This document shows positions 1 through 64,000 of a stretch of 64,000 nt of DNA, piece by piece. Location of the stretch: NCBI RefSeq assembly GCF_003254545.1, contig NZ_QJRH01000056.1:1-64000 (forward strand), read 5' to 3'. A program made the position numbers and the translations under genes. This stretch comes from Flavobacterium tistrianum (GTDB lineage: Bacteria > Bacteroidota > Bacteroidia > Flavobacteriales > Flavobacteriaceae). The notes under the pieces are model-generated. The model was not told where the DNA came from. It did not search any database and was given only the letters and a program-made list of their open reading frames with translations. How positions within the stretch are numbered: position 1 is the stretch's first letter; every line of letters starts with the position of its first letter.

Positions 1-3
1 ATT

Positions 4-31
4 AAAACCCTTAACTTTGTTAAGGGTTTTT
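4..31. terminator. Rho-independent terminator at left edge
   Basis: The arms AAAACCCTTAAC and GTTAAGGGTTTT surround a three-base loop and run into a T tract. It probably ends a plus-strand gene lying to the left of the window. Its design closely resembles the terminator at 53545-53576. Confidence 0.8.
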
Positions 32-228
32 CTTTTTACAGACTTCTCAAAAACACATATTTTACCAAATAATAGTTACCCGATAGTTCATCTTTCTATT
101 TTTTCCAAGAATTGAGGAAAATTAACCAGAAAAAATGTAAGTTTATTTATACTTTTAACTTTTTAATGGATAATTATTATTTTTATGTAAATTCCTATAT
201 TTTTTACTAAACAATAACTTTTTATTTA

Positions 229-236
229 TACTTTTG
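229..236 (+). promoter_or_regulatory. Candidate -7 box (TAnnTTTG) for the LRR lipoprotein
   Basis: TACTTTTG fits the Bacteroidota -7 consensus and lies about 30 bases before the start codon at 266. No clear TTTG box was seen at the expected distance upstream, so this is weak. Confidence 0.3.
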
Positions 237-265
237 GGAAATAACTTAATAAAATTTCCAAATAC

Positions 266-1234
266 ATGAAAAAATTACTATTAATTGCGTTAGCGCTAAA
301 CTTTGTGGCTTGTTCGACTGATGACAGCTCGGAAATCTCAAACTCTACAATCGCAACAGTAAAAGGAGAAACTTTTAATCCTAACCCTACTCCGCAAGAT
401 TATCTGAATGCAAAACACCCAGACTTTATGGCTTCAATAGAGTCATTAAAAGAGTCTCCTTTATCAAGCAGTACCGCAAAAACTGCAGCTTTTGTTAGTA
501 CGTACATTCCTGATCCAATTTTAAGAACAGCGCTATTTAATTTAGGAGCTGCACAAGATGCTAATCCATCAGATCAGTATATGGAAGTAGATACTACAAG
601 AGGAGGTTTATACCTTTCAGGTTTAGGCATTAATGATTTAACTGGAATAAATGGATTTACAGGTTTAAAGCAGTTAATAGTTTCAGGAAACAATTTAACA
701 ACTTTAAATGTTTCGGGATTAGCAAATTTACAATGGCTTGAATGTCAGCAGAACCAATTGACAACTTTAAATTTAGCTGCGAATACTAATTTACAGCAAG
801 TTTGGTGTCAGCTTAATCAATTAACTAGCTTAGTTCTTCCTAATTCGCCTTCTTTGTTTGGTGTATGGTGTTATAGCAATCAGCTTGCAACTTTGAATCT
901 AAACAATAACATTGGTATTACACAATTGTTTATTCAAGGAAATCAACTTACTTCATTCAATTTTGCACCTTATGTGAATATCGAGCAAATGAATGTATCA
1001 TCTAATAAGTGGGTAACATTAAATTTCAACTCTAATCCGAAAATAAAATCAATCTGGGCATTTTCTATTACTACTCTTACTGATTTAAGCATAAAGAATG
1101 GCGCAAATACTTTAGTTAATATCCAAGATTTTACAGGAAATACAAAAAGACCTCCTATTCATGTTGATGCATCGTTTTTGCCAAATGCAAATACTGCATG
1201 GCCAAATAGAGGAGCCTCTACTTACGTTTTATAA
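266..1234 (+). CDS. Leucine-rich-repeat lipoprotein
   Basis: This 322-residue protein has a lipoprotein signal: a short basic start, a hydrophobic stretch, and a lipobox ending at Cys16 (FVAC) followed by a polar STDDSS linker. Residues from about 110 to 270 form leucine-rich repeats of the short Bacteroidota type, with units resembling NQLTTLNL. It is probably attached to the outer membrane and binds proteins or polymers; no enzymatic motif is visible. It stands alone between terminators at 1257-1285 and upstream, so it is likely monocistronic. Another lipidated LRR protein lies at 25986-26798 and an unlipidated one at 30631-32460. The ligand cannot be told from the sequence. Confidence 0.85.
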   Translation: MKKLLLIALALNFVACSTDDSSEISNSTIATVKGETFNPNPTPQDYLNAKHPDFMASIESLKESPLSSSTAKTAAFVSTYIPDPILRTALFNLGAAQDANPSDQYMEVDTTRGGLYLSGLGINDLTGINGFTGLKQLIVSGNNLTTLNVSGLANLQWLECQQNQLTTLNLAANTNLQQVWCQLNQLTSLVLPNSPSLFGVWCYSNQLATLNLNNNIGITQLFIQGNQLTSFNFAPYVNIEQMNVSSNKWVTLNFNSNPKIKSIWAFSITTLTDLSIKNGANTLVNIQDFTGNTKRPPIHVDASFLPNANTAWPNRGASTYVL

Positions 1235-1256
1235 TTAGGAGTCTCTTATACAAAAG

Positions 1257-1285
1257 AAAACCCTGCTCAAATGAACAGGGTTTTT
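1257..1285 (+). terminator. Terminator of the LRR lipoprotein gene
   Basis: AAAACCCTG and CAGGGTTTTT form a stem about 22 bases after the stop codon at 1234, followed by a T run on the plus strand. Confidence 0.85.
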
Positions 1286-1322
1286 AATGACTCTAGGCAA
1301 AGAACTGAAATACCACTAAAAT

Positions 1323-1355
1323 AAAAACGGATGAGCATAATTCTCATCCGTTTTT
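1323..1355 (-). terminator. Terminator at end of the mannoside operon
   Basis: AAAAACGGATGAG pairs with CTCATCCGTTTTT. It lies just past the end of the ROK kinase gene and has T runs on both strands, so it may act in both directions. It closes the minus-strand mannosidase operon. Confidence 0.8.
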
Positions 1356-1359
1356 ACTT

Positions 1360-2259
1360 TTAATCACAAAGAAAACTGACCGCTCCTAATAAGGCAGCAA
1401 TTTCATTATCATTTGAAATGGAAACCTCAACTTTTAAATCAGATTCTTGAATTGTTTTATTGAATGAGGACAAAAACAAATCGCTCGCATTCGCTATTTT
1501 TCCACCGATAATAATATGATCTGTTGTAAAGTTTTTTATCCACGGAATAACAACTTCTGCTAAGTACTCTCCCATTCTTTCAAATACATGAATTGCTAAC
1601 TGATCTCCGTTTTTTGCTAAATTATAAAGTTCTAAGCCAGTGCTAAGATCTCTACCATTTAGAGATTTGTAATGTGATAAAAGGCCTCTAGCAGAAACAT
1701 AATCTTCAGCTATTCCATCTTTATAAGGCAGATTGTAAATTTCTCCATCAGCTGGAACAGAATTTCCTGAACTGATTGAAGTTCCTTTATCAATAAAGCA
1801 AGCTCCTAAACCTGTTCCTAATGTTACGGCCATTACTTTTTTAGAAAGGTTTTCTTGCTGTTTAAAAACCTCTCCTTTTCCAAAACAAACAGCGTCATTT
1901 TCAAAAAGAACCGGAAAATCTAATGGAAAACCGAGAGTTTCTAAAAGCAATTCTCTAATGTTCAATCCGTAAAAATGTTCGTATTTAGACTGATCTTTAA
2001 TCCAGCAGATGCCGTTTTTATAATCAAATGGTCCAGGCATGCAAATCGCTATTCCTGTAATATCTTTAATCTTAGAATTTTCAATTGAAGTGCAGATCAC
2101 TTTTTTCCAAATATTCATAACCTGATCTGCTGGTAAATTCGAATCGAAAGATTCTTTACAGAGCGAAAAGTCAAGAACTTTCATTTCTGTTTTATTAATA
2201 ACCGCAGCTGTAATATGTGTTCCTCCTATATCTAGCCCAATGGCGTGTGATGTATTCAT
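1360..2259 (-). CDS. ROK-family sugar kinase
   Basis: This 299-residue protein is a cytoplasmic ROK-family sugar kinase. The N-terminal phosphate-binding motif GLDIGGTHITAA (about residues 8-19) and a second glycine-rich motif VTLGTGLGACFIDKG (about 145-159) mark the ATP-binding actin-like fold. The zinc-binding CxCGxxGCxE motif found in many ROK kinases and repressors is not present; a GEIYNLPYKDG segment stands near its place. No helix-turn-helix precedes the kinase domain, so it is an enzyme rather than a regulator. As the last gene of a mannosidase operon it probably phosphorylates released mannose or another hexose. Substrate is inferred from context only. Confidence 0.85.
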   Translation of the reverse strand: MNTSHAIGLDIGGTHITAAVINKTEMKVLDFSLCKESFDSNLPADQVMNIWKKVICTSIENSKIKDITGIAICMPGPFDYKNGICWIKDQSKYEHFYGLNIRELLLETLGFPLDFPVLFENDAVCFGKGEVFKQQENLSKKVMAVTLGTGLGACFIDKGTSISSGNSVPADGEIYNLPYKDGIAEDYVSARGLLSHYKSLNGRDLSTGLELYNLAKNGDQLAIHVFERMGEYLAEVVIPWIKNFTTDHIIIGGKIANASDLFLSSFNKTIQESDLKVEVSISNDNEIAALLGAVSFLCD

Positions 2260-2266
2260 TTTTAAG

Positions 2267-2293
2267 TCATTGCGAGGAACGAGGCAATCTCAT
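2267..2293. repeat. Half copy of a REP-like repeat
   Basis: The segment contains TGCGAGGAACGAGGCAATC between the ROK and GH125 genes. It closely resembles one arm of the long inverted repeat at 58859-58958 and is probably a degenerate single arm of that family. Confidence 0.55.
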
Positions 2294-2307
2294 CCTCAAG
2301 ATTAGTA

Positions 2308-3771
2308 CTAGATATTTTTATCTTTTAAAATTTGCGGATAATGCATACTGGTGTGTACGATCATTTCACCAAATAGTGTATTTGCCCAAGCAAACCATTT
2401 GCGGGTAAATTTATTCACATCGTCTTTATGGAACGATTCGTGCATAAATCCTGTATCGGCATTGGTTTTAATTAAATTGCTTATACAGGCTTTTATTTCT
2501 TTTTCGTCTACACTTGTAATGGCTCTCAAAACAATACTCATAGGCCAAATAGTATCAACTCCCGTATGCGGACCTCCGATACCTTCTCCCGCTTTTCCTT
2601 TATAGAAAAATGGATTATTCTCTGACAGCACTACTTTTCTGGTGTTAAGATATAGCGGATCGTTTGGAGCAATCGCGCCTAAATATGGCAATGATAACAG
2701 AGACGGTACATTGGCATCGTCCATCATGTGAAAACTTCCGTATCCGTTTACTTCAAAAGCTATAATTTTTCCGAATTTAGGATGATTGATAATTCCGTGA
2801 TCTTCTAATCCCTTTTGAACCTCATCTCTTAATTTTGTGGCTTTAGCAACCAAATCATTATCTTTTAAAGCTGGAAGAGAAAAAATCTCGATCAGATAGC
2901 CTAATATTTCAATAGCGAACATATTACTCGGAATCAGATAACCGAATAAAGTAGAATCATCGCTTGGTCGGAAAGTCGAAACGATTAATCCGCAAGGCTT
3001 TACTGGATAGCCATAACCGCCTAAAGGAACACCATCTGTCGCCCAAGCCGTCTGACGTTGAAAACTATAAGGGCCGCCCTTGCCATCCATTCGCTGCTGT
3101 TCTTTAAAAGTCTGCAGGATTAAAAGCATGGCTTCTTTCCATTTGGCATCAAATAAACTGATATCTCCTGTTTCTTTCCAATATCCGTGCGCTAATCGAA
3201 CGGGATAACACAAACTGTCAATTTCCCATTTTCTTTCATGAATTCCGGGCTGCATTTTGGTAAGGTCGTGTTTCCATTCACTTTCCTTTGTAAAATCTTT
3301 ATAAAAAGCATTTGCATACGGGTCTAGCAGAATACATTTCGCTTGACGATTAATAACACCTTTTACCAATTCTGCCAGTTTTGGATCTTCTTTTACAAAC
3401 GGAATATACGGCCAAATCTGTGCTGTACTGTCTCTAAGCCACATGGCATCAATGTCTCCTGTAATTACATACGTATCTGGTTTTCCGTCAATAATTTCAA
3501 AATCTACTGTTGTATCTAGTGTATTTGGAAAACAATTTTCGAATATCCATGCCAATTCTGGATTGGCAATTTGTTTTTTAATGCGTACAATAGCCGCTTC
3601 AATTGCTTTACTAGTAAATTTTCTTTCCGCAAAAGGAGGTCTTTTAGAAACAAAATCTTTTAGCGGAAACGGAAAAGCATCTGATTTAAATCCGAAAGCT
3701 TCCGTTTGAAGTGCCAATAATCCTGCCGAAAAAATACCTGCGTTTTTTATAAATTTTCTACGTGACTGCAT
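2308..3771 (-). CDS. GH125 exo-alpha-1,6-mannosidase
   Basis: This 487-residue protein matches the GH125 family (formerly DUF1237) over most of its length. Recognisable blocks include IDAMWLRDSTAQIWPY, LDPYANAFYKD, the ATDGVPLGGYGYPVKP segment, and GFMHESFHKDD near the C-terminus. GH125 enzymes are metal-independent inverting exo-alpha-1,6-mannosidases; the acid and base are an Asp and a Glu that probably fall in the last two blocks. The N-terminus SRRKFIKNAG followed by a hydrophobic stretch is a twin-arginine type signal, so the enzyme is likely folded before export to the periplasm. The gene begins 5 bases after the upstream GH92 gene, so the two are almost certainly cotranscribed. Confidence 0.9.
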   Translation of the reverse strand: MQSRRKFIKNAGIFSAGLLALQTEAFGFKSDAFPFPLKDFVSKRPPFAERKFTSKAIEAAIVRIKKQIANPELAWIFENCFPNTLDTTVDFEIIDGKPDTYVITGDIDAMWLRDSTAQIWPYIPFVKEDPKLAELVKGVINRQAKCILLDPYANAFYKDFTKESEWKHDLTKMQPGIHERKWEIDSLCYPVRLAHGYWKETGDISLFDAKWKEAMLLILQTFKEQQRMDGKGGPYSFQRQTAWATDGVPLGGYGYPVKPCGLIVSTFRPSDDSTLFGYLIPSNMFAIEILGYLIEIFSLPALKDNDLVAKATKLRDEVQKGLEDHGIINHPKFGKIIAFEVNGYGSFHMMDDANVPSLLSLPYLGAIAPNDPLYLNTRKVVLSENNPFFYKGKAGEGIGGPHTGVDTIWPMSIVLRAITSVDEKEIKACISNLIKTNADTGFMHESFHKDDVNKFTRKWFAWANTLFGEMIVHTSMHYPQILKDKNI

Positions 3772-3776
3772 ATATT

Positions 3777-6062
3777 TTATTTTGAAGTTGAATAAGAATA
3801 TGGGTATGCTTCTTTTGTTGTGCCTCTTTTAAAATTTGGAGAACTTGTCATATCGAAATTTAGTTCACCTCCTTTTAATACATCAAAATGGTTGATGTAA
3901 TTTTTAGAATGAGAAGCATTATCCCATTTCAATTCGTTTACATATTTGTTTGTTTCTGAATTATTCGGTGCATCGATAATAAGCTGTTTTCCGTTTTCTA
4001 ACTGTAAAGTTGTTTTCTTAAACAAAGGCGCTCCCAAAACATATTCGTCTGTCGCTGGACAAACTGGATAAAATCCCATTGCTGAAAAAATATACCATGC
4101 AGAAGTTTGTCCGTTATCTTCGTCTCCGCAATAACCATCTGGAGTTGGTTTGTACAAACGGTTCATCACTTCTCTTGACCAATATTGCGTTTTCCAAGGC
4201 TCACCTGCATAATTATACAAATAAATCATGTGTTGAATCGGCTGATTTCCATGAGCATATTGTCCCATATTCATAATCTGCATTTCACGGATTTCATGAA
4301 TAACGGTTCCATAATAACTGTCATCAAAAACCGGAGGCATTGTGAATACGGCATCTAATTTTGCTGTGAAATTCTTTTCTCCGCCCATTAAATCAATTAA
4401 ACCTTGAATGTCGTGAAAAACGCTCCAGCTGTAATGCCAGCTATTTCCTTCAGTAAAAGCATCTCCCCATTTAAACGGATTAAAATTGGCTGGAAAACTG
4501 CCGTCTTTATTTCGTCCGCTCATCAATCGTATTTCTGGATTGTAAAGCTTTTTGTAATTCAGCATTCGTTTTTCATATAGACTGATTTCTTTTTTCGGAC
4601 GATTTAATGCTTTTGCCAATTTCCAAATCGCAAAATCATCGTAAGCATATTCTAGTGTTCGCGCTGCATTTTCGTTGATTTTCACATCATACGGAACATA
4701 TCCTAAAGTATTATAATACTGAACTCCTTTTCTTCCAACAGCATCCATCGGACCTTCGTTGTTCGCACCATGCAATAAAGCTTCGTATAAAATATTGATG
4801 TCATATCCGCGTAATCCCTTTGCATAGGCATCTGAAACTACAGAAGCCGAATTATTTCCGACCATTACATTTCTAAAACCTGGACTTGACCATTCTGGTA
4901 GAAATCCGCCTTCTTTATAATCATTTATCAATCCTTCCTGCATTTCTTTATTAATAGACGGATAAACCAAATTTAGCAAAGGATATAAGGCTCGGAAAGT
5001 ATCCCAAAATCCTGTTCCTGCGTACATATATCCCGGAAGAATCTTCCCATTGTACGGACTATAGTGCACAACTTTTCCATCTTTATCAATTTCATATTGT
5101 TTTTGAGGAAAACAAACTGTACGGTATAAACAGGAATAAAAGGTCTTTAGCTGATCTGTATTAGTGTCTTCAACGGCAATTTTTCCTAAAACTTTATTCC
5201 ATTCTGCTTTAGATTGTGAAACGGTTTCTTCAAAAGTTGATGTGCCTAATTCGGTTTTCAGATTTAATTCAGCTTGCTCCTGACTTATAAAAGAAGATGC
5301 TACTCTAACATTTACTTTTTCTCCTTTTTTGGTTTTAAATCCAACAACAGCTCCTACATGATTTCCATTTGCTTCTAATTTATCAGCCGTCAGAACTTTA
5401 TCAATCCAAGTTGAATTTACTGCGAATGGTTTATCAAAAATTAGCACAAAATAGTTCTTGAAATTTTCAGGAACTCCGCCACTGTTGCGCGTTGTATAAC
5501 CTATTATTTTATTTTCTGAAGGAATTATTTTGATGTAAGAACCTTTATCGAATGCGTCGATTACGATAGAAGATTTATCATTTTCAGGAAATGTAATCTG
5601 AAAATGAGCTGCCCTTTCTGTTGTTGTAATTTCGGTTGTCACATCATGATCAGCAAGATAAACGCTGTAATAATAGGGTTTTGAAACCTCAGCTTTATGG
5701 CTGAACCAGCTTGCTCTTTCATCTTCGGCGAAAGCCAATTTACCTGTAACCGGCATAATCGAAAACTGTCCGTAATCGTTCATCCAAGGCGATGGTTGAT
5801 GTGTTTGTTTAAATCCTTTAATTTTTTCTGCGGTGTAAGTGTACGCCCATCCGTCTCCCATTTTACCTGTTTGCGGCGTCCAGAAATTCATTCCCCATGG
5901 TCTGCAGATTGCGGGATACGTATTTCCGTCTGAAAGATTATGCAAAGATTGCGTTCCCATTAATGGGTTTACATATTCTACAGGATCTAAGGCTTTTACC
6001 TGTGCATTTAGAAAAAGACAGGACTGTACTATTCCTAAAAAAATTAAACTTTTTATTTTCAT
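3777..6062 (-). CDS. GH92 alpha-mannosidase, alpha-1,2 type
   Basis: This 761-residue exported GH92 glycosidase has an N-terminal signal peptide ending near residue 20. GH92 enzymes are calcium-dependent inverting exo-alpha-mannosidases. Glu538 (in FTEGNSWHY) should be the acid, and Asp647 with Asp649 (CGDEDNGQ) the base pair. Residues recalled for the alpha-1,2-mannosidase BT3990 (Trp88, Glu533, His584-Glu585, Asp642, Asp644) all reappear here with a constant shift of five (Trp93, Glu538, His589-Glu590, Asp647, Asp649). This supports alpha-1,2 specificity. The BT3990 numbering is from memory. It sits between a second GH92 gene and GH125. Confidence 0.92.
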   Translation of the reverse strand: MKIKSLIFLGIVQSCLFLNAQVKALDPVEYVNPLMGTQSLHNLSDGNTYPAICRPWGMNFWTPQTGKMGDGWAYTYTAEKIKGFKQTHQPSPWMNDYGQFSIMPVTGKLAFAEDERASWFSHKAEVSKPYYYSVYLADHDVTTEITTTERAAHFQITFPENDKSSIVIDAFDKGSYIKIIPSENKIIGYTTRNSGGVPENFKNYFVLIFDKPFAVNSTWIDKVLTADKLEANGNHVGAVVGFKTKKGEKVNVRVASSFISQEQAELNLKTELGTSTFEETVSQSKAEWNKVLGKIAVEDTNTDQLKTFYSCLYRTVCFPQKQYEIDKDGKVVHYSPYNGKILPGYMYAGTGFWDTFRALYPLLNLVYPSINKEMQEGLINDYKEGGFLPEWSSPGFRNVMVGNNSASVVSDAYAKGLRGYDINILYEALLHGANNEGPMDAVGRKGVQYYNTLGYVPYDVKINENAARTLEYAYDDFAIWKLAKALNRPKKEISLYEKRMLNYKKLYNPEIRLMSGRNKDGSFPANFNPFKWGDAFTEGNSWHYSWSVFHDIQGLIDLMGGEKNFTAKLDAVFTMPPVFDDSYYGTVIHEIREMQIMNMGQYAHGNQPIQHMIYLYNYAGEPWKTQYWSREVMNRLYKPTPDGYCGDEDNGQTSAWYIFSAMGFYPVCPATDEYVLGAPLFKKTTLQLENGKQLIIDAPNNSETNKYVNELKWDNASHSKNYINHFDVLKGGELNFDMTSSPNFKRGTTKEAYPYSYSTSK

Positions 6063-6077
6063 ACTCTATGTTGCTAT

Positions 6078-6104
6078 CCTAACAGGTTTTTAAAACCTGT
6101 TAGG
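6078..6104. repeat. Intergenic palindrome, copy 1
   Basis: CCTAACAGGTTTT and its reverse complement form a near-perfect palindrome between the two GH92 genes. The same palindrome recurs at 6206-6232. On the minus strand it may attenuate or process the operon transcript. Confidence 0.75.
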
Positions 6105-6147
6105 TATTTATTTTTTTTTATAAAATTCGAATCTCTAACTGTCTAAA

Positions 6148-6176
6148 CTTTGTCAAAGTTTAAAACTTTGACAAAG
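6148..6176. repeat. Intergenic palindrome, different family
   Basis: CTTTGTCAAAGTTT faces AAACTTTGACAAAG as a near-perfect palindrome between the two copies of the CCTAACAGG palindrome. No gene fits in this 201-base spacer. Confidence 0.7.
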
Positions 6177-6205
6177 TGACCATAAATCTTAAACTTTAAA
6201 TTATA

Positions 6206-6232
6206 CCTAACAGGTTTTAAAAACCTGTTAGG
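6206..6232. repeat. Intergenic palindrome, copy 2
   Basis: Second copy of the CCTAACAGGTTTT palindrome also found at 6078-6104. Confidence 0.75.
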
Positions 6233-6263
6233 AAATCTAAAATCAGAACTCTTAAATCTTAAA

Positions 6264-8525
6264 TTATTGAGGTCTATCTTCTTTTTTCACTCCAAACGTC
6301 GCTGATGGCTTACTTCCCATATACAATTTTAGTTCTCCGCCTTTTACAATCATTTCTTGTGTGATGTATGATTTTGCATAGGGTTTTCCGTTATATTCTG
6401 CTTTTTGAATATAAATATTTGAAGCACTGTTATTAATGGCATTTATAGTAAATGAAATTCCTTTTTTATAATGAATCACAGCATTGTTTACCAATGGACT
6501 TCCTAAAACATAAATTCCGTTTGCTGGATTAACCGAATAGAATCCCATAGAAGATAAAACGTACCAAGCCGACATTTGTCCTAAATCTTCATTACCGCAC
6601 AATCCGTCAGGTTTTGTTGAATAGAATTTCTCGTCGATTTCTCGAATTAATTTTGCTGTTTTCCAAGGCTGTCCAACATACGCATACAAATATGGAATAT
6701 GATGATTTGGCTCATTTCCATGAGCGTACTGGCCTATTAAACCGCTGATGTCTGGCGAAACATCTTCTCCTTCTACTTTGTCAGTCAGTAAGAACAGCGA
6801 ATCCAGTTTTGCGATAAATTTATCTTCGCTTCCAAATAAATCGATCAAACCGTACGGATCTTGCGGAACCAGCCAAGTGTATTGCCAAGCATTTCCTTCA
6901 ACATAATCGTCTTTACGATGCGCTGAAGAAAGCGGATTAAATGGCGTTCTCCAATTTCCATTTGTCAATTTACCGCGCATAAAAGTGGTTTCTTTATCAA
7001 AATACTGTTTGTATAAATTGGCTCTTTTGGTAAAGTAATTATAATCTTCTGTTTTGTTTAAAGCTTTTGCCATTAAAGCGATACAGTAATCATCGATTGC
7101 ATATTCTAAAGCATTTCCAACAGATTCTAATAATTTATCAGCTGGGATATATTCTAGTTTCTGAACATAATCCATTCCGTCGCGGGTTTGCATTGCCGTT
7201 TTTTTTATCGCTTCGTATGCTAAATTGGTATCATAATCTCGATATCCTTTTAAATATGCATCGACAATAACGGCAATAGAATGATTCCCATTCATTGTAT
7301 TGGTTTCGTTACCCATTAAATGCCAAACTGGTAATCTGCCTTGTTGTTCGTAAATAGCTAAAAACGATTTTACAATATCATTGATTTTTTCTGGCTGCGT
7401 AATGGTGTATAATGGATGCAGTCCGCGGTAGGTATCCCAAAGTGAAAAAGTCGTGTAATTGGTAAAATTGGCTTTTTCGTAAACCTTTTTATCTGTTCCT
7501 AAATAATCTCCGTTAGCATCATTAAAAATGGAAGGTGCAAACATCGTGTGATACAATGAAGTATAGAAAACCTTCATTGTTTTGTCGTCTGCTTTTATTT
7601 GAACTTTATTTAGTTCCTTGTTCCATTTTGAATTTGCTAATTTCACAACTGCATTAAAATCCCAATTCGGAATTTCTGCTTTTATATTGGCGGATGCATT
7701 TTCTGTGCTAACTGGCGAAATTCCGACTTTTACTAGAATTTGTTTATTTTTTAAAGTTTTAAAATCTAAAACAGCTTTTATTTTTAAGCCTTCTCCTTCT
7801 GTTCCTTTAACTACGGTTGTACTGTCATAAACCATCATATTTGCGATTGGTTCAGAGAATTCCATTGCAAAATAAATGCGCTGATCTGCTGCCCAGCCTG
7901 CAGAATAGCGATAACCTTCAATTTTGTTTTCGCTTACTTTTTTAATGAAAGTTTTTACCGGTCTGTCCCAACCGATTCCGTCTGCAAGATCAATCAAAAT
8001 GTGTGAATCATTGGTGTTTTCAAAAGTATATTTATGAAAACCAACTCTTTCGCTGGCCGTTAATTCAGCTTTGATTTTATATTTATCCAATAAAACGCTG
8101 TAATATCCAGGTTTTACAACTTCATTTTTATGAGAGAAATAGGAACCGTAACCGTTTACCATATCTTCTTTTGTTCCTTTGGTCAAACCTACTTTTCCGC
8201 TGACAGGAAGTACAAGAATATCATTCAAATCTCCAATTCCTGTTCCGCTCAAATGAGTGTGCGTAAATCCTAAAATAGTATTGCTGGCATAATTGTAACC
8301 GCTACACCAGTCCCAGCCTTCAAAAATATTTACCGGTCCCAACTGTACGGCCCCAAAAGGAACATTCGCGCCCACAAATACGTGGCCGTGTCCCGCCGAA
8401 CCAATAAGCGGATCTACATATTGCATGTAATTTACATCTATTTGTTTTCCCTTTTTTTGCTGTGAAATTGCTGGATTGGCAAAAAGTAAACCTAAAGCCA
8501 AAAAACCGCTAAATGCTATTCTCAT
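6264..8525 (-). CDS. GH92 alpha-mannosidase, non-alpha-1,2 type
   Basis: This 753-residue exported GH92 enzyme has a signal peptide over roughly the first 21 residues. The predicted acid is Glu543 in YVEGNAWQY. The base region reads CGNEDLGQ, with Asn645 where the neighbouring paralogue has Asp, and Asp647. The His-Glu pair linked to alpha-1,2 recognition in the paralogue at 3777-6062 is absent here; the loop is shorter and leads to GQYAHGNEPNHH. The front loop HLSGTGIGDLNDI replaces the Trp-containing loop of the paralogue. I infer a different linkage preference, such as alpha-1,3, so that the two enzymes complement each other. The exact linkage is unproven. Confidence 0.9.
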   Translation of the reverse strand: MRIAFSGFLALGLLFANPAISQQKKGKQIDVNYMQYVDPLIGSAGHGHVFVGANVPFGAVQLGPVNIFEGWDWCSGYNYASNTILGFTHTHLSGTGIGDLNDILVLPVSGKVGLTKGTKEDMVNGYGSYFSHKNEVVKPGYYSVLLDKYKIKAELTASERVGFHKYTFENTNDSHILIDLADGIGWDRPVKTFIKKVSENKIEGYRYSAGWAADQRIYFAMEFSEPIANMMVYDSTTVVKGTEGEGLKIKAVLDFKTLKNKQILVKVGISPVSTENASANIKAEIPNWDFNAVVKLANSKWNKELNKVQIKADDKTMKVFYTSLYHTMFAPSIFNDANGDYLGTDKKVYEKANFTNYTTFSLWDTYRGLHPLYTITQPEKINDIVKSFLAIYEQQGRLPVWHLMGNETNTMNGNHSIAVIVDAYLKGYRDYDTNLAYEAIKKTAMQTRDGMDYVQKLEYIPADKLLESVGNALEYAIDDYCIALMAKALNKTEDYNYFTKRANLYKQYFDKETTFMRGKLTNGNWRTPFNPLSSAHRKDDYVEGNAWQYTWLVPQDPYGLIDLFGSEDKFIAKLDSLFLLTDKVEGEDVSPDISGLIGQYAHGNEPNHHIPYLYAYVGQPWKTAKLIREIDEKFYSTKPDGLCGNEDLGQMSAWYVLSSMGFYSVNPANGIYVLGSPLVNNAVIHYKKGISFTINAINNSASNIYIQKAEYNGKPYAKSYITQEMIVKGGELKLYMGSKPSATFGVKKEDRPQ

Positions 8526-8552
8526 ATATTTTAATTTTTTATTCTGTGTGTT

Positions 8553-8572
8553 AGACGCACTAAAGTGCGTCT
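8553..8572. repeat. REP-like palindrome
   Basis: AGACGCAC and GTGCGTCT flank a four-base loop between the GH92 and beta-mannosidase genes. It looks like a short dispersed Flavobacterium repeat. The following 60 bases contain further short direct repeats around the words CTTAGAACCT. Confidence 0.65.
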
Positions 8573-8624
8573 CTACGAAAAACCTTTGTCCCTTTGCAAC
8601 TTAGAACCTCAGCACCTTAGAACC

Positions 8625-10613
8625 TTAGTGCCTTTCCAAAACCTCATACAAGGAATAAATCTTAATCTCTGGCTTCGCTATTTTCCCTTCAAACGAAATT
8701 GTTTTTTCTTCTCCCGCTTTTAGATCAAAATAATTATCACTCCATTTTCCGCTATAGCCTTTCATCGAAATGCAAACATATTTTGCCGTTTTCTGAGCTT
8801 TTACAATTACTTGATTACCTTTTATTTCCCAACTGATTTTTGGGTCTTCTAATGGCAAATCTTTCGGATGCGTAAAATCAATTTCTGGTTTTATGTCGTC
8901 TCTGTATGCTTCTTTTATGGCATACCAAGCAGCTTTTGGCTGTCGATTATTGTAATCTGTAATGCTCCAACTAGCTACGGGCCAACAGTCATTTAACTGC
9001 CAAACTAAAGTCCCCATATTATAAGGCGCTTTAGCACGATGTGTGCCGACAATATTTTTTATGGAATAATAATGCAGACACTGGCTCAAATAGGCATAAT
9101 CTTCCAAATTCATCTTTTTTATTTTAGATTCATCGATAAAATATTTGGCGAGATAGTAATCTAATTTTTCAAAACCTTTGCCTGCTTTTAAATGTACTTT
9201 TAGTATATCTGAATATAATTGTCGATCTTCTGGCGAAGTGAAACTTTCAATTGAATTATAATTTGGTAAAGACAGCATTCCGTATTCGCTCACAAAACGT
9301 CCTGTCTTTTTCTGAACGGCTTCAATATCTTCTAATCCCCACCAAATTCCCCAATAATGGCTATCTCCTTCGGTTACGCTTTTTGCTTTTGACCAATGGT
9401 ATAATGGTGAAGAGCTCAGATACGGACGTTTGCCATCGACTTCTTTTACCCATTTTGGAATACTATCGTGAAATAAACGCGTGTAATCTTTCCACAAACG
9501 GATTGAATCTTGTTTTGAAATTTTGAAACTTTTCATCCAGCCCCAATTTTTAAAAGCTTCGTCAGATTCATTATTTCCACACCATAAAACAATGCTTGAA
9601 TGATGACGCAATCTCTTTACCTGATACTGGACTTCTTTTTTAACATTATCAAAAAAAGCATCGTCTCCCGGAACCATTGTACCAGCGAACATAAAATCCT
9701 GCCAGACATTTATACCGTATTTATCGCATAAATCGTAGAAATAATCGTCTTCATAAATGCCTCCGCCCCAAACGCGAAGCATATTCATATTGGCTTCTTT
9801 GGCAGATAAAACTATTTTCTCGTATTCTTTTTTGGTTACTCTCGAAAGAAAAGCATCTGATGGAATATAATTTGCACCTTTCATGTAAACCGGTTTTCCG
9901 TCAATTTTAAAATAAAAAGAGCGCCCAAGACTGTCTTTATCTTGTATTAATTCAATTTTTCGATTTAAAACATAAGGTTTCTCAGGTTCTTTTTCATCAT
10001 AAGCTTCAAATCTTGGCGTTTTCCAAATTCCGCAAGTGGTGAATTTTGGTCCCCAATCCCATCCAAAATGGTATTGCGCTTTACGTACATAAGCGCGAGG
10101 ATTGTCTGGAATTACAAATGGATAATCTTTTTTTGCCAATGAATCGACTACATTTTGTGCTGATTGAAATACGATTCGCAAATCGTTATTTCCTGATTTC
10201 AAAACTTTTTTAACGTCAACTCGCCATTGACGGAACATATTATCGGCTTTTAAAACCAGCTTATTGTTTACATAAACTGATGCATAAGTATCTAATCCGT
10301 CAAAAACCAATTCTGTATTTTTCTTTTTCAGCATATTAGCCGAAACCTGAAAAGCAGTTTTATATTCCCAGTTTTTGCGTTCAATCCATTGCAGTTTTTT
10401 CTCGTTATCTCTGTAAAATGGATCTGGTATTAATTTGCTATTTAACAAATCGGTATGAATTTCTCCTGGTACAGTAGCCGAATACCATTTTTGTGTTTTT
10501 TCTTCACGATAGGTCCAATTATTTTTTAAATCAACACTTTGTGCAAAAGCTGTTGACGTAAAAGTTGCCACAAGTAGACATATTAGCCAATGAAGTTTTT
10601 TTTGATAATTCAT
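8625..10613 (-). CDS. GH2 beta-mannosidase, two accessory domains missing
   Basis: This 662-residue exported GH2 enzyme has a signal peptide over residues 1-25. The sugar-binding jelly-roll domain covers about 26-205. The TIM barrel carries the acid/base Glu349 (CGNNES) and nucleophile Glu443 (VSEYGML). C-terminal beta-rich residues run from about 575 to 662. Typical family members are about 820-860 residues. Here the jelly roll runs almost straight into the barrel (KPYVLNRKIELIQ), so the first Ig-like domain is essentially absent, and one of the two C-terminal domains is also missing. Both catalytic residues and the frame are intact. It probably removes the core beta-mannose of N-glycans or mannan; whether it folds well is uncertain. 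Confidence 0.85.
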   Translation of the reverse strand: MNYQKKLHWLICLLVATFTSTAFAQSVDLKNNWTYREEKTQKWYSATVPGEIHTDLLNSKLIPDPFYRDNEKKLQWIERKNWEYKTAFQVSANMLKKKNTELVFDGLDTYASVYVNNKLVLKADNMFRQWRVDVKKVLKSGNNDLRIVFQSAQNVVDSLAKKDYPFVIPDNPRAYVRKAQYHFGWDWGPKFTTCGIWKTPRFEAYDEKEPEKPYVLNRKIELIQDKDSLGRSFYFKIDGKPVYMKGANYIPSDAFLSRVTKKEYEKIVLSAKEANMNMLRVWGGGIYEDDYFYDLCDKYGINVWQDFMFAGTMVPGDDAFFDNVKKEVQYQVKRLRHHSSIVLWCGNNESDEAFKNWGWMKSFKISKQDSIRLWKDYTRLFHDSIPKWVKEVDGKRPYLSSSPLYHWSKAKSVTEGDSHYWGIWWGLEDIEAVQKKTGRFVSEYGMLSLPNYNSIESFTSPEDRQLYSDILKVHLKAGKGFEKLDYYLAKYFIDESKIKKMNLEDYAYLSQCLHYYSIKNIVGTHRAKAPYNMGTLVWQLNDCWPVASWSITDYNNRQPKAAWYAIKEAYRDDIKPEIDFTHPKDLPLEDPKISWEIKGNQVIVKAQKTAKYVCISMKGYSGKWSDNYFDLKAGEEKTISFEGKIAKPEIKIYSLYEVLERH

Positions 10614-11050
10614 TTTACGGAGTACTATATTAATACCTTCTAAAATTACTAAAAAAGGTAAGTAATTGGGCAGTTTTAGAGAAGGAAAGAACTGACCGCA
10701 CCATTCCTTCTCTTGAGAATTTATTCTTTGTCAGTAACTCTAAAATACAACTAGAAATATCTTCTTTACCACTGCCTTATACTTTATTTGATTTTGGTAT
10801 GGATTGTTTTTAAACTCAAATAATTGAAATAAACTTTAAGTATAGTATTTTTGAAATTTTTAAAATACAGAAAATAAAATCCATCTTTTTCAGCAGAACC
10901 AAAATTTGTTTTATGCGAAAAAAAGGGTATTTGAATCTGTAAAATAACTTTTCAAATATTTGCTTTTCAGACCATCAATTAACTGATTTTAAAAATAAGC
11001 CGGGTATGCTCAGTACCCGACTTATCTTAACTAACCAACCAATTTAAAAA
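10614..11050. other. Spacer between susD and the glycosidase block
   Basis: This 437-base stretch holds no convincing reading frame. It contains the susD terminator at 10991-11027 and an AT-rich tract up to the GH2 start. The glycosidase genes probably have their own promoter here, but no clear TTTG / TAnnTTTG pair or LacI-type palindrome was found. Confidence 0.5.
10991..11027 (-). terminator. Terminator after susD
   Basis: On the minus strand TAAGTCGGGTA pairs with TACCCGGCTTA, followed by a run of T. It lies just past the SusD stop and separates the susCD transcript from the mannosidase genes. Confidence 0.8.
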
Positions 11051-12565
11051 TTATTTATCCCACCAGATTCTTGTGGTCATTAAATCTAAACCTTGACGTT
11101 GAATTGCTGCTTTATAATTAGCCTCATTTGTGATAAGTTCTGACTGATCATAAATTAATCTTCTCGGAATTGTTCCTTGTGTTTCTCCAGTTGGATCATT
11201 AACAGGAACTAAAACTGGATAACCTGTTCTTCTGTATTCTGAGAATGCTTCAAAACCGTTGAATAACAATACAATCCATTTTTGAGTGATAATCTGTTCG
11301 ATTTTTTGCGCTTCTGTTCCTGCAGATTTAAATGGATACGTTGTAATATAAGTGTTGTATTCTGCTGGGGTAACCGCAGGCACTTTATCTCCAAAAATCG
11401 TTAAAATATTCATAGCCGCTCTTACTCCATTTTCATAATACGTTTGAGCCGATCCGCCAACGTTCCATCCTTTTACTGCAGCTTCTGCCAATAAAAACTG
11501 AACCTCAGCATAAGACATAATTAATGTTGGTGCATCTAAACGCAATACTGTAGATGTATTTGGGTCTGAGAACTTTTTTTTGTCTCCTCCAGGAAATTCT
11601 TTTGCATCATTTGCCAAACCTTGCTGACTTGCTGGGTTGTTGTCTCCTGTAGCTTCAAGTTTTGCATAAATTCTTAAACGAGGATCGTTTGTGTTTTTCA
11701 ACATATCGATAAACGTTTTACTGAATTTAATGTTAGATTCTCCTCCATTCAAATCGTTTCTAACCCATGAAGACGTAATCGGATTGGTTTTAACTCCTGC
11801 AGGACCTGCATCATGTTTTAAAACCAAACTGTCATCATTTGAAGTAAAAACTCCTTTTGCATATGCTTTTTCTACAAATTCTTTTGCTTTTGCAGGATTT
11901 ACTTTAGACAAACGCATTGCTACTCTTAGCATTAAAGAGTTTGCCAATTTCTTCCATCTTGTAACATCACTTTGGTAATACAAATCGGCGTTTCCAACAA
12001 ATGGTTTTCCTGCATCAAGTGCAGTTCCAGCTTCGTCCAATTCTTTTAGAAGATCATTGTAGATGGCTTCTTGCGTATCATATTTTGGAGAAAACACGTT
12101 TCCGTTGTATCCTTTTCCAGCTTCAAAATAAGGAACTTCACCATAAGTATCCGTTAATTTTTGGAACAAGAAAACTTTCATGATTCTACAAGCTTGAATC
12201 ATATTTGAATTCTCTGGTGTATTCTCTACTACAGATAATAACTGGAAAATCTGATTTAATCCTTTTCCGTATGTTTCACCAAAAAGTGCTGCTGAATATT
12301 CAGAAGAATACGTGTATTTTGAACCTGGACCTCCAAGTGAAGAAAACTGCTGCACGATTTGCGCTGCGTATAAGTTGTTTCCTCTTGTATTAGAAAAATC
12401 TTGCCCGTCTACATAAATCTCAGCAAGCGTAAACATTGATTTTACAGCTGGATCTGTTAAAGCATTTGGATTCTTATTCATTTCTTCGAATCCTTTATCG
12501 CATGAAGCTAATGTCAAAGCACCAACAATTGCGACACAAAATATTTTGATATATCTATTTTTCAT
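11051..12565 (-). CDS. susD: SusD-like outer-membrane glycan-binding lipoprotein
   Basis: This 504-residue lipoprotein has a signal peptide ending at the lipobox LASC, with the lipidated Cys near residue 23. The body matches the SusD-like_2 branch of SusD/RagB, with helical TPR-like segments and the typical ending KAAIQRQGLDLMTTRIWWDK. SusD proteins sit on the cell surface as a lid over the SusC transporter and capture oligosaccharide. It follows the susC gene by 12 bases, so the two form one transcript. The neighbouring mannosidases suggest a mannose-rich glycan. The symbol denotes family, not proven starch binding. Confidence 0.93.
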   Translation of the reverse strand: MKNRYIKIFCVAIVGALTLASCDKGFEEMNKNPNALTDPAVKSMFTLAEIYVDGQDFSNTRGNNLYAAQIVQQFSSLGGPGSKYTYSSEYSAALFGETYGKGLNQIFQLLSVVENTPENSNMIQACRIMKVFLFQKLTDTYGEVPYFEAGKGYNGNVFSPKYDTQEAIYNDLLKELDEAGTALDAGKPFVGNADLYYQSDVTRWKKLANSLMLRVAMRLSKVNPAKAKEFVEKAYAKGVFTSNDDSLVLKHDAGPAGVKTNPITSSWVRNDLNGGESNIKFSKTFIDMLKNTNDPRLRIYAKLEATGDNNPASQQGLANDAKEFPGGDKKKFSDPNTSTVLRLDAPTLIMSYAEVQFLLAEAAVKGWNVGGSAQTYYENGVRAAMNILTIFGDKVPAVTPAEYNTYITTYPFKSAGTEAQKIEQIITQKWIVLLFNGFEAFSEYRRTGYPVLVPVNDPTGETQGTIPRRLIYDQSELITNEANYKAAIQRQGLDLMTTRIWWDK

Positions 12566-12577
12566 CTTTTTTAAGAA

Positions 12578-15500
12578 TTAGAATTTGACATTAAGCGAAA
12601 AACCATAGTTTCTTGTCAATGGCATAGAAGCTCTCTCCATACCTTGAGCATTACTGTTTGAGTAATTTGACTCAGGATCGATGTTTGGAACTTTGTCATA
12701 AATAGTCCATAAATTATGAGCAGAAAATGCTAAACTAACAGACTGGAATGGTGTTTTTTGCAAGTATGCTTTTGGGAAATTATAAGCAAATGAGATTGCT
12801 CTAAGCTTAACAAAATCAGCGTCGTAGACAAAGTTTGAGGTTACATCACTGTAACTTCTCCAGTAATTGTAAGCCGAAACGTTTGTATTAACTGGATTTC
12901 CGTTAACGTCTGTCCCGCTTACTTGAACACCGCCTTCACGACCTGGAAGTGTAATTTCAGATAATCCGTAACGTGTTCCTAACTGATTTGTAGCCGAATA
13001 AATTTCTCCTCCAAATTTAGCATCAACAAAAACAGAAAGTGTAAAGTTTTTATAAGAGAAATCATTTGAAAGTCCCATTGATGTTGGCGCAACACCTTGT
13101 CCTGCAATGATTAAATTTCCTCTTAAAAATTTTCCGTCCGTACCAAGCACTATATTTCCATTAGCATCTCTTAAATAATCATAAGCTTTGATCACTCCAA
13201 AAGGCTGTCCTTTTTCTAAAACTACATTAGCTCTTCCATCTCTATTTCCTTCTAATGTTTTCGTCGTAATTTTATCAGAAAGATTCAACACTTCACTATG
13301 GTTATAAGCAAAATTGTAACCTACGTTCCAAGAAAAACTTGGTGTTTTAACTGCTTTCACATTAACCGCAAACTCCACCCCTTTGTTTAGGATTTCTCCA
13401 ACGTTGATTTTTGTAGTTCTATATCCTGAAGCTTGAGAAACGTCAGCATCTGTAATATCATTTGTAGTTTTTTTGCTGTAGAAAGTCAAATCTGTACTTA
13501 CTCTGTTATTGAAGAATGTATTTTCGAAACCAAACTCAATTGTACTTACATTATAAGGCTTCAAAGTTCTGTTTGGAATTGTTTCTCCATTTACACCCAA
13601 AATTGGCTGCCCTAACGAATCTGTCTGTCCGTCTGGAGTAGTGTAAGTCAATGCTAAAGCATAAGCTTCTGGCAATGCTCCTCCAACGTTACCCCAACCT
13701 ACTCTAACCTTACCATATGACATCCACTCAGGAAGACCGATAACTTCAGAATAAATGAAACTTGAACTTACAGAAGGATAGAAAGTACTGTTGTTTGCAG
13801 GATCTAATGTTGAGAACCAGTCTTCACGACCTGTTAAACTCAAGAATAAAAAATCTTTGTATCCAATATCTGCAGAATAGAAAAGAGAATTTACTTCGCT
13901 TTCTGAGAATAATTTTTCAGTTTTATCAGGTTGTGTATTTCCGTAGAAATATTTGAACGGAACAATAAAGTTGTTTCCTTTCATTTTGATTCCGCTGTAT
14001 CTGTTATGCTGACGGTTTGCTCCAATAAAAGCGTCCAATGAAAAATCTTTAGCAATATCTCCTTTGTAGCCTAAGAAACCAGAAGCATTTACTTCAGAAC
14101 GAGTTTCGATTCTGTTTTCGATAGATCCGCCTGGGTTATAATTTATTCCAGTAGGCTCAATTTCAGTATATTCATAATTAACATCATCAATACCAATAAC
14201 AGCTTTAGCATAAATTTTGTCTGTAATGTTATAGTTTACTTTTGCCGAACCGATAAAACGCTTTCTAAGGTCATCATTTAAAGGAGATTTTGTCGCAAAA
14301 TAAGGATTTGTGTGATATACGTTTGCTCCCAAAAAGTCTTCTTCTCCTCCGTTAGCATCATAAGGATTGCTTAACCATCTGATATCTGAACCTGTAGTCA
14401 TGAAAGTAGTCGGGAAAGACGGGTTTCTTGGCGAGTCATTTAAGTATGGACGGTTATGGCTTTTCTCTGAAATGTACTGAGCGTTACTCTCAATGCTAAT
14501 TCTTTTATTTGGAGCCGAGTTTAAGCTCAAAGCCACGTTGTTTCTTCCGAAAGTAGTTTCTGGCATAATAGATTCGTCTTTAGTATTTCCGAAAGACAAT
14601 CTGAAATTTGTTGATTCATTTCCTCCAGAAATTGCTAAAGTATTGCTGAAAGAATATCCAGTTCTGTAGAAATTCTCAACATTATTTTTTCCGTAAGGCT
14701 GATAAGGTCTTGTCTTACCATCAAGAGATAAAGATGGTGTTCCGTCGTATTTATCTCCCCAAGAAAAATAATATGAATCTCTAAGTTCCTGTAAATTGGT
14801 AAATCTGGTTGGCACACCGCTAGCATTTGGAGCTCCGGCACCATATTGATCCTGCCATTTTAAAAGGCTTGCAGGCGTATTAAAAGAAGAATTTGTATTG
14901 AAATCTACTCCAATTCCTGTTCCGTTTTTACCTTTTTTAGTTGTAATTAAGATAACACCATTTGATCCTCTGTACCCATAAAGAGCAGAAGCAGCACTAC
15001 CTTTAAGAACTGACATAGAGGCGATATCGTCTGGGTTAAAAGACGACATACCGTCTCCTTTATCAGCACCACCCCACATTCCGGCATTTCCCTGTTGCGT
15101 ATTGTCAATCGGAATTCCGTCAACAACATACAACGGCTGATTTAATCCTGATGCAGAAGTTGCTCCACGAATTACCACACGGCTAGAACCTGAAGGCCCT
15201 GTAACTGGCGCCGAAACGTTTACCCCAGCAATTTTGCCTTGAAGAGCGTTTCCTAAGTTAATTTCTTTATTTTTTGTCAGATCCTCGCCTTTTAGTTCTC
15301 CAACTGCGTAACCTAAACTTTTCTTTTGTTTTTTAACTCCAAATGAAGTTACAACAACATCTTTTAATTCCTGCGTAGTTTCAACTAACGTAACTGCAAC
15401 TCTTGTATCTTTTTCTTGAACTGCCACTGATTGTGACTGAAACCCTATAGAAGATACTTTAAGGGTAACTTTACCTTCAGGAACATTCATTCTAAATCGA

Positions 15501-15670
15501 CCTTCAGCGTCTGTAATAGAACTAAATGGTTTTCCCTGAACTTCGATTGATGCACCGACAATTCCCTTGTTTTCTGCATCTGTAATTATTCCGGTTATTA
15601 ATCGATTTTGCGCGGCAGCACTCAAACTGCTAAGCAATATCACTCCTAACACTGCTAATATTCGTCTCAT
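12578..15670 (-). CDS. susC: SusC-like TonB-dependent outer-membrane transporter
   Basis: This 1030-residue protein begins with a signal peptide (about 1-20), followed by a carboxypeptidase-regulatory-like domain (about 24-105, ITGIITDAENKGIVGASIEV). The TonB plug (about 115-240) contains the family words PLYVVDGIPIDN and SALYGYRGSNGVILITTKKG. A 22-strand outer-membrane barrel ends in a terminal Phe. It imports glycans across the outer membrane using TonB energy together with the adjoining SusD. No STN domain precedes the plug, so control is probably by the divergent-side LacI regulator rather than by a sigma/anti-sigma pair. A probable LacI operator lies at 15813-15828 upstream. Confidence 0.95.
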   Translation of the reverse strand: MRRILAVLGVILLSSLSAAAQNRLITGIITDAENKGIVGASIEVQGKPFSSITDAEGRFRMNVPEGKVTLKVSSIGFQSQSVAVQEKDTRVAVTLVETTQELKDVVVTSFGVKKQKKSLGYAVGELKGEDLTKNKEINLGNALQGKIAGVNVSAPVTGPSGSSRVVIRGATSASGLNQPLYVVDGIPIDNTQQGNAGMWGGADKGDGMSSFNPDDIASMSVLKGSAASALYGYRGSNGVILITTKKGKNGTGIGVDFNTNSSFNTPASLLKWQDQYGAGAPNASGVPTRFTNLQELRDSYYFSWGDKYDGTPSLSLDGKTRPYQPYGKNNVENFYRTGYSFSNTLAISGGNESTNFRLSFGNTKDESIMPETTFGRNNVALSLNSAPNKRISIESNAQYISEKSHNRPYLNDSPRNPSFPTTFMTTGSDIRWLSNPYDANGGEEDFLGANVYHTNPYFATKSPLNDDLRKRFIGSAKVNYNITDKIYAKAVIGIDDVNYEYTEIEPTGINYNPGGSIENRIETRSEVNASGFLGYKGDIAKDFSLDAFIGANRQHNRYSGIKMKGNNFIVPFKYFYGNTQPDKTEKLFSESEVNSLFYSADIGYKDFLFLSLTGREDWFSTLDPANNSTFYPSVSSSFIYSEVIGLPEWMSYGKVRVGWGNVGGALPEAYALALTYTTPDGQTDSLGQPILGVNGETIPNRTLKPYNVSTIEFGFENTFFNNRVSTDLTFYSKKTTNDITDADVSQASGYRTTKINVGEILNKGVEFAVNVKAVKTPSFSWNVGYNFAYNHSEVLNLSDKITTKTLEGNRDGRANVVLEKGQPFGVIKAYDYLRDANGNIVLGTDGKFLRGNLIIAGQGVAPTSMGLSNDFSYKNFTLSVFVDAKFGGEIYSATNQLGTRYGLSEITLPGREGGVQVSGTDVNGNPVNTNVSAYNYWRSYSDVTSNFVYDADFVKLRAISFAYNFPKAYLQKTPFQSVSLAFSAHNLWTIYDKVPNIDPESNYSNSNAQGMERASMPLTRNYGFSLNVKF

Positions 15671-15812
15671 AAGCGTTTTTTTGGTTATTGGTTTTGATTT
15701 TGTTTTGTTGATTTGATCTGTTGTTTGTTTTTAAATAATTAATAAAAAATTGTACTCTGTTTGCAATATCTCGGTAAGTAGCTTTTTGAATTACTACTGT
15801 ATTTTTATTCTT

Positions 15813-15828
15813 ACTAAATCGTTTTAGT
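15813..15828. promoter_or_regulatory. Probable LacI-family operator upstream of susC
   Basis: ACTAAATCGTTTTAGT is a 16-base palindrome with one mismatch pair and a central CG. Its right half, CGTTTTAGT, is identical to that of the site at 16940-16955 before the lacI gene. Position about 145 bases upstream of susC suits repression or activation of the susCD transcript. Confidence 0.6.
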
Positions 15829-15868
15829 GAAATGGCTAAAAAAAAGCCTCAACTTTTTAATTCAATTT

Positions 15869-16879
15869 TTAAACAGATTCCCTGATAATTAAAGTTCCTC
15901 TCTTGAGAACTTTTTCAATTTTGAAATCTTCAAAGTTTGTCATCTGACTCATTAACAGCTGTATCGATTTGACAGCAATTTCTTCAATGGGCTGCGCAAT
16001 GACTGAGATTGTAGGCGTATGCAATTTGAAGCTGTCATGATCATCAAAGCTTATAACAGAAACGTCTTCAGGAATTTTATATTTCAGGGCCCTGAAAGCT
16101 TGAAGTCCTGCAAGTCCAAGATAGTTGGCCGAAAAAAGAACCGCATCTATTTCTTTATTTTTTTTGAAAAAGTTTATAATAGCATCGATTCTATTTTGTT
16201 CACTTATATGATAATCTAAATGAAGTGTATAATTTTCGTTATAGATTCCTTCTTCTTTTAATGCATCTACATATCCTTTTTCTCTTAACTTCATCTGAAC
16301 CATTCCAGACTCATTATTCACAACGGCAATATTCTTTTTTCCTTTGCCAATTAAAAATTTAGTAGCCGAGTAAGATCCTTCATAATTGTCCATTAGAACG
16401 TGACTTACTTTTTGATTGGCGAAATATCTATCGATTAAAACCACTGGCTTTTGAAGTTTTAAAAGCTGACCAATTGTTTTCTCTAAATTTCGAGTTGGTG
16501 TAATTATAAAACCTTCAACATTTGCCTGCAAAAGACTTTGCACCAATTCTTCTGAACGATTATTATCATCGCCTGTACTGCAATAAAAAACTCTGTAATC
16601 TATATTTTTTGCTTCGTCTTCTATAACTCTAGCCAAATCTGCAAAAAACTGATTGGAAATATCTTCTACAATAAGTCCGATTGATCTTGTTTTTCCTGTT
16701 CGCAAACTGCTTGCAATCATACTCGGCTTATATTGCAGTTTTTGTGCTACATCTTGAACCTTTTTGATTACCGTTGGACTAATAGCCATTTTTTCGCCTT
16801 TTCCATTGATTACAAAAGACACAGTAGAAATAGAAACTTCTGCTTGTTTAGCAATATCTCTAATTGTAATCTTTTTCAT
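15869..16879 (-). CDS. LacI-family transcriptional regulator
   Basis: This 336-residue regulator has the LacI helix-turn-helix at residues 3-25 (ITIRDIAKQAEVSISTVSFV), a hinge helix (KPSMIASSLRTGKT), and a periplasmic-binding-protein-like effector domain from about 62 to 330. It lies upstream of susC on the same strand and probably senses a mannose-type sugar. The protein should bind CG-centred palindromes such as those at 15813-15828 and 16940-16955, the second implying self-regulation. It could repress or activate; the sequence does not decide. There is a 198-base gap to susC. Confidence 0.92.
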   Translation of the reverse strand: MKKITIRDIAKQAEVSISTVSFVINGKGEKMAISPTVIKKVQDVAQKLQYKPSMIASSLRTGKTRSIGLIVEDISNQFFADLARVIEDEAKNIDYRVFYCSTGDDNNRSEELVQSLLQANVEGFIITPTRNLEKTIGQLLKLQKPVVLIDRYFANQKVSHVLMDNYEGSYSATKFLIGKGKKNIAVVNNESGMVQMKLREKGYVDALKEEGIYNENYTLHLDYHISEQNRIDAIINFFKKNKEIDAVLFSANYLGLAGLQAFRALKYKIPEDVSVISFDDHDSFKLHTPTISVIAQPIEEIAVKSIQLLMSQMTNFEDFKIEKVLKRGTLIIRESV

Positions 16880-17216
16880 CTAGCAAAAAATTTATTGTTG
16901 AATATTTAAGTACATCGCAAATATATGCAACTGAAGCTTACAAAAACGTTTTAGTAAAATTTTTTTTCAATAAATCTCTTTTTTAATGCCAAAATAAAAT
17001 GAAAAATTCAGTAAATACTATATTTTACCTAGTTATTGTCATTCTGACTTTTAATGTAAATTTTATGGTTTTTATGCGCTTTTAGCTGAATTTTGATGGA
17101 GTTTTTAAAGATTTTTAATCTCGCTTACAGAGAAAACAATTCAAAAAAAAACCAAAAAAAGCCTCTAAATATCAAATTTAAAGACCCTTTTTTTTTATTT
17201 TAAAAACTAAAACAGT
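16880..17216. other. Intergenic region upstream of lacI
   Basis: AT-rich region with no reading frame of note. It contains the LacI-type palindrome at 16940-16955, and near 17150-17205 an A-rich then T-rich tract with a weak stem that may end the repressor gene transcript. It marks the boundary between the mannoside locus and the phage-derived island. Confidence 0.5.
16940..16955. promoter_or_regulatory. Probable LacI-family operator upstream of lacI
   Basis: ACAAAAACGTTTTAGT shares its CGTTTTAGT half with the palindrome before susC. It lies about 60 bases upstream of the lacI start, consistent with self-regulation. Confidence 0.6.
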
Positions 17217-17900
17217 TTACATCATTGTATTAATCCTGATACTGGCTTTTATAAGTGCCAATGCTGATATTTTTGAAATATGGATATCTTTTGACTGATG
17301 ATGCGAATTCTGGCTTACCAATTTTACATATTCCGAACCTTGATCAGATTTCTGGACATATTTTACCGTAATATATTCCTCCCAATCATTCAATTTTACG
17401 CTCAAAAGATACATTTCTCCAAAAAAGATATTCTCGAATTCAGTTTCTTTGTACAAAACAATATCTCCTGATTTCAATAATGGATACATACTATCTCCTG
17501 TAACCGAAATTGCTCCATCACATTTTGGCAGATTTGGAATTTTTATGGTATCCAAAACTCTTTGCGGTTCACCACTATTAAAAAGCTCTCTTAATCCAGC
17601 AACAGCTTCTAAATCATACAGTGGAATCTCTTGATTTACATGAATTGTATCGGCCGTTTTTCTATCATTTTTCATGATCATGACACTCGTATTGTCCTCT
17701 TTAATCATAGGTCCATTTCCTGTTAAAAGCCATTCAGAATTTATTTCTGGATAGTAGTGTAAAATTTTACATGCCTTATCTGTTCCCATATTACTGCTAT
17801 TATCTAAAAACTTATTAGAAAAGCCTAAATCATTACAGAACTTATATTTACTTATCCCTTTATAATCAAGGTATTCGCGCATTCTTTCAGTTGACCCCAT
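17217..17900 (-). CDS. Phage-type S24/LexA-like self-cleaving repressor
   Basis: This 227-residue protein has an N-terminal DNA-binding region (about 1-65) and a C-terminal S24 peptidase-like domain. Catalytic Ser137 lies in VTGDSMYP and Lys180 in ITVKYV. A candidate Ala101-Gly102 cleavage bond occurs in DLEAVAGLREL. All three elements needed for RecA-stimulated self-cleavage are therefore present. It is transcribed away from the early cluster starting at 18206, which is the layout of a phage lysogeny switch. Palindromes at 17907-17922 and 17937-17954 are likely its operators. I infer that DNA damage releases the island from repression. Confidence 0.88.
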   Translation of the reverse strand: MGSTERMREYLDYKGISKYKFCNDLGFSNKFLDNSSNMGTDKACKILHYYPEINSEWLLTGNGPMIKEDNTSVMIMKNDRKTADTIHVNQEIPLYDLEAVAGLRELFNSGEPQRVLDTIKIPNLPKCDGAISVTGDSMYPLLKSGDIVLYKETEFENIFFGEMYLLSVKLNDWEEYITVKYVQKSDQGSEYVKLVSQNSHHQSKDIHISKISALALIKASIRINTMM

Positions 17901-17906
17901 AAAAAG

Positions 17907-17922
17907 ACGTATTTTTTTACGT
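17907..17922. promoter_or_regulatory. Probable repressor operator 1
   Basis: ACGTA and TACGT are separated by six T residues, immediately upstream of the repressor start codon. Together with the site at 17937-17954 it fits the pattern A(C/T)GTA-N6-TAC(G/A)T. Confidence 0.55.
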
Positions 17923-17928
17923 TAAAAA

Positions 17929-17961
17929 TTTGTTTTAATGTATTATTTTACATTATATTTG
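17929..17961 (+). promoter_or_regulatory. Early promoter (TTTG -33, TATATTTG -7)
   Basis: TTTG at 17929-17932 and TATATTTG at 17954-17961 match the Bacteroidota consensus boxes with 21 bases between them. The promoter points toward the early genes at 18206 onward. The palindrome at 17937-17954 lies between the two boxes, so a bound repressor would block it. Confidence 0.65.
17937..17954. promoter_or_regulatory. Probable repressor operator 2
   Basis: AATGTA-TTATTT-TACATT is a perfect palindrome with a six-base spacer, lying between the -33 and -7 boxes of the early promoter. A similar ATGTA-N5-TACAT site lies at 20384-20400 before the lysis cassette. Confidence 0.6.
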
Positions 17962-18205
17962 CAAAGTAAAGAAAAATAAATTTTAAAAACAACAGAAATT
18001 TTAACAATTTTAAGAATCAAGCTTTTGAACAACAAATCACAATACAACAACAAATCATTGAATAACAAAAAGTTACACACTTATTAAGTAGTAAAAAAAG
18101 CAAAAAACTAGTCACTACGACTAATAGGAATAAAACTACGATTAAAATGTAATATTAATCATTAAAATAAAAAAACTAGTAATCCCTACTTAAAAACTAT
18201 AAAAT
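17962..18205. other. Leader between early promoter and first early gene
   Basis: About 240 AT-rich bases with no start codon followed by a worthwhile frame. It has several repeats of the word CAACAA and of AAAACTAGT / AACTAGTAA. It may be a long untranslated leader. Confidence 0.4.
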
Positions 18206-18343
18206 ATGGAAGCAAATCAAATCAAGGAAAAAATTCGGGAACTGGAAAATTGGCTAATCGAAAATCCCAACAGTTCCGAGAGGAATTTAATAGAATCTGA
18301 CATTAATAAATTAAAAAATCAATTAAAGAAAAATCATGAATAA
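18206..18343 (+). CDS. Small acidic-basic helical early protein
   Basis: A 45-residue frame begins with ATG at 18206 and reads MEANQIKEKIRELENWL, continuing as a charged, probably coiled-coil helix. It overlaps the next gene by 8 bases, which supports translation as the first gene of the early operon. No family is recognised. Size and position resemble small early-region phage proteins. Confidence 0.55.
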   Translation: MEANQIKEKIRELENWLIENPNSSERNLIESDINKLKNQLKKNHE

Positions 18344-18611
18344 AACACAAATCGAAGAACGTATTGCATTATTATATCTGACACTTCAGTATTGTTCAGA
18401 AAGAACCAAAACTTTTACAGCTGGCGAGAGAATCTGCATCAATCAGGAACGCTTTCAACTCATGCACATTTTGGAAGACGAAACTGCTTCTCCACGTCCT
18501 GTTTCGCCAAATATTGAAAATAAAATAAAAGAGGTTTCGAAACTTGCTTTATACCACAATTTCAAACCTTATTACGCAGATCCATTTAAAGAAGAAATAT
18601 TAATTTACTAA
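18336..18611 (+). CDS. Hypothetical early protein, 91 aa
   Basis: This 91-residue soluble protein overlaps the small gene upstream by 8 bases and precedes the DUF3164 gene by 12 bases. It has no signal peptide or membrane segment. The N-terminal half looks helical (QIEERIALLYLTLQYCSERT), with a C-terminal charged tail. No function can be assigned. Its place suggests part of a Mu-like early block. Confidence 0.65.
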   Translation: MNKTQIEERIALLYLTLQYCSERTKTFTAGERICINQERFQLMHILEDETASPRPVSPNIENKIKEVSKLALYHNFKPYYADPFKEEILIY

Positions 18612-18623
18612 AAGCCAATTATT

Positions 18624-19340
18624 ATGAACACTACAACTGCAAATCATTTTAAACCTGTTATGGATTTAACTCAATTTTCTGCTCAACAATTAAAAGAAGC
18701 GCTTCAACGAGTTGAAAACAAGAAAAACGAAGAAAGAGATGCTTATAAAAAACTTGTTGCGGAGACAATTCCAAAAGCACTTTCGAGATTACAGGAAACT
18801 TCTGAAATGATGCAAAATGCCAAAACTGAAACTTTCAGGCTGTTTGAAACTATTCTGGATTTAAAAAATCAAGTTTATGGTTTTAAAGAGAAACAAATGT
18901 CACACACTTTTTCTAATGACAAAGAAGAAATCACGATAGGATACCGCATTAATGAAGGTTGGGACGACACAGTAACTATTGGAATCGAAAAAGTACAGAA
19001 TTATATTTCGTCTCTTTCTACTAGTAAAGAAACTGCTTCGTTAGTCAAAATTGTTTTCAATCTCTTAAAAAAAGATGCCAAAGGAAATCTAAAAGGTTCT
19101 AGAGTTTTAGAACTTCAAAAACTGACAAAGGAGTTTAATAATGAAGAATTTACAGATGGTGTAGAGATTATTGCTTCGGCTTTTAAACCTGTCCGTTCGA
19201 GCTGGTTTATTGAAGCTTGCCGAATTGACGAAAATGGTGTAAGAACCAATATTCCGTTATCCATGTCTTCTGTAGATTTTTTACAAGGATATGCTTTTGA
19301 TTTCTTTAACCAGCAAAACGAACAAAATCATGCAGCTTAA
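18624..19340 (+). CDS. DUF3164 family protein (Mu-like phage early gene)
   Basis: This 238-residue protein resembles the DUF3164 family found in the early regions of Mu-like transposable phages. The N-terminal third is a long helix rich in Glu and Lys (FSAQQLKEALQRVENKKNEE). A conserved core follows, with FRLFETILDLKNQVYGFK, ITIGYRINEGWDDTVTIG and LLKKDAKGNLKGSRVLELQK. Its biochemical role is unknown. It is the clearest phage marker in the island, yet no MuA/MuB transposase is near it. The stop overlaps the next small gene. Confidence in the family is moderate because it rests on pattern recall. Confidence 0.75.
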   Translation: MNTTTANHFKPVMDLTQFSAQQLKEALQRVENKKNEERDAYKKLVAETIPKALSRLQETSEMMQNAKTETFRLFETILDLKNQVYGFKEKQMSHTFSNDKEEITIGYRINEGWDDTVTIGIEKVQNYISSLSTSKETASLVKIVFNLLKKDAKGNLKGSRVLELQKLTKEFNNEEFTDGVEIIASAFKPVRSSWFIEACRIDENGVRTNIPLSMSSVDFLQGYAFDFFNQQNEQNHAA

Positions 19341-19497
19341 TCTCGACGTTTATCTTTCGCTATTATTAACTATTTTGTTAATTCTGACCAATTTAAAGCC
19401 TATTCTTTTATTTAGAGAATGGTTTTATTTCAAATTAAAAACAACTTTTAAACAATATTTAAATGAGCGTAAAAATAAAGCCAATTACAGATCATGA
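19330..19497 (+). CDS. Small single-span membrane protein
   Basis: Starting at the ATG at 19330, inside the last codons of the DUF3164 gene, a 55-residue protein opens with a hydrophobic helix (LDVYLSLLLTILLILTNL) followed by a basic tail. It is probably an inner-membrane peptide. I prefer this start over one 39 bases upstream because the earlier codons add polar residues in front of the helix. It overlaps the following gene by 35 bases. Confidence 0.5.
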   Translation: MQLNLDVYLSLLLTILLILTNLKPILLFREWFYFKLKTTFKQYLNERKNKANYRS

Positions 19498-19663
19498 AAG
19501 CTACAAAGTAAACGAACATACCATCTTTAAAGACGGTCTCGGAAACTGGAACTGCAACAATGACTTATCTCACAAAGAGCGTCTGGCTTTTAATCAGTAC
19601 GAAAGTACTGTAATCAAAAATCCGAGATTCAAAAAACACACAACAGCCACTTACAAAGGCTAA
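19463..19663 (+). CDS. Hypothetical protein, 66 aa
   Basis: A 66-residue soluble protein in the same early run of overlapping small genes. It has a compact sequence with a conserved-looking centre (KDGLGNWNCNNDLSHKERLAF) but no known motif. It is the last gene before a 412-base structured non-coding stretch. Confidence 0.5.
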   Translation: MSVKIKPITDHESYKVNEHTIFKDGLGNWNCNNDLSHKERLAFNQYESTVIKNPRFKKHTTATYKG

Positions 19664-19706
19664 AACGACCTCCAAACTGCAACCGAAAAAGCAGCTAAAT
19701 AAAAAT

Positions 19707-19746
19707 GGTTCCTGTTTCTTCTTCTATATGAAGAGAATCAGGAACC
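19707..19746 (+). ncRNA. Long hairpin, possible structured RNA
   Basis: GGTTCCTG pairs with CAGGAACC, and the inner TTCTTCTTC tract pairs largely with GAAGAGAA around a five-base loop. No T tract follows, so it is not a standard terminator. A role as RNA element is a guess. Confidence 0.35.
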
Positions 19747-19753
19747 GATAAAC

Positions 19754-19768
19754 GGGCGATTTCTGCCC
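19754..19768 (+). terminator. Short GC-rich hairpin
   Basis: GGGC and GCCC enclose a seven-base loop, followed by TTATAATAAA. It could be a weak terminator of the early operon. Confidence 0.35.
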
Positions 19769-20075
19769 TTATAATAAACAGCCAAAACTCATTCTTTCTA
19801 TTGGAATCCAGACCTAAAAGGTTTTGGAAACAGGATTGTCATGCGGGGTTTGCTGACCTAAATTGTTAAATAAAACCTTTAACAAATACAACCTCAGAAC
19901 GAGGTACAATATAAAAATGGCATCGGGAAGTAAAACCATTCATTAAAAAATGATCAAATGGTTTGGCTGTCTTAAATATCATGTCATTGTAAAAATCCAA
20001 CTTATTAGTAACTCTTTTAAAACTTCGTTCTTCTTAAAACTTTTCTTTTTTCTATCATTCAAAATATTATCTCTC

Positions 20076-20321
20076 ATGCCTATATCTTCAAACAGAAGTC
20101 TCGGAATTCAAAAAAATAAATTAATGCGTTACAAACTCATTAAAGAACTATATCAAAAACACAAAACGGAAGATATTCCGACCACTGTTGTGTGGCGTAA
20201 ATACGTATATCCGGTTTACCCGATTTCGAGAACTACTTTGTATGAAATTCTATGTACACCTATCACTTCTGAACTAAAAAAAATCGAAGAACTTATGAGC
20301 AATCAGGAAAGGTCTTTTTAA
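20076..20321 (+). CDS. Small putative DNA-binding or regulatory protein
   Basis: The frame extends back to 19950, but that upstream part would encode an unlikely Phe-rich tail. The ATG at 20076 gives 81 residues and the one at 20124 gives 65. The core (YKLIKELYQKHKTEDIPTTV, then YPVYPISRTTLYEILCTPI) is charged and helical with a segment like a recognition helix. Small proteins of this look occur in Flavobacterium prophage early regions in my recollection. It lies just before the palindrome at 20384 and the lysis cassette, so it could regulate the late genes. Function unproven. Confidence 0.55.
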   Translation: MPISSNRSLGIQKNKLMRYKLIKELYQKHKTEDIPTTVVWRKYVYPVYPISRTTLYEILCTPITSELKKIEELMSNQERSF

Positions 20322-20383
20322 TACATATAAAAGAAAAAATCATTCTTTTTTTATCTTCAAAAACATCCTTTTTGTGATGCAAA

Positions 20384-20400
20384 GATGTAACATTTACATC
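20384..20400. promoter_or_regulatory. Probable repressor operator before the lysis cassette
   Basis: GATGTA-ACATT-TACATC is a perfect palindrome with a five-base centre. It resembles the AATGTA-N6-TACATT site in the early promoter. It would place the lysis operon under the same repressor. Confidence 0.5.
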
Positions 20401-20402
20401 AT

Positions 20403-20642
20403 CTAAACCGACTTCTGTTCGCTTTCCTTACAACTCTGTAAAGCCCTAGAATACAAATGTTCGCAGACCTTGCATTCATTTTTTTTAGGGCTTTTTTCAC
20501 CCAATCTTTGCAATCGAAAAAGGAAATAAATGAACCCCGAAACTGGAAAAAAATCCAGATAAAATTCCTTTCTAAAACAACTCTCAAGTTGTCTTTCAAA
20601 AAACAATTTTTAAACCCAACATTTCAACTTTAAACACATTCA
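20403..20642 (+). promoter_or_regulatory. Late-type leader 1 with TTACA-N4-TGTAA element
   Basis: This leader contains TTACA-ACTC-TGTAA at 20428-20441, preceded by CTAAAC and followed by AAAGCCCTAGAA. Nearly the same arrangement recurs at 30409-30465 and 32608-32667. In this copy AAAGCCCTA also pairs with TTAGGGCTTTTTT around 20487-20498, giving a terminator-like hairpin inside the leader. Confidence 0.5.
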
Positions 20643-20930
20643 ATGGAGCAGTTTTTATACCCCACTCTAACCGCATTTTTTGCCGCTTTTATTACTTGGT
20701 TTTTCTCTATGCGAAAATCATTGGCAGAAGACCGCGCGGCCGAACTCGACAATGCCGTAAGCGCTGTAAAATATTACCGTGATCTTCTAGACGACATTAC
20801 CGCACGACTTACCGCTGCGACAGAAACCATAAAAAAAATGGAAATACAGCATAAAGAACTCATGCTAATCAACCAACAATTGGTTGACGAACTACAAAAT
20901 TTTAAACAATTAAACGGAAAAAGCTCATGA
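20643..20930 (+). CDS. Membrane-anchored coiled-coil protein of lysis cassette
   Basis: This 95-residue protein has one N-terminal membrane helix (about residues 5-22, LYPTLTAFFAAFITWFFS) followed by a charged coiled coil to the end. The shape resembles Rz-type spanins, bacteriophage holin-like accessory proteins or YtxH-like anchors. It overlaps the hydrolase gene by 4 bases, a strong sign of coupled translation. In a lysis cassette it could act as holin or as the inner-membrane spanin. It has only one helix, so a class III holin-like topology or a spanin is more likely than a classical holin. Confidence 0.6.
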   Translation: MEQFLYPTLTAFFAAFITWFFSMRKSLAEDRAAELDNAVSAVKYYRDLLDDITARLTAATETIKKMEIQHKELMLINQQLVDELQNFKQLNGKSS

Positions 20931-21379
20931 CACTAGCTCAAAAAACGATCGAAATCGCAACGGCACAGATTGGTGTCGAAGAAATACCAAGAAACAGCAA
21001 TTCAGGCCCTGAAGTCGAAATTTATCTACGAAGTGTCGGACTTGGTAAAGGATACGCCTGGTGCATGGCTTTTATTTATTGGTGCACACAGAACGCCGCC
21101 GCCCAAATGAACGCTAAGAACCCTTTAAAGAAAACTGGGGGCGTTTTGGATCAATACAACTCAAGACCGCTTTTGGTAAAAAAGACACCTCAGCCTGGAG
21201 ATGTTTTCATTCTAGACTTTAATAACGGCACAGGTCACGCTGGATTTGTCGAAAAGATTGCCGGAAATACGATTTATACCATCGAAGGAAACACCAATGA
21301 TTCTGGCGGACGCGAAGGCTATAAAGTAGCCAGAAGAAAACGTGACATAAAAACAGTTAAAGGCTTTTTACGCCTCTAA
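20927..21379 (+). CDS. CHAP-type peptidoglycan hydrolase (TIGR02594-like endolysin)
   Basis: This 150-residue enzyme matches the TIGR02594/CHAP group of NlpC/P60-like hydrolases. Cys46 in YAWCMAF, His104 in TGHAGFVE and a polar third residue in IEGNTND (near Glu120/Asn122) form the catalytic set. The reaction is cleavage of an amide bond in peptidoglycan peptides. There is no signal peptide, so it needs a holin or lysis to reach the wall, as endolysins do. It overlaps the upstream membrane protein gene by 4 bases and precedes a lipoprotein by 28 bases, giving a compact three-gene lysis unit. Confidence 0.85.
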   Translation: MTLAQKTIEIATAQIGVEEIPRNSNSGPEVEIYLRSVGLGKGYAWCMAFIYWCTQNAAAQMNAKNPLKKTGGVLDQYNSRPLLVKKTPQPGDVFILDFNNGTGHAGFVEKIAGNTIYTIEGNTNDSGGREGYKVARRKRDIKTVKGFLRL

Positions 21380-21407
21380 AACCAAAACTTAAAAACCAAT
21401 TTTAATT

Positions 21408-21908
21408 ATGACAAAAAAACTAAAATATCTTGTTTTTTCACCTTTCATTATCCTGATCATGATTTCGTGCCGAAGTCCAAAACCAGTGCAAAATGAAAAC
21501 AAGATTCAGACTATAACCATTACAGAAACTTTACACGATACCATCTTTAAAATCGCAAAAGACAGCAGCTCCTACAATGCATTATTAGAATGCCTTAATG
21601 GAAAAGTAATTCTTAAAAATGTTATTCAGGCCGAGCCAGGGCGTACATTAAAAAGCCCAAAGGTTCGACTTGATAACAATAAACTTCAAGTAGACTGCAA
21701 CCTCAAAGAACAAGAACTCTATGCACATTGGAAATCGAAACAGGTTAAAGATGTTCAAGAAAAAACAATCACAATTACCCAATTTACCAACTATCTCACT
21801 TTTTGGCAAAAAGTACAAATATGGTTAGGAAGATTACTGCTTCTCATCCTCCTCTTTTTACTTGGAAGATTCATCTCCAAAATCTATAAATCTGAATGGT
21901 TTAAATAA
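21408..21908 (+). CDS. Lipoprotein with C-terminal membrane helix, spanin-like
   Basis: This 166-residue protein starts with a signal and lipobox (MISCRSPKP, lipidated Cys near residue 21). A middle part of about 100 residues is charged and coiled, and a strong membrane helix lies near the C-terminus (WLGRLLLLILLFLLGRFI). A protein fixed to the outer membrane by lipid and to the inner membrane by a helix has the topology of a unimolecular spanin, which fuses the two membranes in the last step of phage lysis. It is the third gene of the lysis cassette. The assignment rests on topology and context, not on sequence family. Confidence 0.6.
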   Translation: MTKKLKYLVFSPFIILIMISCRSPKPVQNENKIQTITITETLHDTIFKIAKDSSSYNALLECLNGKVILKNVIQAEPGRTLKSPKVRLDNNKLQVDCNLKEQELYAHWKSKQVKDVQEKTITITQFTNYLTFWQKVQIWLGRLLLLILLFLLGRFISKIYKSEWFK

Positions 21909-21933
21909 AACTTTTATTACTAATACTTAAAAT

Positions 21934-24135
21934 ATGTCCGCAAAATCCCATTTTTTTATAGAGTCGGGAGGTTTTCCCGCACAGTTGTCAGCTCAGGGCT
22001 TTGGACCTCAATCTGAAACTGTTTTTAACCTGACTTCTAGATTTTCTTTAGACGCACCTAAAAAGGCCTTTTCGATCTGCAAAGGAGTTGTTTTGGTTCA
22101 GCCTCAAACTGGCAATCCTGATAAAGTGAATCTATTTCTTCGTCCTTACAACCAGCCTTTTCCTGGACTGAACATCAAATATTTTGTTTACAGAGGTTTA
22201 CAGAAAAGCGATTTTTTCACAACTGATTCCGAGCCATTAATTATTGCTAAAAGCAGTTCAACTTCTGATTTTATTAATAAGATAAACGAGGATTTCAACG
22301 CTTTTCATAAAGATCGTGTAAAAAAAGAAGGAGAAACAACAACACCTATTCCTGTTCCTCCTTTCACAGCTAAATTTATTGGCTATGAGAAAGAAAAAGA
22401 GGATGATGCCACTAATGGAACTTTATTAATACCTCTTTCTGACTTCTTTTTCAAAGAATCAAAATTTGTTGCCGCTGGCGATACTTTTGATGAAAAAGAC
22501 GATTTCGAATTACCTCTAATCGATATTGGAAAATCATTAGGAAATTTCGCTGAAGGCATATGCGGAATTGATGTTGTTCTAAATTACGGCGATTACAAAC
22601 ATGATTTTGACAATACTGAATTTACTTTCAATTTAGAATATGCCCGTAAACCTTTTGCAGAAATTACAGTAGATGGTTCAACAGATTTTATTAAAAAATT
22701 ACAACGTGAGCAAAGCACTCAATTTATTGATATTGCAGCTTTTTATGGATTATTCGCTAATGAAGGCAAAGTTGAAACAACTATTTCTTCAAACGAAATT
22801 ATTTCAAAAGCTGGAACAGCAATTTATACTGATTTACTTTTTAATTTCTTTAATAAAAATAAAGTTTATGTATACATTCAAAGCAACAGACATCGCTCTT
22901 ATAACTTTTACAATAATTATAAATTATCAGAAACAAATTATAGCAATATTAAAATAGGAACATGTGATAATTTAATTGAAACAAATTATGGAAATTTAAA
23001 CTGGCCAATTTTAGTTTTTGACAACAATCAGTTAAACTCAAATGATTATAACGACATATCTATAGCATTAACTGCCTCTCTAAGTTATGAAGAAATTTCG
23101 TTATATATTTTAACGGGTTCTATTAGTACTGAATCCGAAAGAGACTTTGTAATTAAAGAAAATCTTTTAGATTTAGAAAATAATAGTTTAGATTCAACTT
23201 TTACTAAAACAATATCGTTTAAAGTCCCTAATAGTAATGAAGGCGGACAAAAAAAGAATATTAGTTCCTTAATCAGATTTACATATATTGGAAAAGAATT
23301 GGATTTTTCTTCTGCAAATAACTATACTATTTGGAGCGATAAAAAAAGACATTCTTTATACAATAATATTTTTCCAAACTTAACGATTGTACCTGTTTTT
23401 AATAATAGTCAAAACTTCTTAACAGCTTCTTTTAATAGAGAATCTTTAATCAATTATAAAGGGTTCTCTAATTATATGAATGAATCTGTATTAAATGGTC
23501 TCGTAGTTTTTCAGGAGGGAAAAAAAGATGTTGCAAATTCTGACTCTAGCATAGAAACTTTTAGTAAAGAAAAAGTATTATTTATTGCTAAGAAAATTGA
23601 AACTTTGGATGAATTCTCTATACATAAAACAGAAGTATTTGCACAAGGAGTATTTGCTAAAAAAGCAGATATTGACTCTAGTTTAACGGATTATTCAAAT
23701 TACTTTTCTTCATTATATGGTTCTAAAGATTACAACTTAAAACATTACATTATTAATGATTTGGACACAGATATTAAAATATTGTCCTTAAATCTTAAAG
23801 AAGATCTAGATTTCGATTATTATAATTTAGGTTTAACCAAGGAAGAATTAAATATCTTAAGGGAAATTGTACCATATAATTCATCAAACATTAACTTCTA
23901 TTTAAAAGAAAATACTGAAAATTCAGCTTCTAGTTTAGAAATGAATACAAATTATCTCAAATATTCTCTTGGAGTTGTTTTTGAAAATAACAACGGAAAA
24001 CTATCTGTCATGATGCCTTCCGTTCCAATCTATGTATATGGAATAAGCCATAATTTCTTAACTACCGCAAGCTACACTGAATATGAAGAAAAATCTATTA
24101 CAGGCAGTATCATTAATACAACAGATATAATATGA
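21934..24135 (+). CDS. Large unknown island protein, 733 aa
   Basis: I do not recognise a family. The protein has no signal peptide or membrane helix. The N-terminal 250 residues are beta-rich and better balanced in composition (SHFFIESGGFPAQLSAQGFG). The remainder is strikingly rich in Asn, Ile, Tyr and Lys and encoded by AT-rich DNA, suggesting a conserved front module joined to a variable back part. The stop overlaps the next start by 4 bases (ATGA), so it is translationally coupled to the 605-residue protein. It follows the lysis cassette by 25 bases and may be a carrier or partner of that protein. Confidence 0.6.
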   Translation: MSAKSHFFIESGGFPAQLSAQGFGPQSETVFNLTSRFSLDAPKKAFSICKGVVLVQPQTGNPDKVNLFLRPYNQPFPGLNIKYFVYRGLQKSDFFTTDSEPLIIAKSSSTSDFINKINEDFNAFHKDRVKKEGETTTPIPVPPFTAKFIGYEKEKEDDATNGTLLIPLSDFFFKESKFVAAGDTFDEKDDFELPLIDIGKSLGNFAEGICGIDVVLNYGDYKHDFDNTEFTFNLEYARKPFAEITVDGSTDFIKKLQREQSTQFIDIAAFYGLFANEGKVETTISSNEIISKAGTAIYTDLLFNFFNKNKVYVYIQSNRHRSYNFYNNYKLSETNYSNIKIGTCDNLIETNYGNLNWPILVFDNNQLNSNDYNDISIALTASLSYEEISLYILTGSISTESERDFVIKENLLDLENNSLDSTFTKTISFKVPNSNEGGQKKNISSLIRFTYIGKELDFSSANNYTIWSDKKRHSLYNNIFPNLTIVPVFNNSQNFLTASFNRESLINYKGFSNYMNESVLNGLVVFQEGKKDVANSDSSIETFSKEKVLFIAKKIETLDEFSIHKTEVFAQGVFAKKADIDSSLTDYSNYFSSLYGSKDYNLKHYIINDLDTDIKILSLNLKEDLDFDYYNLGLTKEELNILREIVPYNSSNINFYLKENTENSASSLEMNTNYLKYSLGVVFENNNGKLSVMMPSVPIYVYGISHNFLTTASYTEYEEKSITGSIINTTDII

Positions 24136-25949
24136 ATGCAAAGAAAATAGCAAGACAGCTAGAACTTATAAAATATTTTACGCTACGAAAATCAGCAATC
24201 TATTTTAATATTAACGCTGATATTGATCAAGATAAAGAAATTGAAAATGAATATGTCCAATTATCAGGTAACTATAGTTTTAAATTTGAAAGCATTATAG
24301 TTGATTATGCCAAAAGCTATAGTTCCAACTTAAAACAAAAAACACTTCAACTTTATTTTTATAAAAAACCGAATTCTAATTCTTCAAATTTTGAGCTCAT
24401 TGACGATCCAAATGGATTGATGACTCCTGCAATCATTAATGACTATATAAAAGACGGACAAAATTATAAAAGATATGTTTTTCCTTCGCACTATAATCAT
24501 CAAAAATATTCAGAATGGTATAGTGATGCTTCAATGGATGTTGATAAAAGAGATACACGTAGCTACTCCATGAATATTATAGTAGATGAATTTAGTGTTC
24601 CTGCTTTTAACAGCTTTTTAAATGAATCATCGTCTCAATGGAAAGTAAGATTCAATACGGCTAAAGATCAAGCTATTTTAGGTAATTTTTATTGGCTGAG
24701 TTTATACGATCCTAGAATATATCAATATGAACTTTCTTTTGAAGATAGAAAAAAAATCTTAGATTATATGGTTTATTCCTTATACTGGCCAATTATTATC
24801 GACGGTATTGAAGGAACAAATAAAGTTGATGAATATGAACTTTTTGCTTTTCTTGTTACTAATATAAGTAAAGAAGATGGTGTTAATTTATATCATTACA
24901 TGTTTACAAGAGAGTCTTCATCAGGAAAAACTAATCTGCAAATTTATAAAGAAAAACTACCTAGCAAACTTTATGATATATTACTAAAAGCATTAATTAG
25001 TTCATTTTATTGGACGAAAGACCTTTCGGAACTTAAAAATAGCTTTGAAGAAAATTTATTATTTCCTATTGGTCTTTATGAAAAAGGAACATGGGAAATG
25101 AGATACTTTACTTATTATGACCTTAACGAAAATAAAGAAAAAGGCACAGGTCCTTTTCGATTAGGAAGTAAATATAGTATTGAAATAACAGAAGAATTTT
25201 CAATAAATGTAAAATCAGCGGTGCAATATCGACATGACCCATATTGGAACAGAATAGAATATAAACGCCATGCAAATAGCGTAGGGACTAATGGAGCCAT
25301 TTTAAATTATGATGATGTTATTTATGTATCACCTGCTATAATTAACCAAGAATTTAATGGCCTAAATTTACCCTATGGGGATATTATGCCTATACCGGCC
25401 TTTGCCCTTAAATGGTTAATAGATCAAAATGAAGATACACAAAATATAATTAATCTCCTGGAAAGAGGAGCCACAATGGCAGGAGTTATATTCCCTATTT
25501 TAAAACTTTATCAAGCTGTTTTTTTAAGCGAGATTATTTATGAGTCCTTAGGATTAGGTTTTACAATAATTAATAATACATTAGGTGCTGGACTTCAGGA
25601 TCAAATCAAAAAATATGACGAATCAAAATCAACATCAGATCATCCATATAGATTAGGGCAAGAGCTTTTAAGTTATTATAATTTGCTATCATCTATATAT
25701 GGGGCAAATGGAATAAAAAATGCTATTTCAGAAGCAAAAACTATAAAAAACAAAATTAAAGTTCTTACTGAATTCGAGAACATACTTTCACTAAAGGGCG
25801 TTAGAGATGATTTTAGATCTTTTATGTCTGTTCAATTTCCAAATGATAATATTGACGCATTTAATATTATGAGTGAACATATTGATCAAATAGAAAAAGA
25901 ATTTAACCGATACAAATATCTAAAAAATCAAAATTTACAAATAAATTAA
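24132..25949 (+). CDS. Unknown island protein, possible toxin carrier, 605 aa
   Basis: No family is recognised. The protein lacks a signal peptide. Residues from about 430 to 500 are hydrophobic and Gly/Ala-rich (GATMAGVIFPILKLYQAVFL), like the membrane-insertion parts of colicins and polymorphic toxins. A helical tail runs to the end. No C-terminal nuclease or peptidase motif is visible. Downstream lie two orphan toxin-like tips with probable immunity genes, so this may be the front half of a polymorphic toxin whose tip was swapped or lost. It is coupled by 4 overlapping bases to the 733-residue gene. Confidence 0.5.
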   Translation: MNAKKIARQLELIKYFTLRKSAIYFNINADIDQDKEIENEYVQLSGNYSFKFESIIVDYAKSYSSNLKQKTLQLYFYKKPNSNSSNFELIDDPNGLMTPAIINDYIKDGQNYKRYVFPSHYNHQKYSEWYSDASMDVDKRDTRSYSMNIIVDEFSVPAFNSFLNESSSQWKVRFNTAKDQAILGNFYWLSLYDPRIYQYELSFEDRKKILDYMVYSLYWPIIIDGIEGTNKVDEYELFAFLVTNISKEDGVNLYHYMFTRESSSGKTNLQIYKEKLPSKLYDILLKALISSFYWTKDLSELKNSFEENLLFPIGLYEKGTWEMRYFTYYDLNENKEKGTGPFRLGSKYSIEITEEFSINVKSAVQYRHDPYWNRIEYKRHANSVGTNGAILNYDDVIYVSPAIINQEFNGLNLPYGDIMPIPAFALKWLIDQNEDTQNIINLLERGATMAGVIFPILKLYQAVFLSEIIYESLGLGFTIINNTLGAGLQDQIKKYDESKSTSDHPYRLGQELLSYYNLLSSIYGANGIKNAISEAKTIKNKIKVLTEFENILSLKGVRDDFRSFMSVQFPNDNIDAFNIMSEHIDQIEKEFNRYKYLKNQNLQIN

Positions 25950-25985
25950 AAAGTAAAAATGCTACTAACTCATCATTTTTTAGTT

Positions 25986-26798
25986 TTATTGGCAAGTAAA
26001 TGAAGGGAGTATTTCAGAAAAAGTACCAAATAAATTACCGCCTCGGTCTTTGAAAATCTTAATACTAGGATGATTACATATGATGAAACTATCTATATAA
26101 AGTCTCGATAATTTATTAGGGTTAATAATAACAATAGTATTACGTAAGTTATTAATACAATTAAGCTCAATTAATGCTTTATTTTTAGTTACATCTAAAA
26201 CAGCAAGTTTATTATAGGCACAGTGAATGTTCCTCAAAACTTCATTATTCTCAAACTTAAGAGTTGTGATTAAATTATTATAGCAAATAAGATCAGTCAA
26301 ATTATAGTTTTTACTTAGATCAAGAGTTTTCAGTTGATTATTACTGCAATTTAATTCTGTTAAATTTGTATTCTTACTTAAATCTAGTTGCGTTAATTTA
26401 TTATGAGTACAATAAATTTTTGTCAAAGCCTTATTTTTACTCAGATTTAAAGTTGCAATTTTATTATCAAAGCAATCCAATGTACTCAAAGATGTAAAAT
26501 ATTCGATTCCCGATAAAGATGTAATATTCCTTCTTCTAACACTTATTGTTCCATCATAAGAAGCAACAGAAGAATGATTTGAAATGAATTTACCATCAGG
26601 AGTAAAAGCCAATGGAGCTATTGTCTTTAAATAAGCTTTAAAATTTGCATCTGGTATTTCGGCGTATACTGGAGGTGGGTCATTTTTTTTAAAACAACTA
26701 TAACTCATATTACTTATTACAACCAATACAGAAAAGATTATTATCCGCGTTAAAACTTTATTAGCCTTCTTTTGGGCTGTAAATATATTTTTTACCAT
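25986..26798 (-). CDS. Leucine-rich-repeat lipoprotein (minus strand)
   Basis: This 270-residue protein is encoded against the surrounding genes. It has a basic N-terminus, a hydrophobic stretch, and a lipobox ending in Cys near residue 35 (MSYSC), followed by a short Pro-rich linker. Residues from about 85 to 225 form seven or more LRR units of the type NLTELNCSNNQLKTLDLSKN. It should be anchored on the periplasmic or outer face of a membrane. It is convergent with the 605-residue gene, 36 bases away. Its orientation suggests a separate transcript, possibly active in the lysogenic state. Confidence 0.75.
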   Translation of the reverse strand: MVKNIFTAQKKANKVLTRIIIFSVLVVISNMSYSCFKKNDPPPVYAEIPDANFKAYLKTIAPLAFTPDGKFISNHSSVASYDGTISVRRRNITSLSGIEYFTSLSTLDCFDNKIATLNLSKNKALTKIYCTHNKLTQLDLSKNTNLTELNCSNNQLKTLDLSKNYNLTDLICYNNLITTLKFENNEVLRNIHCAYNKLAVLDVTKNKALIELNCINNLRNTIVIINPNKLSRLYIDSFIICNHPSIKIFKDRGGNLFGTFSEILPSFTCQ

Positions 26799-26898
26799 TA
26801 TTTCTTTAAGATCTTAATTATTGTATGCAAGTTTATAAATTAAATCATTTTAGAACAACATATTTGTAAGTTTTTTCAAGAAAATATAAATTACCTTA

Positions 26899-26990
26899 TA
26901 CCCGATCGCGCAGATTTATCTCAGCAACGATAGCGCGGATTTGCAATCCGTGCCCGCAAAGATTGGTGAGTATTATTTGAAAAAATGTCC
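26899..26990. repeat. REP-type repeat fragment of a second family
   Basis: The stretch holds CGGATT-TGC-AATCCG (26936-26950), within a GC-rich segment beginning ACCCGATCGCGC. The same ACCCGATCGCGC word occurs just before the second RAYT element near 28534. It is probably a remnant of a different REP element that preceded the RAYT insertion. Confidence 0.55.
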
Positions 26991-27648
26991 CCTGCTGGCG
27001 CGAGCGTCCCGCTCGTGAACGCAAAGTTTTTCTTACATTAGCTCAAAAATAATAAATGAGCAGAAAATACAAATTTGGAGATAAAACTGGAGCTTACTTT
27101 ATAAGTTTTGCTACGGTATATTGGATAGATGTTTTTACAAGAGAAGAGTATTTTGGGTGCATTGTAGAATCATTAGACTATTGCAGAAAGAACAAGGGAA
27201 TGGAGATTTATGGCTACTGCATAATGCCAAGCCACATCCATTTAATTTTCAGATCTGAAAATGGAGACCCTTCTGGTCTAATAAGAGATTTTAAAGGTTT
27301 TACTTCTCGAAAAATACTCAAAGCAATTGAAGAAAATCCGCAAGAAAGCAGAAAAGAATGGATGCTCTGGATGTTTGAAAGAGCCGGAAAGAAAAACAGC
27401 AATGTAAAATTCAGGCAATTTTGGCAGCAAAACAACAAACCTATTGAAATCTGGTCTTTTAAAAGTTTGTGAGCAAAAGTTAAACTATATTCATAATAAC
27501 CCTCTCGAAACTGGTTTTGTAACTAATCCTGTAGATTGGAAATACAGCTCTGCTAGAAATTATGGCGATAACGATCAAACTGTTTTAGAAATTGATATTA
27601 ATTGACTTCCTGTGTGTGCACGAGCGAGACGCTCGCGCTAGCAGGGGG
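26988..27648 (+). mobile_element. RAYT/REP element, copy 1 (defective)
   Basis: A REP palindrome CGAGCG-TCC-CGCTCG at 27001-27015 and its inverted partner CGAGCG-AGA-CGCTCG at 27621-27635 bound a transposase gene. The outer ends CCCCTGCTGGCGCG and CGCGCTAGCAGGGG are inverted copies with one mismatch. The element is about 660 bases and nearly identical to copy 2 at 28547-29205. It carries a frameshifted transposase. Confidence 0.8.
27056..27600 (+). pseudogene. REP-associated tyrosine transposase, frameshifted
   Basis: The first 138 residues belong to the RAYT (Y1 / TnpA-REP) family. The HUH-type motif reads MPSHIHLIF, with the catalytic Tyr expected downstream in the helical part. Compared with the intact copy at 28613-29161, one extra T near 27460 shifts the frame, giving an early stop at 27472; the remaining sequence to about 27600 continues in another frame with high identity. 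This enzyme is therefore probably inactive. RAYTs cut and rejoin single-stranded REP hairpins. Confidence 0.85.
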
Positions 27649-27649
27649 A

Positions 27650-28056
27650 ATTATATTAGATTAAATGAAGTTGATAATTATATTGAACTTGAATTAAAAT
27701 TAAATAAAAAACTTAGAGCTTCTTTGAAACATGAAGCAGGAGACTTAATTGATGATATTACTGGTCTTAGTTATGATACAATGGGAATAGGTCAAAATGT
27801 AATTATTCCTTGGACAAAGAATGGAATAGATTCTGTGAACTATTGGTTTGAAGAATTTAAAAAGTCAATTACTGTACACTTTAATAAGATTAATAAAACT
27901 CCGCCCTTAGATTATGTAGTAATAGATTATAAATATTTTGATCAAATTTCATTAGCAGTGAATTCTAATCCAAATTTTTTAAAAAATCAAATAGATCAGT
28001 TTATTATACAAAATCATAATCAATACATTGATAAATTAATAAAATTAAACTACTAA
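27650..28056 (+). pseudogene. Orphan toxin-like C-terminal domain 1
   Basis: The open frame begins within the RAYT element at 27592, but real homology can only begin after the repeat, near 27650. The roughly 135 residues (LIDDITGLSYDTMG, DYVVIDYKYFDQ) resemble the tip domains of contact-dependent or polymorphic toxins, without a catalytic motif I can name. It lacks its own start and carrier, so it looks cut off from a longer toxin by the element. The next gene, 4 bases after the stop, is a good immunity candidate. The toxin label is an inference from size and arrangement. Confidence 0.5.
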
Positions 28057-28060
28057 TAAT

Positions 28061-28522
28061 ATGGCATCAGCATTTATTCAATACCAAAATGATAAAGGTT
28101 TCAATATTGCAGAAGAATTTATGCAATTAATGATATACTATATTCATAAAGAACTTGAAAAACCTCAATACGCTTTTATAAATAAAAATTTATTTATTAT
28201 GGGACATGAAGGTATAATTAATGGTATTTCAAGTGGTTATTTAACTCTTCCTTGGAAAAGAATTTTAGTAAGTACAGAAGAAGAACAGACGATGATTCAA
28301 ATTTTGCAAAATGTTAAAATAACTTTACAGAATAAAGGGGCTTTTATATCAGTTTCTGAATTACAATCAATTCAAACTAACGATAAAGATTTTAAGCATT
28401 TATACAGTAGAAATCCGTTTCCTGTAGCAGAATTAATTAAAATAATAGAGGTTTTAATTCAAATGTTACAAGGTACATGGGCATCAAATAATTATGATAT
28501 GGATGTTAATTATAAGTATTAA
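28061..28522 (+). CDS. Probable immunity protein 1
   Basis: This 153-residue soluble protein follows the orphan tip by only 4 bases. It is helical with acidic patches (EEFMQLMIYYIHKELEKPQ) and no signal peptide, as expected for a cytoplasmic immunity protein that neutralises the neighbouring toxin. No immunity family was recognised. It remains intact although the tip upstream has lost its front half, which is the normal outcome for orphan toxin/immunity modules. Confidence 0.5.
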   Translation: MASAFIQYQNDKGFNIAEEFMQLMIYYIHKELEKPQYAFINKNLFIMGHEGIINGISSGYLTLPWKRILVSTEEEQTMIQILQNVKITLQNKGAFISVSELQSIQTNDKDFKHLYSRNPFPVAELIKIIEVLIQMLQGTWASNNYDMDVNYKY

Positions 28523-28546
28523 AATATGAATTAACCCGATCGCGCT

Positions 28547-29205
28547 CCCCGCTGGCGCGAGCGTCTCGCTCGTGAACGCAAAGTATTTCTTACATTAGCT
28601 CAAAAATAATAAATGAGCAGAAAATACAAATTTGGAGATAAAACTGGAGCTTACTTTATAAGTTTTGCTACGGTATACTGGATAGATGTTTTTACAAGAG
28701 AAGAGTATTTTGGGAGCATTGTAGAATCATTAGACTACTGCAGAAAGAACAAGGGAATGGAGATTTATGGTTATTGCATAATGCCAAGTCACGTTCATTT
28801 AATTTTCAGATCTGAAAATGGAGATCCTTCTGGCCTTATTAGAGATTTTAAAGGTTTTACCTCTAGAAAAATGCTCAAAGCAATTGAAGAGAATCCGCAA
28901 GAAAGCAGAAAAGAATGGATGCTCTGGATGTTTGAAAGAGCTGGAAAGAAAAACAGCAATGTAAAATTCAGGCAGTTTTGGCAGCAAAACAACAAACCTA
29001 TTGAAATCTGGTCTTTAAAAGTTTTTGAGCAAAAGTTAAACTATATTCATAATAACCCTCTCGAAACTGGTTTTGTAACTAATCCTGTAGATTGGAAATA
29101 CAGCTCTGCCAGAAATTATGGAGATAACGATCAAACTGTTTTAGAAATTGATATTAATTGACTTTCCTGTGTGTGCACGAGCGAGACGCTCGCGCTAGCA
29201 GGGGG
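28547..29205 (+). mobile_element. RAYT/REP element, copy 2 (intact)
   Basis: The REP palindrome CGAGCG-TCT-CGCTCG near 28558 and CGAGCG-AGA-CGCTCG at 29178-29192 surround an intact transposase. The outer ends CCCCGCTGGCGCG and CGCGCTAGCAGGGGG are inverted. It is nearly identical to copy 1 and interrupts what appears to be a toxin reading frame on its right side. Confidence 0.85.
28613..29161 (+). CDS. REP-associated tyrosine transposase (RAYT), intact
   Basis: This 182-residue enzyme belongs to the Y1 transposase family. The HUH motif appears as CIMPSHVHLIF near residues 55-65, and the C-terminal half carries the typical KVFEQKLNYIHNNPLETGFV and DWKYSSARNYGD segments. RAYTs process single-stranded palindromic DNA and are thought to spread REP sequences. 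Flanking REP hairpins in opposite orientation are present on both sides. With the defective copy 1 nearby, this protein could mobilise both elements. The two copies differ at only a few codons, so duplication is recent. Confidence 0.92.
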   Translation: MSRKYKFGDKTGAYFISFATVYWIDVFTREEYFGSIVESLDYCRKNKGMEIYGYCIMPSHVHLIFRSENGDPSGLIRDFKGFTSRKMLKAIEENPQESRKEWMLWMFERAGKKNSNVKFRQFWQQNNKPIEIWSLKVFEQKLNYIHNNPLETGFVTNPVDWKYSSARNYGDNDQTVLEIDIN

Positions 29206-29207
29206 AA

Positions 29208-29684
29208 GCTACATTACCTGGGGGTAAAAAATACTATCCTGGCCCTTTGCCTACTGTAAATGCAAATATACAAACAGCCATAAAAGATGGAACAGAAATT
29301 CCAGGCGTAGGAGTAAAAGATTGTGAAGTATGGATGTGGGGTTATGTTACAAAAAAAGTAGATGGTGTAGAAAGCCTTTATCTAGATACTAATGGAAACC
29401 CTATAAAAACATGGGTTAAAAAATCTAATTCGAATAAAACAACTATTTTTACGGGGATGAATGAAGATAAGGTTCTTGTTGAAATAACGTATGCCAGACA
29501 CAATTTAACTTTGAGTGACTGGATTCCACATCGTAGTCCTGGAAGACCTTCAAATACATGGCAAGGCTGGAGTAGTGAAGGAGTAGAACTTCATATTTGT
29601 ATAGGTTTAGAACTAATAAATCCCCCAACAATAATGCCTAGTCGAGCATTACCTTACGGAACAGTAATTCCAAAAAATAATTAA
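29208..29684 (+). pseudogene. Orphan toxin-like tip 2 (EndoU-like fragment)
   Basis: The frame is open through the right end of the RAYT element, so the usable TTG at 29247 is probably not a native start; coding similarity begins just after the repeat (ATLPGGKKYYPGP). The C-terminal part has a pattern like bacterial EndoU nucleases: KTTIFTGMNEDKVLVEITYA, then NTWQGWSSEGVELHICI. The catalytic His residues of EndoU lie further upstream and are not evident here. It is probably a toxin tip whose carrier was lost by the insertion. An immunity candidate follows after 18 bases. Confidence 0.45.
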
Positions 29685-29702
29685 ACATTTAAACAATATA
29701 TT

Positions 29703-30227
29703 ATGATTTATGAATATCAGATACTCGTAACAAAATATTCAATAAATAGAGCAGTAATGATTGGAGTAAGTACTTCAGATTTAAATCAGGCATCAGCTTT
29801 ATCAGATATGAATTTAAACCATATAACAGAAACTTTAGACGAATTAAATGCGGTTATTGCAGGACAGTTAGATTATTTGAATTGGGGTACAGATTTATTT
29901 TATGTATCTTCAGATACTACAATATCTCGGTACGGAGACTTTGACAAAGTAGAAAGATACGAAGTGTCTACCTTAGGCTTGAGAGATTTTTTAATAGAGC
30001 TAAAGAATTTTAAAGAACAATGTCATGCAGGGGATAATTATAAAACCATAATTGGTCAGGCATTTACCGCAATAAAAGCCAATCCACTACAATATAAAAG
30101 ATGGCCAACATCAGATATATACTATTTAATTACCTTGAATAATATAACATTTACTTTGGTCTTGGAACCTAATGATTTCAATTTAACAGAAAGTCAATAC
30201 GTTGCTCAATTAAAAAGTGAATTTTAG
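29703..30227 (+). CDS. Probable immunity protein 2
   Basis: This 174-residue soluble protein follows the second orphan tip by 18 bases. It lacks a signal peptide and known motifs. The size, acidic character and position fit an immunity protein. The sequence opens MIYEYQILVTKYSINRAVMI and mixes strands and helices. No family assignment is possible; the role is inferred from gene order only. A terminator at 30268-30303 ends this transcript. Confidence 0.5.
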   Translation: MIYEYQILVTKYSINRAVMIGVSTSDLNQASALSDMNLNHITETLDELNAVIAGQLDYLNWGTDLFYVSSDTTISRYGDFDKVERYEVSTLGLRDFLIELKNFKEQCHAGDNYKTIIGQAFTAIKANPLQYKRWPTSDIYYLITLNNITFTLVLEPNDFNLTESQYVAQLKSEF

Positions 30228-30267
30228 TCCCCCTGTCTTATACTAAAATAGATTTACAAAAAATAAC

Positions 30268-30303
30268 AACAACTCAAAGACCAAAAAACTTTGAGTTGTT
30301 TTA
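30268..30303 (+). terminator. Terminator after immunity gene 2
   Basis: AACAACTCAAAG and CTTTGAGTTGTT pair around a nine-base loop, followed by TT. It closes the toxin/immunity block. Confidence 0.8.
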
Positions 30304-30630
30304 AAATCAAAAGAGAAAACCATATCTCTTAAAATCAAGAAAAAAATACATTTTAAAAACTCTGGAAACTTAAAATTATTAGTTTCCCTGCTCTACTATC
30401 GGCTATATCTAAGCCAATGCAAAACTTATTTCTTTGTTTTACAGCTCTGTAAAACAAAACCCTATTGTGACGCCACTAACACAATTTTTAAACATTCAGA
30501 TTACTTGCAATCATCCAAAATCAACAACTGTTTGTAAGTGTCTTATATATCTGAATGAATTACGGTAATCCCCTATAAGCCCGATTAAAAGTCTATAAAT
30601 TATTTAAAAACCCGTAAAAATTAATTAAAA
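30304..30630 (+). promoter_or_regulatory. Late-type leader 2 with TTTTACA-N4-TGTAAAA element
   Basis: This gene-free stretch contains a hairpin GGAAACT/AGTTTCC (30364-30387), then CTAAGCC and TTTTACA-GCTC-TGTAAAA at 30437-30454, then an AACCCTA segment. The order matches leaders 1 and 3. GATT-N6-AATC follows at 30499-30512. It probably holds the promoter of the next gene. Confidence 0.5.
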
Positions 30631-32460
30631 ATGAGTACAAATCACAACAGAATCAGAGTGGCGGACTTAGAAACAAATCAGCCAAACAAAATTTTAAAAA
30701 CAAATCAGAATGGTGAATTAGAATTTAGTGATGTAAACAATCTTCAAGAAGAAAATTATAATGCCTTAGATTGTACAACAGAAGGAAAATCTTTAGATGC
30801 CAGACAAGGGAAAGTATTGAAGGATATGATTGATAATAAAACTGTAAATCTTGCGTCTGATGCAGAAACGCAGATTAACACTGCTGTTTCTGAAGACAGT
30901 AAAGTAATTAGCCGTGCTAAGCTTTTTAATTGGTGGCAATGGATTAAATCTCAAACTCAAACTATTTCTGGAGCTTGGAATTTTACTAATAAGGTTAATT
31001 TCGCTCCAGCTACTACGACAAGCCCTTCTTTAATTATACCAAATGGCACACTAACAACCATACCTCAAAATGGAGCGATTGAACGTGATTCAAATGGTCA
31101 ATTATGGGAAACTCATGGAGGTATTAGAAGTAAAATTGGTTTTGGAAAATCTGATATTGAATTAAAAGGAGAGTTTGAAAATAATGCTCTTGCAATGGCC
31201 TCAAATTTGAAAGTTGGAGATTACTATAGCACACCTTTAGGTGGTGCTACTGGAATTTCTTTCGTTGCAGTTGTCAGAAATACTCCAGGATGTATGTATC
31301 TATCTTTTTCTGATCTAGATGAAGCTACAGCATCATTAGGCATTAATGATAAAAATAGTATTGTAGATTGGAATTCATATTTTGAATCTAAAAATTCGGC
31401 AATTTTTAAAAGCGTTCAAATTGATCATAATAGTGCTGCATTTTACGGTATCGATAACAAATTTATTACTGAAATTAGATTATCCAATACACAACTTGAA
31501 AATTTCTATATGTATGATCTGGAATACCTTACTGAACTTGACCTGTCTGATAACAATTTAACTCATTTTGACACAAGCAACCTTTCTCAAATCTTGAATG
31601 ATTTGATTTTGAGTAATAACAATATTAATGCATTCAATCTATCAAAACCGTTACCAAACTCATTAAAAAAATTATATCTCAATGGTAATCAATTAACAGA
31701 ATTTTTACCTAATTATGATCTTCCAGATTCAATTACAGACTTGAATTTAGAAGGAAATTCCATCGAATTAATCGAAGATAATGTGCACATGCCATTAAAT
31801 TTAAAAACGCTTAACCTGAACAACAATTTGTTAGGTAAATTCCAGATAGACATTCCTGAAAACTTAGAAACATTGCTTCTATCTGGGAATAAACTATCGG
31901 ATTTTGAAACCGATGCGGTTCAACACAAAAACCTTCGTTTATTAGATCTTTCAAATAATGAATATTCAAGATTTGATCCAATGTATGGTTTACCAGATGA
32001 AATTGAAGTTTTAAAATTGTCTCACAACGGAATGAGTGATTTTGACCCACAATCTTTACCAGTAAGACTAAAAAGATTAGAATTAAATGATAACAATATA
32101 GAAATTTTTGATCCTTTACATTTTGCAGAATATCTAAAGGTTTTAATGTTACAAAATAATAAGATTATCAATTTTAATCCAAAAAACTTGAATGATAATT
32201 TAAGTGAATTGATTCTTAGTAATAACAAAATTGTTAATTTCAAACCAGAATGGTTACCAAGTGAATTAGTTGTTTTAAGTCTTGAAAACAATCCTACTAC
32301 TACAACTTCATGGAACACTAATATTGATTGGTGTGAAAGTAGATATGAAAACGGAATTTTGTATGCTGGTAATACTGCGGGATCTATTAATGGAACTAAG
32401 ACAGAATCTCTTTTAAAAGAATTAAATTGGACAACTCTTAAAACTCCATATTCTCTTTAA
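30631..32460 (+). CDS. Fibre-like protein with anchor module and LRR tip
   Basis: This 609-residue protein begins with a module ([19 protein letters not shown]) also found at 49750 and 51414. A tail-fibre-like shaft follows, with the phage-type phrase GKSLDARQGKVLKDMID, to about residue 190. Residues 280-570 are leucine-rich repeats (LTELDLSDNNLTHFDTSNL), ending in a short cap. There is no signal peptide. The layout is anchor, shaft and receptor-binding tip, as in phage fibres, with an LRR tip instead of a typical lectin. It is probably part of a particle or released complex and binds a cell-surface partner. Confidence 0.75.
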   Translation: MSTNHNRIRVADLETNQPNKILKTNQNGELEFSDVNNLQEENYNALDCTTEGKSLDARQGKVLKDMIDNKTVNLASDAETQINTAVSEDSKVISRAKLFNWWQWIKSQTQTISGAWNFTNKVNFAPATTTSPSLIIPNGTLTTIPQNGAIERDSNGQLWETHGGIRSKIGFGKSDIELKGEFENNALAMASNLKVGDYYSTPLGGATGISFVAVVRNTPGCMYLSFSDLDEATASLGINDKNSIVDWNSYFESKNSAIFKSVQIDHNSAAFYGIDNKFITEIRLSNTQLENFYMYDLEYLTELDLSDNNLTHFDTSNLSQILNDLILSNNNINAFNLSKPLPNSLKKLYLNGNQLTEFLPNYDLPDSITDLNLEGNSIELIEDNVHMPLNLKTLNLNNNLLGKFQIDIPENLETLLLSGNKLSDFETDAVQHKNLRLLDLSNNEYSRFDPMYGLPDEIEVLKLSHNGMSDFDPQSLPVRLKRLELNDNNIEIFDPLHFAEYLKVLMLQNNKIINFNPKNLNDNLSELILSNNKIVNFKPEWLPSELVVLSLENNPTTTTSWNTNIDWCESRYENGILYAGNTAGSINGTKTESLLKELNWTTLKTPYSL

Positions 32461-32924
32461 AAACTTTTCTAGTTTAAAAAACTTAATCTAAAATTCTGAT
32501 TACTCATATATGTTTTAATATTATTATATGAGTAATCTTATATTATTTTTCTTCACTTTTTAAGGACACGAAAACCGAAAAAACCAAGTTTTTGGTTACT
32601 TCTTACTCTAAGCAAATTTGAAAATTTTGTCTTCTCACTTTACACATCTGTAAAGCCCCAGAACATCCATGTCAAACCACTAAGCAGCTCTTTTTTAAGC
32701 TCCATTTTTAAGCTCATCTTTACACTGTCAAAAGAAAAAAAGAGAATAAAAACCTCTTATAAACAAAGTCTTTTGAAAAAAATACTAACCGAATAAATTG
32801 TTCCAACTGCTTAGAAAAATCCCTGAAAAAATTATGCGTTTGCACCCCAAAGATTGGTTCAATCTAACTACAATTTAATCATTCTGAATACGAACAAAAT
32901 TAAAGTCAAAAACAAAATAAGAAT
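32461..32924 (+). promoter_or_regulatory. Late-type leader 3 with CTTTACA-N4-TGTAAAG element
   Basis: After the terminator at 32498-32537 the stretch contains CTAAGCAAA and CTTTACA-CATC-TGTAAAG at 32638-32655, then CCCCAGAACA. It ends with an AT-rich leader to the 2468-residue gene. GATT-N5-AATC occurs at 32852-32864. No gene is seen in this 464-base interval. Confidence 0.5.
32498..32544 (+). terminator. Terminator after the LRR fibre gene
   Basis: GATTACTCATATA pairs with TATATGAGTAATC around a 14-base loop, followed by a T-rich run. Confidence 0.75.
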
Positions 32925-35900
32925 ATGCCAACTAATCCAATTCCTGCGGTTCCAATTCCTACAGCGAGATATTATCCGAGATTGTCCGAGATAATTACTG
33001 TAGACGATTTACCAGAATTCTTATCGTTTGTCGAAGATGGTTTGAATTCCATTTTTGATAAAATTCACTACAAAAACTTACAATATTCAAAAGGATATCG
33101 TGGTGATTCTGCCTTTTATAGTCTTGATATTATATCGAGCAAAAAACTGGCTTTGCCTCTTCCTTTTGGTATGGGTTTGGTATTAAATCCAAATCTAAAA
33201 GACGATGATTCTTCTATATCATCATTTCCCATTACATTAGAATATCAGTGGGAAATTCTGGCTTTCTTAAAAACATTCAGTTCAAGCAGTTTCTCTTTTT
33301 CTATGGAGGATTTTTATGCTGTGGGTCTTCAGGTTTTCCGCATCAGCGAAGAACAGGTTATAGCCCATATGATGAATATGTTTGTTGAAGCTCAAGAAGG
33401 AAAAACAAAATACGAACAGCTTTTAGAAGATATTAATGCGCTTCAAAATACTAATCTAGAATTTCCAACAAATGTAGAACAATCTATTGGCGGTATTATT
33501 GACCTCATCAAAAACAGTGCTGTAATTACAAAATCGATTCCGCTATTACTATTCGGAACTTATATCGCTAAAGAAGGTTTTACTTTAGACGAAATCAAGC
33601 AAAAATTACAAGATTTCTACAACATTGTAGCTCCAGATGGAATCGAAGCTCACATTAAAAGAATTATTACTCCAAAGGCGAAAGCAACTTTAGCTTTAAG
33701 TGCCGGTATTGAGTTTCCTAGAAATATCTTAAAACCTGTCGAACCTAATGGTTCTAATTATGGTACTGGAACTGAAAAATCAATGTTTTTATTTGGTCAA
33801 GCGCAATTGTATGCTGATACTGAAGAAGGCATTGGCTATCAGTTAGAAATGGGAGGATCGCTTGAGCCTAAAACTGCCATGATTGGCAATACGGGTTTAC
33901 TTCTTCAATTAGACACTTTAAAAGTCGATTTAAGCAAGAAAACCAATATCCCAGAAGCCGATGCTGACGGACGCCCAAATGATTTCGTTGGAGTTTATGC
34001 TCGTGCTGTTTCTGTAACCCTTCCTTCAAAATGGTTTAATGAGATTCCTAAAACTCCAGGAAGCACAGCTCCTACATTACAAATTGGTGCTTCAGATTTG
34101 TTAATTGGTACAGGTGGGCTTTCTGGAAATATCTATCTGGAAACAGTTCCGAGTACAGATGGTGCTTTTAGTTATTTCAACGACAAATTCAATTTTAATT
34201 ATCCAATCACCATGTTCGAAAAAAACGAACAAAATGGTGTGGCCAATAAAAAAGAAATTGCTGATTATTCTTCTTTACTTGTCTTTTTGCAAGAATTGAA
34301 CAGTAAAAATTTGCCTTATGCATTTGATTATCCGTTATCGTTAACAACTATTAATGACTCGACCACTTATGTTTTTACTGATGCTAAAGATTATCAAAGC
34401 TTTCTGGCAGAACTTTACGATAATACGCTTTGGAAAACTATTGGTTCTGAGAAAAAAGGATTCAAAGTAGGCTTTAATAAATTTGATATTACTTTCAAAC
34501 AAAATAAAGTTACGAACTCTAACATTAAAGGTGCTTTAGAAATTCCGAAACTTAAAGAAAAAAATGGAGATCCATTAAAAGTTAACCTTGAAGGACACCT
34601 AAATGATGACGGAGATTTTAACCTTACTGCCTCTTTCCCAAAAGATAATAAACTAAAGGCAAATCTATTTGACCTTGTAAATATCGATTTTAACAGTTTC
34701 GAACTCGGAAAACAGGATGAAGATTACTATTTAGGAACGTCTTGTTATATTTCTTTTCCTAAAGGAACTTTAATGGGAAGTTTATTAAAAGGAAAAGGAT
34801 TTGAAGTTGAAAAACTGCGTGTATACAGCGATGGAAATATTGAAGTTGAGGGAGGGTCTATTCCTATCCCTGTTAGTCTTTCGGTTAATTTAGGTCCAGT
34901 TCAAATGGCGGTTACGAACATCAACTTTGGTTCTACCCAAATTAACGGGCGTAAATATAATTTCTGGGGATTTGATGGTGCAATCAGTATTAATCCGCTT
35001 GCGCTTGATGCCCGTGGTGAAGGGGTTAAATTTTATTACTCTACTGATCAGAACTCCGAAAACGGTCTTAAAAAAGATTCCTTTTTAAGAATACAAACTA
35101 TCGAAGTCGATTTAATCATTCCCGCAACAACTGACAAACCCGTACTGGCAATTATTAACGGAATGCTTTCGCTTCCTCAACCTGGTATTAATAAAGAGTT
35201 TGTGGGTGAAGTTTCATTAAAATTGCCAAAAGCTAAAATTTCAGGAAGTGTTGGCATGCGTTTTATGCCCAAATATCCTGCATTTTTAATTGATGCCAGT
35301 ATTGATCTTCCCGTTCCTATTCCTCTTGGATTTTTAGCCATTAATGCCTTTAGAGGTTTATTAGGATTTAGATATGTGGCCACCAAACAAGCTGTAGGAT
35401 TAACAAAAGACGATTCATGGTATAAATATTACAAACATCCGAAACCGGGTATCAATATTAAAAAATTCAGCGGGCCTCCAGACTCTATGCAGTACAATTC
35501 TCCGTTTTCTATTGGAGCTGGAGCCACTTTTGGAACAGTTGCAGATGGTGGGCATGTATTGTCGTTGAGAGCCATGCTTTTATTGTCTCTGCCTACTCTC
35601 TTTTATATTGAGGCGGGACTAAATGTTATTTCTTCAAGATTAGGATTAATTGAAGATGATCCTAGCAATCCGCCATTCTTTGCCATGGTTGCCTTTGGAG
35701 ACGATTCATTAGAATTAGCAGCTGGAGCAGATTTCAGCATTCCGAAAGACAGCGGACAAATTATAAAACTTCATGCGTTGTTAGAAGCCGGATTCTTCTT
35801 TAAGAATCAGAAGCCTTGGTATGTAAATCTGGGTTCTAAAAAAGATCCAATTACAGCAGAAGTTTTAACCTTATTTACAGCAAAATCTTTTATCATGATT

Positions 35901-38900
35901 TCTGCGCAAGGTATCGAAGCTGGAGCAAGATTAGATTTTAAATTACAGCAGAGTTTTGGTCCAGCCAAAGTTAAATTATGGGCTTACTTAGAAATGGGTG
36001 GGAAAATCTCATTCAAACGCCCTCAAATGGGTGGTTACATTAGCGCTGGTGGAGGAATCCAAATTAAACTTTGGATTATTAATGTTGAAATTGCTTTAGA
36101 CACGATATTCTCTGTAGAGTCATTTAAACCGTTCTTGATTTATGCCAAATTAGAATTAAGCGTTCGTGTAAGAATTGCCATGATTAAAGTACGTAAAAAC
36201 TTTACAGTTGAACTTCAATGGGACATTAACAGAGTTGTTGATCGTACGCCGTACAGCCCTCTTCCAAAAGGAACTGCTGGAGATGGTGAAGATAATAGAA
36301 CATTAGAAAATGTCAAAGGAGTTCATATGCTAACCAATCAAGCATTTGCTTTGGATTATTTCAAATCTGCTGGAGAAAAAGATTATGACCCAACAAAATT
36401 TGATAATCAAGGAATGCCTAAACAAGAGCTCATTACTTCAATTATTCCTTTAGATACTTATATCGACATTAAAATGGCTAAAGGACTGGTTCCTAGCACC
36501 GAATTAAATAAAAAAGTCGGAGGGTATACGGGTGAAGCTAAAAATTATACTGATATGATGCCTCCTGAAGGAACTACAAAAGCGGGTAGAAAAATACGTC
36601 AGGTTAAGCATGAATACGGAATTAAATCGATCAACTTAAAATCATGGAATGGCGCTGCATGGGTAGATTACAACCCTTTTGAAGCTGTTGTAGAAAACAA
36701 AGAAGAAACTCGTAATCAGGTAAAAGATTTGCCTTGGGCACATTGGCAGAAAGCTATTGATCAGTATGATTCTATCCGAGTATTGGCGACAAACCCGTTC
36801 TCGTTTTTAAGTGCGGCAGAACCTGGATGGCATATTCCTGAACAATTGGGAATTACATCTACAAAATTGTTCTGTGCTTCAACAGAAATTGACAAACAGC
36901 ATATGGATTTCCTTAACAAACAAATTGGAAAGCGTTACTATGTGCCTATGCAATATGAAGCTGACAAAATTAACGGATTGTTTTTTAGACTTATTGGAGA
37001 ACTTCCTTTAATTGTTGGCAACTACACTATGGAAGGCGGTGATTTTATGAGTATTACTGCTGATCAAAATAATTTTGGATACCGCAGATCTTTAGCGTTT
37101 AAAAACGAAAACGAATTAGAAATTATTTTCCCAGAATCTGCTATCGATCCTGAATTAAGGCTTACAACTCAGGCAAAAGAAGTAAAAATTACAGCTTATA
37201 CTGCCAAGTTTAATGATGGCGACAAATTAGTATCATATATGCCTGTAGGATTTAACAAAACCAAGACAGATGTATTTTCACCAGAACAAACTTATTCGAA
37301 AGCGGAATTTTCAAATGCAATAACCTTATATACTGAGGAAATTGATGGTCAGAAGAAAAAAATAGATAAAATTGTAATTAGTCCCGTTTCAGCAAATGCA
37401 AAACGTATTAAAGAAATCAGAAATGAAATTGCAGCATTATTTGACGATACATATGGCGAATTAACCGGAAATACTGAAATTACATTAACAGACCCTGTAA
37501 AGATTGCCAAATACACTTCTCTTATGGCTGAATTGGCAAATCTCAAATTGGATGCTGGTAATGAAAATCCTAATGCCGAAAGTAATCCAAATGCATTGAC
37601 TTTTACTCATTATTATGGTTATAATGGAAAAGCTTTATACGATTTTGATCAGGTAATTAAATTTAATGATTCGTACGTAATAACATTCCATCCAAAAGAG
37701 GATGCTAAAACTACTATTCTATTACAAGTCAATTCTGATGGAACTATTATCAGAGAGCGTTTAATTAGCGGAATTGTAACTTCTCTTCAGGTTGTAAATG
37801 GCAACTTAGTTGTAACCCAAGCTTTGAATGCAGAACAATGCAAAGGAATTGGAGAAGCAACAATCGATCTTGATTTTATTGTAGGATGTACCTCTCCTAT
37901 TGCTGCAACAGCAATTGTTGAAATGGATGAAGAACTAAATCCGATTCTAGGAACGCAATATTTGAATACTTACTCTTTAGGCTATAACAAAGTTCTGCCA
38001 TTAGCCAATAATGATCTTCTTTGGATTAATACATTATCCAATGAAACTCAAATGAGCTGGATAAAAGGAAGTGACCGAACTGTGATGTATCGTTCTAAAG
38101 TTAACGGAGAAGCAGTTAAAGTTCTACAGCATAATGAGAATGAATTTAGTTTAATTACTAAGGATAAAAAAGTTATTCATTTAAGCGTCAACAATGTATC
38201 AAAAGTAATTTCTGTAACGGATACAAAAGTAATTCCTACAAATGAAATAGTTGAAATTGTCGATGCCATAATTGCGAATAATAAGACGTTGCTTTCAGTA
38301 AAACTATCGAATGGTAAATATGCTTTTGCGCAAATTGATGGAAACACTATTGTCTTGGTAAAAAACGACACCATTTTTGATTCGTCAATTTATTTGTCAA
38401 ATCAAACCTTAAATGATCATTCAATTATCGCATACAATACACATTATCTGTTTGTTTTTAATGAAGCTCTAACACAAGCAAGATTAATTAAAAGAGAAAC
38501 AAATGTTGCTGATGCTTCAATCATTCAAATTCAAAACGAACCGTCTGTAAATGAAATCTTGATGCTTTCTAGCAAACCAAAAGAAAAGGGCGTTTATTTT
38601 TCATTGTTTAGCGATGCGTTTAATAACTGTTCTTTACATTCTGCTGAGCAAGTTTCTGTTACTTCATCGACAGCTGTTTTGACAAATGGAAGTGTCAATT
38701 ATACAATATTGGATTTAATCAACGGATTAGATTTTAGAAGAAGTATTAAAAAATCAAACATAATTACAACTGATGCTGTTATTTGTTCAAATCTAGAGAA
38801 TTCTGAAGATCCAGAACTTGATTACTCCACTTATATTCAACGTATAGACTGGTTTAGCAAAGAAGAGTATTATCATAATAAAACGATTTTGGATATTCCT

Positions 38901-40331
38901 GCCGTAGCTGAGCAATTACAAGCGATGAAAAATGCGATTGAGACAACAGTGCAGCCAATCTGGAGGCCAAATACAACATATTGTTTAGATTTTACTTTAA
39001 CAGATACAGTTGATGATAGTAAAAAGAGTCCTGCAGAATTTAAATATTATTACGGTTTTAAAACCCTTGGCCCGATTGGACACTTCCCAGTTAAGGATCC
39101 TGAAGCAATTGATCCTCAAAATCCGCCGGCGAAAAATGAATTGACAGCATTGTCTAAATCTCCGCTGACATCATTAAGAAGTTATCTAGATTATAACCGT
39201 TCTTATCCGAATGCAGATGGAAGCTTGCTACAATCTAAACCTTCATTCTATGGCAATGAACAGTGTGACATTTCTTTATTCTTTACGAGTACTTATACTT
39301 CTCACATGTTTAAAGATTGGGCTCCTTATGGAACTGGAAAACCTGAAATTGAAGGAAAACTAAATCTTTTCATCAAAGACCCGCTGACTGATCTGCTTAT
39401 TGAATATCCGATAAAACCATTGGAAGAAGGTGAAGAAGAAATCGCTTATCCACAATCAATACAAAAAGATAATAGCCAAGAATGGACTGATGATAATGAT
39501 CCTAGAATTCCATTAGGCGTAAGAATGTTAAATAATTTTATTGAAGATCCTTCTAAAACCCGATGCACTCTGGAGTTAGGAAAGCCTTTAAAACCAAAAT
39601 CATTAAAATACAAAACAACTTTAACCAATTTAAAACCTTCTAAACTGTACACCGTTCTGGTAAATAACTTCTTTGATGGTGCTCAAATAGGAATTTCAAG
39701 CGAAAGCAAAAATATCCTAGTGCATCAATTTGGATTCCAAACTTCACGCTACAAAGATTTTAAAGAACAGGTTCAAAGTTATTTTGTTGATGAAGAAAAA
39801 ACTAAAGAAGCCTTATATGATGTGAATGTTAATCTGGATCAGGAACGTATTGATGCTCTGCATTATTTAATCGCTCCTAAAACTGATAATGCTACAAATG
39901 CATTGAGCGATTCAATGGCTACAAAATATCAGCATTTATTTGATCGTGCGATCGAAGGAGTCCTAAAACTTTCTCCTCTTGATCCTGCACAGGGTACTGA
40001 GGTAAATAGAATTATTAACACGAATACTGGAGCAACAATAGCACTTTTAGTTCGAAACCCAGAGCCATTTAATATTCCAAAAATGCCTTTAGAGGAAATT
40101 CAAGATACTATTTCTGTTTTAGATGAATTAGAAAATCCAATATCTGGATACAGTGTACTGCATTCAAAAGATTACTCACAAGTTTTGATTATGCACAGCA
40201 GCAAAATCATTTATGGAATAGAAAACTTGAAAATCAGGTTTAAATACAAAATGTGGAATAATGAAGGAAGTGGTCCTTTAACAAACACAATTGATACGCA
40301 GATACTGCCATTATACAATACAAATCTTTAA
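32925..40331 (+). CDS. Giant island protein, 2468 aa
   Basis: This is the largest gene of the window. There is no signal peptide. The first 250 residues are mixed alpha/beta. Residues from about 250 to 1100 are rich in amphipathic beta strands with Gly-Ala stretches (FMPKYPAFLIDASIDLPVPI, GAGATFGTVADGGHVLSLRA), resembling large beta-repeat proteins such as those with DUF6603. The C-terminal half has strand-rich, possibly propeller-like segments and Ig-like regions (LKYKTTLTNLKPSKLYTVLV). It is followed 15 bases later by the 1943-residue gene, so they are cotranscribed from leader 3. A structural or carrier role is plausible, but function is unknown. The DUF6603 comparison is tentative. Confidence 0.65.
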   Translation: MPTNPIPAVPIPTARYYPRLSEIITVDDLPEFLSFVEDGLNSIFDKIHYKNLQYSKGYRGDSAFYSLDIISSKKLALPLPFGMGLVLNPNLKDDDSSISSFPITLEYQWEILAFLKTFSSSSFSFSMEDFYAVGLQVFRISEEQVIAHMMNMFVEAQEGKTKYEQLLEDINALQNTNLEFPTNVEQSIGGIIDLIKNSAVITKSIPLLLFGTYIAKEGFTLDEIKQKLQDFYNIVAPDGIEAHIKRIITPKAKATLALSAGIEFPRNILKPVEPNGSNYGTGTEKSMFLFGQAQLYADTEEGIGYQLEMGGSLEPKTAMIGNTGLLLQLDTLKVDLSKKTNIPEADADGRPNDFVGVYARAVSVTLPSKWFNEIPKTPGSTAPTLQIGASDLLIGTGGLSGNIYLETVPSTDGAFSYFNDKFNFNYPITMFEKNEQNGVANKKEIADYSSLLVFLQELNSKNLPYAFDYPLSLTTINDSTTYVFTDAKDYQSFLAELYDNTLWKTIGSEKKGFKVGFNKFDITFKQNKVTNSNIKGALEIPKLKEKNGDPLKVNLEGHLNDDGDFNLTASFPKDNKLKANLFDLVNIDFNSFELGKQDEDYYLGTSCYISFPKGTLMGSLLKGKGFEVEKLRVYSDGNIEVEGGSIPIPVSLSVNLGPVQMAVTNINFGSTQINGRKYNFWGFDGAISINPLALDARGEGVKFYYSTDQNSENGLKKDSFLRIQTIEVDLIIPATTDKPVLAIINGMLSLPQPGINKEFVGEVSLKLPKAKISGSVGMRFMPKYPAFLIDASIDLPVPIPLGFLAINAFRGLLGFRYVATKQAVGLTKDDSWYKYYKHPKPGINIKKFSGPPDSMQYNSPFSIGAGATFGTVADGGHVLSLRAMLLLSLPTLFYIEAGLNVISSRLGLIEDDPSNPPFFAMVAFGDDSLELAAGADFSIPKDSGQIIKLHALLEAGFFFKNQKPWYVNLGSKKDPITAEVLTLFTAKSFIMISAQGIEAGARLDFKLQQSFGPAKVKLWAYLEMGGKISFKRPQMGGYISAGGGIQIKLWIINVEIALDTIFSVESFKPFLIYAKLELSVRVRIAMIKVRKNFTVELQWDINRVVDRTPYSPLPKGTAGDGEDNRTLENVKGVHMLTNQAFALDYFKSAGEKDYDPTKFDNQGMPKQELITSIIPLDTYIDIKMAKGLVPSTELNKKVGGYTGEAKNYTDMMPPEGTTKAGRKIRQVKHEYGIKSINLKSWNGAAWVDYNPFEAVVENKEETRNQVKDLPWAHWQKAIDQYDSIRVLATNPFSFLSAAEPGWHIPEQLGITSTKLFCASTEIDKQHMDFLNKQIGKRYYVPMQYEADKINGLFFRLIGELPLIVGNYTMEGGDFMSITADQNNFGYRRSLAFKNENELEIIFPESAIDPELRLTTQAKEVKITAYTAKFNDGDKLVSYMPVGFNKTKTDVFSPEQTYSKAEFSNAITLYTEEIDGQKKKIDKIVISPVSANAKRIKEIRNEIAALFDDTYGELTGNTEITLTDPVKIAKYTSLMAELANLKLDAGNENPNAESNPNALTFTHYYGYNGKALYDFDQVIKFNDSYVITFHPKEDAKTTILLQVNSDGTIIRERLISGIVTSLQVVNGNLVVTQALNAEQCKGIGEATIDLDFIVGCTSPIAATAIVEMDEELNPILGTQYLNTYSLGYNKVLPLANNDLLWINTLSNETQMSWIKGSDRTVMYRSKVNGEAVKVLQHNENEFSLITKDKKVIHLSVNNVSKVISVTDTKVIPTNEIVEIVDAIIANNKTLLSVKLSNGKYAFAQIDGNTIVLVKNDTIFDSSIYLSNQTLNDHSIIAYNTHYLFVFNEALTQARLIKRETNVADASIIQIQNEPSVNEILMLSSKPKEKGVYFSLFSDAFNNCSLHSAEQVSVTSSTAVLTNGSVNYTILDLINGLDFRRSIKKSNIITTDAVICSNLENSEDPELDYSTYIQRIDWFSKEEYYHNKTILDIPAVAEQLQAMKNAIETTVQPIWRPNTTYCLDFTLTDTVDDSKKSPAEFKYYYGFKTLGPIGHFPVKDPEAIDPQNPPAKNELTALSKSPLTSLRSYLDYNRSYPNADGSLLQSKPSFYGNEQCDISLFFTSTYTSHMFKDWAPYGTGKPEIEGKLNLFIKDPLTDLLIEYPIKPLEEGEEEIAYPQSIQKDNSQEWTDDNDPRIPLGVRMLNNFIEDPSKTRCTLELGKPLKPKSLKYKTTLTNLKPSKLYTVLVNNFFDGAQIGISSESKNILVHQFGFQTSRYKDFKEQVQSYFVDEEKTKEALYDVNVNLDQERIDALHYLIAPKTDNATNALSDSMATKYQHLFDRAIEGVLKLSPLDPAQGTEVNRIINTNTGATIALLVRNPEPFNIPKMPLEEIQDTISVLDELENPISGYSVLHSKDYSQVLIMHSSKIIYGIENLKIRFKYKMWNNEGSGPLTNTIDTQILPLYNTNL

Positions 40332-40346
40332 AAAAATAAGAAAAAA

Positions 40347-43300
40347 ATGAGTTCTATAAATCTTCAGGAAAGCCAGCTCTCGGGCTGTGCCACTTATGTA
40401 GCAATTGTAGTCGACGAATCTGGTTCGATCAATGGAAACGAAGCACAGCAAATCCGCGACGGGCTAACTTCATTTATCAATTCTCAGGCACAAAGTAATA
40501 TTACACTTTCGTTAATCGGAATGTCTAACAGCGATACTGCTGTTAGACCCGATAACGTTATCCAGAAAAAAATTTCAAGTAATAGTCAGGACTTTATTGA
40601 TTGGATTGATTTATATGGTCTTGGAAATGAAAGCATACAATCAGATTATTGGGCTTCTGGTTTAAATGTTGCTAAAAATTTATCTGTTACTCCAGATATC
40701 GTTTTTGTAGTTACTGACGGTCTGCAAGTTAATAATTCTGAGTTTTTAAAAAATCTGTTTACTGAGTTAAATCTTAGCTCGAAAGTTTTTGTCTACGGAG
40801 TGACAAGCTCTTTTGATACTATTGAAGAACTAGCAACACCTCTGACAAACTTTTTAGGAAGAACACCAATTTTAAAAAATGATCAGACTTCTGCATTAGA
40901 TTCAGATTATATCAGAGTTCCCGATTTCAGTACTTTAGGAATTGAATTAAACAGACTTGCTACTAATTTATCAGATTTACAAATTGGCTGTTTTCCTAGC
41001 GTCAGCGTTATTGATGATAATTTAGTTTATCCTGCTTTAAGAAAAGGCATTAGAATTAGTAAACCATGTGGAACTTTAATTCTAAAAAATAAAAGCCGTG
41101 TTCCACTAACTTTAAGTGGTGGAACAAAAATCCATAAAGAAAAAAATCTAAACGGACTTATTTTTAAGCTTGACAACTCGGTAACTATTCAAGGAAAATC
41201 CGAAGTTGAAGTTCCAATTCGAATTGAAGGAAAAGCTGTATCTCTTGGTCATTTTTCTTCTCTTGTTTCACTGGGCAATATTTTTAATCCTTTAGGAATT
41301 AAAATTGATTTTAATGTTGGCAGAGAATCATCAATTATTGATATTTCTTCAGAAAAAACAAATCTGCAATCATCTTATTTACAAATTGCTGCCGCTGGTT
41401 CAAGAGGTCTTGACAGTACAAAAGGAATTCATCTTCGATGGATGCTGAATGGCAAGTTAGGAGAAAATCATCTTCCTAAAGGTAATTTATATACTGGACA
41501 AAATTCAAACTCTAGTTTTAATAAAACTGATGACTTTGTAAAGGTCTACAGAGCACCTTATACAAAAATCAGCCAAATGGTAGATTTGACCCAAAGTCCG
41601 AATGTTGTTGACAACAAAAAAGCGCTTTGGATTTATAAAACGGCAAATCCGCAAAGATCTGTTTATGTTAATTTTAAAGACGACAAGAAATATAAAGCTA
41701 TTAAAATCAGCATTGATCCGTTGACAAATCCAGTTGCTTTTATGCAAGCTTATGGAAATGCTTTGATTGAGATTGAAACCAAAACCGATTTATTCTTTGC
41801 TGCCGAACTAGATTTTTCATCTTCAAATACTTCAAAAAGCGTAAAACTCGAAACTTTATCGGTTGCTGAAAACAAAATCACAGCTGCTAAAAACGTCAGC
41901 ATTCGTAAAACATATACTTCTGCGCAATTAAACAATAAGATTCGCGTAGTTGCTGAAAATGGAAGAAGTATTCGATTTAAAGCCAATTATTGCCTTTTAA
42001 ACTCCATTCAATTTGAGTTCTATTCTGATTTCATTACTAATGCTAATACTAACGGAGACTGGATTCTAAAAGGAAAATATGGTCTTGCCACAGATGATTT
42101 TAAAGTTTTCGAACAACTGGAACCAAAGTTAAATGCTGTTCACGGAAAATGGTTAAAATACAATGATGGCGAATATGTAAACATTAAAAATTACAAAGCA
42201 AAATGGAACAGGCCAACTGTTGCAAATGATATTACGGATGAAAATATCAAAGATATTGTACTGGAATATATTGAGTTAAGTAAATCAGGAAATCCAAAAG
42301 CAGAAAAAGAAATTACTTTTGGCGATCGTATCCCTATCAATGATCCAAAAGATGGAGAAGTACAGCAATACGCTGATAATTTAACCGAAATATCATATCT
42401 GGACATCTTAAACATTGCCGCAAACGATTATCACGTTGCGCGTATGTTGGGCTTGGGCTGTTTAGATCTTGATGACGAAGTTTACAATGGCGAATATGTT
42501 TATTTAACAGAATATACCACTTTTGGAAGTTTAGAAGATGGCATAGAAGGAAAAGAAATGCAACATCTTTCAATGAGTGTTCCAACTTCTGTAGATACAG
42601 AACGTATGCCTCTTCCTGTTCAGTTAAGTAAAATTGTTCCTGGATTAAATGTTGATTCGGACGAAAATCCAAATAACAGAATTACAGATCCTGAAGGTTA
42701 CAGTTTTGATGGAAAGAAACGATTTGTGAGTTTATTTATGGATGATGTAATGGATTATGATACTGTCAATCCTAATTCAAAAAATGACTTTTTCAAATCT
42801 TCTTTAGAGTATGATGGAAGCACTTTTACCTTCCCTGTTTATTTAGGGATTGATCATAAAATTGCCTCTGAAACAACATGGAAAAATCCAGAACTATCGC
42901 ATGATGTCGAGTATAATAGTGTCAATCAAAATCTAAAAGAATCCGAATTTGAAACCGTTCCAATTAATATTCCTGAATCTGGAAAATCAGTTTTAAATGC
43001 TATTCAGGAAAAAACAGGTGAAAACACCTATATCTATCAAGGATACGGAATTAATATTTTCTCGAGAGCAGCATCTGGACGTCAAATAAGCATTAAATCT
43101 GACATTAAACCAGCCAATAATTTAATGCCTCCGAGCAATATGAATGCTCTTTTGGTTACAGAAGAAAATCCGTTATTGTTTACTTCTCAATCAGAGCAAC
43201 AATTATTAGGCAAGATTGCCGGAGCAGACAAAACATTAGTCAGAATTATGTTTGATTATTATTCTGCTCAAGAATTGTTAAGCTATCCTGTTCCAAAAGA

Positions 43301-46178
43301 AATATCGGTTAAAGATGCAGAAACCGATAAGAATTCTATTTTTCCTGATACTGAAGAAATACTTGCAGATCATTTTAAACTGTACTACAAAGACGGACTT
43401 CCGGAAGTTGAATATGGTGAAATTGAAATTATTGACAACGATACTGTCAATAACCTTACTGCAATTGTAAAAATAAGAGAGTATAAAATTATCAGTAGTG
43501 GCCAGGAGATTAAAATTGGATTAGATCATGCTAATAAAACAAGATTTGCTGGGGGAATTTTGACTATTGGAGATCAAAATTATATCATTCAAAATATCGA
43601 AGTCACACTTAAAAAAGATGCAAATTCTAATGATGTTTTTGATTATGCTCTAATTGAAGTACTGAAAAAAGAAGTAACCGACAAACTTCATGCTGATGGA
43701 GATGCAACAATCGATTCGGAACAAATTCTAGACATTAAATATCCTGAAAGCAGATTATGTACACTGGTGCAAAACATGCAGACCATTTCTAATTGGCACC
43801 AGCCTCAAATTGATTTTACAGTTCAATATCCTGAAAGCTTAAATGCTATTCATCGTGAAGTTATAGATCACACCAATGAAAACGGAGAGAACCTGCAAGT
43901 CGAAAAAACAAGAGGGGTTTGGGAGAATGCTGTAATTGAAAGAGTTTTTGAGGACTCATATGAAATGGATGGAAAAGGAGAGTATAAACTGGATGAAGAA
44001 GGTAATCTGATTCCGTTGAATACTGAAAGAAAACATTTAGGTTTATATAAAATTATTTTCAGAAACTTTAGTTTACCTCAGCATACTCAATTTAAATCTG
44101 AGAAAGAAAACTCTGTAGAATGGTCAAATGGTATTGTGAGATTGTTTACAAAAAGCGCTTTTAAAGAAGGAAATCCTGTCCCAGTAAAATCGAGAAAAGA
44201 GTTTAAAGTTTATAAAACTGAGAACATCGGTACAACAGGAAATCTAGCCTTATATATTGATGATCCTGATTTTAAACTTGGTGATTACGCCACACAAACA
44301 ATGGCTGAGGACTATGATGAAATTTTAGGCGCAGAAGATGGCCCTCGCATAAAAAATGGCTCGTCAAGTTACCCTAATGATTATGTGTCTCAGTGTGTTA
44401 ACTACTATCCTAGTTACAAGGTTTATTTGTATGCAGATCCTGTTTCGGGAATTACAAAAGAAAATATTCAGCCAAGAGAAAATGAAAGTACGCACTACTC
44501 TAGTTTCGGAATCAGCACACATTCAAAGCCAGCTATCTGTTACAAATCAAAAATTAGCATTCCTTGTCCAATGTATGCGGTCAAAGTTGAAAAGACTGAA
44601 AAGCCCGAAGAGATCATTGGAGGTAGTTTGTATGCAACTCGACCAGATTTTTACAATCGTTCGACTTTCACTTTTACGACTAAATATAATGAAGAGCGAA
44701 AACCTTATGGACTATTGCATTACAGAGCTAATGATGAAGATTTGCTGAATGTTTTATACAAGCCAACAACTGTAAGTACAATTCGTGAAGAATTGAACAA
44801 ATTGGGAGGAAATGATGAAATTGATTTCAACAGACGATGGGTGGACTTTTTAAATTTTAATGAGCTTACCATAAGAGGCCAATATGACGTTTTTCCAAAA
44901 AATGAATCTGAAGAAAATTATCAGTTTCCAATGCCTGACAATGATGAATTAATAGAACTAATCAATGACTTTATCAAATGGCATAATCAAACACAAGATA
45001 CAGATGAGGAAACAATAACTTCTATTACATCATTAAATAAGGTTTTAATTTCAAAAAAAGTTAAAGAACCAATGTTAGCTGTTTATTTTATTGAACAAGC
45101 CATTTATAATGCCTTTGTTCCTTTAACGGAAGTGCCTGTTATTTATGAATACATTAAAGGCAATAACTATAAGCCTGTTAATAAAAAACAAACCATTAAA
45201 GATAAAAATGGAAATGCTTTAAAACCAACCGATGCTGATTTTGATATTGCTCCAATGATGAAAGTTGTAAATGAGAGCCAAAACAGAGTACAATTTACCG
45301 ATTTTAATCTAGATGGAAACTCTCAAAACATCTATTTCTACGCTGTTCGCGAAATGGACATTAAGATGAATTTTGGAGAATTCAGTGATGTTTTAGGACC
45401 TGTAAAACTAGTAGCTTCTACTCCACCTAAAACTCCCGAAATTAAAAGAATTATGCCAATTCTTGAAAATGAAGTATTAGGAATTAAGCCTGCTGTTCAG
45501 ATTGAATTAAATGCGTATCAGCCAGAATATAAAATCAGAAAAATTAATGTCTATCGCGCTACAACAATGCTTGATGCTCAGTCTATCAGAACGATGAAAC
45601 TAGCTAAAGAAATTGTAATTGATGAAGATACTTTATCTGCAGATTTTGAAAATGTCTGGACGGTTTATGATGATTTAGAAGATTTGGAAGAAGTTCCATT
45701 TGGAGATGGTCTTTTCTATAGAATTACGGTTTCCAAACAAATTGAGTATGCAGATCCAGAATCGACAACAGAAAATCCAATTATAAATACTGATTATGCA
45801 CCATCTCAGCCATCAAAAATTACAGCAACGGTTATTGTTGATAGTGTTTCACCTGAGTCTCCTCTTTTAGAAGTAACAGCAACTCCAACAGGAACAAATG
45901 GAGAAATCTTAAAACCTGTTGTTTTCAACTGGAATAAAAAAGTATACAATGGAAAATATCATTTGTATAAAATGAATAGTCAAGGTAGCTGGGAGAAAAT
46001 TGATGAAATTTCAACAAATCTCGAAAATCCTGCCTTACCGCTTATGCAGACAAAATTAAAGACAGATGAATTGATTATCAAAAATGAAAATGGAAATAGA
46101 ATCTACCATCATTTTAAAGTAATCTCAGAAAACTCATCTGGAATGTTAAGCAGTGATGAAAAAATCCTAACTCTTTAA
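40347..46178 (+). CDS. Giant vWA-domain protein, 1943 aa
   Basis: Residues about 15-200 form a von Willebrand A domain with the MIDAS pattern DESGS (Asp23, Ser25, Ser27) and the later Asp in VVTDG (near residue 124). An Ig-like segment follows (about 220-320), then a long region without recognised domains (LDSTKGIHLRWMLNGKLG). The last 250 residues contain fibronectin-like strands (IRKINVYRATTM, PVVFNWNKKVYNGKYHLYKM). There is no signal peptide. vWA domains often mediate metal-dependent protein binding. The gene is coupled to the 2468-residue gene and precedes a tail-fibre gene by about 90 bases. It may be a large adhesin or structural part of the same complex. Confidence 0.75.
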   Translation: MSSINLQESQLSGCATYVAIVVDESGSINGNEAQQIRDGLTSFINSQAQSNITLSLIGMSNSDTAVRPDNVIQKKISSNSQDFIDWIDLYGLGNESIQSDYWASGLNVAKNLSVTPDIVFVVTDGLQVNNSEFLKNLFTELNLSSKVFVYGVTSSFDTIEELATPLTNFLGRTPILKNDQTSALDSDYIRVPDFSTLGIELNRLATNLSDLQIGCFPSVSVIDDNLVYPALRKGIRISKPCGTLILKNKSRVPLTLSGGTKIHKEKNLNGLIFKLDNSVTIQGKSEVEVPIRIEGKAVSLGHFSSLVSLGNIFNPLGIKIDFNVGRESSIIDISSEKTNLQSSYLQIAAAGSRGLDSTKGIHLRWMLNGKLGENHLPKGNLYTGQNSNSSFNKTDDFVKVYRAPYTKISQMVDLTQSPNVVDNKKALWIYKTANPQRSVYVNFKDDKKYKAIKISIDPLTNPVAFMQAYGNALIEIETKTDLFFAAELDFSSSNTSKSVKLETLSVAENKITAAKNVSIRKTYTSAQLNNKIRVVAENGRSIRFKANYCLLNSIQFEFYSDFITNANTNGDWILKGKYGLATDDFKVFEQLEPKLNAVHGKWLKYNDGEYVNIKNYKAKWNRPTVANDITDENIKDIVLEYIELSKSGNPKAEKEITFGDRIPINDPKDGEVQQYADNLTEISYLDILNIAANDYHVARMLGLGCLDLDDEVYNGEYVYLTEYTTFGSLEDGIEGKEMQHLSMSVPTSVDTERMPLPVQLSKIVPGLNVDSDENPNNRITDPEGYSFDGKKRFVSLFMDDVMDYDTVNPNSKNDFFKSSLEYDGSTFTFPVYLGIDHKIASETTWKNPELSHDVEYNSVNQNLKESEFETVPINIPESGKSVLNAIQEKTGENTYIYQGYGINIFSRAASGRQISIKSDIKPANNLMPPSNMNALLVTEENPLLFTSQSEQQLLGKIAGADKTLVRIMFDYYSAQELLSYPVPKEISVKDAETDKNSIFPDTEEILADHFKLYYKDGLPEVEYGEIEIIDNDTVNNLTAIVKIREYKIISSGQEIKIGLDHANKTRFAGGILTIGDQNYIIQNIEVTLKKDANSNDVFDYALIEVLKKEVTDKLHADGDATIDSEQILDIKYPESRLCTLVQNMQTISNWHQPQIDFTVQYPESLNAIHREVIDHTNENGENLQVEKTRGVWENAVIERVFEDSYEMDGKGEYKLDEEGNLIPLNTERKHLGLYKIIFRNFSLPQHTQFKSEKENSVEWSNGIVRLFTKSAFKEGNPVPVKSRKEFKVYKTENIGTTGNLALYIDDPDFKLGDYATQTMAEDYDEILGAEDGPRIKNGSSSYPNDYVSQCVNYYPSYKVYLYADPVSGITKENIQPRENESTHYSSFGISTHSKPAICYKSKISIPCPMYAVKVEKTEKPEEIIGGSLYATRPDFYNRSTFTFTTKYNEERKPYGLLHYRANDEDLLNVLYKPTTVSTIREELNKLGGNDEIDFNRRWVDFLNFNELTIRGQYDVFPKNESEENYQFPMPDNDELIELINDFIKWHNQTQDTDEETITSITSLNKVLISKKVKEPMLAVYFIEQAIYNAFVPLTEVPVIYEYIKGNNYKPVNKKQTIKDKNGNALKPTDADFDIAPMMKVVNESQNRVQFTDFNLDGNSQNIYFYAVREMDIKMNFGEFSDVLGPVKLVASTPPKTPEIKRIMPILENEVLGIKPAVQIELNAYQPEYKIRKINVYRATTMLDAQSIRTMKLAKEIVIDEDTLSADFENVWTVYDDLEDLEEVPFGDGLFYRITVSKQIEYADPESTTENPIINTDYAPSQPSKITATVIVDSVSPESPLLEVTATPTGTNGEILKPVVFNWNKKVYNGKYHLYKMNSQGSWEKIDEISTNLENPALPLMQTKLKTDELIIKNENGNRIYHHFKVISENSSGMLSSDEKILTL

Positions 46179-46265
46179 AATTAATAAATACCAATGAATC
46201 AAATCGTTGGTATTTATTTCAGGCTAATTAAAACATTTAAAAGCAAAGAAATAAAACTAAATAAA

Positions 46266-47423
46266 ATGGCAACACTTAGAAACGACTTTTACAACAAATT
46301 CAAAGATGGAGATATTCCATCACACCTTGACTTCGTAGAAATTTTTGACAATTTTGTTCACGGAAATGATGACAAGGCCGATTTACAAATGGTCGAGAAA
46401 GGAACAGATAATCAGCATTATATCACTCCAGCACTTTTAAAAGCAGCATTTCAAAATGCTGGAATTATTGCCGGTAATTGTTATATTCCCTTCAAAGAAT
46501 TTCAGGATAACTTTTCAGGATCATCAATTCAACTGGATTCTTCTCCCATTGCAGACAGTGCCAAAGTCTATAAAAACGGACAACTATTAAAAGAAATTGA
46601 TGATTATAATCTAAACTACGATAGTGGTGTACTAACTTTTACTGATCCAATAATTAGTCGAAATATTGAAATAAATTATTGGTCTAAAAATTCAGATACT
46701 GACTCTGAGGAAAGTGGCTCTAATCCAATTCTTGGAAGTTTATCTATTCCTTATAAAGAAAATTTTGACGAGGATACTTTCACTAATGACAAAATCACTT
46801 TAAAAGAAATCCCTGTAAAAGATAGCATCAGAATCTATAAAAATGGCCAACTACTTAGAGAAGGTCAAGGCAAAGATTATGCTGTGGATTACAACAATGG
46901 TATTATTACATTTTCGGCAGTAATAAGCAACCGTAACATCGAAGTCGATTATTGGTACAAAAGCACTGTTACTTTATCTGATTTGGAATTAAACACTAAA
47001 TATGTCGATTTAACTACAGCTCAAACCATTGGCGGAAATAAAACTTTTACAGAAACAGTTGAAGGTAAAAGCTTTATTAAAACAGGCGGAACTTCAAGTC
47101 AGTTTTTAATGGCAGATGGCTCCGTTTCTACCTCTCCTGGCTCTGATTATGATGCTGGACACTCTATTGGCGTAATTCCTTTTACTGGCGGTTATCAAAA
47201 ATTCAGCAACGGATTAATACTACAATGGGCTCATTTAATGAGTAATGCTAATACATACACTTTCCCTTTAACCTGGCCACATGGTGCTTTGAGTGTTATG
47301 GTATCAACTATAAGAACAAATTCAGGAAGCAGAGGATACAATCACGTAGCTAATGTTACACAGAGCACTTATTATGCCCTTATCGATGCCAACGAAGGCT
47401 ACATGTTCGCAATTGGATATTAA
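46266..47423 (+). CDS. Phage-type tail fibre protein
   Basis: The frame is open from 46194, but I choose the ATG at 46266 (MATLRNDFYNKF) because the preceding codons overlap the leader and look non-coding; this gives 385 residues. Two internal repeats of about 75 residues (YKNGQLLKEIDDYNLNYDSG and YKNGQLLREGQGKDYAVDYN) form the middle. A phage-fibre shaft TTAQTIGGNKTFTETVEGK follows. The last 90 residues (KFSNGLILQWAHL, FPLTWPHGALSVMV) match the gp53-like fibre C-terminus. A tail-fibre chaperone gene follows at once. It is probably the receptor-binding fibre of the complex. Confidence 0.82.
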   Translation: MATLRNDFYNKFKDGDIPSHLDFVEIFDNFVHGNDDKADLQMVEKGTDNQHYITPALLKAAFQNAGIIAGNCYIPFKEFQDNFSGSSIQLDSSPIADSAKVYKNGQLLKEIDDYNLNYDSGVLTFTDPIISRNIEINYWSKNSDTDSEESGSNPILGSLSIPYKENFDEDTFTNDKITLKEIPVKDSIRIYKNGQLLREGQGKDYAVDYNNGIITFSAVISNRNIEVDYWYKSTVTLSDLELNTKYVDLTTAQTIGGNKTFTETVEGKSFIKTGGTSSQFLMADGSVSTSPGSDYDAGHSIGVIPFTGGYQKFSNGLILQWAHLMSNANTYTFPLTWPHGALSVMVSTIRTNSGSRGYNHVANVTQSTYYALIDANEGYMFAIGY

Positions 47424-47447
47424 CCATAAACTAAAAAAATTAAAATT

Positions 47448-47816
47448 ATGTATAAAGCAACATATAACGAAAACGGAGAATATACAGGTTTTTATGTTAA
47501 AGAAATTCACGAAAACATTCCTCAACCTAATATTGAGTTAACTGAAGAAGAATGGCAGCAAGCGTTGTCAAAAAAATATAAAGTAATTGAAGGCAAACAT
47601 GCTTTTTCTCCTTTTGTCCAAAACAAAGAAGATCTTTTAGCAAGCTTAAGAATTACTAGAAATGGACTATTAGCTGAAAGTGATTGGACCCAAGTAGAAG
47701 ACTCACCTCTTTCTGATGAAAAAAAAGAAGCTTGGAAGAATTACAGACAGGAGTTAAGAGATTTAACCGATTTAGAAGATACAGCAACAATTGTTTGGCC
47801 GGTAAGCCCTATGTAA
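47448..47816 (+). CDS. Tail-fibre assembly chaperone (Phage_tail_APC-like)
   Basis: This 122-residue cytoplasmic protein ends with the signature RNGLLAESDWTQVEDSPLSD and KEAWKNYRQELRDLTD, then VWPVSPM, typical of phage tail assembly chaperones of the APC/DUF4376-like group. Such proteins help trimeric fibres fold and attach. It follows the tail fibre gene by 24 bases, the usual fibre-chaperone order. This supports a real fibre function for the upstream gene. Confidence 0.82.
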   Translation: MYKATYNENGEYTGFYVKEIHENIPQPNIELTEEEWQQALSKKYKVIEGKHAFSPFVQNKEDLLASLRITRNGLLAESDWTQVEDSPLSDEKKEAWKNYRQELRDLTDLEDTATIVWPVSPM

Positions 47817-47880
47817 TGAATACTCAATTATGACTCTTCAATGAGCGCAAAATCAAATAATTATTATTTATTAAAAAAAT

Positions 47881-48741
47881 ATGGAAGAAAACTCAACATA
47901 CAAACCTTTTGCTTATATAGCCCAATATGTTCCTGAAGAAGGAACATTGGTTTACTATAATTCTGAAAAGACTTTAGCTGTAAAAAAGAATGATTGCTCC
48001 TATGGGACATCTGGAAACCTAGTTACTTTAACATCTCCTGCTAATAAATTTATTTCAACTATAAGTGTCGCAGATGCAGACCAACAAGCAGAATCTTGGT
48101 TAAACTCAAATGCGCAAGCTTATGCAAATAATATTGGAACTTGCACTATTAGAGCTACTGCATGGCGAGGAGAAAATCCTTCTTGTGTATTAGAACCAAC
48201 TACAACATTATCACCATTCGATTACATGATCATTAAATACAAATGGGCATTTGGTGCAGGTACTGACCTAGATACTTTTACAGGTTTTGTAAATACTGGC
48301 ATCAATACTTTAGACAATAAATGGGTCGGATTTGGACTTGGTAGTGAAGTTCCTGCAAGTGCTTTGGCTCAAAATTCTTATGTAATGTGGGGTGGGGATG
48401 AAACGGATAAAACTGGTGTTGAAACCTGTCTTATAAATTTCAAAAAAATAAAAGAGGATTACTCTACTTTAAATGACATCCAAGTAAGAATGGCTGGGGT
48501 CTGGTGGGATTCAAAAAACACTGGAAACATCGATGTAGAAATCACAACCTACCTTGGTGGAACTATGGAGAAAGCAGGCAAGGACATTGTAAATAACAAC
48601 GGACAGCAAGTTCAACAGTTGAATTTTTCAAAAAATGTCTCAATACAAGGAAAGCGCTTAACTATAGACCAAGTTAGCAATATTGGCTACATTAATTATT
48701 CTAGCAACCTCTCAACTGCAAATGTTGTAATAAATTATTAA
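47881..48741 (+). CDS. DUF5977 protein, 286 aa
   Basis: Residues about 25-95 match DUF5977: a Cys pair, then the phrases LTSPANKFISTISVADADQQ and AYANNIGTC. The remaining 190 residues are beta-rich with many Trp and Gly (FVNTGINTLDNKWVGFGLG) and look like a lectin or jelly-roll fold. DUF5977 is found in Bacteroidota surface and phage-fibre-like proteins and usually occurs as a small repeat; its role is unknown. No signal peptide. It ends 4 bases before a second DUF5977 gene, so the pair is a tandem set of alternative tips. Confidence 0.72.
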   Translation: MEENSTYKPFAYIAQYVPEEGTLVYYNSEKTLAVKKNDCSYGTSGNLVTLTSPANKFISTISVADADQQAESWLNSNAQAYANNIGTCTIRATAWRGENPSCVLEPTTTLSPFDYMIIKYKWAFGAGTDLDTFTGFVNTGINTLDNKWVGFGLGSEVPASALAQNSYVMWGGDETDKTGVETCLINFKKIKEDYSTLNDIQVRMAGVWWDSKNTGNIDVEITTYLGGTMEKAGKDIVNNNGQQVQQLNFSKNVSIQGKRLTIDQVSNIGYINYSSNLSTANVVINY

Positions 48742-48745
48742 AAAT

Positions 48746-49663
48746 ATGGGAAATACAGGATATAAATTTTATGAAACATTAGAGCGCTATTATACAGATG
48801 ATGGCACTTCAACAGGAGACACAAAACCAAATGTAAAAACAGATCCAGATTATATTGCTCCATTTAAAGATGAAGTAGAGTGTCCGCCAAGTGCTCGTTT
48901 CTATAATACCATACAAACTAAGACTGCAACTAGAAACAATTGTGGGGCTGGATATTTAGGTAGTGATGTCATACTTACAGCTTATCCAAATCAGTTTGTC
49001 TCAAGCGAAAGTGTATTAGACGCAAATAATCAAGCAATTGCTTGGTTAGATGCTAATGCACATATTTATGCTAATAATATGGGAACATGCATACTTGATA
49101 CAATTCCTCCAAGTGCTAGTGTTTTAACGGCATCTTCAATCACTTCAAATTCATTAAAATTATCTTGGACTGCTGCGACGGACAATCTAGGGATTGTTGG
49201 TTATGAAATATACCAAAATAACGTTTTTTTAACCTCAACTACAACCAGTATTCTTCAGTACGATGTAACAGGATTAGCTTCAAACACAAGTTATAATTTT
49301 TATGTTAAAGCAAAAGACACTGCTGGAAATTCATCTACATCTAATACAATAACTGCAACTATAAATGCAGCGGCAGCAGATACAACTGCGCCAACAGTAC
49401 CTGCTAATTTCTGGTGTGTTCCTGTTGGTTCAGATAATGTGCATCTTGAATGGACTCCTTCAGAAGATGAGAATAGTCCCATAAACTATGAGCTTTCCCG
49501 TGGCTTCTACGGTTCTTTTGTAGTTTTGAAAACAAATCCGGACACTTTTTATAGTGATAAAGTTTTATCGAACGGAACATACACCTACAGACTTCGCGCA
49601 ATAGACCCTAGTGGCAACGCATCTACTTATAAGGAGGTCTCTATAACCATAAATTCCTTATAA
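48746..49663 (+). CDS. DUF5977 plus two fibronectin III domains
   Basis: This 305-residue protein begins with a short collagen-like-free linker, then DUF5977 at about residues 50-115 (NNCGAGYLGSDVILTAYPNQ). Two fibronectin type III domains follow at about 125-215 (SITSNSLKLSWTAATDNLGI) and 217-303 (DNVHLEWTPSEDENSPINYE). FN3 domains act as spacers or carbohydrate-facing modules in secreted bacterial proteins. No signal peptide is seen. It shares the DUF5977 module with the gene just upstream but has a different distal part, again pointing to modular tip exchange. Confidence 0.8.
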   Translation: MGNTGYKFYETLERYYTDDGTSTGDTKPNVKTDPDYIAPFKDEVECPPSARFYNTIQTKTATRNNCGAGYLGSDVILTAYPNQFVSSESVLDANNQAIAWLDANAHIYANNMGTCILDTIPPSASVLTASSITSNSLKLSWTAATDNLGIVGYEIYQNNVFLTSTTTSILQYDVTGLASNTSYNFYVKAKDTAGNSSTSNTITATINAAAADTTAPTVPANFWCVPVGSDNVHLEWTPSEDENSPINYELSRGFYGSFVVLKTNPDTFYSDKVLSNGTYTYRLRAIDPSGNASTYKEVSITINSL

Positions 49664-49676
49664 AATTGCATCAACT

Positions 49677-49712
49677 AATAATCTTTGGGGCATAAAACCC
49701 CAAAAGATTATT
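49677..49712 (+). terminator. Terminator after the FN3 gene
   Basis: AATAATCTTTGGGG and CCCCAAAAGATTATT pair around CATAAAA, followed by T residues. It separates the DUF5977 pair from the next anchor gene. Confidence 0.85.
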
Positions 49713-49749
49713 TCCCTTCCGAAAAAAAATAATAAAAAATACCACAAAA

Positions 49750-50325
49750 ATGAGCACAAATCACAACAGAATAAAAGTTTCTGATTTGGAAACAAATCAG
49801 AAAAATAAAATTTTAATTACAAACTCTAACGGTGAATTGGAGTTTGGTGATATAGCTTCAACATTAGATTTTAAAACAGTCAATGGAGAATCAATTCTTG
49901 GAAATGGTGATATTGACTTATCTAACAAAGTTGATAAAATTGAGGGTGAACGCTTAATCACCGCTACAGAAATAGCAAAGCTTGAAAGGATTGAAGATGG
50001 CGCGCAGGTAAATCAGGACATTAGTGGCAAACAGGATTTAAATAATCAAATTTTCGTTAGTGCATCTGGATTGGTTCAGGACTCTTGGCATGGTAAACTA
50101 GTTATCTTCACTGCTAATGTAACTATAACTGTTCCGCCAACCGGATTAAGAACTGGTTTCAATTTTGAAGGCATCGTGGATCCATCTTTTACAATAAACA
50201 CTGTAATAATGGCACCTAAGGGATGGTATGGGACATATACTGGAAATCCAATTCCTTCAGATAGTATTTTTTCTTTTGTCCAAAGAGCTAATGATAGTAA
50301 TAAAATTTCAATTTATGGATTATGA
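49750..50325 (+). CDS. Anchor-module protein A, fibre-like
   Basis: This 191-residue protein starts with the same anchor as the LRR fibre at 30631 (NHNRIKVSDLETNQKNKIL). A phage-fibre phrase follows ([20 protein letters not shown]) and a C-terminal beta domain of about 80 residues (SWHGKLVIFTANVTITVP) also found in the paralogue at 51414. The stop overlaps the start of the next gene by 4 bases. I infer that it mounts the following LRR-like protein on a common scaffold. Confidence 0.75.
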   Translation: MSTNHNRIKVSDLETNQKNKILITNSNGELEFGDIASTLDFKTVNGESILGNGDIDLSNKVDKIEGERLITATEIAKLERIEDGAQVNQDISGKQDLNNQIFVSASGLVQDSWHGKLVIFTANVTITVPPTGLRTGFNFEGIVDPSFTINTVIMAPKGWYGTYTGNPIPSDSIFSFVQRANDSNKISIYGL

Positions 50326-51314
50326 GACAAAGAAAAACGATTTTTTCTCGTAAACGAAGCTATTATCTCTACTTCAAAACAAAATCAAATACTCCCATTT
50401 TTACAATATATTTACCTATAATGTCAGCAAGCTCAGTACGGGTTAAACTTATAGGCTTATCATCAAATTTGGTTTATTATGAGGGATTGCAAACTGACAC
50501 ACAAAGTTTTAATTTAGAAAACAATACCATTTCTGAAGAAATTGGCTACTACCTATCTGTAAAAGATTTACTAACAACTTATATAAATCTGCCAGGTAAA
50601 AATATCACAATGATAAATTTATCTAGAATTAGAGGAACTTGGAGTTCAGTTTGCGATTTAAGCAATAATGATATTAGAACATGCATTTGGAAAGAAAAAC
50701 AACTTCTAACAAATACAGTTGGATATAACTTTTCTGGGAATTCAAATTTTACCAGTGATTTACTTCCTAATGATACTCAGTCAACAAATAAGTTTAAGGT
50801 ATTAAATGTTGTTGGAACCAAAGTGACAGATATTAATTTTTTACTGACTGCTTTCCAAAATTTAACTGAACTGTATATAGGAAATCCTCTTGATAAATTT
50901 GAATTTCTTTTTCCTATTACACATACAAAACTTTCAAGATTTGCAATTAAACAAGTAAAAACTAACATTAATAATTTAATGCTAATAAATTGTCCCATGC
51001 TAACATACTTAGAAATATATGAAATTGACATCTCAATTATTACAATTGATAATTGTCCTTTATTAGAAAACCTTAATGCATGGAATAATCGAGGAATGCT
51101 AAATATTAATAGAACTGGCACATCTAAGTTTAAAAATGTTAACATAGGGCTTAACAGCTTCACCTCAATAATCAAAGATAAAATCATAAATTATTGCATT
51201 GATGACGGAATATTAAATGGAAATCTCGCAATTGGAAAAACTCCTAATCCTCCAAACAATAATTCAGGTCTTTCAGTTTTACAATCAAGAGGCTGGACTG
51301 GGACTTCATTTTAA
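50322..51314 (+). CDS. LRR-like adhesin coupled to anchor A
   Basis: This 330-residue protein has no signal peptide. Its middle, about residues 90-290, is built from irregular leucine-rich repeats (NKFKVLNVVGTKVTDINFLL, MLTYLEIYEIDISIITIDNC). The N-terminal 85 residues are basic then beta-rich. It ends with a Trp-Thr-Gly segment (LSVLQSRGWTGTSF) resembling the ends of Bacteroidota phage-like repeat proteins. Its start overlaps the stop of anchor A by 4 bases, so the two are made in equal amounts. It is likely the binding tip of that pair. Confidence 0.7.
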   Translation: MRQRKTIFSRKRSYYLYFKTKSNTPIFTIYLPIMSASSVRVKLIGLSSNLVYYEGLQTDTQSFNLENNTISEEIGYYLSVKDLLTTYINLPGKNITMINLSRIRGTWSSVCDLSNNDIRTCIWKEKQLLTNTVGYNFSGNSNFTSDLLPNDTQSTNKFKVLNVVGTKVTDINFLLTAFQNLTELYIGNPLDKFEFLFPITHTKLSRFAIKQVKTNINNLMLINCPMLTYLEIYEIDISIITIDNCPLLENLNAWNNRGMLNINRTGTSKFKNVNIGLNSFTSIIKDKIINYCIDDGILNGNLAIGKTPNPPNNNSGLSVLQSRGWTGTSF

Positions 51315-51413
51315 TACCATAAAATAGATTATTATAGTAAACTGTGCTGTAAGCCTGTTCATCCATAATAAAAAAAAAAACACTTTTACACTTTTTAGAT
51401 AAAAAATACGAAA

Positions 51414-51878
51414 ATGGATACAAACCACAACAGAATAAAAGTCGCTGATCTAGAAACAAATCAAAGCGATAAAATTTTAATAACAAACTCCAGTGGTACA
51501 CTGGAGTTTAGTGATATAACATCTGCTTTAGATTTTAAAACAATTAATGGAGAATCAATTCTTGGAAACGGAGATATCGACTTATCAAATAAGCAGGATG
51601 TTTCGAACCAACTAGAAATCGGTTCAAGCCAAACCATTCCGTCTAACTGGCATGGCAAAACTGTACTTTTTACAGCCAACTGTACAATTACAGTTCCTGC
51701 TTCATTGCCACAAAGTTTCATTTTTAACGGGATTACATTGCCAGGAGTAATTGTAACTTGGGTTATTACAGCACCCCATACATGGCTTTTTGGAACTCCA
51801 TCTGTAACAGCCGAAAAACAGATTTTTACTTTTACAAAAAGGGGAGCAACAAATAGCATTTTATTATTAGGAGTATAA
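51414..51878 (+). CDS. Anchor-module protein B, fibre-like
   Basis: This 154-residue paralogue of anchor A has the shared N-terminus ([19 protein letters not shown]), the phrase [19 protein letters not shown], and the C-terminal beta domain ([18 protein letters not shown]). A segment of about 37 residues between these parts in anchor A is missing here. It precedes the DUF285 repeat gene by two bases and probably carries it in the same way. No signal peptide is present. Confidence 0.75.
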
Positions 51879-51880
51879 TT

Positions 51881-53515
51881 ATGGGAAGTTTAATTCAAAA
51901 TACAGTTTTCGGGAGAAGCAAAAACTCTTTTGTTTCTACTTGGAGAACCAGTAATACCTCTACTGGATCTAGTAGTTCTACACAGATAAAACTTCCATTA
52001 GTTGCATCAGGAACATACAACTTCACGGTTGATTGGGGTGACGGAAGCTCTAATAAAATTACTGCTTGGAATCAAACCCAAGCTACTCATACTTATGCGA
52101 CAGCGGGAGATTATACAATAAAAATAAACGGAACTTGTACAGGATGGCAGTTTAATAATACTGGAGATAGGTTGAAAATATTATCTGTTCAATCGTGGGG
52201 CATTTTAAAACTAGGAAATATTACGAATCAATTTAATGGTTGTGCTAACCTAAATTTAGCATTGGTTAAAGACGTTTTAAACTTAACTGGAACAACAAAT
52301 TTAGTAGGATGTTTTGTTAGTTGCACAACATTAACAACTATAAACAGAATTAATGAATGGGATACCTCATTGGTTATAAATATGTCGCAAATGTTTAATG
52401 GCTGTAGCAACTTTAATTCATTAATAGATTCGTGGAATACTGTTTCTGTTACTGATATGAGTGTAATGTTTAGTGGCTGTCTTTTATTTAATCAACCTTT
52501 AGGAAATTGGAACACTTCAAGAGTTATAAATATGGCTAGTATGTTTAGTAATGCTACAAATTTCAATCAAAATATTGGTGCATGGAATGTATCTGCTTGT
52601 GCATTTTTTGGACTTATGTTTGTTAATGCTACAACATTTAATAATGGTGGGAGTCCAGATATTCAAAATTGGCAAATAAAAACAAATGGTTCTGTTGATA
52701 TGAGAAACATGTTTCATGGTGCAAGTGGATTTAATCAGCCAATTGGAAATTGGAATGTTTCAGCAGTTACAAATATGTCCACTATGTTTTACACAGCTCG
52801 CAATTTTAATCAAGATATAGGCACATGGAATGTTTCATCTGTTACAAATATGTCTAATATGTTTGGTGGCGCTACGAATTTTGATCAAAATATTGGAAAT
52901 TGGAATGTATCTAATGTAACTAATTTTGGCGGTATGCTTAATTATTCAGCATTTAATAATGGTGGAAGTCCAGATATTCAAAATTGGCAAATAAAAACAA
53001 ATAGTCCCGTCGATATGTCTAATTTATTTGTTGGTACTCCGTTTAATCAAAATATCAGTAGTTGGAACGTGTCAGCAGTTACAACTATGTTACAAATGTT
53101 TAGTTATGCCAAATTTAATCAAGATATTAGTAATTGGAATACCGCAGCAGTTACAAATATGACTGGTATGTTTTCTAATAATGAAGATTTCAATCAACCA
53201 ATTGGAAATTGGAATGTGGGTGCAGTTACTAATATGTCAAGTATGTTTACTGGTGCCACAAATTTTAATCAAGATATAGGAAATTGGAATGTATCTAACG
53301 TATCTAATTTCTCTAATTTCATGTCAGGAAAAACTTCAACAACATTCTCAGCTTCAAATTTAGATGCTATTTATAATGGATGGAGTTCAAGACCAGTAAA
53401 AACTCCTATTACAATAACATTTGGAGCAACGAAATATACATCAGCATCAAGCGCAGGAAGAGCTTTGTTAACTGGCTCTCCTAATAATTGGGTTATTACT
53501 GATGGTGGAATTTAA
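51881..53515 (+). CDS. DUF285 repeat adhesin with PKD domain
   Basis: This 544-residue protein lacks a signal peptide. A PKD-like domain occupies about residues 35-95 ([18 protein letters not shown]). From about 150 to 500 there are more than ten BspA-type DUF285 repeats of about 25-30 residues ([20 protein letters not shown]). Such repeats form LRR-like solenoids that bind host or cell-surface proteins. The end [19 protein letters not shown] is a capping motif seen in these proteins. It follows anchor B by two bases. Repeat units are similar at DNA level, so unit gain or loss is expected. It closes the island's plus-strand series. Confidence 0.85.
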
Positions 53516-53544
53516 TCCCTGATAAAATACTTTTTTCAAAGAAT

Positions 53545-53576
53545 AAAACCTTCAACTTTGTTGAAGGTTTTATTTT
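53545..53576 (+). terminator. Terminator at right end of the island
   Basis: AAAACCTTCAAC and GTTGAAGGTTTT pair around TTT, followed by ATTTTATT. It ends the DUF285 transcript. Confidence 0.85.
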
Positions 53577-53669
53577 ATTCTAATTATACTCTTTTTCTAA
53601 AGCTAAAAGCAGCATATAACAATCAATCAAAAAAATCACTATTTTTAAACTAACCTTCACCCTTGTATT

Positions 53670-55274
53670 ATGAACGATAAATCACAGCTTTTAGGTTCCA
53701 TTTTCAGACATCTTGACGGATTAGTAACTGCTCCAGTAGCAGTAGCATTCAAAAATAAATCAGTTTTAGAATTTATATTAAGCAAAGAAAAGCTCACGTT
53801 ATCTGAGCTTACTACTGCTTTTAAAGCCAACGAAGGTTATTTGAATGTCGCACTGAGAGTTTTGGCTTCTCAGGGATTTCTGGATTATGAAGTTGATAAC
53901 CAAAAGCAGGAAATCACAATTTCAGTAAACGAGAAAACAAAAACAGCATTTTCATTATTTTATCTCTACGAAGATGTTGTTGAATTGCTTCAGTTATCTA
54001 TCCATTTTCATCCACGTTTATTTGAAGATACGCCGTTTGAAAAACTCAATATTATTTTTGAAAAATATAAAAAAAGATACGGAATTGAACCTTCAGAAGA
54101 CCCTCTGAAAAACAGTATTCAGGAACAGATTTTAAAACATATTGAAGGTTATCTGATCGGTCCAACAATTGTTAGATTGGCAATGAATGGAATGTTTCAT
54201 AAATATTTTATGGAAACTTCTTTCAGACCCGAAGAGTTTCATAAATCACCAGAAAATTTTAAAAAGATTTTAGACTTTTTTGTTCATCTGGGGTGGTTTC
54301 TGGAAAAAAATGGTAATTATCAGTTTACTGAAGCTGGTTTGTTTTTTGCCAAAAGAGCCAGCGCATACGGCGTTACAGTTTCTTATTTACCGACATTTGC
54401 TAAAATCGAAGAATTAATTTTTGGCAATCCAGATATTTTGAGAACGGCTGAAGGCGAAAGCGAACTTCATGTGGATCGTGAAATGAATGTTTGGGGAAGC
54501 GGTGGCGCTCACGACACTTATTTTAAAGTAGTTGACGAAATTCTGATCAAGCTTTTTAATCTTCCTATTGATGAACAGCCTAAAGGAATTCTAGACATGG
54601 GGTGCGGAAATGGCGCTTTCTTACAGCATATTTTTGAAGTAATCGACAGACAAACTTTAAGAGGAAAAATGCTCGACGAATATCCGCTATTTATAGTTGG
54701 AGTTGATTATAACCAAACTGCCCTAAAAGTAACCCGAGCCAATCTGATAAATGCAGATATTTGGGCAAAAGTAATTTGGGGCGATATAGGACGTCCTGAT
54801 TTGCTAGCCAATGATTTGAAAGAAAATTATAATATCGATTTGAAAGATCTTCTAAATGTGAGGACATTTCTAGATCATAATAGAATATGGCAAGATCCGA
54901 AACATATTAACGCAAACAGAGTCAGCACCTCAACAGGTGCGTTTGCTTATAGAGGAAAAAGAATTAGCAATAATCTGGTTGAAGATAATCTTTTGGAGCA
55001 TCTTCAAAAATGGTCTCCGTACGTCCGGAAATTTGGTCTCCTTCTGATTGAACTTCATACCATAAATCCTATCCTTACGGCCAATAATTTAGGCAGAACT
55101 CCAGCAACAGCTTATGATGCCACACATGGTTTTTCTGGCCAGTATATTGTTGAAATTGATGTTTTTAATGCAATCGCGGCAGAAGCAGGATTATTTCCGG
55201 ATAAATCTATTTTTAAACGATTTCCAGATGCAAATACAGCAACTGTTAGCATTAATTTGTTGAAAGGAAAATAA
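53670..55274 (+). CDS. AprA-like SAM-dependent methyltransferase
   Basis: This 534-residue enzyme has a helical N-terminal part (about 1-290) with winged-helix character in its first 70 residues. A class I methyltransferase domain with the SAM motif GILDMGCGNGAF lies near residue 310, followed by GVDYNQTALKVTRANL. The phrase VIWGDIGRPDLLANDL with the NVRTFLDHNR segment matches the AprA-related methyltransferases of polyketide assembly lines. Free-standing copies like this one occur in Bacteroidota; their substrate is unknown. No polyketide or peptide synthetase gene is in the window. It lies between the island terminator and a repeat-rich region. It has no link in sequence to the phage-like genes. 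Confidence 0.8.
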   Translation: MNDKSQLLGSIFRHLDGLVTAPVAVAFKNKSVLEFILSKEKLTLSELTTAFKANEGYLNVALRVLASQGFLDYEVDNQKQEITISVNEKTKTAFSLFYLYEDVVELLQLSIHFHPRLFEDTPFEKLNIIFEKYKKRYGIEPSEDPLKNSIQEQILKHIEGYLIGPTIVRLAMNGMFHKYFMETSFRPEEFHKSPENFKKILDFFVHLGWFLEKNGNYQFTEAGLFFAKRASAYGVTVSYLPTFAKIEELIFGNPDILRTAEGESELHVDREMNVWGSGGAHDTYFKVVDEILIKLFNLPIDEQPKGILDMGCGNGAFLQHIFEVIDRQTLRGKMLDEYPLFIVGVDYNQTALKVTRANLINADIWAKVIWGDIGRPDLLANDLKENYNIDLKDLLNVRTFLDHNRIWQDPKHINANRVSTSTGAFAYRGKRISNNLVEDNLLEHLQKWSPYVRKFGLLLIELHTINPILTANNLGRTPATAYDATHGFSGQYIVEIDVFNAIAAEAGLFPDKSIFKRFPDANTATVSINLLKGK

Positions 55275-55516
55275 ATAAAATGTAACATTTAAAATTAGCC
55301 GAAATAATATATTTCACCCCGCTGGGGCTCTTTCTTAAACCGCAATTCTATTTCTATAAATATTTCGTCCCTCTGGGACTTTTCTAAGACACAATTTAAA
55401 GTTAATATAATGTTTCATTGGGATTTGAAAAACGTTTTCAAGCTGTGGAAAAGCGATATATTTATAGAAAAAAATTCAAAGACAACCATTAAAAAGCTCC
55501 AGCGAAACGATATATT
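55275..55516. repeat. Repeat-rich intergenic region left of the IS
   Basis: Contains ATATTTCACCCCGCTGGGGCTC near 55310, a related ATATTTCGTCCCTCTGGGACTT near 55360, and an inverted related copy near 55495-55515 (AGCTCCAGCGAAACGATATA). These are dispersed Flavobacterium repeats. No gene is evident. Confidence 0.55.
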
Positions 55517-55568
55517 TGACTAGTCCTAGAATACCGATACAGGATTAATAATAATAAAAATACATTTT

Positions 55569-56420
55569 TTAGACAGAAGTAGCTTTCAAGTTACTTCTGT
55601 TTTTTGTTTTATAGGTTTTCATTTTAATAGTGCTTTGCAAATGCATTTGATTAGGAGTCAGCATATAGTTTGACCAATGCGGTCTAATTTGATTATATTT
55701 ATTAATAGTTTCAGCGACCATTTTTTTCATTAAATATAGATCAAGATGATAAGAGTTAATCCTAAACTCCTGTTTTAATATTCCATTTATTCTTTCAGCT
55801 ACGGCATTTTCATAAGGATCAGAATTTTGTGTCATACTGCATTTTATGCTATATTTCTTTAAAAAATACTGATACTCATCTGAGCAGTATTGTATTCCCC
55901 TGTCTGAGTGATGTATCAATGGTTCGGTTCTAAACACCCTGTTCTTCTGTGCCATTTTTAAAGCATTGACGCATCCTTGTGTATTAAGAGAATCAGACAC
56001 TTCATAGCCCATAATCTTTTTTGAATAAGCATCTGTTATTAAACTTAAATAGCAAGGTTTCTCACGTTTGCCGATATAGGTAATGTCTGATACCCATACT
56101 TGTTCAGGTCTTTTTATATCTAACTCTTTTATGAGATTAGGATGTTTTCTAAAACGATGATGCGACCATGTGGTAACATGATAGCTCCTTTTTGGCTTTA
56201 TCAGCAAATGATTTGCTTTTAAAATACTGAAGAACTTATCCCTGCCTACCTTTAAGGTTTTTAACTTTAGATTCAGAATATGGTATAGTTTGCGCGTACC
56301 AAGCCGAGGCTGTAACGCACGCTGTCCATTGACAAGTTCTACAACCTGTTCTGCCAGGTTTCTCCTAAACTTGGTACGTTTGATAATCCGATAATAAACC
56401 TGTCTGTTTATCCCGAACAA
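55569..56420 (-). CDS. IS3-family transposase orfB (DDE integrase)
   Basis: This 283-residue frame begins inside an HTH-like region (FGINRQVYYRI) and carries the rve integrase core. The catalytic triad is visible as Asp in VWVSDITYIG, Asp in HHSDRGIQYCS and Glu in ENAVAERINGIL. The annotated start codon would be TTG; in IS3 elements the protein is normally made as an orfA-orfB fusion by -1 frameshifting. The orfB frame is open upstream into the end of orfA in the -1 register, consistent with this. An AAAGG tract in the overlap is a possible slip site. Confidence 0.92.
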   Translation of the reverse strand: MFGINRQVYYRIIKRTKFRRNLAEQVVELVNGQRALQPRLGTRKLYHILNLKLKTLKVGRDKFFSILKANHLLIKPKRSYHVTTWSHHRFRKHPNLIKELDIKRPEQVWVSDITYIGKREKPCYLSLITDAYSKKIMGYEVSDSLNTQGCVNALKMAQKNRVFRTEPLIHHSDRGIQYCSDEYQYFLKKYSIKCSMTQNSDPYENAVAERINGILKQEFRINSYHLDLYLMKKMVAETINKYNQIRPHWSNYMLTPNQMHLQSTIKMKTYKTKNRSNLKATSV

Positions 56421-56434
56421 GCCACAGATGAAGC

Positions 56435-56854
56435 TTATGCTTTACTGCCTTTCTTCTCTGAAAGATTGGATTGTTCGGGTGGTGAGTTTTTTCGAATATC
56501 AATATTATATTCCTTTTCAGCCAGATCTATCATCATATCAAAAATAATAGCTTTAGAGTCAGAGATATGGTTTTGTTTTTCAAGATGGGCTTTTTGTTTT
56601 TCCAAAAGTTTTACCTTGGCCTCAAGCTCCATAATTCTTTGTTCAGGTGTCTTTGGCATATTTGATGGCGTTTGATTTTCCCAATCAAAGTTACCATATT
56701 TTCTGAGCCAATTTACAACCGTGGAACGGCCTTGGATTCCATAGTGTCTTTGAGCGGAGGTTACTGAGAAAATCCCAGATTCGACCTCTTTAACAACACC
56801 AAGTTTAAAGCTAAGTGTGTAATCTTTTTGGGTGCGTTTTGTGTAATTATCCAT
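56435..56854 (-). CDS. IS3-family transposase orfA
   Basis: This 139-residue DNA-binding protein has a helix-turn-helix of the IS3/IS150 type (about residues 10-50, LSFKLGVVKEVESGIFSVTS) followed by a leucine-zipper-like coiled coil (EQRIMELEAKVKLLEKQKAH). It binds the inverted repeats and forms the front half of the fused transposase. Its reading frame overlaps the orfB frame by the -1 register. Confidence 0.9.
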   Translation of the reverse strand: MDNYTKRTQKDYTLSFKLGVVKEVESGIFSVTSAQRHYGIQGRSTVVNWLRKYGNFDWENQTPSNMPKTPEQRIMELEAKVKLLEKQKAHLEKQNHISDSKAIIFDMMIDLAEKEYNIDIRKNSPPEQSNLSEKKGSKA

Positions 56855-56905
56855 ACGATGCTTTTTTGTGTATCGCTATTTCAGGACGAGACAATTTCTG
56901 AAATG

Positions 56906-56938
56906 AAAAAGGAGCTGTCTTTTCAGATGCTCCTTTTT
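56906..56938 (-). terminator. Terminator of the alkaline phosphatase gene
   Basis: On the minus strand AAAAAGGAGC pairs with GCTCCTTTTT around a 13-base loop, directly after the phosphatase gene and next to the right end of the IS. Confidence 0.8.
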
Positions 56939-56963
56939 GAATTTTATATCAATTGAAAACAAA

Positions 56964-58781
56964 TCATTTCCCTCCAATCAACTCCATAATCTTGTCATAA
57001 ATCGCTGTATTCTGGTAAACTCCCATAAATTTTTCAGAACCTGGACCGTAAGCAAAAACAGGAACGGGAATTGCCGTGTGATCGTTCGTGCTGAAACTTC
57101 CATGAACGTAGCCTTTTTCGATACTTCCATCGATAAGAGATAATCCTCCTGTTTCGTGATCTGCGGTTACGATTAATAAAGTTTCTGGGTTTTTATCTAC
57201 AAATTCCATTGCTTGACCAACCAATTTGTCAAAATCAAGCATCTCTCTTACCACATATTCTACATTGTTTTGGTGTCCGCCGTAATCGATTTGAGCGCCT
57301 TCCGCCATAATAAAAAATGGATTCTTTGTTTTTGAAAAAGTAGTTGTCGCTTTCGCTAAAGATTTAGTCAAAAAATCTCCTCTCCCATTTTTCATAGAAA
57401 CTACAGCTGCATCTTCTAAAACTACAAATTTGCTATTTTTAATGGTATCTAAACTCGAGAATTTATCCGAGAAAACATATCCTTTTTCGATTAGAGTTTT
57501 AGACAAATCTTTACCATCTTTCCTGGAAATAAATTCTTTTTGTCCTCCTCCAATTAAAATATCTGATGGACTCGAAAGGAAATCATTAGCAATTGGTTCG
57601 CTTAAACTTCTTTCTGGCTGATGTGCATAAAATGCCGCTGGAGTTGCATCTGTAATATTTCCGGCAGAAATAATCGCCGTTTTATAGTTTTTCTTTGCCA
57701 ACTGTTCTGCAATTGTCTGAAGCGGTTTTCCCTGTTCATCAACGCTTATAAAACGATTATTGGTTTTATGCCCTGTAGCCATTGCCGTTGCACCTGCCGC
57801 AGAATCTGTAATATAACTATCTGAAGCTTTTGTAATCGAGAATCCCTGTGTAGGAATATTAAATAAACTCAATTGCCCCTTGTTTGCAGTATATCCAGAA
57901 TAAATCTGCGCTAATCCCATTCCGTCTCCAATTAAGAGAATAACATTTTTTGGACGTTTATTCTTGAAAACATTTTTAGGAACATAAGCCTGGTGAAATT
58001 CTGTATTCTGATAAAATGTCGTTTTAATGTTATTTATAAATTGAGTCAGCTCGGTAACTTTATCTGTTCCGATAAAATCAACTTTTAAATTCATCAAAGT
58101 CATATATGTATTCACGTTGTCTTGCGTAGCCCAGAATCTTATCTTTTTATTTTGATCGTGGACTTTTTTGATAATTGCCTGAATTTTTTCAGAATCTGGC
58201 TGCGTCAAAACACCTTTTCCGTTCCAAACCGTGATTTCATGTAGATCTTCACTGATCATCTCAACTCTAGCTAATTGATCAGAAGTATAGTTTTCATTCA
58301 GCCTTCCGTCAAAATAAATAAATTCTGGAAATGTTGCCCAAAGTGACGCTATAGGTCTGTTTCCAGAAATAACCACTTTTATGTTTTTATTTGAAATAAT
58401 ATCTGGAAAAGCCTTTAACTGCTGTGTAATTGCTTTCAAAGTCGAATCGGCATCAGACTTAATATCAATCATTAAAATCAATGGTTTGTTGCTCGGATAC
58501 GCTTTTCCTTCCAACGTTTTTAATTTGTTAGAAAGAGGTTCTAAATACATGCTTTTTAGTGTATTGTGAGCAGCAATTTCTTTAGAAGTGTGAGCCACAA
58601 ACAACTCATTATTTACTAAAAAAACATCGGCTTCTATAACACCAGTTTCGTTAGAATAAGCTTCGTAAAATGGTAATTTACTTTCGTAATCGTTATGAGA
58701 ATGAATATTTGAAGAAGTATATTCCTGCGCTTGAGCGAACAAGCAAAATTGAAGGCAAAAAAGAGTGATTATTTTTTTCAT
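56964..58781 (-). CDS. Phosphodiesterase-alkaline phosphatase fusion
   Basis: This 605-residue exported protein has a signal peptide over residues 1-18. Residues about 20-255 form a PLC/GDPD-like phosphodiesterase barrel (SNIHSHNDYESKLPF, GVIEADVFLVNNELFVAH). Residues about 280-600 form a PhoA-type alkaline phosphatase with the metal motif LLIGDGMG, the nucleophile Ser in ITDSAAGATAMATG, the QIDYGGHQNN site and the TADHETGG site. Together they could cleave a phosphodiester and then release phosphate from the product, in the periplasm. It lies downstream of a SusD/SusC pair on the same strand, 256 bases away, so it may act on the imported ligand. Such fusions are known in Bacteroidota. Confidence 0.85.
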   Translation of the reverse strand: MKKIITLFCLQFCLFAQAQEYTSSNIHSHNDYESKLPFYEAYSNETGVIEADVFLVNNELFVAHTSKEIAAHNTLKSMYLEPLSNKLKTLEGKAYPSNKPLILMIDIKSDADSTLKAITQQLKAFPDIISNKNIKVVISGNRPIASLWATFPEFIYFDGRLNENYTSDQLARVEMISEDLHEITVWNGKGVLTQPDSEKIQAIIKKVHDQNKKIRFWATQDNVNTYMTLMNLKVDFIGTDKVTELTQFINNIKTTFYQNTEFHQAYVPKNVFKNKRPKNVILLIGDGMGLAQIYSGYTANKGQLSLFNIPTQGFSITKASDSYITDSAAGATAMATGHKTNNRFISVDEQGKPLQTIAEQLAKKNYKTAIISAGNITDATPAAFYAHQPERSLSEPIANDFLSSPSDILIGGGQKEFISRKDGKDLSKTLIEKGYVFSDKFSSLDTIKNSKFVVLEDAAVVSMKNGRGDFLTKSLAKATTTFSKTKNPFFIMAEGAQIDYGGHQNNVEYVVREMLDFDKLVGQAMEFVDKNPETLLIVTADHETGGLSLIDGSIEKGYVHGSFSTNDHTAIPVPVFAYGPGSEKFMGVYQNTAIYDKIMELIGGK

Positions 58782-58858
58782 CGAAAATGATTTTTATTCT
58801 TTTAAAGCTGTAGGTAACTTTATTAGAATTTGGTTTATGCTATTTATTAAGTTCTATT

Positions 58859-58958
58859 TGTCATTCCGAGGAACGAGGAATCACACGAGAAATTCCGTAT
58901 AGAATTTCCCCAATCTTTGTCGAATCCCGAGTGTGATTCCTCGTTCCTCGGAATGACA
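58859..58958. repeat. Long inverted repeat (REP-like hairpin)
   Basis: A 28-base arm at 58859-58886 (core CATTCCGAGGAACGAGGAAT) and its perfect reverse complement at 58931-58958 enclose 44 bases. A related single arm lies at 2267-2293. It occupies much of the gap between the phosphatase and SusD genes. Confidence 0.85.
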
Positions 58959-58976
58959 GACTTTATTTTTTTACAA

Positions 58977-59002
58977 CTGCAGTCTCCTGACTAAGACTGC
59001 AG
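58977..59002 (-). terminator. Hairpin downstream of susD (second locus)
   Basis: CTGCAGTC and GACTGCAG pair around a ten-base loop just after the SusD gene. No clean T tract follows on the minus strand, so termination is uncertain. Confidence 0.45.
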
Positions 59003-59037
59003 CGTAAAAAACTAAAAAAACACAACGAAATTTTTTA

Positions 59038-60570
59038 TTACCAGCCTTGGTTTTGAGTCAAAGCTCCTTTACTCACAGCAATTTCATCTGGCGGTATTGG
59101 CCATACATGATGAATTGCAGGATTGAAATTACGAGCAGGATAAATTACGCTTCCGTTATAATGGTGTAATGGTTTTGCGTACGTTTCTTTTGCATCTCCC
59201 CAACGCACTAAATCAAAATGACGATCTGTCCATTCACCTGCCAATTCGCATCTTCTCTCTCTTTTTAAATCAACCATTGTTGCTCCAGAAATATCTGCAA
59301 GACCTGCACGGTGACGAATCATATTGATTTCTGTATCTGCGTTTTGGCCTTTCATTAATTTCGCTTCCGCTAACATCAAAATCACATCAGCATAACGTAA
59401 AAGAGGCACATTTAAAGCTGTTGAAGGTTTGTCTCCATTCGCATTTACATAACGAATATCCACTCCACCCGATGTTGTTTTTGGATAACTGAATGGTTCC
59501 ATATATTTTTTAAACTGATAACCTGTTCTGTTACTTGAACTTACCACATGATTCCCTTCATTGAAGGTTACTGTCTCTCCGAAGTAAACAAATTTGTCTC
59601 CTTTTTGTAGAATTGTAGCGCTGCGTCTTTTATCGTTTGGCGCGTAAGTATCAAATAATTCTTTTGTCGGATAAAAATTCCCCCATCCGTTGTAAGCTCC
59701 CCAACCTTTATCTTCTAGGCAAACTCCAGGAAAAATAGAACCTAAAGAAGTATTTTCTGCACTTGAAGTTACCGACCAAATATATTCTGAAGACCAATTG
59801 TTGCTGATTTTAAAGACATCTTCAAAATTGTCCAATAATTTGTGTTTTCCGCTAGCCACAATCATATTAGCATATTTGATGGCATTGTCCCAATCTTTAG
59901 CATACAAATAAGTACGCACTAAATATGCCCAAGCTGCAGTTTTGTGAGCACGCCCGTAATTGTCTGGCGTAAGCTGATCAAAATAAGGCAATAAATCAGC
60001 TGCTTTGATTAAATCTGCGGCAATGTAAGCGTAGTTTTCGGCCACATTTTTTGCGCGAGGTACATAAACATTTGTCGGGTTTTCTCTGTCTTGAATTGGA
60101 ATTCCTGCACGATCATCTCCATAATGGTATGCTAATTCTAAATGCATTACAGCATGGTTAAAATAAGCTTCTCCCAACATTCCGTTTCTTGTTTTTTCAT
60201 CCAAGGCAATATTTGGCACGTTACGAATAACATCATTACAACGTTTCATAATTTCGTAATGGATTCTCCAAATATCCTTAGTATCCGATTCTGATCCGTC
60301 TACAATAAAATTTTTGATTCTTTCTGCATTTTGTCTTGGTTTTGTTCCTATATCATCGCTGGCATTATTCAGCCAAAAGAAACCACGACCATACATATTA
60401 TCATCTGAATACAAAGCATAAATTGCATTTACTCCTGCTTTTGCGTCTGCTGGTGTTTTCCAGAAATTCCCGCTCGAAGGAGCTCCTTGCGGCACAACAT
60501 CAAGTTCGCTTTCGCAAGCCGTACTTACTAAAAGCACAAAACTCAATAATAAAAGACTTATTTTTTTCAT
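59038..60570 (-). CDS. susD: SusD/RagB-family outer-membrane lipoprotein
   Basis: This 510-residue lipoprotein has a signal peptide with the lipobox STAC (lipidated Cys near residue 19). The body has the SusD N-terminal TPR region (FWKTPADAKAGVNAIYALYS) and the C-terminal part with RHFDLVRWGDAKETY and the HVWPIPPDEI ending. It caps the SusC transporter encoded just upstream, 19 bases away. The neighbouring phosphodiesterase-phosphatase fusion suggests a phosphorylated ligand, but no glycosidase is linked within the window. Family assignment is firm; ligand is unknown. Confidence 0.95.
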   Translation of the reverse strand: MKKISLLLLSFVLLVSTACESELDVVPQGAPSSGNFWKTPADAKAGVNAIYALYSDDNMYGRGFFWLNNASDDIGTKPRQNAERIKNFIVDGSESDTKDIWRIHYEIMKRCNDVIRNVPNIALDEKTRNGMLGEAYFNHAVMHLELAYHYGDDRAGIPIQDRENPTNVYVPRAKNVAENYAYIAADLIKAADLLPYFDQLTPDNYGRAHKTAAWAYLVRTYLYAKDWDNAIKYANMIVASGKHKLLDNFEDVFKISNNWSSEYIWSVTSSAENTSLGSIFPGVCLEDKGWGAYNGWGNFYPTKELFDTYAPNDKRRSATILQKGDKFVYFGETVTFNEGNHVVSSSNRTGYQFKKYMEPFSYPKTTSGGVDIRYVNANGDKPSTALNVPLLRYADVILMLAEAKLMKGQNADTEINMIRHRAGLADISGATMVDLKRERRCELAGEWTDRHFDLVRWGDAKETYAKPLHHYNGSVIYPARNFNPAIHHVWPIPPDEIAVSKGALTQNQGW

Positions 60571-60589
60571 TTTAATTGTTTTTTATTTT

Positions 60590-63500
60590 TTAAAAAGTTG
60601 CGTTAACACCTGTCATGTAAATACGAGAAAGCGGATAACGTCCTAAATCCATTCCGAAATTTTTAAGTCCAACTTCAGGATCCATTCCAGAATATTTCGT
60701 GATTGTAAATAAGTTTTGTCCAGAGATAAAGAATCTCAATTTTGCTTTTCCGTTCAGCCAGCTTTCTTTAACAGTATAACCAATAGAAACGTTTTTCAAT
60801 CTTAAGAAAGAAGCATCTTCGATAAACAAATTAGAAATACGCCCAAAGTTGTTGTTGTTATCTGTTGACGAAAGAACAGGAACATTTGTATCGGTATTCG
60901 TTGGTGACCAAGCATCTTTTGATTCAGCCAATAAATTGTAACCTGGGAAAGAAGCATTTAAACCTGTATGTTTTACAGCATTGAAAACGCTATTTCCTGC
61001 AGCTCCACTGAAAAAGATATTCATATCAAATCCTTTGTACTTGAAATTAGCATTCAAACTATACGTTGTCTTTGGGAAAGGACTTCCTAAAACTACTCTG
61101 TCGCTGTTATTGATAACGCCATCACCGTTTTCATCTCTAAATTTAATATCTCCGGCAACCGCATTTGGCTGATACATTACACCATTTTTATTTACATACG
61201 CTTTCACCTCATCGTTACTTTGAAATAATCCATCCATAGCATATCCGTAGAACGCGCCAACTGGGCTTCCAACTTGGTAAATATTCGCCAGTGGCAAACT
61301 ACGAACTCGGCTTAATCCTAGAGGTTCTAATGAATTTAAATCGTCTTTAATAGAAACAATTCTATTGCTTAAGAATCCAGCATTTGCTGTAACATCAAAT
61401 TTAAATTCTCCACGAGTTTTTTGATACGTCAGACTCACCTCGATTCCTTTATTTTCAACATCTCCAGAGTTTACAATTCTTCCTTGTGGCGTTCCAGAAA
61501 CTCCTGGCAATTGGTCGCGAACCAACATGTCTTTGTTTTTCTTTACGTAAGCATCAACAGATCCTACCAAAGTATTATTTAGCATCGTGAAGTCTAAACC
61601 AATATTAGTCTGCTCAGAACTTTCCCATTTTAAATTCGGATTTGATAATTCGCTTTCAGCATAACCATAATTGATTGATGGAACTGCTCCAATTAAAGCT
61701 TGAGTTTGAACTAAAGGCACACTAAACTGGTATGGCCCAAGGTTTCCTAAATTTCCAATTTGTCCCCAACTTGCTCGAAGTTTTAAATTACTAATGATTG
61801 GTTCAATACCTTTCATGAAATTTTCTTCAGAAATTAACCAACCTGCAGAAACTGAAGGGTACACTTTCCAACGATTATTTTCTAATAGTTTTGAAGTTCC
61901 GTCACGACGAACAATTCCTGAGATTAAATATTTCTGATTGAAATCGTAATTGATTCTTCCTACATAAGAAGAAATAATTTCATCTGATCTTCCGGCTGCT
62001 GTCTGCTGAATTAATTTTGCATTTAATAAATAACGCTGCGATGGATCTTCGTTGTCAAAACCAGTTCCTTCAACTGTATAGAAATCTCTTTTTGTTTCTT
62101 GATAGGTATATCCTGCCAAAGCTTTCAAATTGTGTTTTCCAAAAGATTTCTCATAAGAAATGGTTTGCTCGCTCAATAAATCGGTAACCGTTAAATTTTT
62201 CAACGTCAATCTATTAAAATCGAATATTTTTCCTGGTTCAGTAACTTTTACTGTAAAATCTGTTGCATTGTCCTGAATTCTAGTATAACCCCAATTCGAT
62301 TTTACTTTTAAACCCTTAACAATTTCCCATTCTGCGTACGGATTGATTAAAATGGTCGAAACTGGATTTTTATTGTCTAACCTTTTCAAATATGCCACCG
62401 GATTAATAACGTCTCCGTATGAACCAATATATTTTTCTGGAACACCACCAAATTGCCCCGAACCATCTTCTCTATAAATCGTTGCGTTTGGAGGATATAA
62501 AATTGCCGCTTGGATTGCTCCTGTGTACGAACTTGAAGTATTGGCTGTCTGTCCATCAGTTAAAGAGTACGAAATATTTTCTCCAATGGTGAAATTATCT
62601 GCCAATTTGAAAGAAGAATTTGCTCTTACTGTGTAGCGCTCTCCGTAAGTATTTAACAAAATACCTTCGTTTTTTCTGTAGCTTCCAGAAAGAAAGAAAT
62701 TAGATTTTTCTGTTTTTCCATTTACCGAAAGAGACAGATCTTGAATTTCTCCTGTACGGAAAATTTCATCCATCCAGTTAGTTTTTGTTGTTCTTGCAGT
62801 TGGCTCAAATGCTGGATCAAAAGCAGGAATTCTCGGCAAACCTGCATTATCTCTTGCAAGATTCATCGCATCGGCATATTCTGCAGCGTTTAAAACCTCT
62901 AATTTTTTGGCTACATTCTGAAAACCTCCTTGATAGTTTACATTCACATTAATTTTATCTGAAACTCCTTTTTTAGAAGTAATTAAAATTACCCCACCAG
63001 AAGCTCTTGCTCCATAAATTGCTGCCGAAGCTGCATCTTTCAACACGTTTATAGATGCAATATCATTTGGATTTATAGTGTTTAAAGAACCGCTGTAAAT
63101 AATTCCGTCTAAAACGATTAAAGGCGTTTCAGCGTTCAAAGATCCAATACCACGAATATTGATTGTTGGTGATGCAGTCGGGTCACCACCATCGTTAATT
63201 ACCGTAACTCCAGCAACCGTTCCCTGCAATAATTCTGCTGCATTGTTGTATGTTCTGCTTGATGTTTCTTTCATAGAAACAGAACCAACCGCTCCTAAAA
63301 CTTCATTCTTTTTAACACTTCCGTATCCCATTACCACAACTTCTTGAAGCTGTTTTACATCGGCTGCTAATTTTACCGTGATGTTTTGTGAACTAGTTAC
63401 TTTTACTTCTTGCGTTATATAACCAACATAAGAAAAAATAAGTGTCGCTTCAGAAGCGTTTACTTCCAATTTAAATGTTCCATCAAAATCAGTTGCTGTT

Positions 63501-63958
63501 GCTGCGTCTGAGCCTTTATCTTTAATTCCCACACCTGGTAAAGGCATATTGTCGTCTCCTCCGAAAACAGTTCCTGAAACAGTAATTTTATTCTGATCTG
63601 AAGAAGCAACTTTCTGATTTTTCTTGATTACGATATTGTTGCTCACAATCTCATATCGTAGCACATTTCCGCAAATTTTATCCAGCGCTTGTTCTAGAGT
63701 TACATTATTCAGTTTTAAAGTTAATTTCTGATTGGTGTTTACTTGGCTGCTTTCGTACATAAAATGCACATCAACCTGATTTTCAATTTTTTGAAATATA
63801 TTTTTTATACTCTCATTATCAACTTTTAAAGTCACTCGTTTGTTAATGTCAACATTCCCAGCTTTTACTGTTAGTGCAGCAAAAAACAAAGTCATAAATA
63901 GGAATAATTTTGTTCCTATTGTCCTTATGCTGGCATACCGCATTTGTTTTTCATTCAT
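60590..63958 (-). CDS. susC: SusC-family TonB-dependent transporter with STN domain
   Basis: This 1122-residue protein has a signal region (about 1-33), an STN signalling domain (about 45-115, VDNESIKNIFQKIENQVDVH), a carboxypeptidase-regulatory-like domain (about 127-210), and a TonB plug (about 215-330) with PLIVLDGIIYSGSLN and SAAIYGARASGGVILITSKK. The barrel ends in Phe. The STN domain passes the ligand signal to a FecR-type anti-sigma factor, so an ECF sigma / FecR pair should lie upstream, beyond the right edge. It forms an operon with the following SusD gene. Confidence 0.95.
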   Translation of the reverse strand: MNEKQMRYASIRTIGTKLFLFMTLFFAALTVKAGNVDINKRVTLKVDNESIKNIFQKIENQVDVHFMYESSQVNTNQKLTLKLNNVTLEQALDKICGNVLRYEIVSNNIVIKKNQKVASSDQNKITVSGTVFGGDDNMPLPGVGIKDKGSDAATATDFDGTFKLEVNASEATLIFSYVGYITQEVKVTSSQNITVKLAADVKQLQEVVVMGYGSVKKNEVLGAVGSVSMKETSSRTYNNAAELLQGTVAGVTVINDGGDPTASPTINIRGIGSLNAETPLIVLDGIIYSGSLNTINPNDIASINVLKDAASAAIYGARASGGVILITSKKGVSDKINVNVNYQGGFQNVAKKLEVLNAAEYADAMNLARDNAGLPRIPAFDPAFEPTARTTKTNWMDEIFRTGEIQDLSLSVNGKTEKSNFFLSGSYRKNEGILLNTYGERYTVRANSSFKLADNFTIGENISYSLTDGQTANTSSSYTGAIQAAILYPPNATIYREDGSGQFGGVPEKYIGSYGDVINPVAYLKRLDNKNPVSTILINPYAEWEIVKGLKVKSNWGYTRIQDNATDFTVKVTEPGKIFDFNRLTLKNLTVTDLLSEQTISYEKSFGKHNLKALAGYTYQETKRDFYTVEGTGFDNEDPSQRYLLNAKLIQQTAAGRSDEIISSYVGRINYDFNQKYLISGIVRRDGTSKLLENNRWKVYPSVSAGWLISEENFMKGIEPIISNLKLRASWGQIGNLGNLGPYQFSVPLVQTQALIGAVPSINYGYAESELSNPNLKWESSEQTNIGLDFTMLNNTLVGSVDAYVKKNKDMLVRDQLPGVSGTPQGRIVNSGDVENKGIEVSLTYQKTRGEFKFDVTANAGFLSNRIVSIKDDLNSLEPLGLSRVRSLPLANIYQVGSPVGAFYGYAMDGLFQSNDEVKAYVNKNGVMYQPNAVAGDIKFRDENGDGVINNSDRVVLGSPFPKTTYSLNANFKYKGFDMNIFFSGAAGNSVFNAVKHTGLNASFPGYNLLAESKDAWSPTNTDTNVPVLSSTDNNNNFGRISNLFIEDASFLRLKNVSIGYTVKESWLNGKAKLRFFISGQNLFTITKYSGMDPEVGLKNFGMDLGRYPLSRIYMTGVNATF

Positions 63959-64000
63959 AGTTTTTAGATTTAGTGTAATTGTTTTGTTTATTAGTTTGCT

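Follow-up and report, generated by a model that had tools for sequence, protein, structure and literature searches.

A conserved 41-residue N-terminal peptide as the putative docking end of proposed plug-in fibres in a Flavobacterium island

Several receptor-binding proteins are carried on one hub in the phages CBA120 (TSP1-4; Ackermannviridae) and T4 (gp10-gp9). Tailspike genes are described as exchangeable among relatives in the part of PMC11414711 available to us, and the available part of PMC8825819 presents XD1 as a likely spacer and XD2 and XD3 as binders. Large toxin complexes released by a lysis cassette are known from Yersinia entomophaga (Yen-Tc; available part of PMC10101115). The island considered here lies in a 64,000-nucleotide stretch of Flavobacterium tistrianum DNA (contig NZ_QJRH01000056.1; hereafter the window). 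It is conserved in many Flavobacterium species and apparently undescribed, contains giant proteins without named relatives, and may encode a tail-less delivery particle. Titles and opening parts of abstracts, with subscription journals and preprints largely outside the scope of the search, held no description of the island or of the plug introduced below. We propose that a module shared by three of its proteins serves as the docking end, particular to this island, of a fibre family made of anchor, phage-type adaptor and plug-in tip, which would be mounted on a giant-protein particle and released by lysis; we give this reading a probability of about two in three.

Table 1. Features of the island in the window (positions in the 64,000-nucleotide stretch)
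Feature	Position	Strand	Basis or remark
S24/CI-like repressor	17217..17900	-	Pfam Peptidase_S24 1.9e-11; PHROG repressor 1.6e-17
DUF3164 protein (phrog_846, phage family)	18624..19340	+	Pfam 6.8e-8; PHROG 1.4e-28
Small protein, N-terminal TM and coil, holin-/spanin-like	20643..20930	+	weak PHROG Rz-like 0.043; hydropathy
CHAP endolysin	20927..21379	+	Pfam CHAP 2.8e-14; PHROG endolysin 1.6e-15
Unimolecular-spanin-like protein	21408..21908	+	lipobox-like N-terminus, C-terminal TM (hydropathy, inspection)
F02, conserved protein, 733 aa	21934..24135	+	clustered in 22/23 islands
605-aa protein	24132..25949	+	sits where other islands carry variable-C-terminus protein
ORF 1, 609 aa, one-piece fibre with anchor copy 1	30631..32460	+	anchor, phage-fibre repeat, LRR tip (Pfam)
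Anchor module copy 1 (41 aa)	30631..30753	+	DNA pattern, BLASTP
Giant protein 1, 2468 aa	32925..40331	+	clustered in 22/23 islands
Giant protein 2, 1943 aa	40347..46178	+	23/23 islands
Primary fibre, different N-terminus, gp53-like C-terminus	46194..47423	+	Gp53-like_C 9e-9; PHROG tail fibre 9.7e-12
Tail-fibre assembly chaperone	47448..47816	+	Phage_tail_APC 1.5e-18; PHROG tail fibre assembly 1.5e-17
DUF5977 protein, candidate docking partner	47881..48741	+	Pfam 1.7e-21
DUF5977 and fn3 protein, candidate docking partner	48746..49663	+	Pfam 5.7e-17 and 1.2e-13
ORF 2, 191 aa, with anchor copy 2	49750..50325	+	
Anchor module copy 2	49750..49872	+	DNA pattern, BLASTP
XD1-like adaptor domain (predicted), 191-aa protein	50023..50322	+	aligned to modelled 154-aa homologue
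Separate tip, 330 aa	50322..51314	+	start overlaps anchor stop; plug MRQRKTIFSRKRS
ORF 3, 154 aa, with anchor copy 3	51414..51878	+	
Anchor module copy 3	51414..51536	+	DNA pattern, BLASTP
XD1-like adaptor domain (predicted), residues 55-154 of 154-aa protein	51576..51875	+	predicted model, structure comparison
Separate tip, DUF285, with plug	51881..53515	+	Pfam 1.6e-119

The preliminary description of this DNA had placed a common N-terminal module at 30631, 49750 and 51414, and three ORFs with homologous N-termini indeed lie there. Searching the whole genome with a degenerate DNA pattern that encodes NHNRI(K/R)V gives exactly three matches, all at these positions, and the reversed pattern gives none. 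The 30631 and 49750 proteins have 28 of their 35 N-terminal residues in common (BLASTP, E 2e-15), the 49750 and 51414 proteins are 46% identical over their full length (E 2e-49), and the 30631 protein matches both by its N-terminus only. The stretch first described, NHNRI(K/R)V(A/S)DLETNQ, is present but too short, as the module extends over about 41 residues. Fusion of the first protein to an LRR tip also holds (Pfam LRR_8 2.2e-17, LRR_4 2.8e-17): the tip occupies about residues 295-558, and a phage-fibre repeat, below the Pfam cut-off, residues 46-70. The other two anchors are separate genes followed at once by another, which begins within the last codons of the anchor gene in one case and 2 bp past its stop in the other. 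The latter encodes the expected DUF285 protein; the former, previously called LRR-like, shows no LRR in Pfam. Pfam and PHROGs yielded nothing useful for the short anchors themselves, which also have a C-terminal domain in common, spanning roughly residues 55-154 in the 154-aa protein.

Structure prediction gives this domain the XD1 fold seen in T4 gp9/gp10 and CBA120 TSP4. The model of the 154-aa protein forms a single well-folded domain (block mean pLDDT 84-94 over residues 71-150) and matches the Pa223 capsid spike with Z 12.7 and gp9, T4 and KP1 baseplate chains and TSP4 with Z 8.4-9.6 over 85-99 residues (8.4-8.7 for CBA120 TSP4, T4 baseplate chain 5iv5_AC and gp9). The rmsd values of 2.2-3.3 come from a single-chain predicted model and speak to fold only; on TSP4 the matches fall on residues 79-180, where XD1 lies, and on the T4 chain on positions 37-150. 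Non-phage entries with a similar fold include the chaperone-substrate complex 6o38 (Z 7.6) and StcE (4dny, Z 6.2). The suggested likeness to branched phage fibres gains an adaptor with a predicted XD1 fold and loses some ground in that XD1 is probably a spacer (PMC8825819, available part).

The preliminary description also proposed a search of other genomes for the module and the parts attached to it. Among 249 genomes of the genus it occurs in 20. In all, it stands at the start of 122 unique proteins; 94 anchored ORFs are spread over 37 of 72 named loci, some strains being present in both genome sets. Giant protein 1 is found in all 20 module genomes and in 12 of the remaining 229 (Fisher 1.4e-21), and in the genus sample the strict module is confined to giant-bearing genomes. 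What stands behind the anchor turns over fast, with a counterpart for only 7 of 82 remainders in islands whose giant protein is 85-90% identical. Exchangeable parts behind a constant end, as first claimed, are therefore well supported. The accompanying claim of one common docking site is suggested by conservation of the anchor, and the tips may bind receptors. As for a partner, the DUF5977 family is present in 57 of 57 anchor-bearing loci and 2 of 38 others, a distribution shared by both window genes; this correlation may merely mark lineage.

The gene after an adaptor opens with a plug of 10-13 residues, behind which the tip body varies. Of 58 classified pairs, 57 have a plug of the same type as the adaptor end upstream, with classes defined after the first pairs had been inspected, and the remaining pair fits by eye. 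The 61 unique pairs divide into the first type (28/28), second (10/10), third (11/12), S74 ends (8/8) and three unclassed. The four classes do not cover the window pair 49750/50322; its plug is closest by eye to the second, and a homologue of its tip body (class B5) stands behind a second-type plug in another genome. A tip gene starts no more than 10 bp after an XD1-like end in 40 of 43 cases, against 10 of 78 for other ends. The three exceptions are L128, where a plug-like start remains in a broken frame, L135, where a search for a tip start after the adaptor found none, and G136, with no next gene after the adaptor. Outside islands, a tip gene follows each of the nine adaptor copies found, at a distance of -1 to +3 bp, and eight of these tips carry the plug FG. 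The anchor profile matches none of these nine fibres even at E 10 (the start of L212 lies outside the available stretch). One of them, L209, begins with MAEYNTIRVGELP, which looks slightly anchor-like; it was rejected as an anchor on the same profile result.

Because adaptor type matches the tip N-terminus and the same pairing recurs outside islands, docking of separate-gene tips on the anchor protein is supported, if indirectly. Another possibility follows from the adjacency of adaptor and plug codons: linkage alone could keep the pair together, if recombination breakpoints lie a few codons into the tip gene and adaptor end and plug travel as one without ever touching. Homologous recombination would be expected to break near a conserved stretch, and the gap between the genes ranges from -4 to +7 bp, with 41 of 61 pairs at +2. 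We nevertheless consider this explanation unlikely, given that breaks recur behind the plug and not where the gene starts, and that each of three body classes combines with at least two named plug types (DUF285 with the first 14 times and the third 9 times; B1 with the first 8 times and the second 6 times; B4 with the three named types once, three times and once). The recurrence in nine of nine outside loci, in several sequence variants and on fibres free of an anchor-profile match, points the same way. The presence of the same adaptor-tip pairs in viral contigs speaks against a further view, that the anchored proteins and their tips are bacterial cell-surface adhesins. DUF285/BspA-type and LRR proteins frequently are adhesins. 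DUF5977 appears once in the available part of a fibrillar adhesin survey (PMC8286594). Yet the window's anchored proteins and tips are free of signal peptides by a simple rule, and among 57 anchored proteins scanned 30 contain phage-fibre repeats and four a Peptidase_S74 chaperone, which makes an adhesin role extremely improbable.

What, then, would the fibres be mounted on? Neither Pfam nor PHROG recognised a head, tube, sheath or baseplate gene among the island proteins, a lack that the preliminary description, as with the adaptor-plug layer, had not noticed. For the window, a PHROG scan covering 26 island proteins, but not transposases and some small ORFs, returned fibre, chaperone, repressor and lysis families and no head, portal, terminase or tube; head, virion and major-tail labels on the 46194 and 48746 proteins fall on shaft, tip and fn3-like parts. 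Since a sheath match occurs elsewhere in 13 of the 20 island genomes (six above the family cut-off), the fibres could serve another machine, namely a contractile injection system encoded elsewhere. Baseplate J matches in 10 of 20 (nine above cut-off) would fit, as would those of the window genome, where two matches to sheath and one to J all stay under the cut-offs. We regard this as quite unlikely: all matches lie outside the stretches taken as islands, no sheath is matched at E 0.001 in seven of the 20 genomes, and the strict module, within the genus sample, keeps to giant-bearing genomes and its pattern, in the window genome, to the island. A decayed prophage with leftover fibres would account for the surviving repressor, DUF3164, lysis and fibre genes in the absence of recognised virion parts, for the copies of an IS200-like transposase (27056 and 28613), for the broken tip gene of L128 and for the giant 1 of G113, which matches over residues 1-1040 only. 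Against this, gene order is kept in about 20 islands, giant 1 is 63-90% identical to the window copy in the 15 islands aligned, relatives of giant 2 occur in other genera, and frames of 2468 and 1943 residues would hardly survive decay; this reading is very unlikely.

We return to fibres on a particle of the island's own. The constant anchor would bind one conserved island component. The 30631 type would be a long one-piece shaft carrying its own tip, and the 49750 and 51414 type a short phage-type adaptor, presumably a trimer, with the XD1-like domain at its end; a separate tip would fit this adaptor by its plug. Tips may change through recombination behind the plug or through replacement of everything behind the anchor, and swapping tips could probably shift the target. 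If so, a few plug residues matched to adaptor type would amount to a testable code for tip attachment in the island and related phage fibres, and tips would be recognisable wherever the plug occurs. The fibres would be carried by a particle or complex that has the two giant proteins as its base. It would be made in the cytoplasm, since the structural proteins, fibres included, lack a clear signal peptide, and freed by the lysis genes under the phage-type repressor, a family present in 17 of 23 islands. The CHAP endolysin also matches a tail-lysozyme family (PHROG 6.6e-7); the 21408 protein has hydropathy peaks at residues 8 and 138 and weak PHROG matches only. A cargo slot in other islands would hold variable-C-terminus, toxin-like proteins, and the purpose may be antibacterial. 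Only tentatively, at somewhat less than even odds, do we extend this to an undescribed, phage-derived, lysis-released Bacteroidota toxin particle in which the two giants replace tube, sheath and baseplate and several specificities are borne on plug-in fibres through the 41-residue peptide.

The giants themselves offer few names. PDB profile searches gave nothing convincing for either, nor for F02, which also has no named homologue in Pfam or PHROG. Giant 2 has an N-terminal VWA match below the Pfam cut-off, and more distant loci keep about residues 335-1943. By the simple rule, no clear signal peptide was found on the island structural proteins; the hydrophobic stretch at residues 13-22 of giant 2 scores 2.08, against 2.56 and 3.40 for SusC controls, and is read as the VWA core. 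The giant 1 model is poor (pLDDT 69.6, pTM 0.37); residues 744-1098 match porin-like barrels with Z 12-13, but the rmsd of 11-13 and the weak model lead us not to claim a barrel. A DUF6603 assignment was likewise dropped, the match being below the family cut-off; the literature searched held no mention of DUF6603. The 154-aa anchor and both giants had no match in a phage collection of 50,697 records. In IMG/VR, giant 2 was found in one contig, and for the C-terminal part of the adaptor 115 pattern matches came down to two confirmed loci, none of them with the N-terminal anchor. Among the distant loci L163-L195, a narrow motif marks phage-type fibre N-termini in 2 of 33; by inspection they also occur in G009, G118 and G130, with several copies in the last.

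Among described systems, polymorphic toxins (PMC3482391, available part) may resemble the variable-C-terminus proteins of other islands, whose common N-termini lead into diverging C-termini in 8-9 of 11 aligned rows (alignment A5), with a weak EndoU match (0.0017) in one of 11, a deaminase match below cut-off (0.067) in one, and small ORFs behind. They differ in that Pfam names no carrier domain in the common N-terminal part. The window's 605-aa protein does not match this family, and no immunity family was found for the window's small ORFs. As in Yen-Tc, large proteins without clear signal peptides adjoin phage lysis genes; unlike in Yen-Tc, the giants' profiles find no convincing PDB chain and Pfam names no Tc-type family. 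With CBA120 and T4 the island would share the arrangement of several receptor-binding proteins on one hub; in the predicted model it shares the XD1 fold. It differs in that the model shows an XD1-like domain only, at the C-terminus, and in presenting many proteins with one N-terminal anchor and tips that would attach by a short plug where no baseplate is recognised. Also comparable are the outside fibre-tip pairs (L005, L014, L209, L210, L212 and four more). These lack an anchor-profile match, and by inspection L005, L014, L029 and L210 have a phage-type N-terminus, L210 together with contractile-tail-like genes. They share with the island the same adaptor and a plug-first tip within 3 bp, in several cases with island-like tip bodies (DUF285-like, LamG-like or NTFIGG, labelled by inspection).

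The three open reading frames that the preliminary description had grouped by a shared N-terminal module are present at 30631, 49750 and 51414, and a degenerate pattern for the module (about 41 residues) matches the 5.07-Mb genome at these three sites only, the reversed pattern giving no match at all. Their kinship was borne out: 28 of 35 N-terminal residues are identical between 30631 and 49750, and 51414 is homologous to 49750 over its full length (46% identity by sequence comparison), both ending in a second common domain, the adaptor. In 30631 the module is followed by a phage-fibre repeat (under the Pfam cut-off) and then by the leucine-rich repeat (LRR) tip, which Pfam identifies as proposed. 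The other two tips had been described as separate genes, one LRR-like and one DUF285. The DUF285 gene indeed follows 51414 at 51881 (Pfam 1.6e-119); a separate gene with an overlapping start, 50322, likewise succeeds 49750 at once, but Pfam found no LRR in it.

An island spanning some 36 kb (17.2-53.5 kb) houses the anchored genes. Scans with PHROG and Pfam recognised neither portal nor terminase, tube, sheath or baseplate genes in it; where 46194 (the primary fibre) and 48746 received a ‘virion structural’ or ‘major tail’ label, the match covers their shaft, tip and fn3-like parts. The endolysin additionally has a tail-lysozyme family match (6.6e-7). Judged by simple hydropathy, no island structural protein has a clear signal peptide, giant 2 coming nearest with 2.08 vs 2.56 and 3.40 for two SusC controls. 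In one other genome (G099, loci L089-L091) the genes for the repressor and DUF3164 are placed at the island's far end, in opposite orientation.

Features of the island in the window and of the corresponding slot in other islands
Feature	Coordinates	Remarks
S24/CI-like repressor and DUF3164 protein		in the island
Lysis-type genes		holin/spanin-like protein, CHAP endolysin, protein with lipobox-like start and C-terminal TM
733-aa protein and 605-aa protein	24132-25949 (605-aa protein)	between lysis genes and one-piece anchored fibre
IS200-like (Y1) transposase genes	27056-27472; 28613-29161	nearly identical, first shortened, around small ORFs
Giant 1 (2468 aa), then giant 2 (1943 aa)	32925-40331; 40347-46178	behind one-piece anchored fibre
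Primary fibre and tail-fibre chaperone, two DUF5977 proteins, then both anchor-tip pairs		behind giant 2
Variable-C-terminus or subtilase slot proteins	L095:15649-18960; L119:1274-4042; L104:4841-7849; others	other islands

The strict module, defined by at least one match that begins at residue 1 and runs over residue 37 or beyond (a rule that excludes G102, matched at 27% from residue 3 on, as well as genomes matched only further in), occurs in 20 of 249 same-genus genomes. All 20 carry giant 1, vs 12 of the 229 others with at least a partial match (Fisher 1.4e-21). The stretches of 22 islands and the window hold 61 anchored ORFs, spread over 20 of these 23; none was found in G009, G118 and G130, which have divergent giants and shorter stretches. 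Several fibre genes of the divergent G130 island (L121) start with a phage-type N-terminus (MAIQLRNILKGFFNTGDRPTE...); sets of multiple fibres thus also occur with a different anchor.

The best 80 of 162 confirmed giant-2 matches gave 72 named loci, from many Flavobacterium (including F. johnsoniae CI04, F. defluvii and F. anhuiense), from Kordia, Mesonia, Salegentibacter, Chryseobacterium, Kaistella, Epilithonimonas and others, and from one Saprospiraceae and one Ignavibacteria bin. Within these 72 loci, 94 anchored ORFs occur in 37, all titled Flavobacterium or Flavobacteriaceae. In L163-L195 (six titled Flavobacterium) giant 2 matches only from residue ~219-340 onward; approximately residues 335-1943 are kept, and the VWA-bearing N-terminus has no match. 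On one Epilithonimonas contig giant 2 is present twice (L191, L192), and in L190 and L192 genes like that of the 733-aa protein are located downstream of it. Across the phylum, giant 2 was matched (E 0.001) in 9 of 395 genomes, three of them in the VWA part only; an ORF of the window's own genome (G000:C32:2515-2931) also matches only this N-terminal part. The genus sample and the named loci share some strains, and anchored proteins and pairs are from here on counted as unique sequences.

Following the module into other genomes, as the preliminary description had proposed, gave at least 122 unique anchored proteins over the two sets together. Among 57 scanned (56 non-redundant of the 94 anchored ORFs, plus 30631), 30 have phage-fibre repeats, four Peptidase_S74, two YadA_head and one LRR, this being 30631 itself. 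The first 34 residues have a median identity of 76% over 1759 between-genome pairs. Behind residue 75, comparison of islands with 85-90% identity in giant 1 found a counterpart for 7 of 82 anchored proteins (>120 aa, both directions).

A second level of exchange is suggested by the separate tips, whose first residues, the plug, fall into types among 61 unique pairs (gap -4 to +7 bp, primary and anchored fibres pooled). The first type of adaptor end pairs with MGxLLQNTIFG (28/28), the second, EKQIFTFMQNEGQHSIMILG, with MGLRKTIFG (10/10), the third, TTDYLRISN, with NPLLFYEYG (11/12, the twelfth being NPLLHYEYG, which fits by eye), and S74-chaperone ends with MALPxSGxISLxDI (8/8); three pairs are unclassed, including the window's 49750/50322. 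Tip bodies are not bound to one plug type: DUF285 bodies occur with the first (14), third (9) and by-eye (1) plugs, NTFIGG bodies with the first (8), second (6) and another (1), and bodies of class B4 with the first, second and third (1, 3 and 1). The exception is class B2, where body and plug are inseparable because it occurs only with the S74 type (8/8). A tip gene follows 40 of 43 unique anchored proteins with an XD1-like end vs 10 of 78 others, one locus-edge case being left out. One tip gene is broken shortly past its plug (L128:22563-22612), and in L135 the adaptor has no tip start after it (behind 24575).

The pairing extends beyond the islands. A separate search of 15 loci found the adaptor domain in ten, one being an island gene (G136) without a next gene; of the other nine, three come from viral contigs and six from genomes that lack a giant-1 match. 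All nine have a tip gene beginning at -1 to +3 bp, with FG in the plug of eight (L028 is the exception), and the anchor profile does not match these nine fibres even at E 10, the start of L212 lying outside its stretch. The best match to the 49750 domain outside the window's genome (L005, 65%) combines an N-terminus of phage type with a tip start, MLLTKTIFGRSK, close to the window's MRQRKTIFSRKRS. In IMG/VR, the first plug type alone retrieved one locus, L212, whose upstream gene has the matching adaptor-type end; the second retrieved L213, the contig of L210.

The adaptor fold was approached with the 154-aa protein of 51414, modelled from a 24-sequence alignment (overall pLDDT 78; block means of 84-94 for residues 71-150). 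Structures matched by its residues 55-154 are the C-terminus of the Pa223 capsid spike (Z 12.7), two Klebsiella phage KP1 baseplate chains (9.6, 9.1), CBA120 TSP4 residues 79-180 (8.7), a T4 baseplate chain at 37-150 (8.5), which going by its length we take to be gp10, and T4 gp9 66-167 (8.4). Two non-phage entries rank below the phage matches (Z 7.6, 6.2). BFVD returned 680 matches; the best 50 include tail and fibre proteins along with many whose names say little. PMC8825819 also agrees with the gp10 assignment, and describes the matched TSP4 and gp9 ranges as XD1, a likely spacer.

To what does the anchor dock? All 57 anchor-bearing loci encode DUF5977 proteins (profiles F08, F12 and F19, with matches to one another), vs 2 of 38 others; the stretches of these two, L140 and L141, end ~10 kb behind giant 2, and in G207, which looks like L141's strain, anchored genes reach past such an end. 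This co-distribution, which may itself be phylogenetic signal, would make either the DUF5977 proteins or the version of the giants found in this lineage the likely partner. That the fibres instead serve a contractile machine encoded elsewhere in the genome seems quite improbable: sheath matches occur in 13 of 20 island genomes (six over the cut-off) and baseplate J matches in ten (nine over it), but seven of the 20 have no sheath match. The window's genome has sheath-like matches on two other contigs, at G000:C71:262682-263041 and G000:C10:43958-52551; one of the two has a baseplate J match nearby, and all these matches are under the cut-offs.

In other islands, the slot behind the 733-aa protein is occupied by proteins that share their N-terminal part but have exchanged C-termini, small ORFs lying behind; one of 11 has a weak EndoU match, another a weaker deaminase match and a third a subtilase. 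The window's 605-aa slot protein does not match this variable-C-terminus family. Residues 1-1200 of giant 1 gave a poor model, with long strands only loosely barrel-like. We infer that the product may be a toxin particle released by lysis, a reading that stays conjectural because the slot matches are weak and the giant-1 model is poor. Phage receptor-binding proteins that are modular and sit on an XD-type hub have been described before (PMC8825819, PMC11414711); new, as far as searches of open-access literature show, are the 41-residue anchor common to at least 122 proteins, the matching of adaptor and plug, and the island itself.
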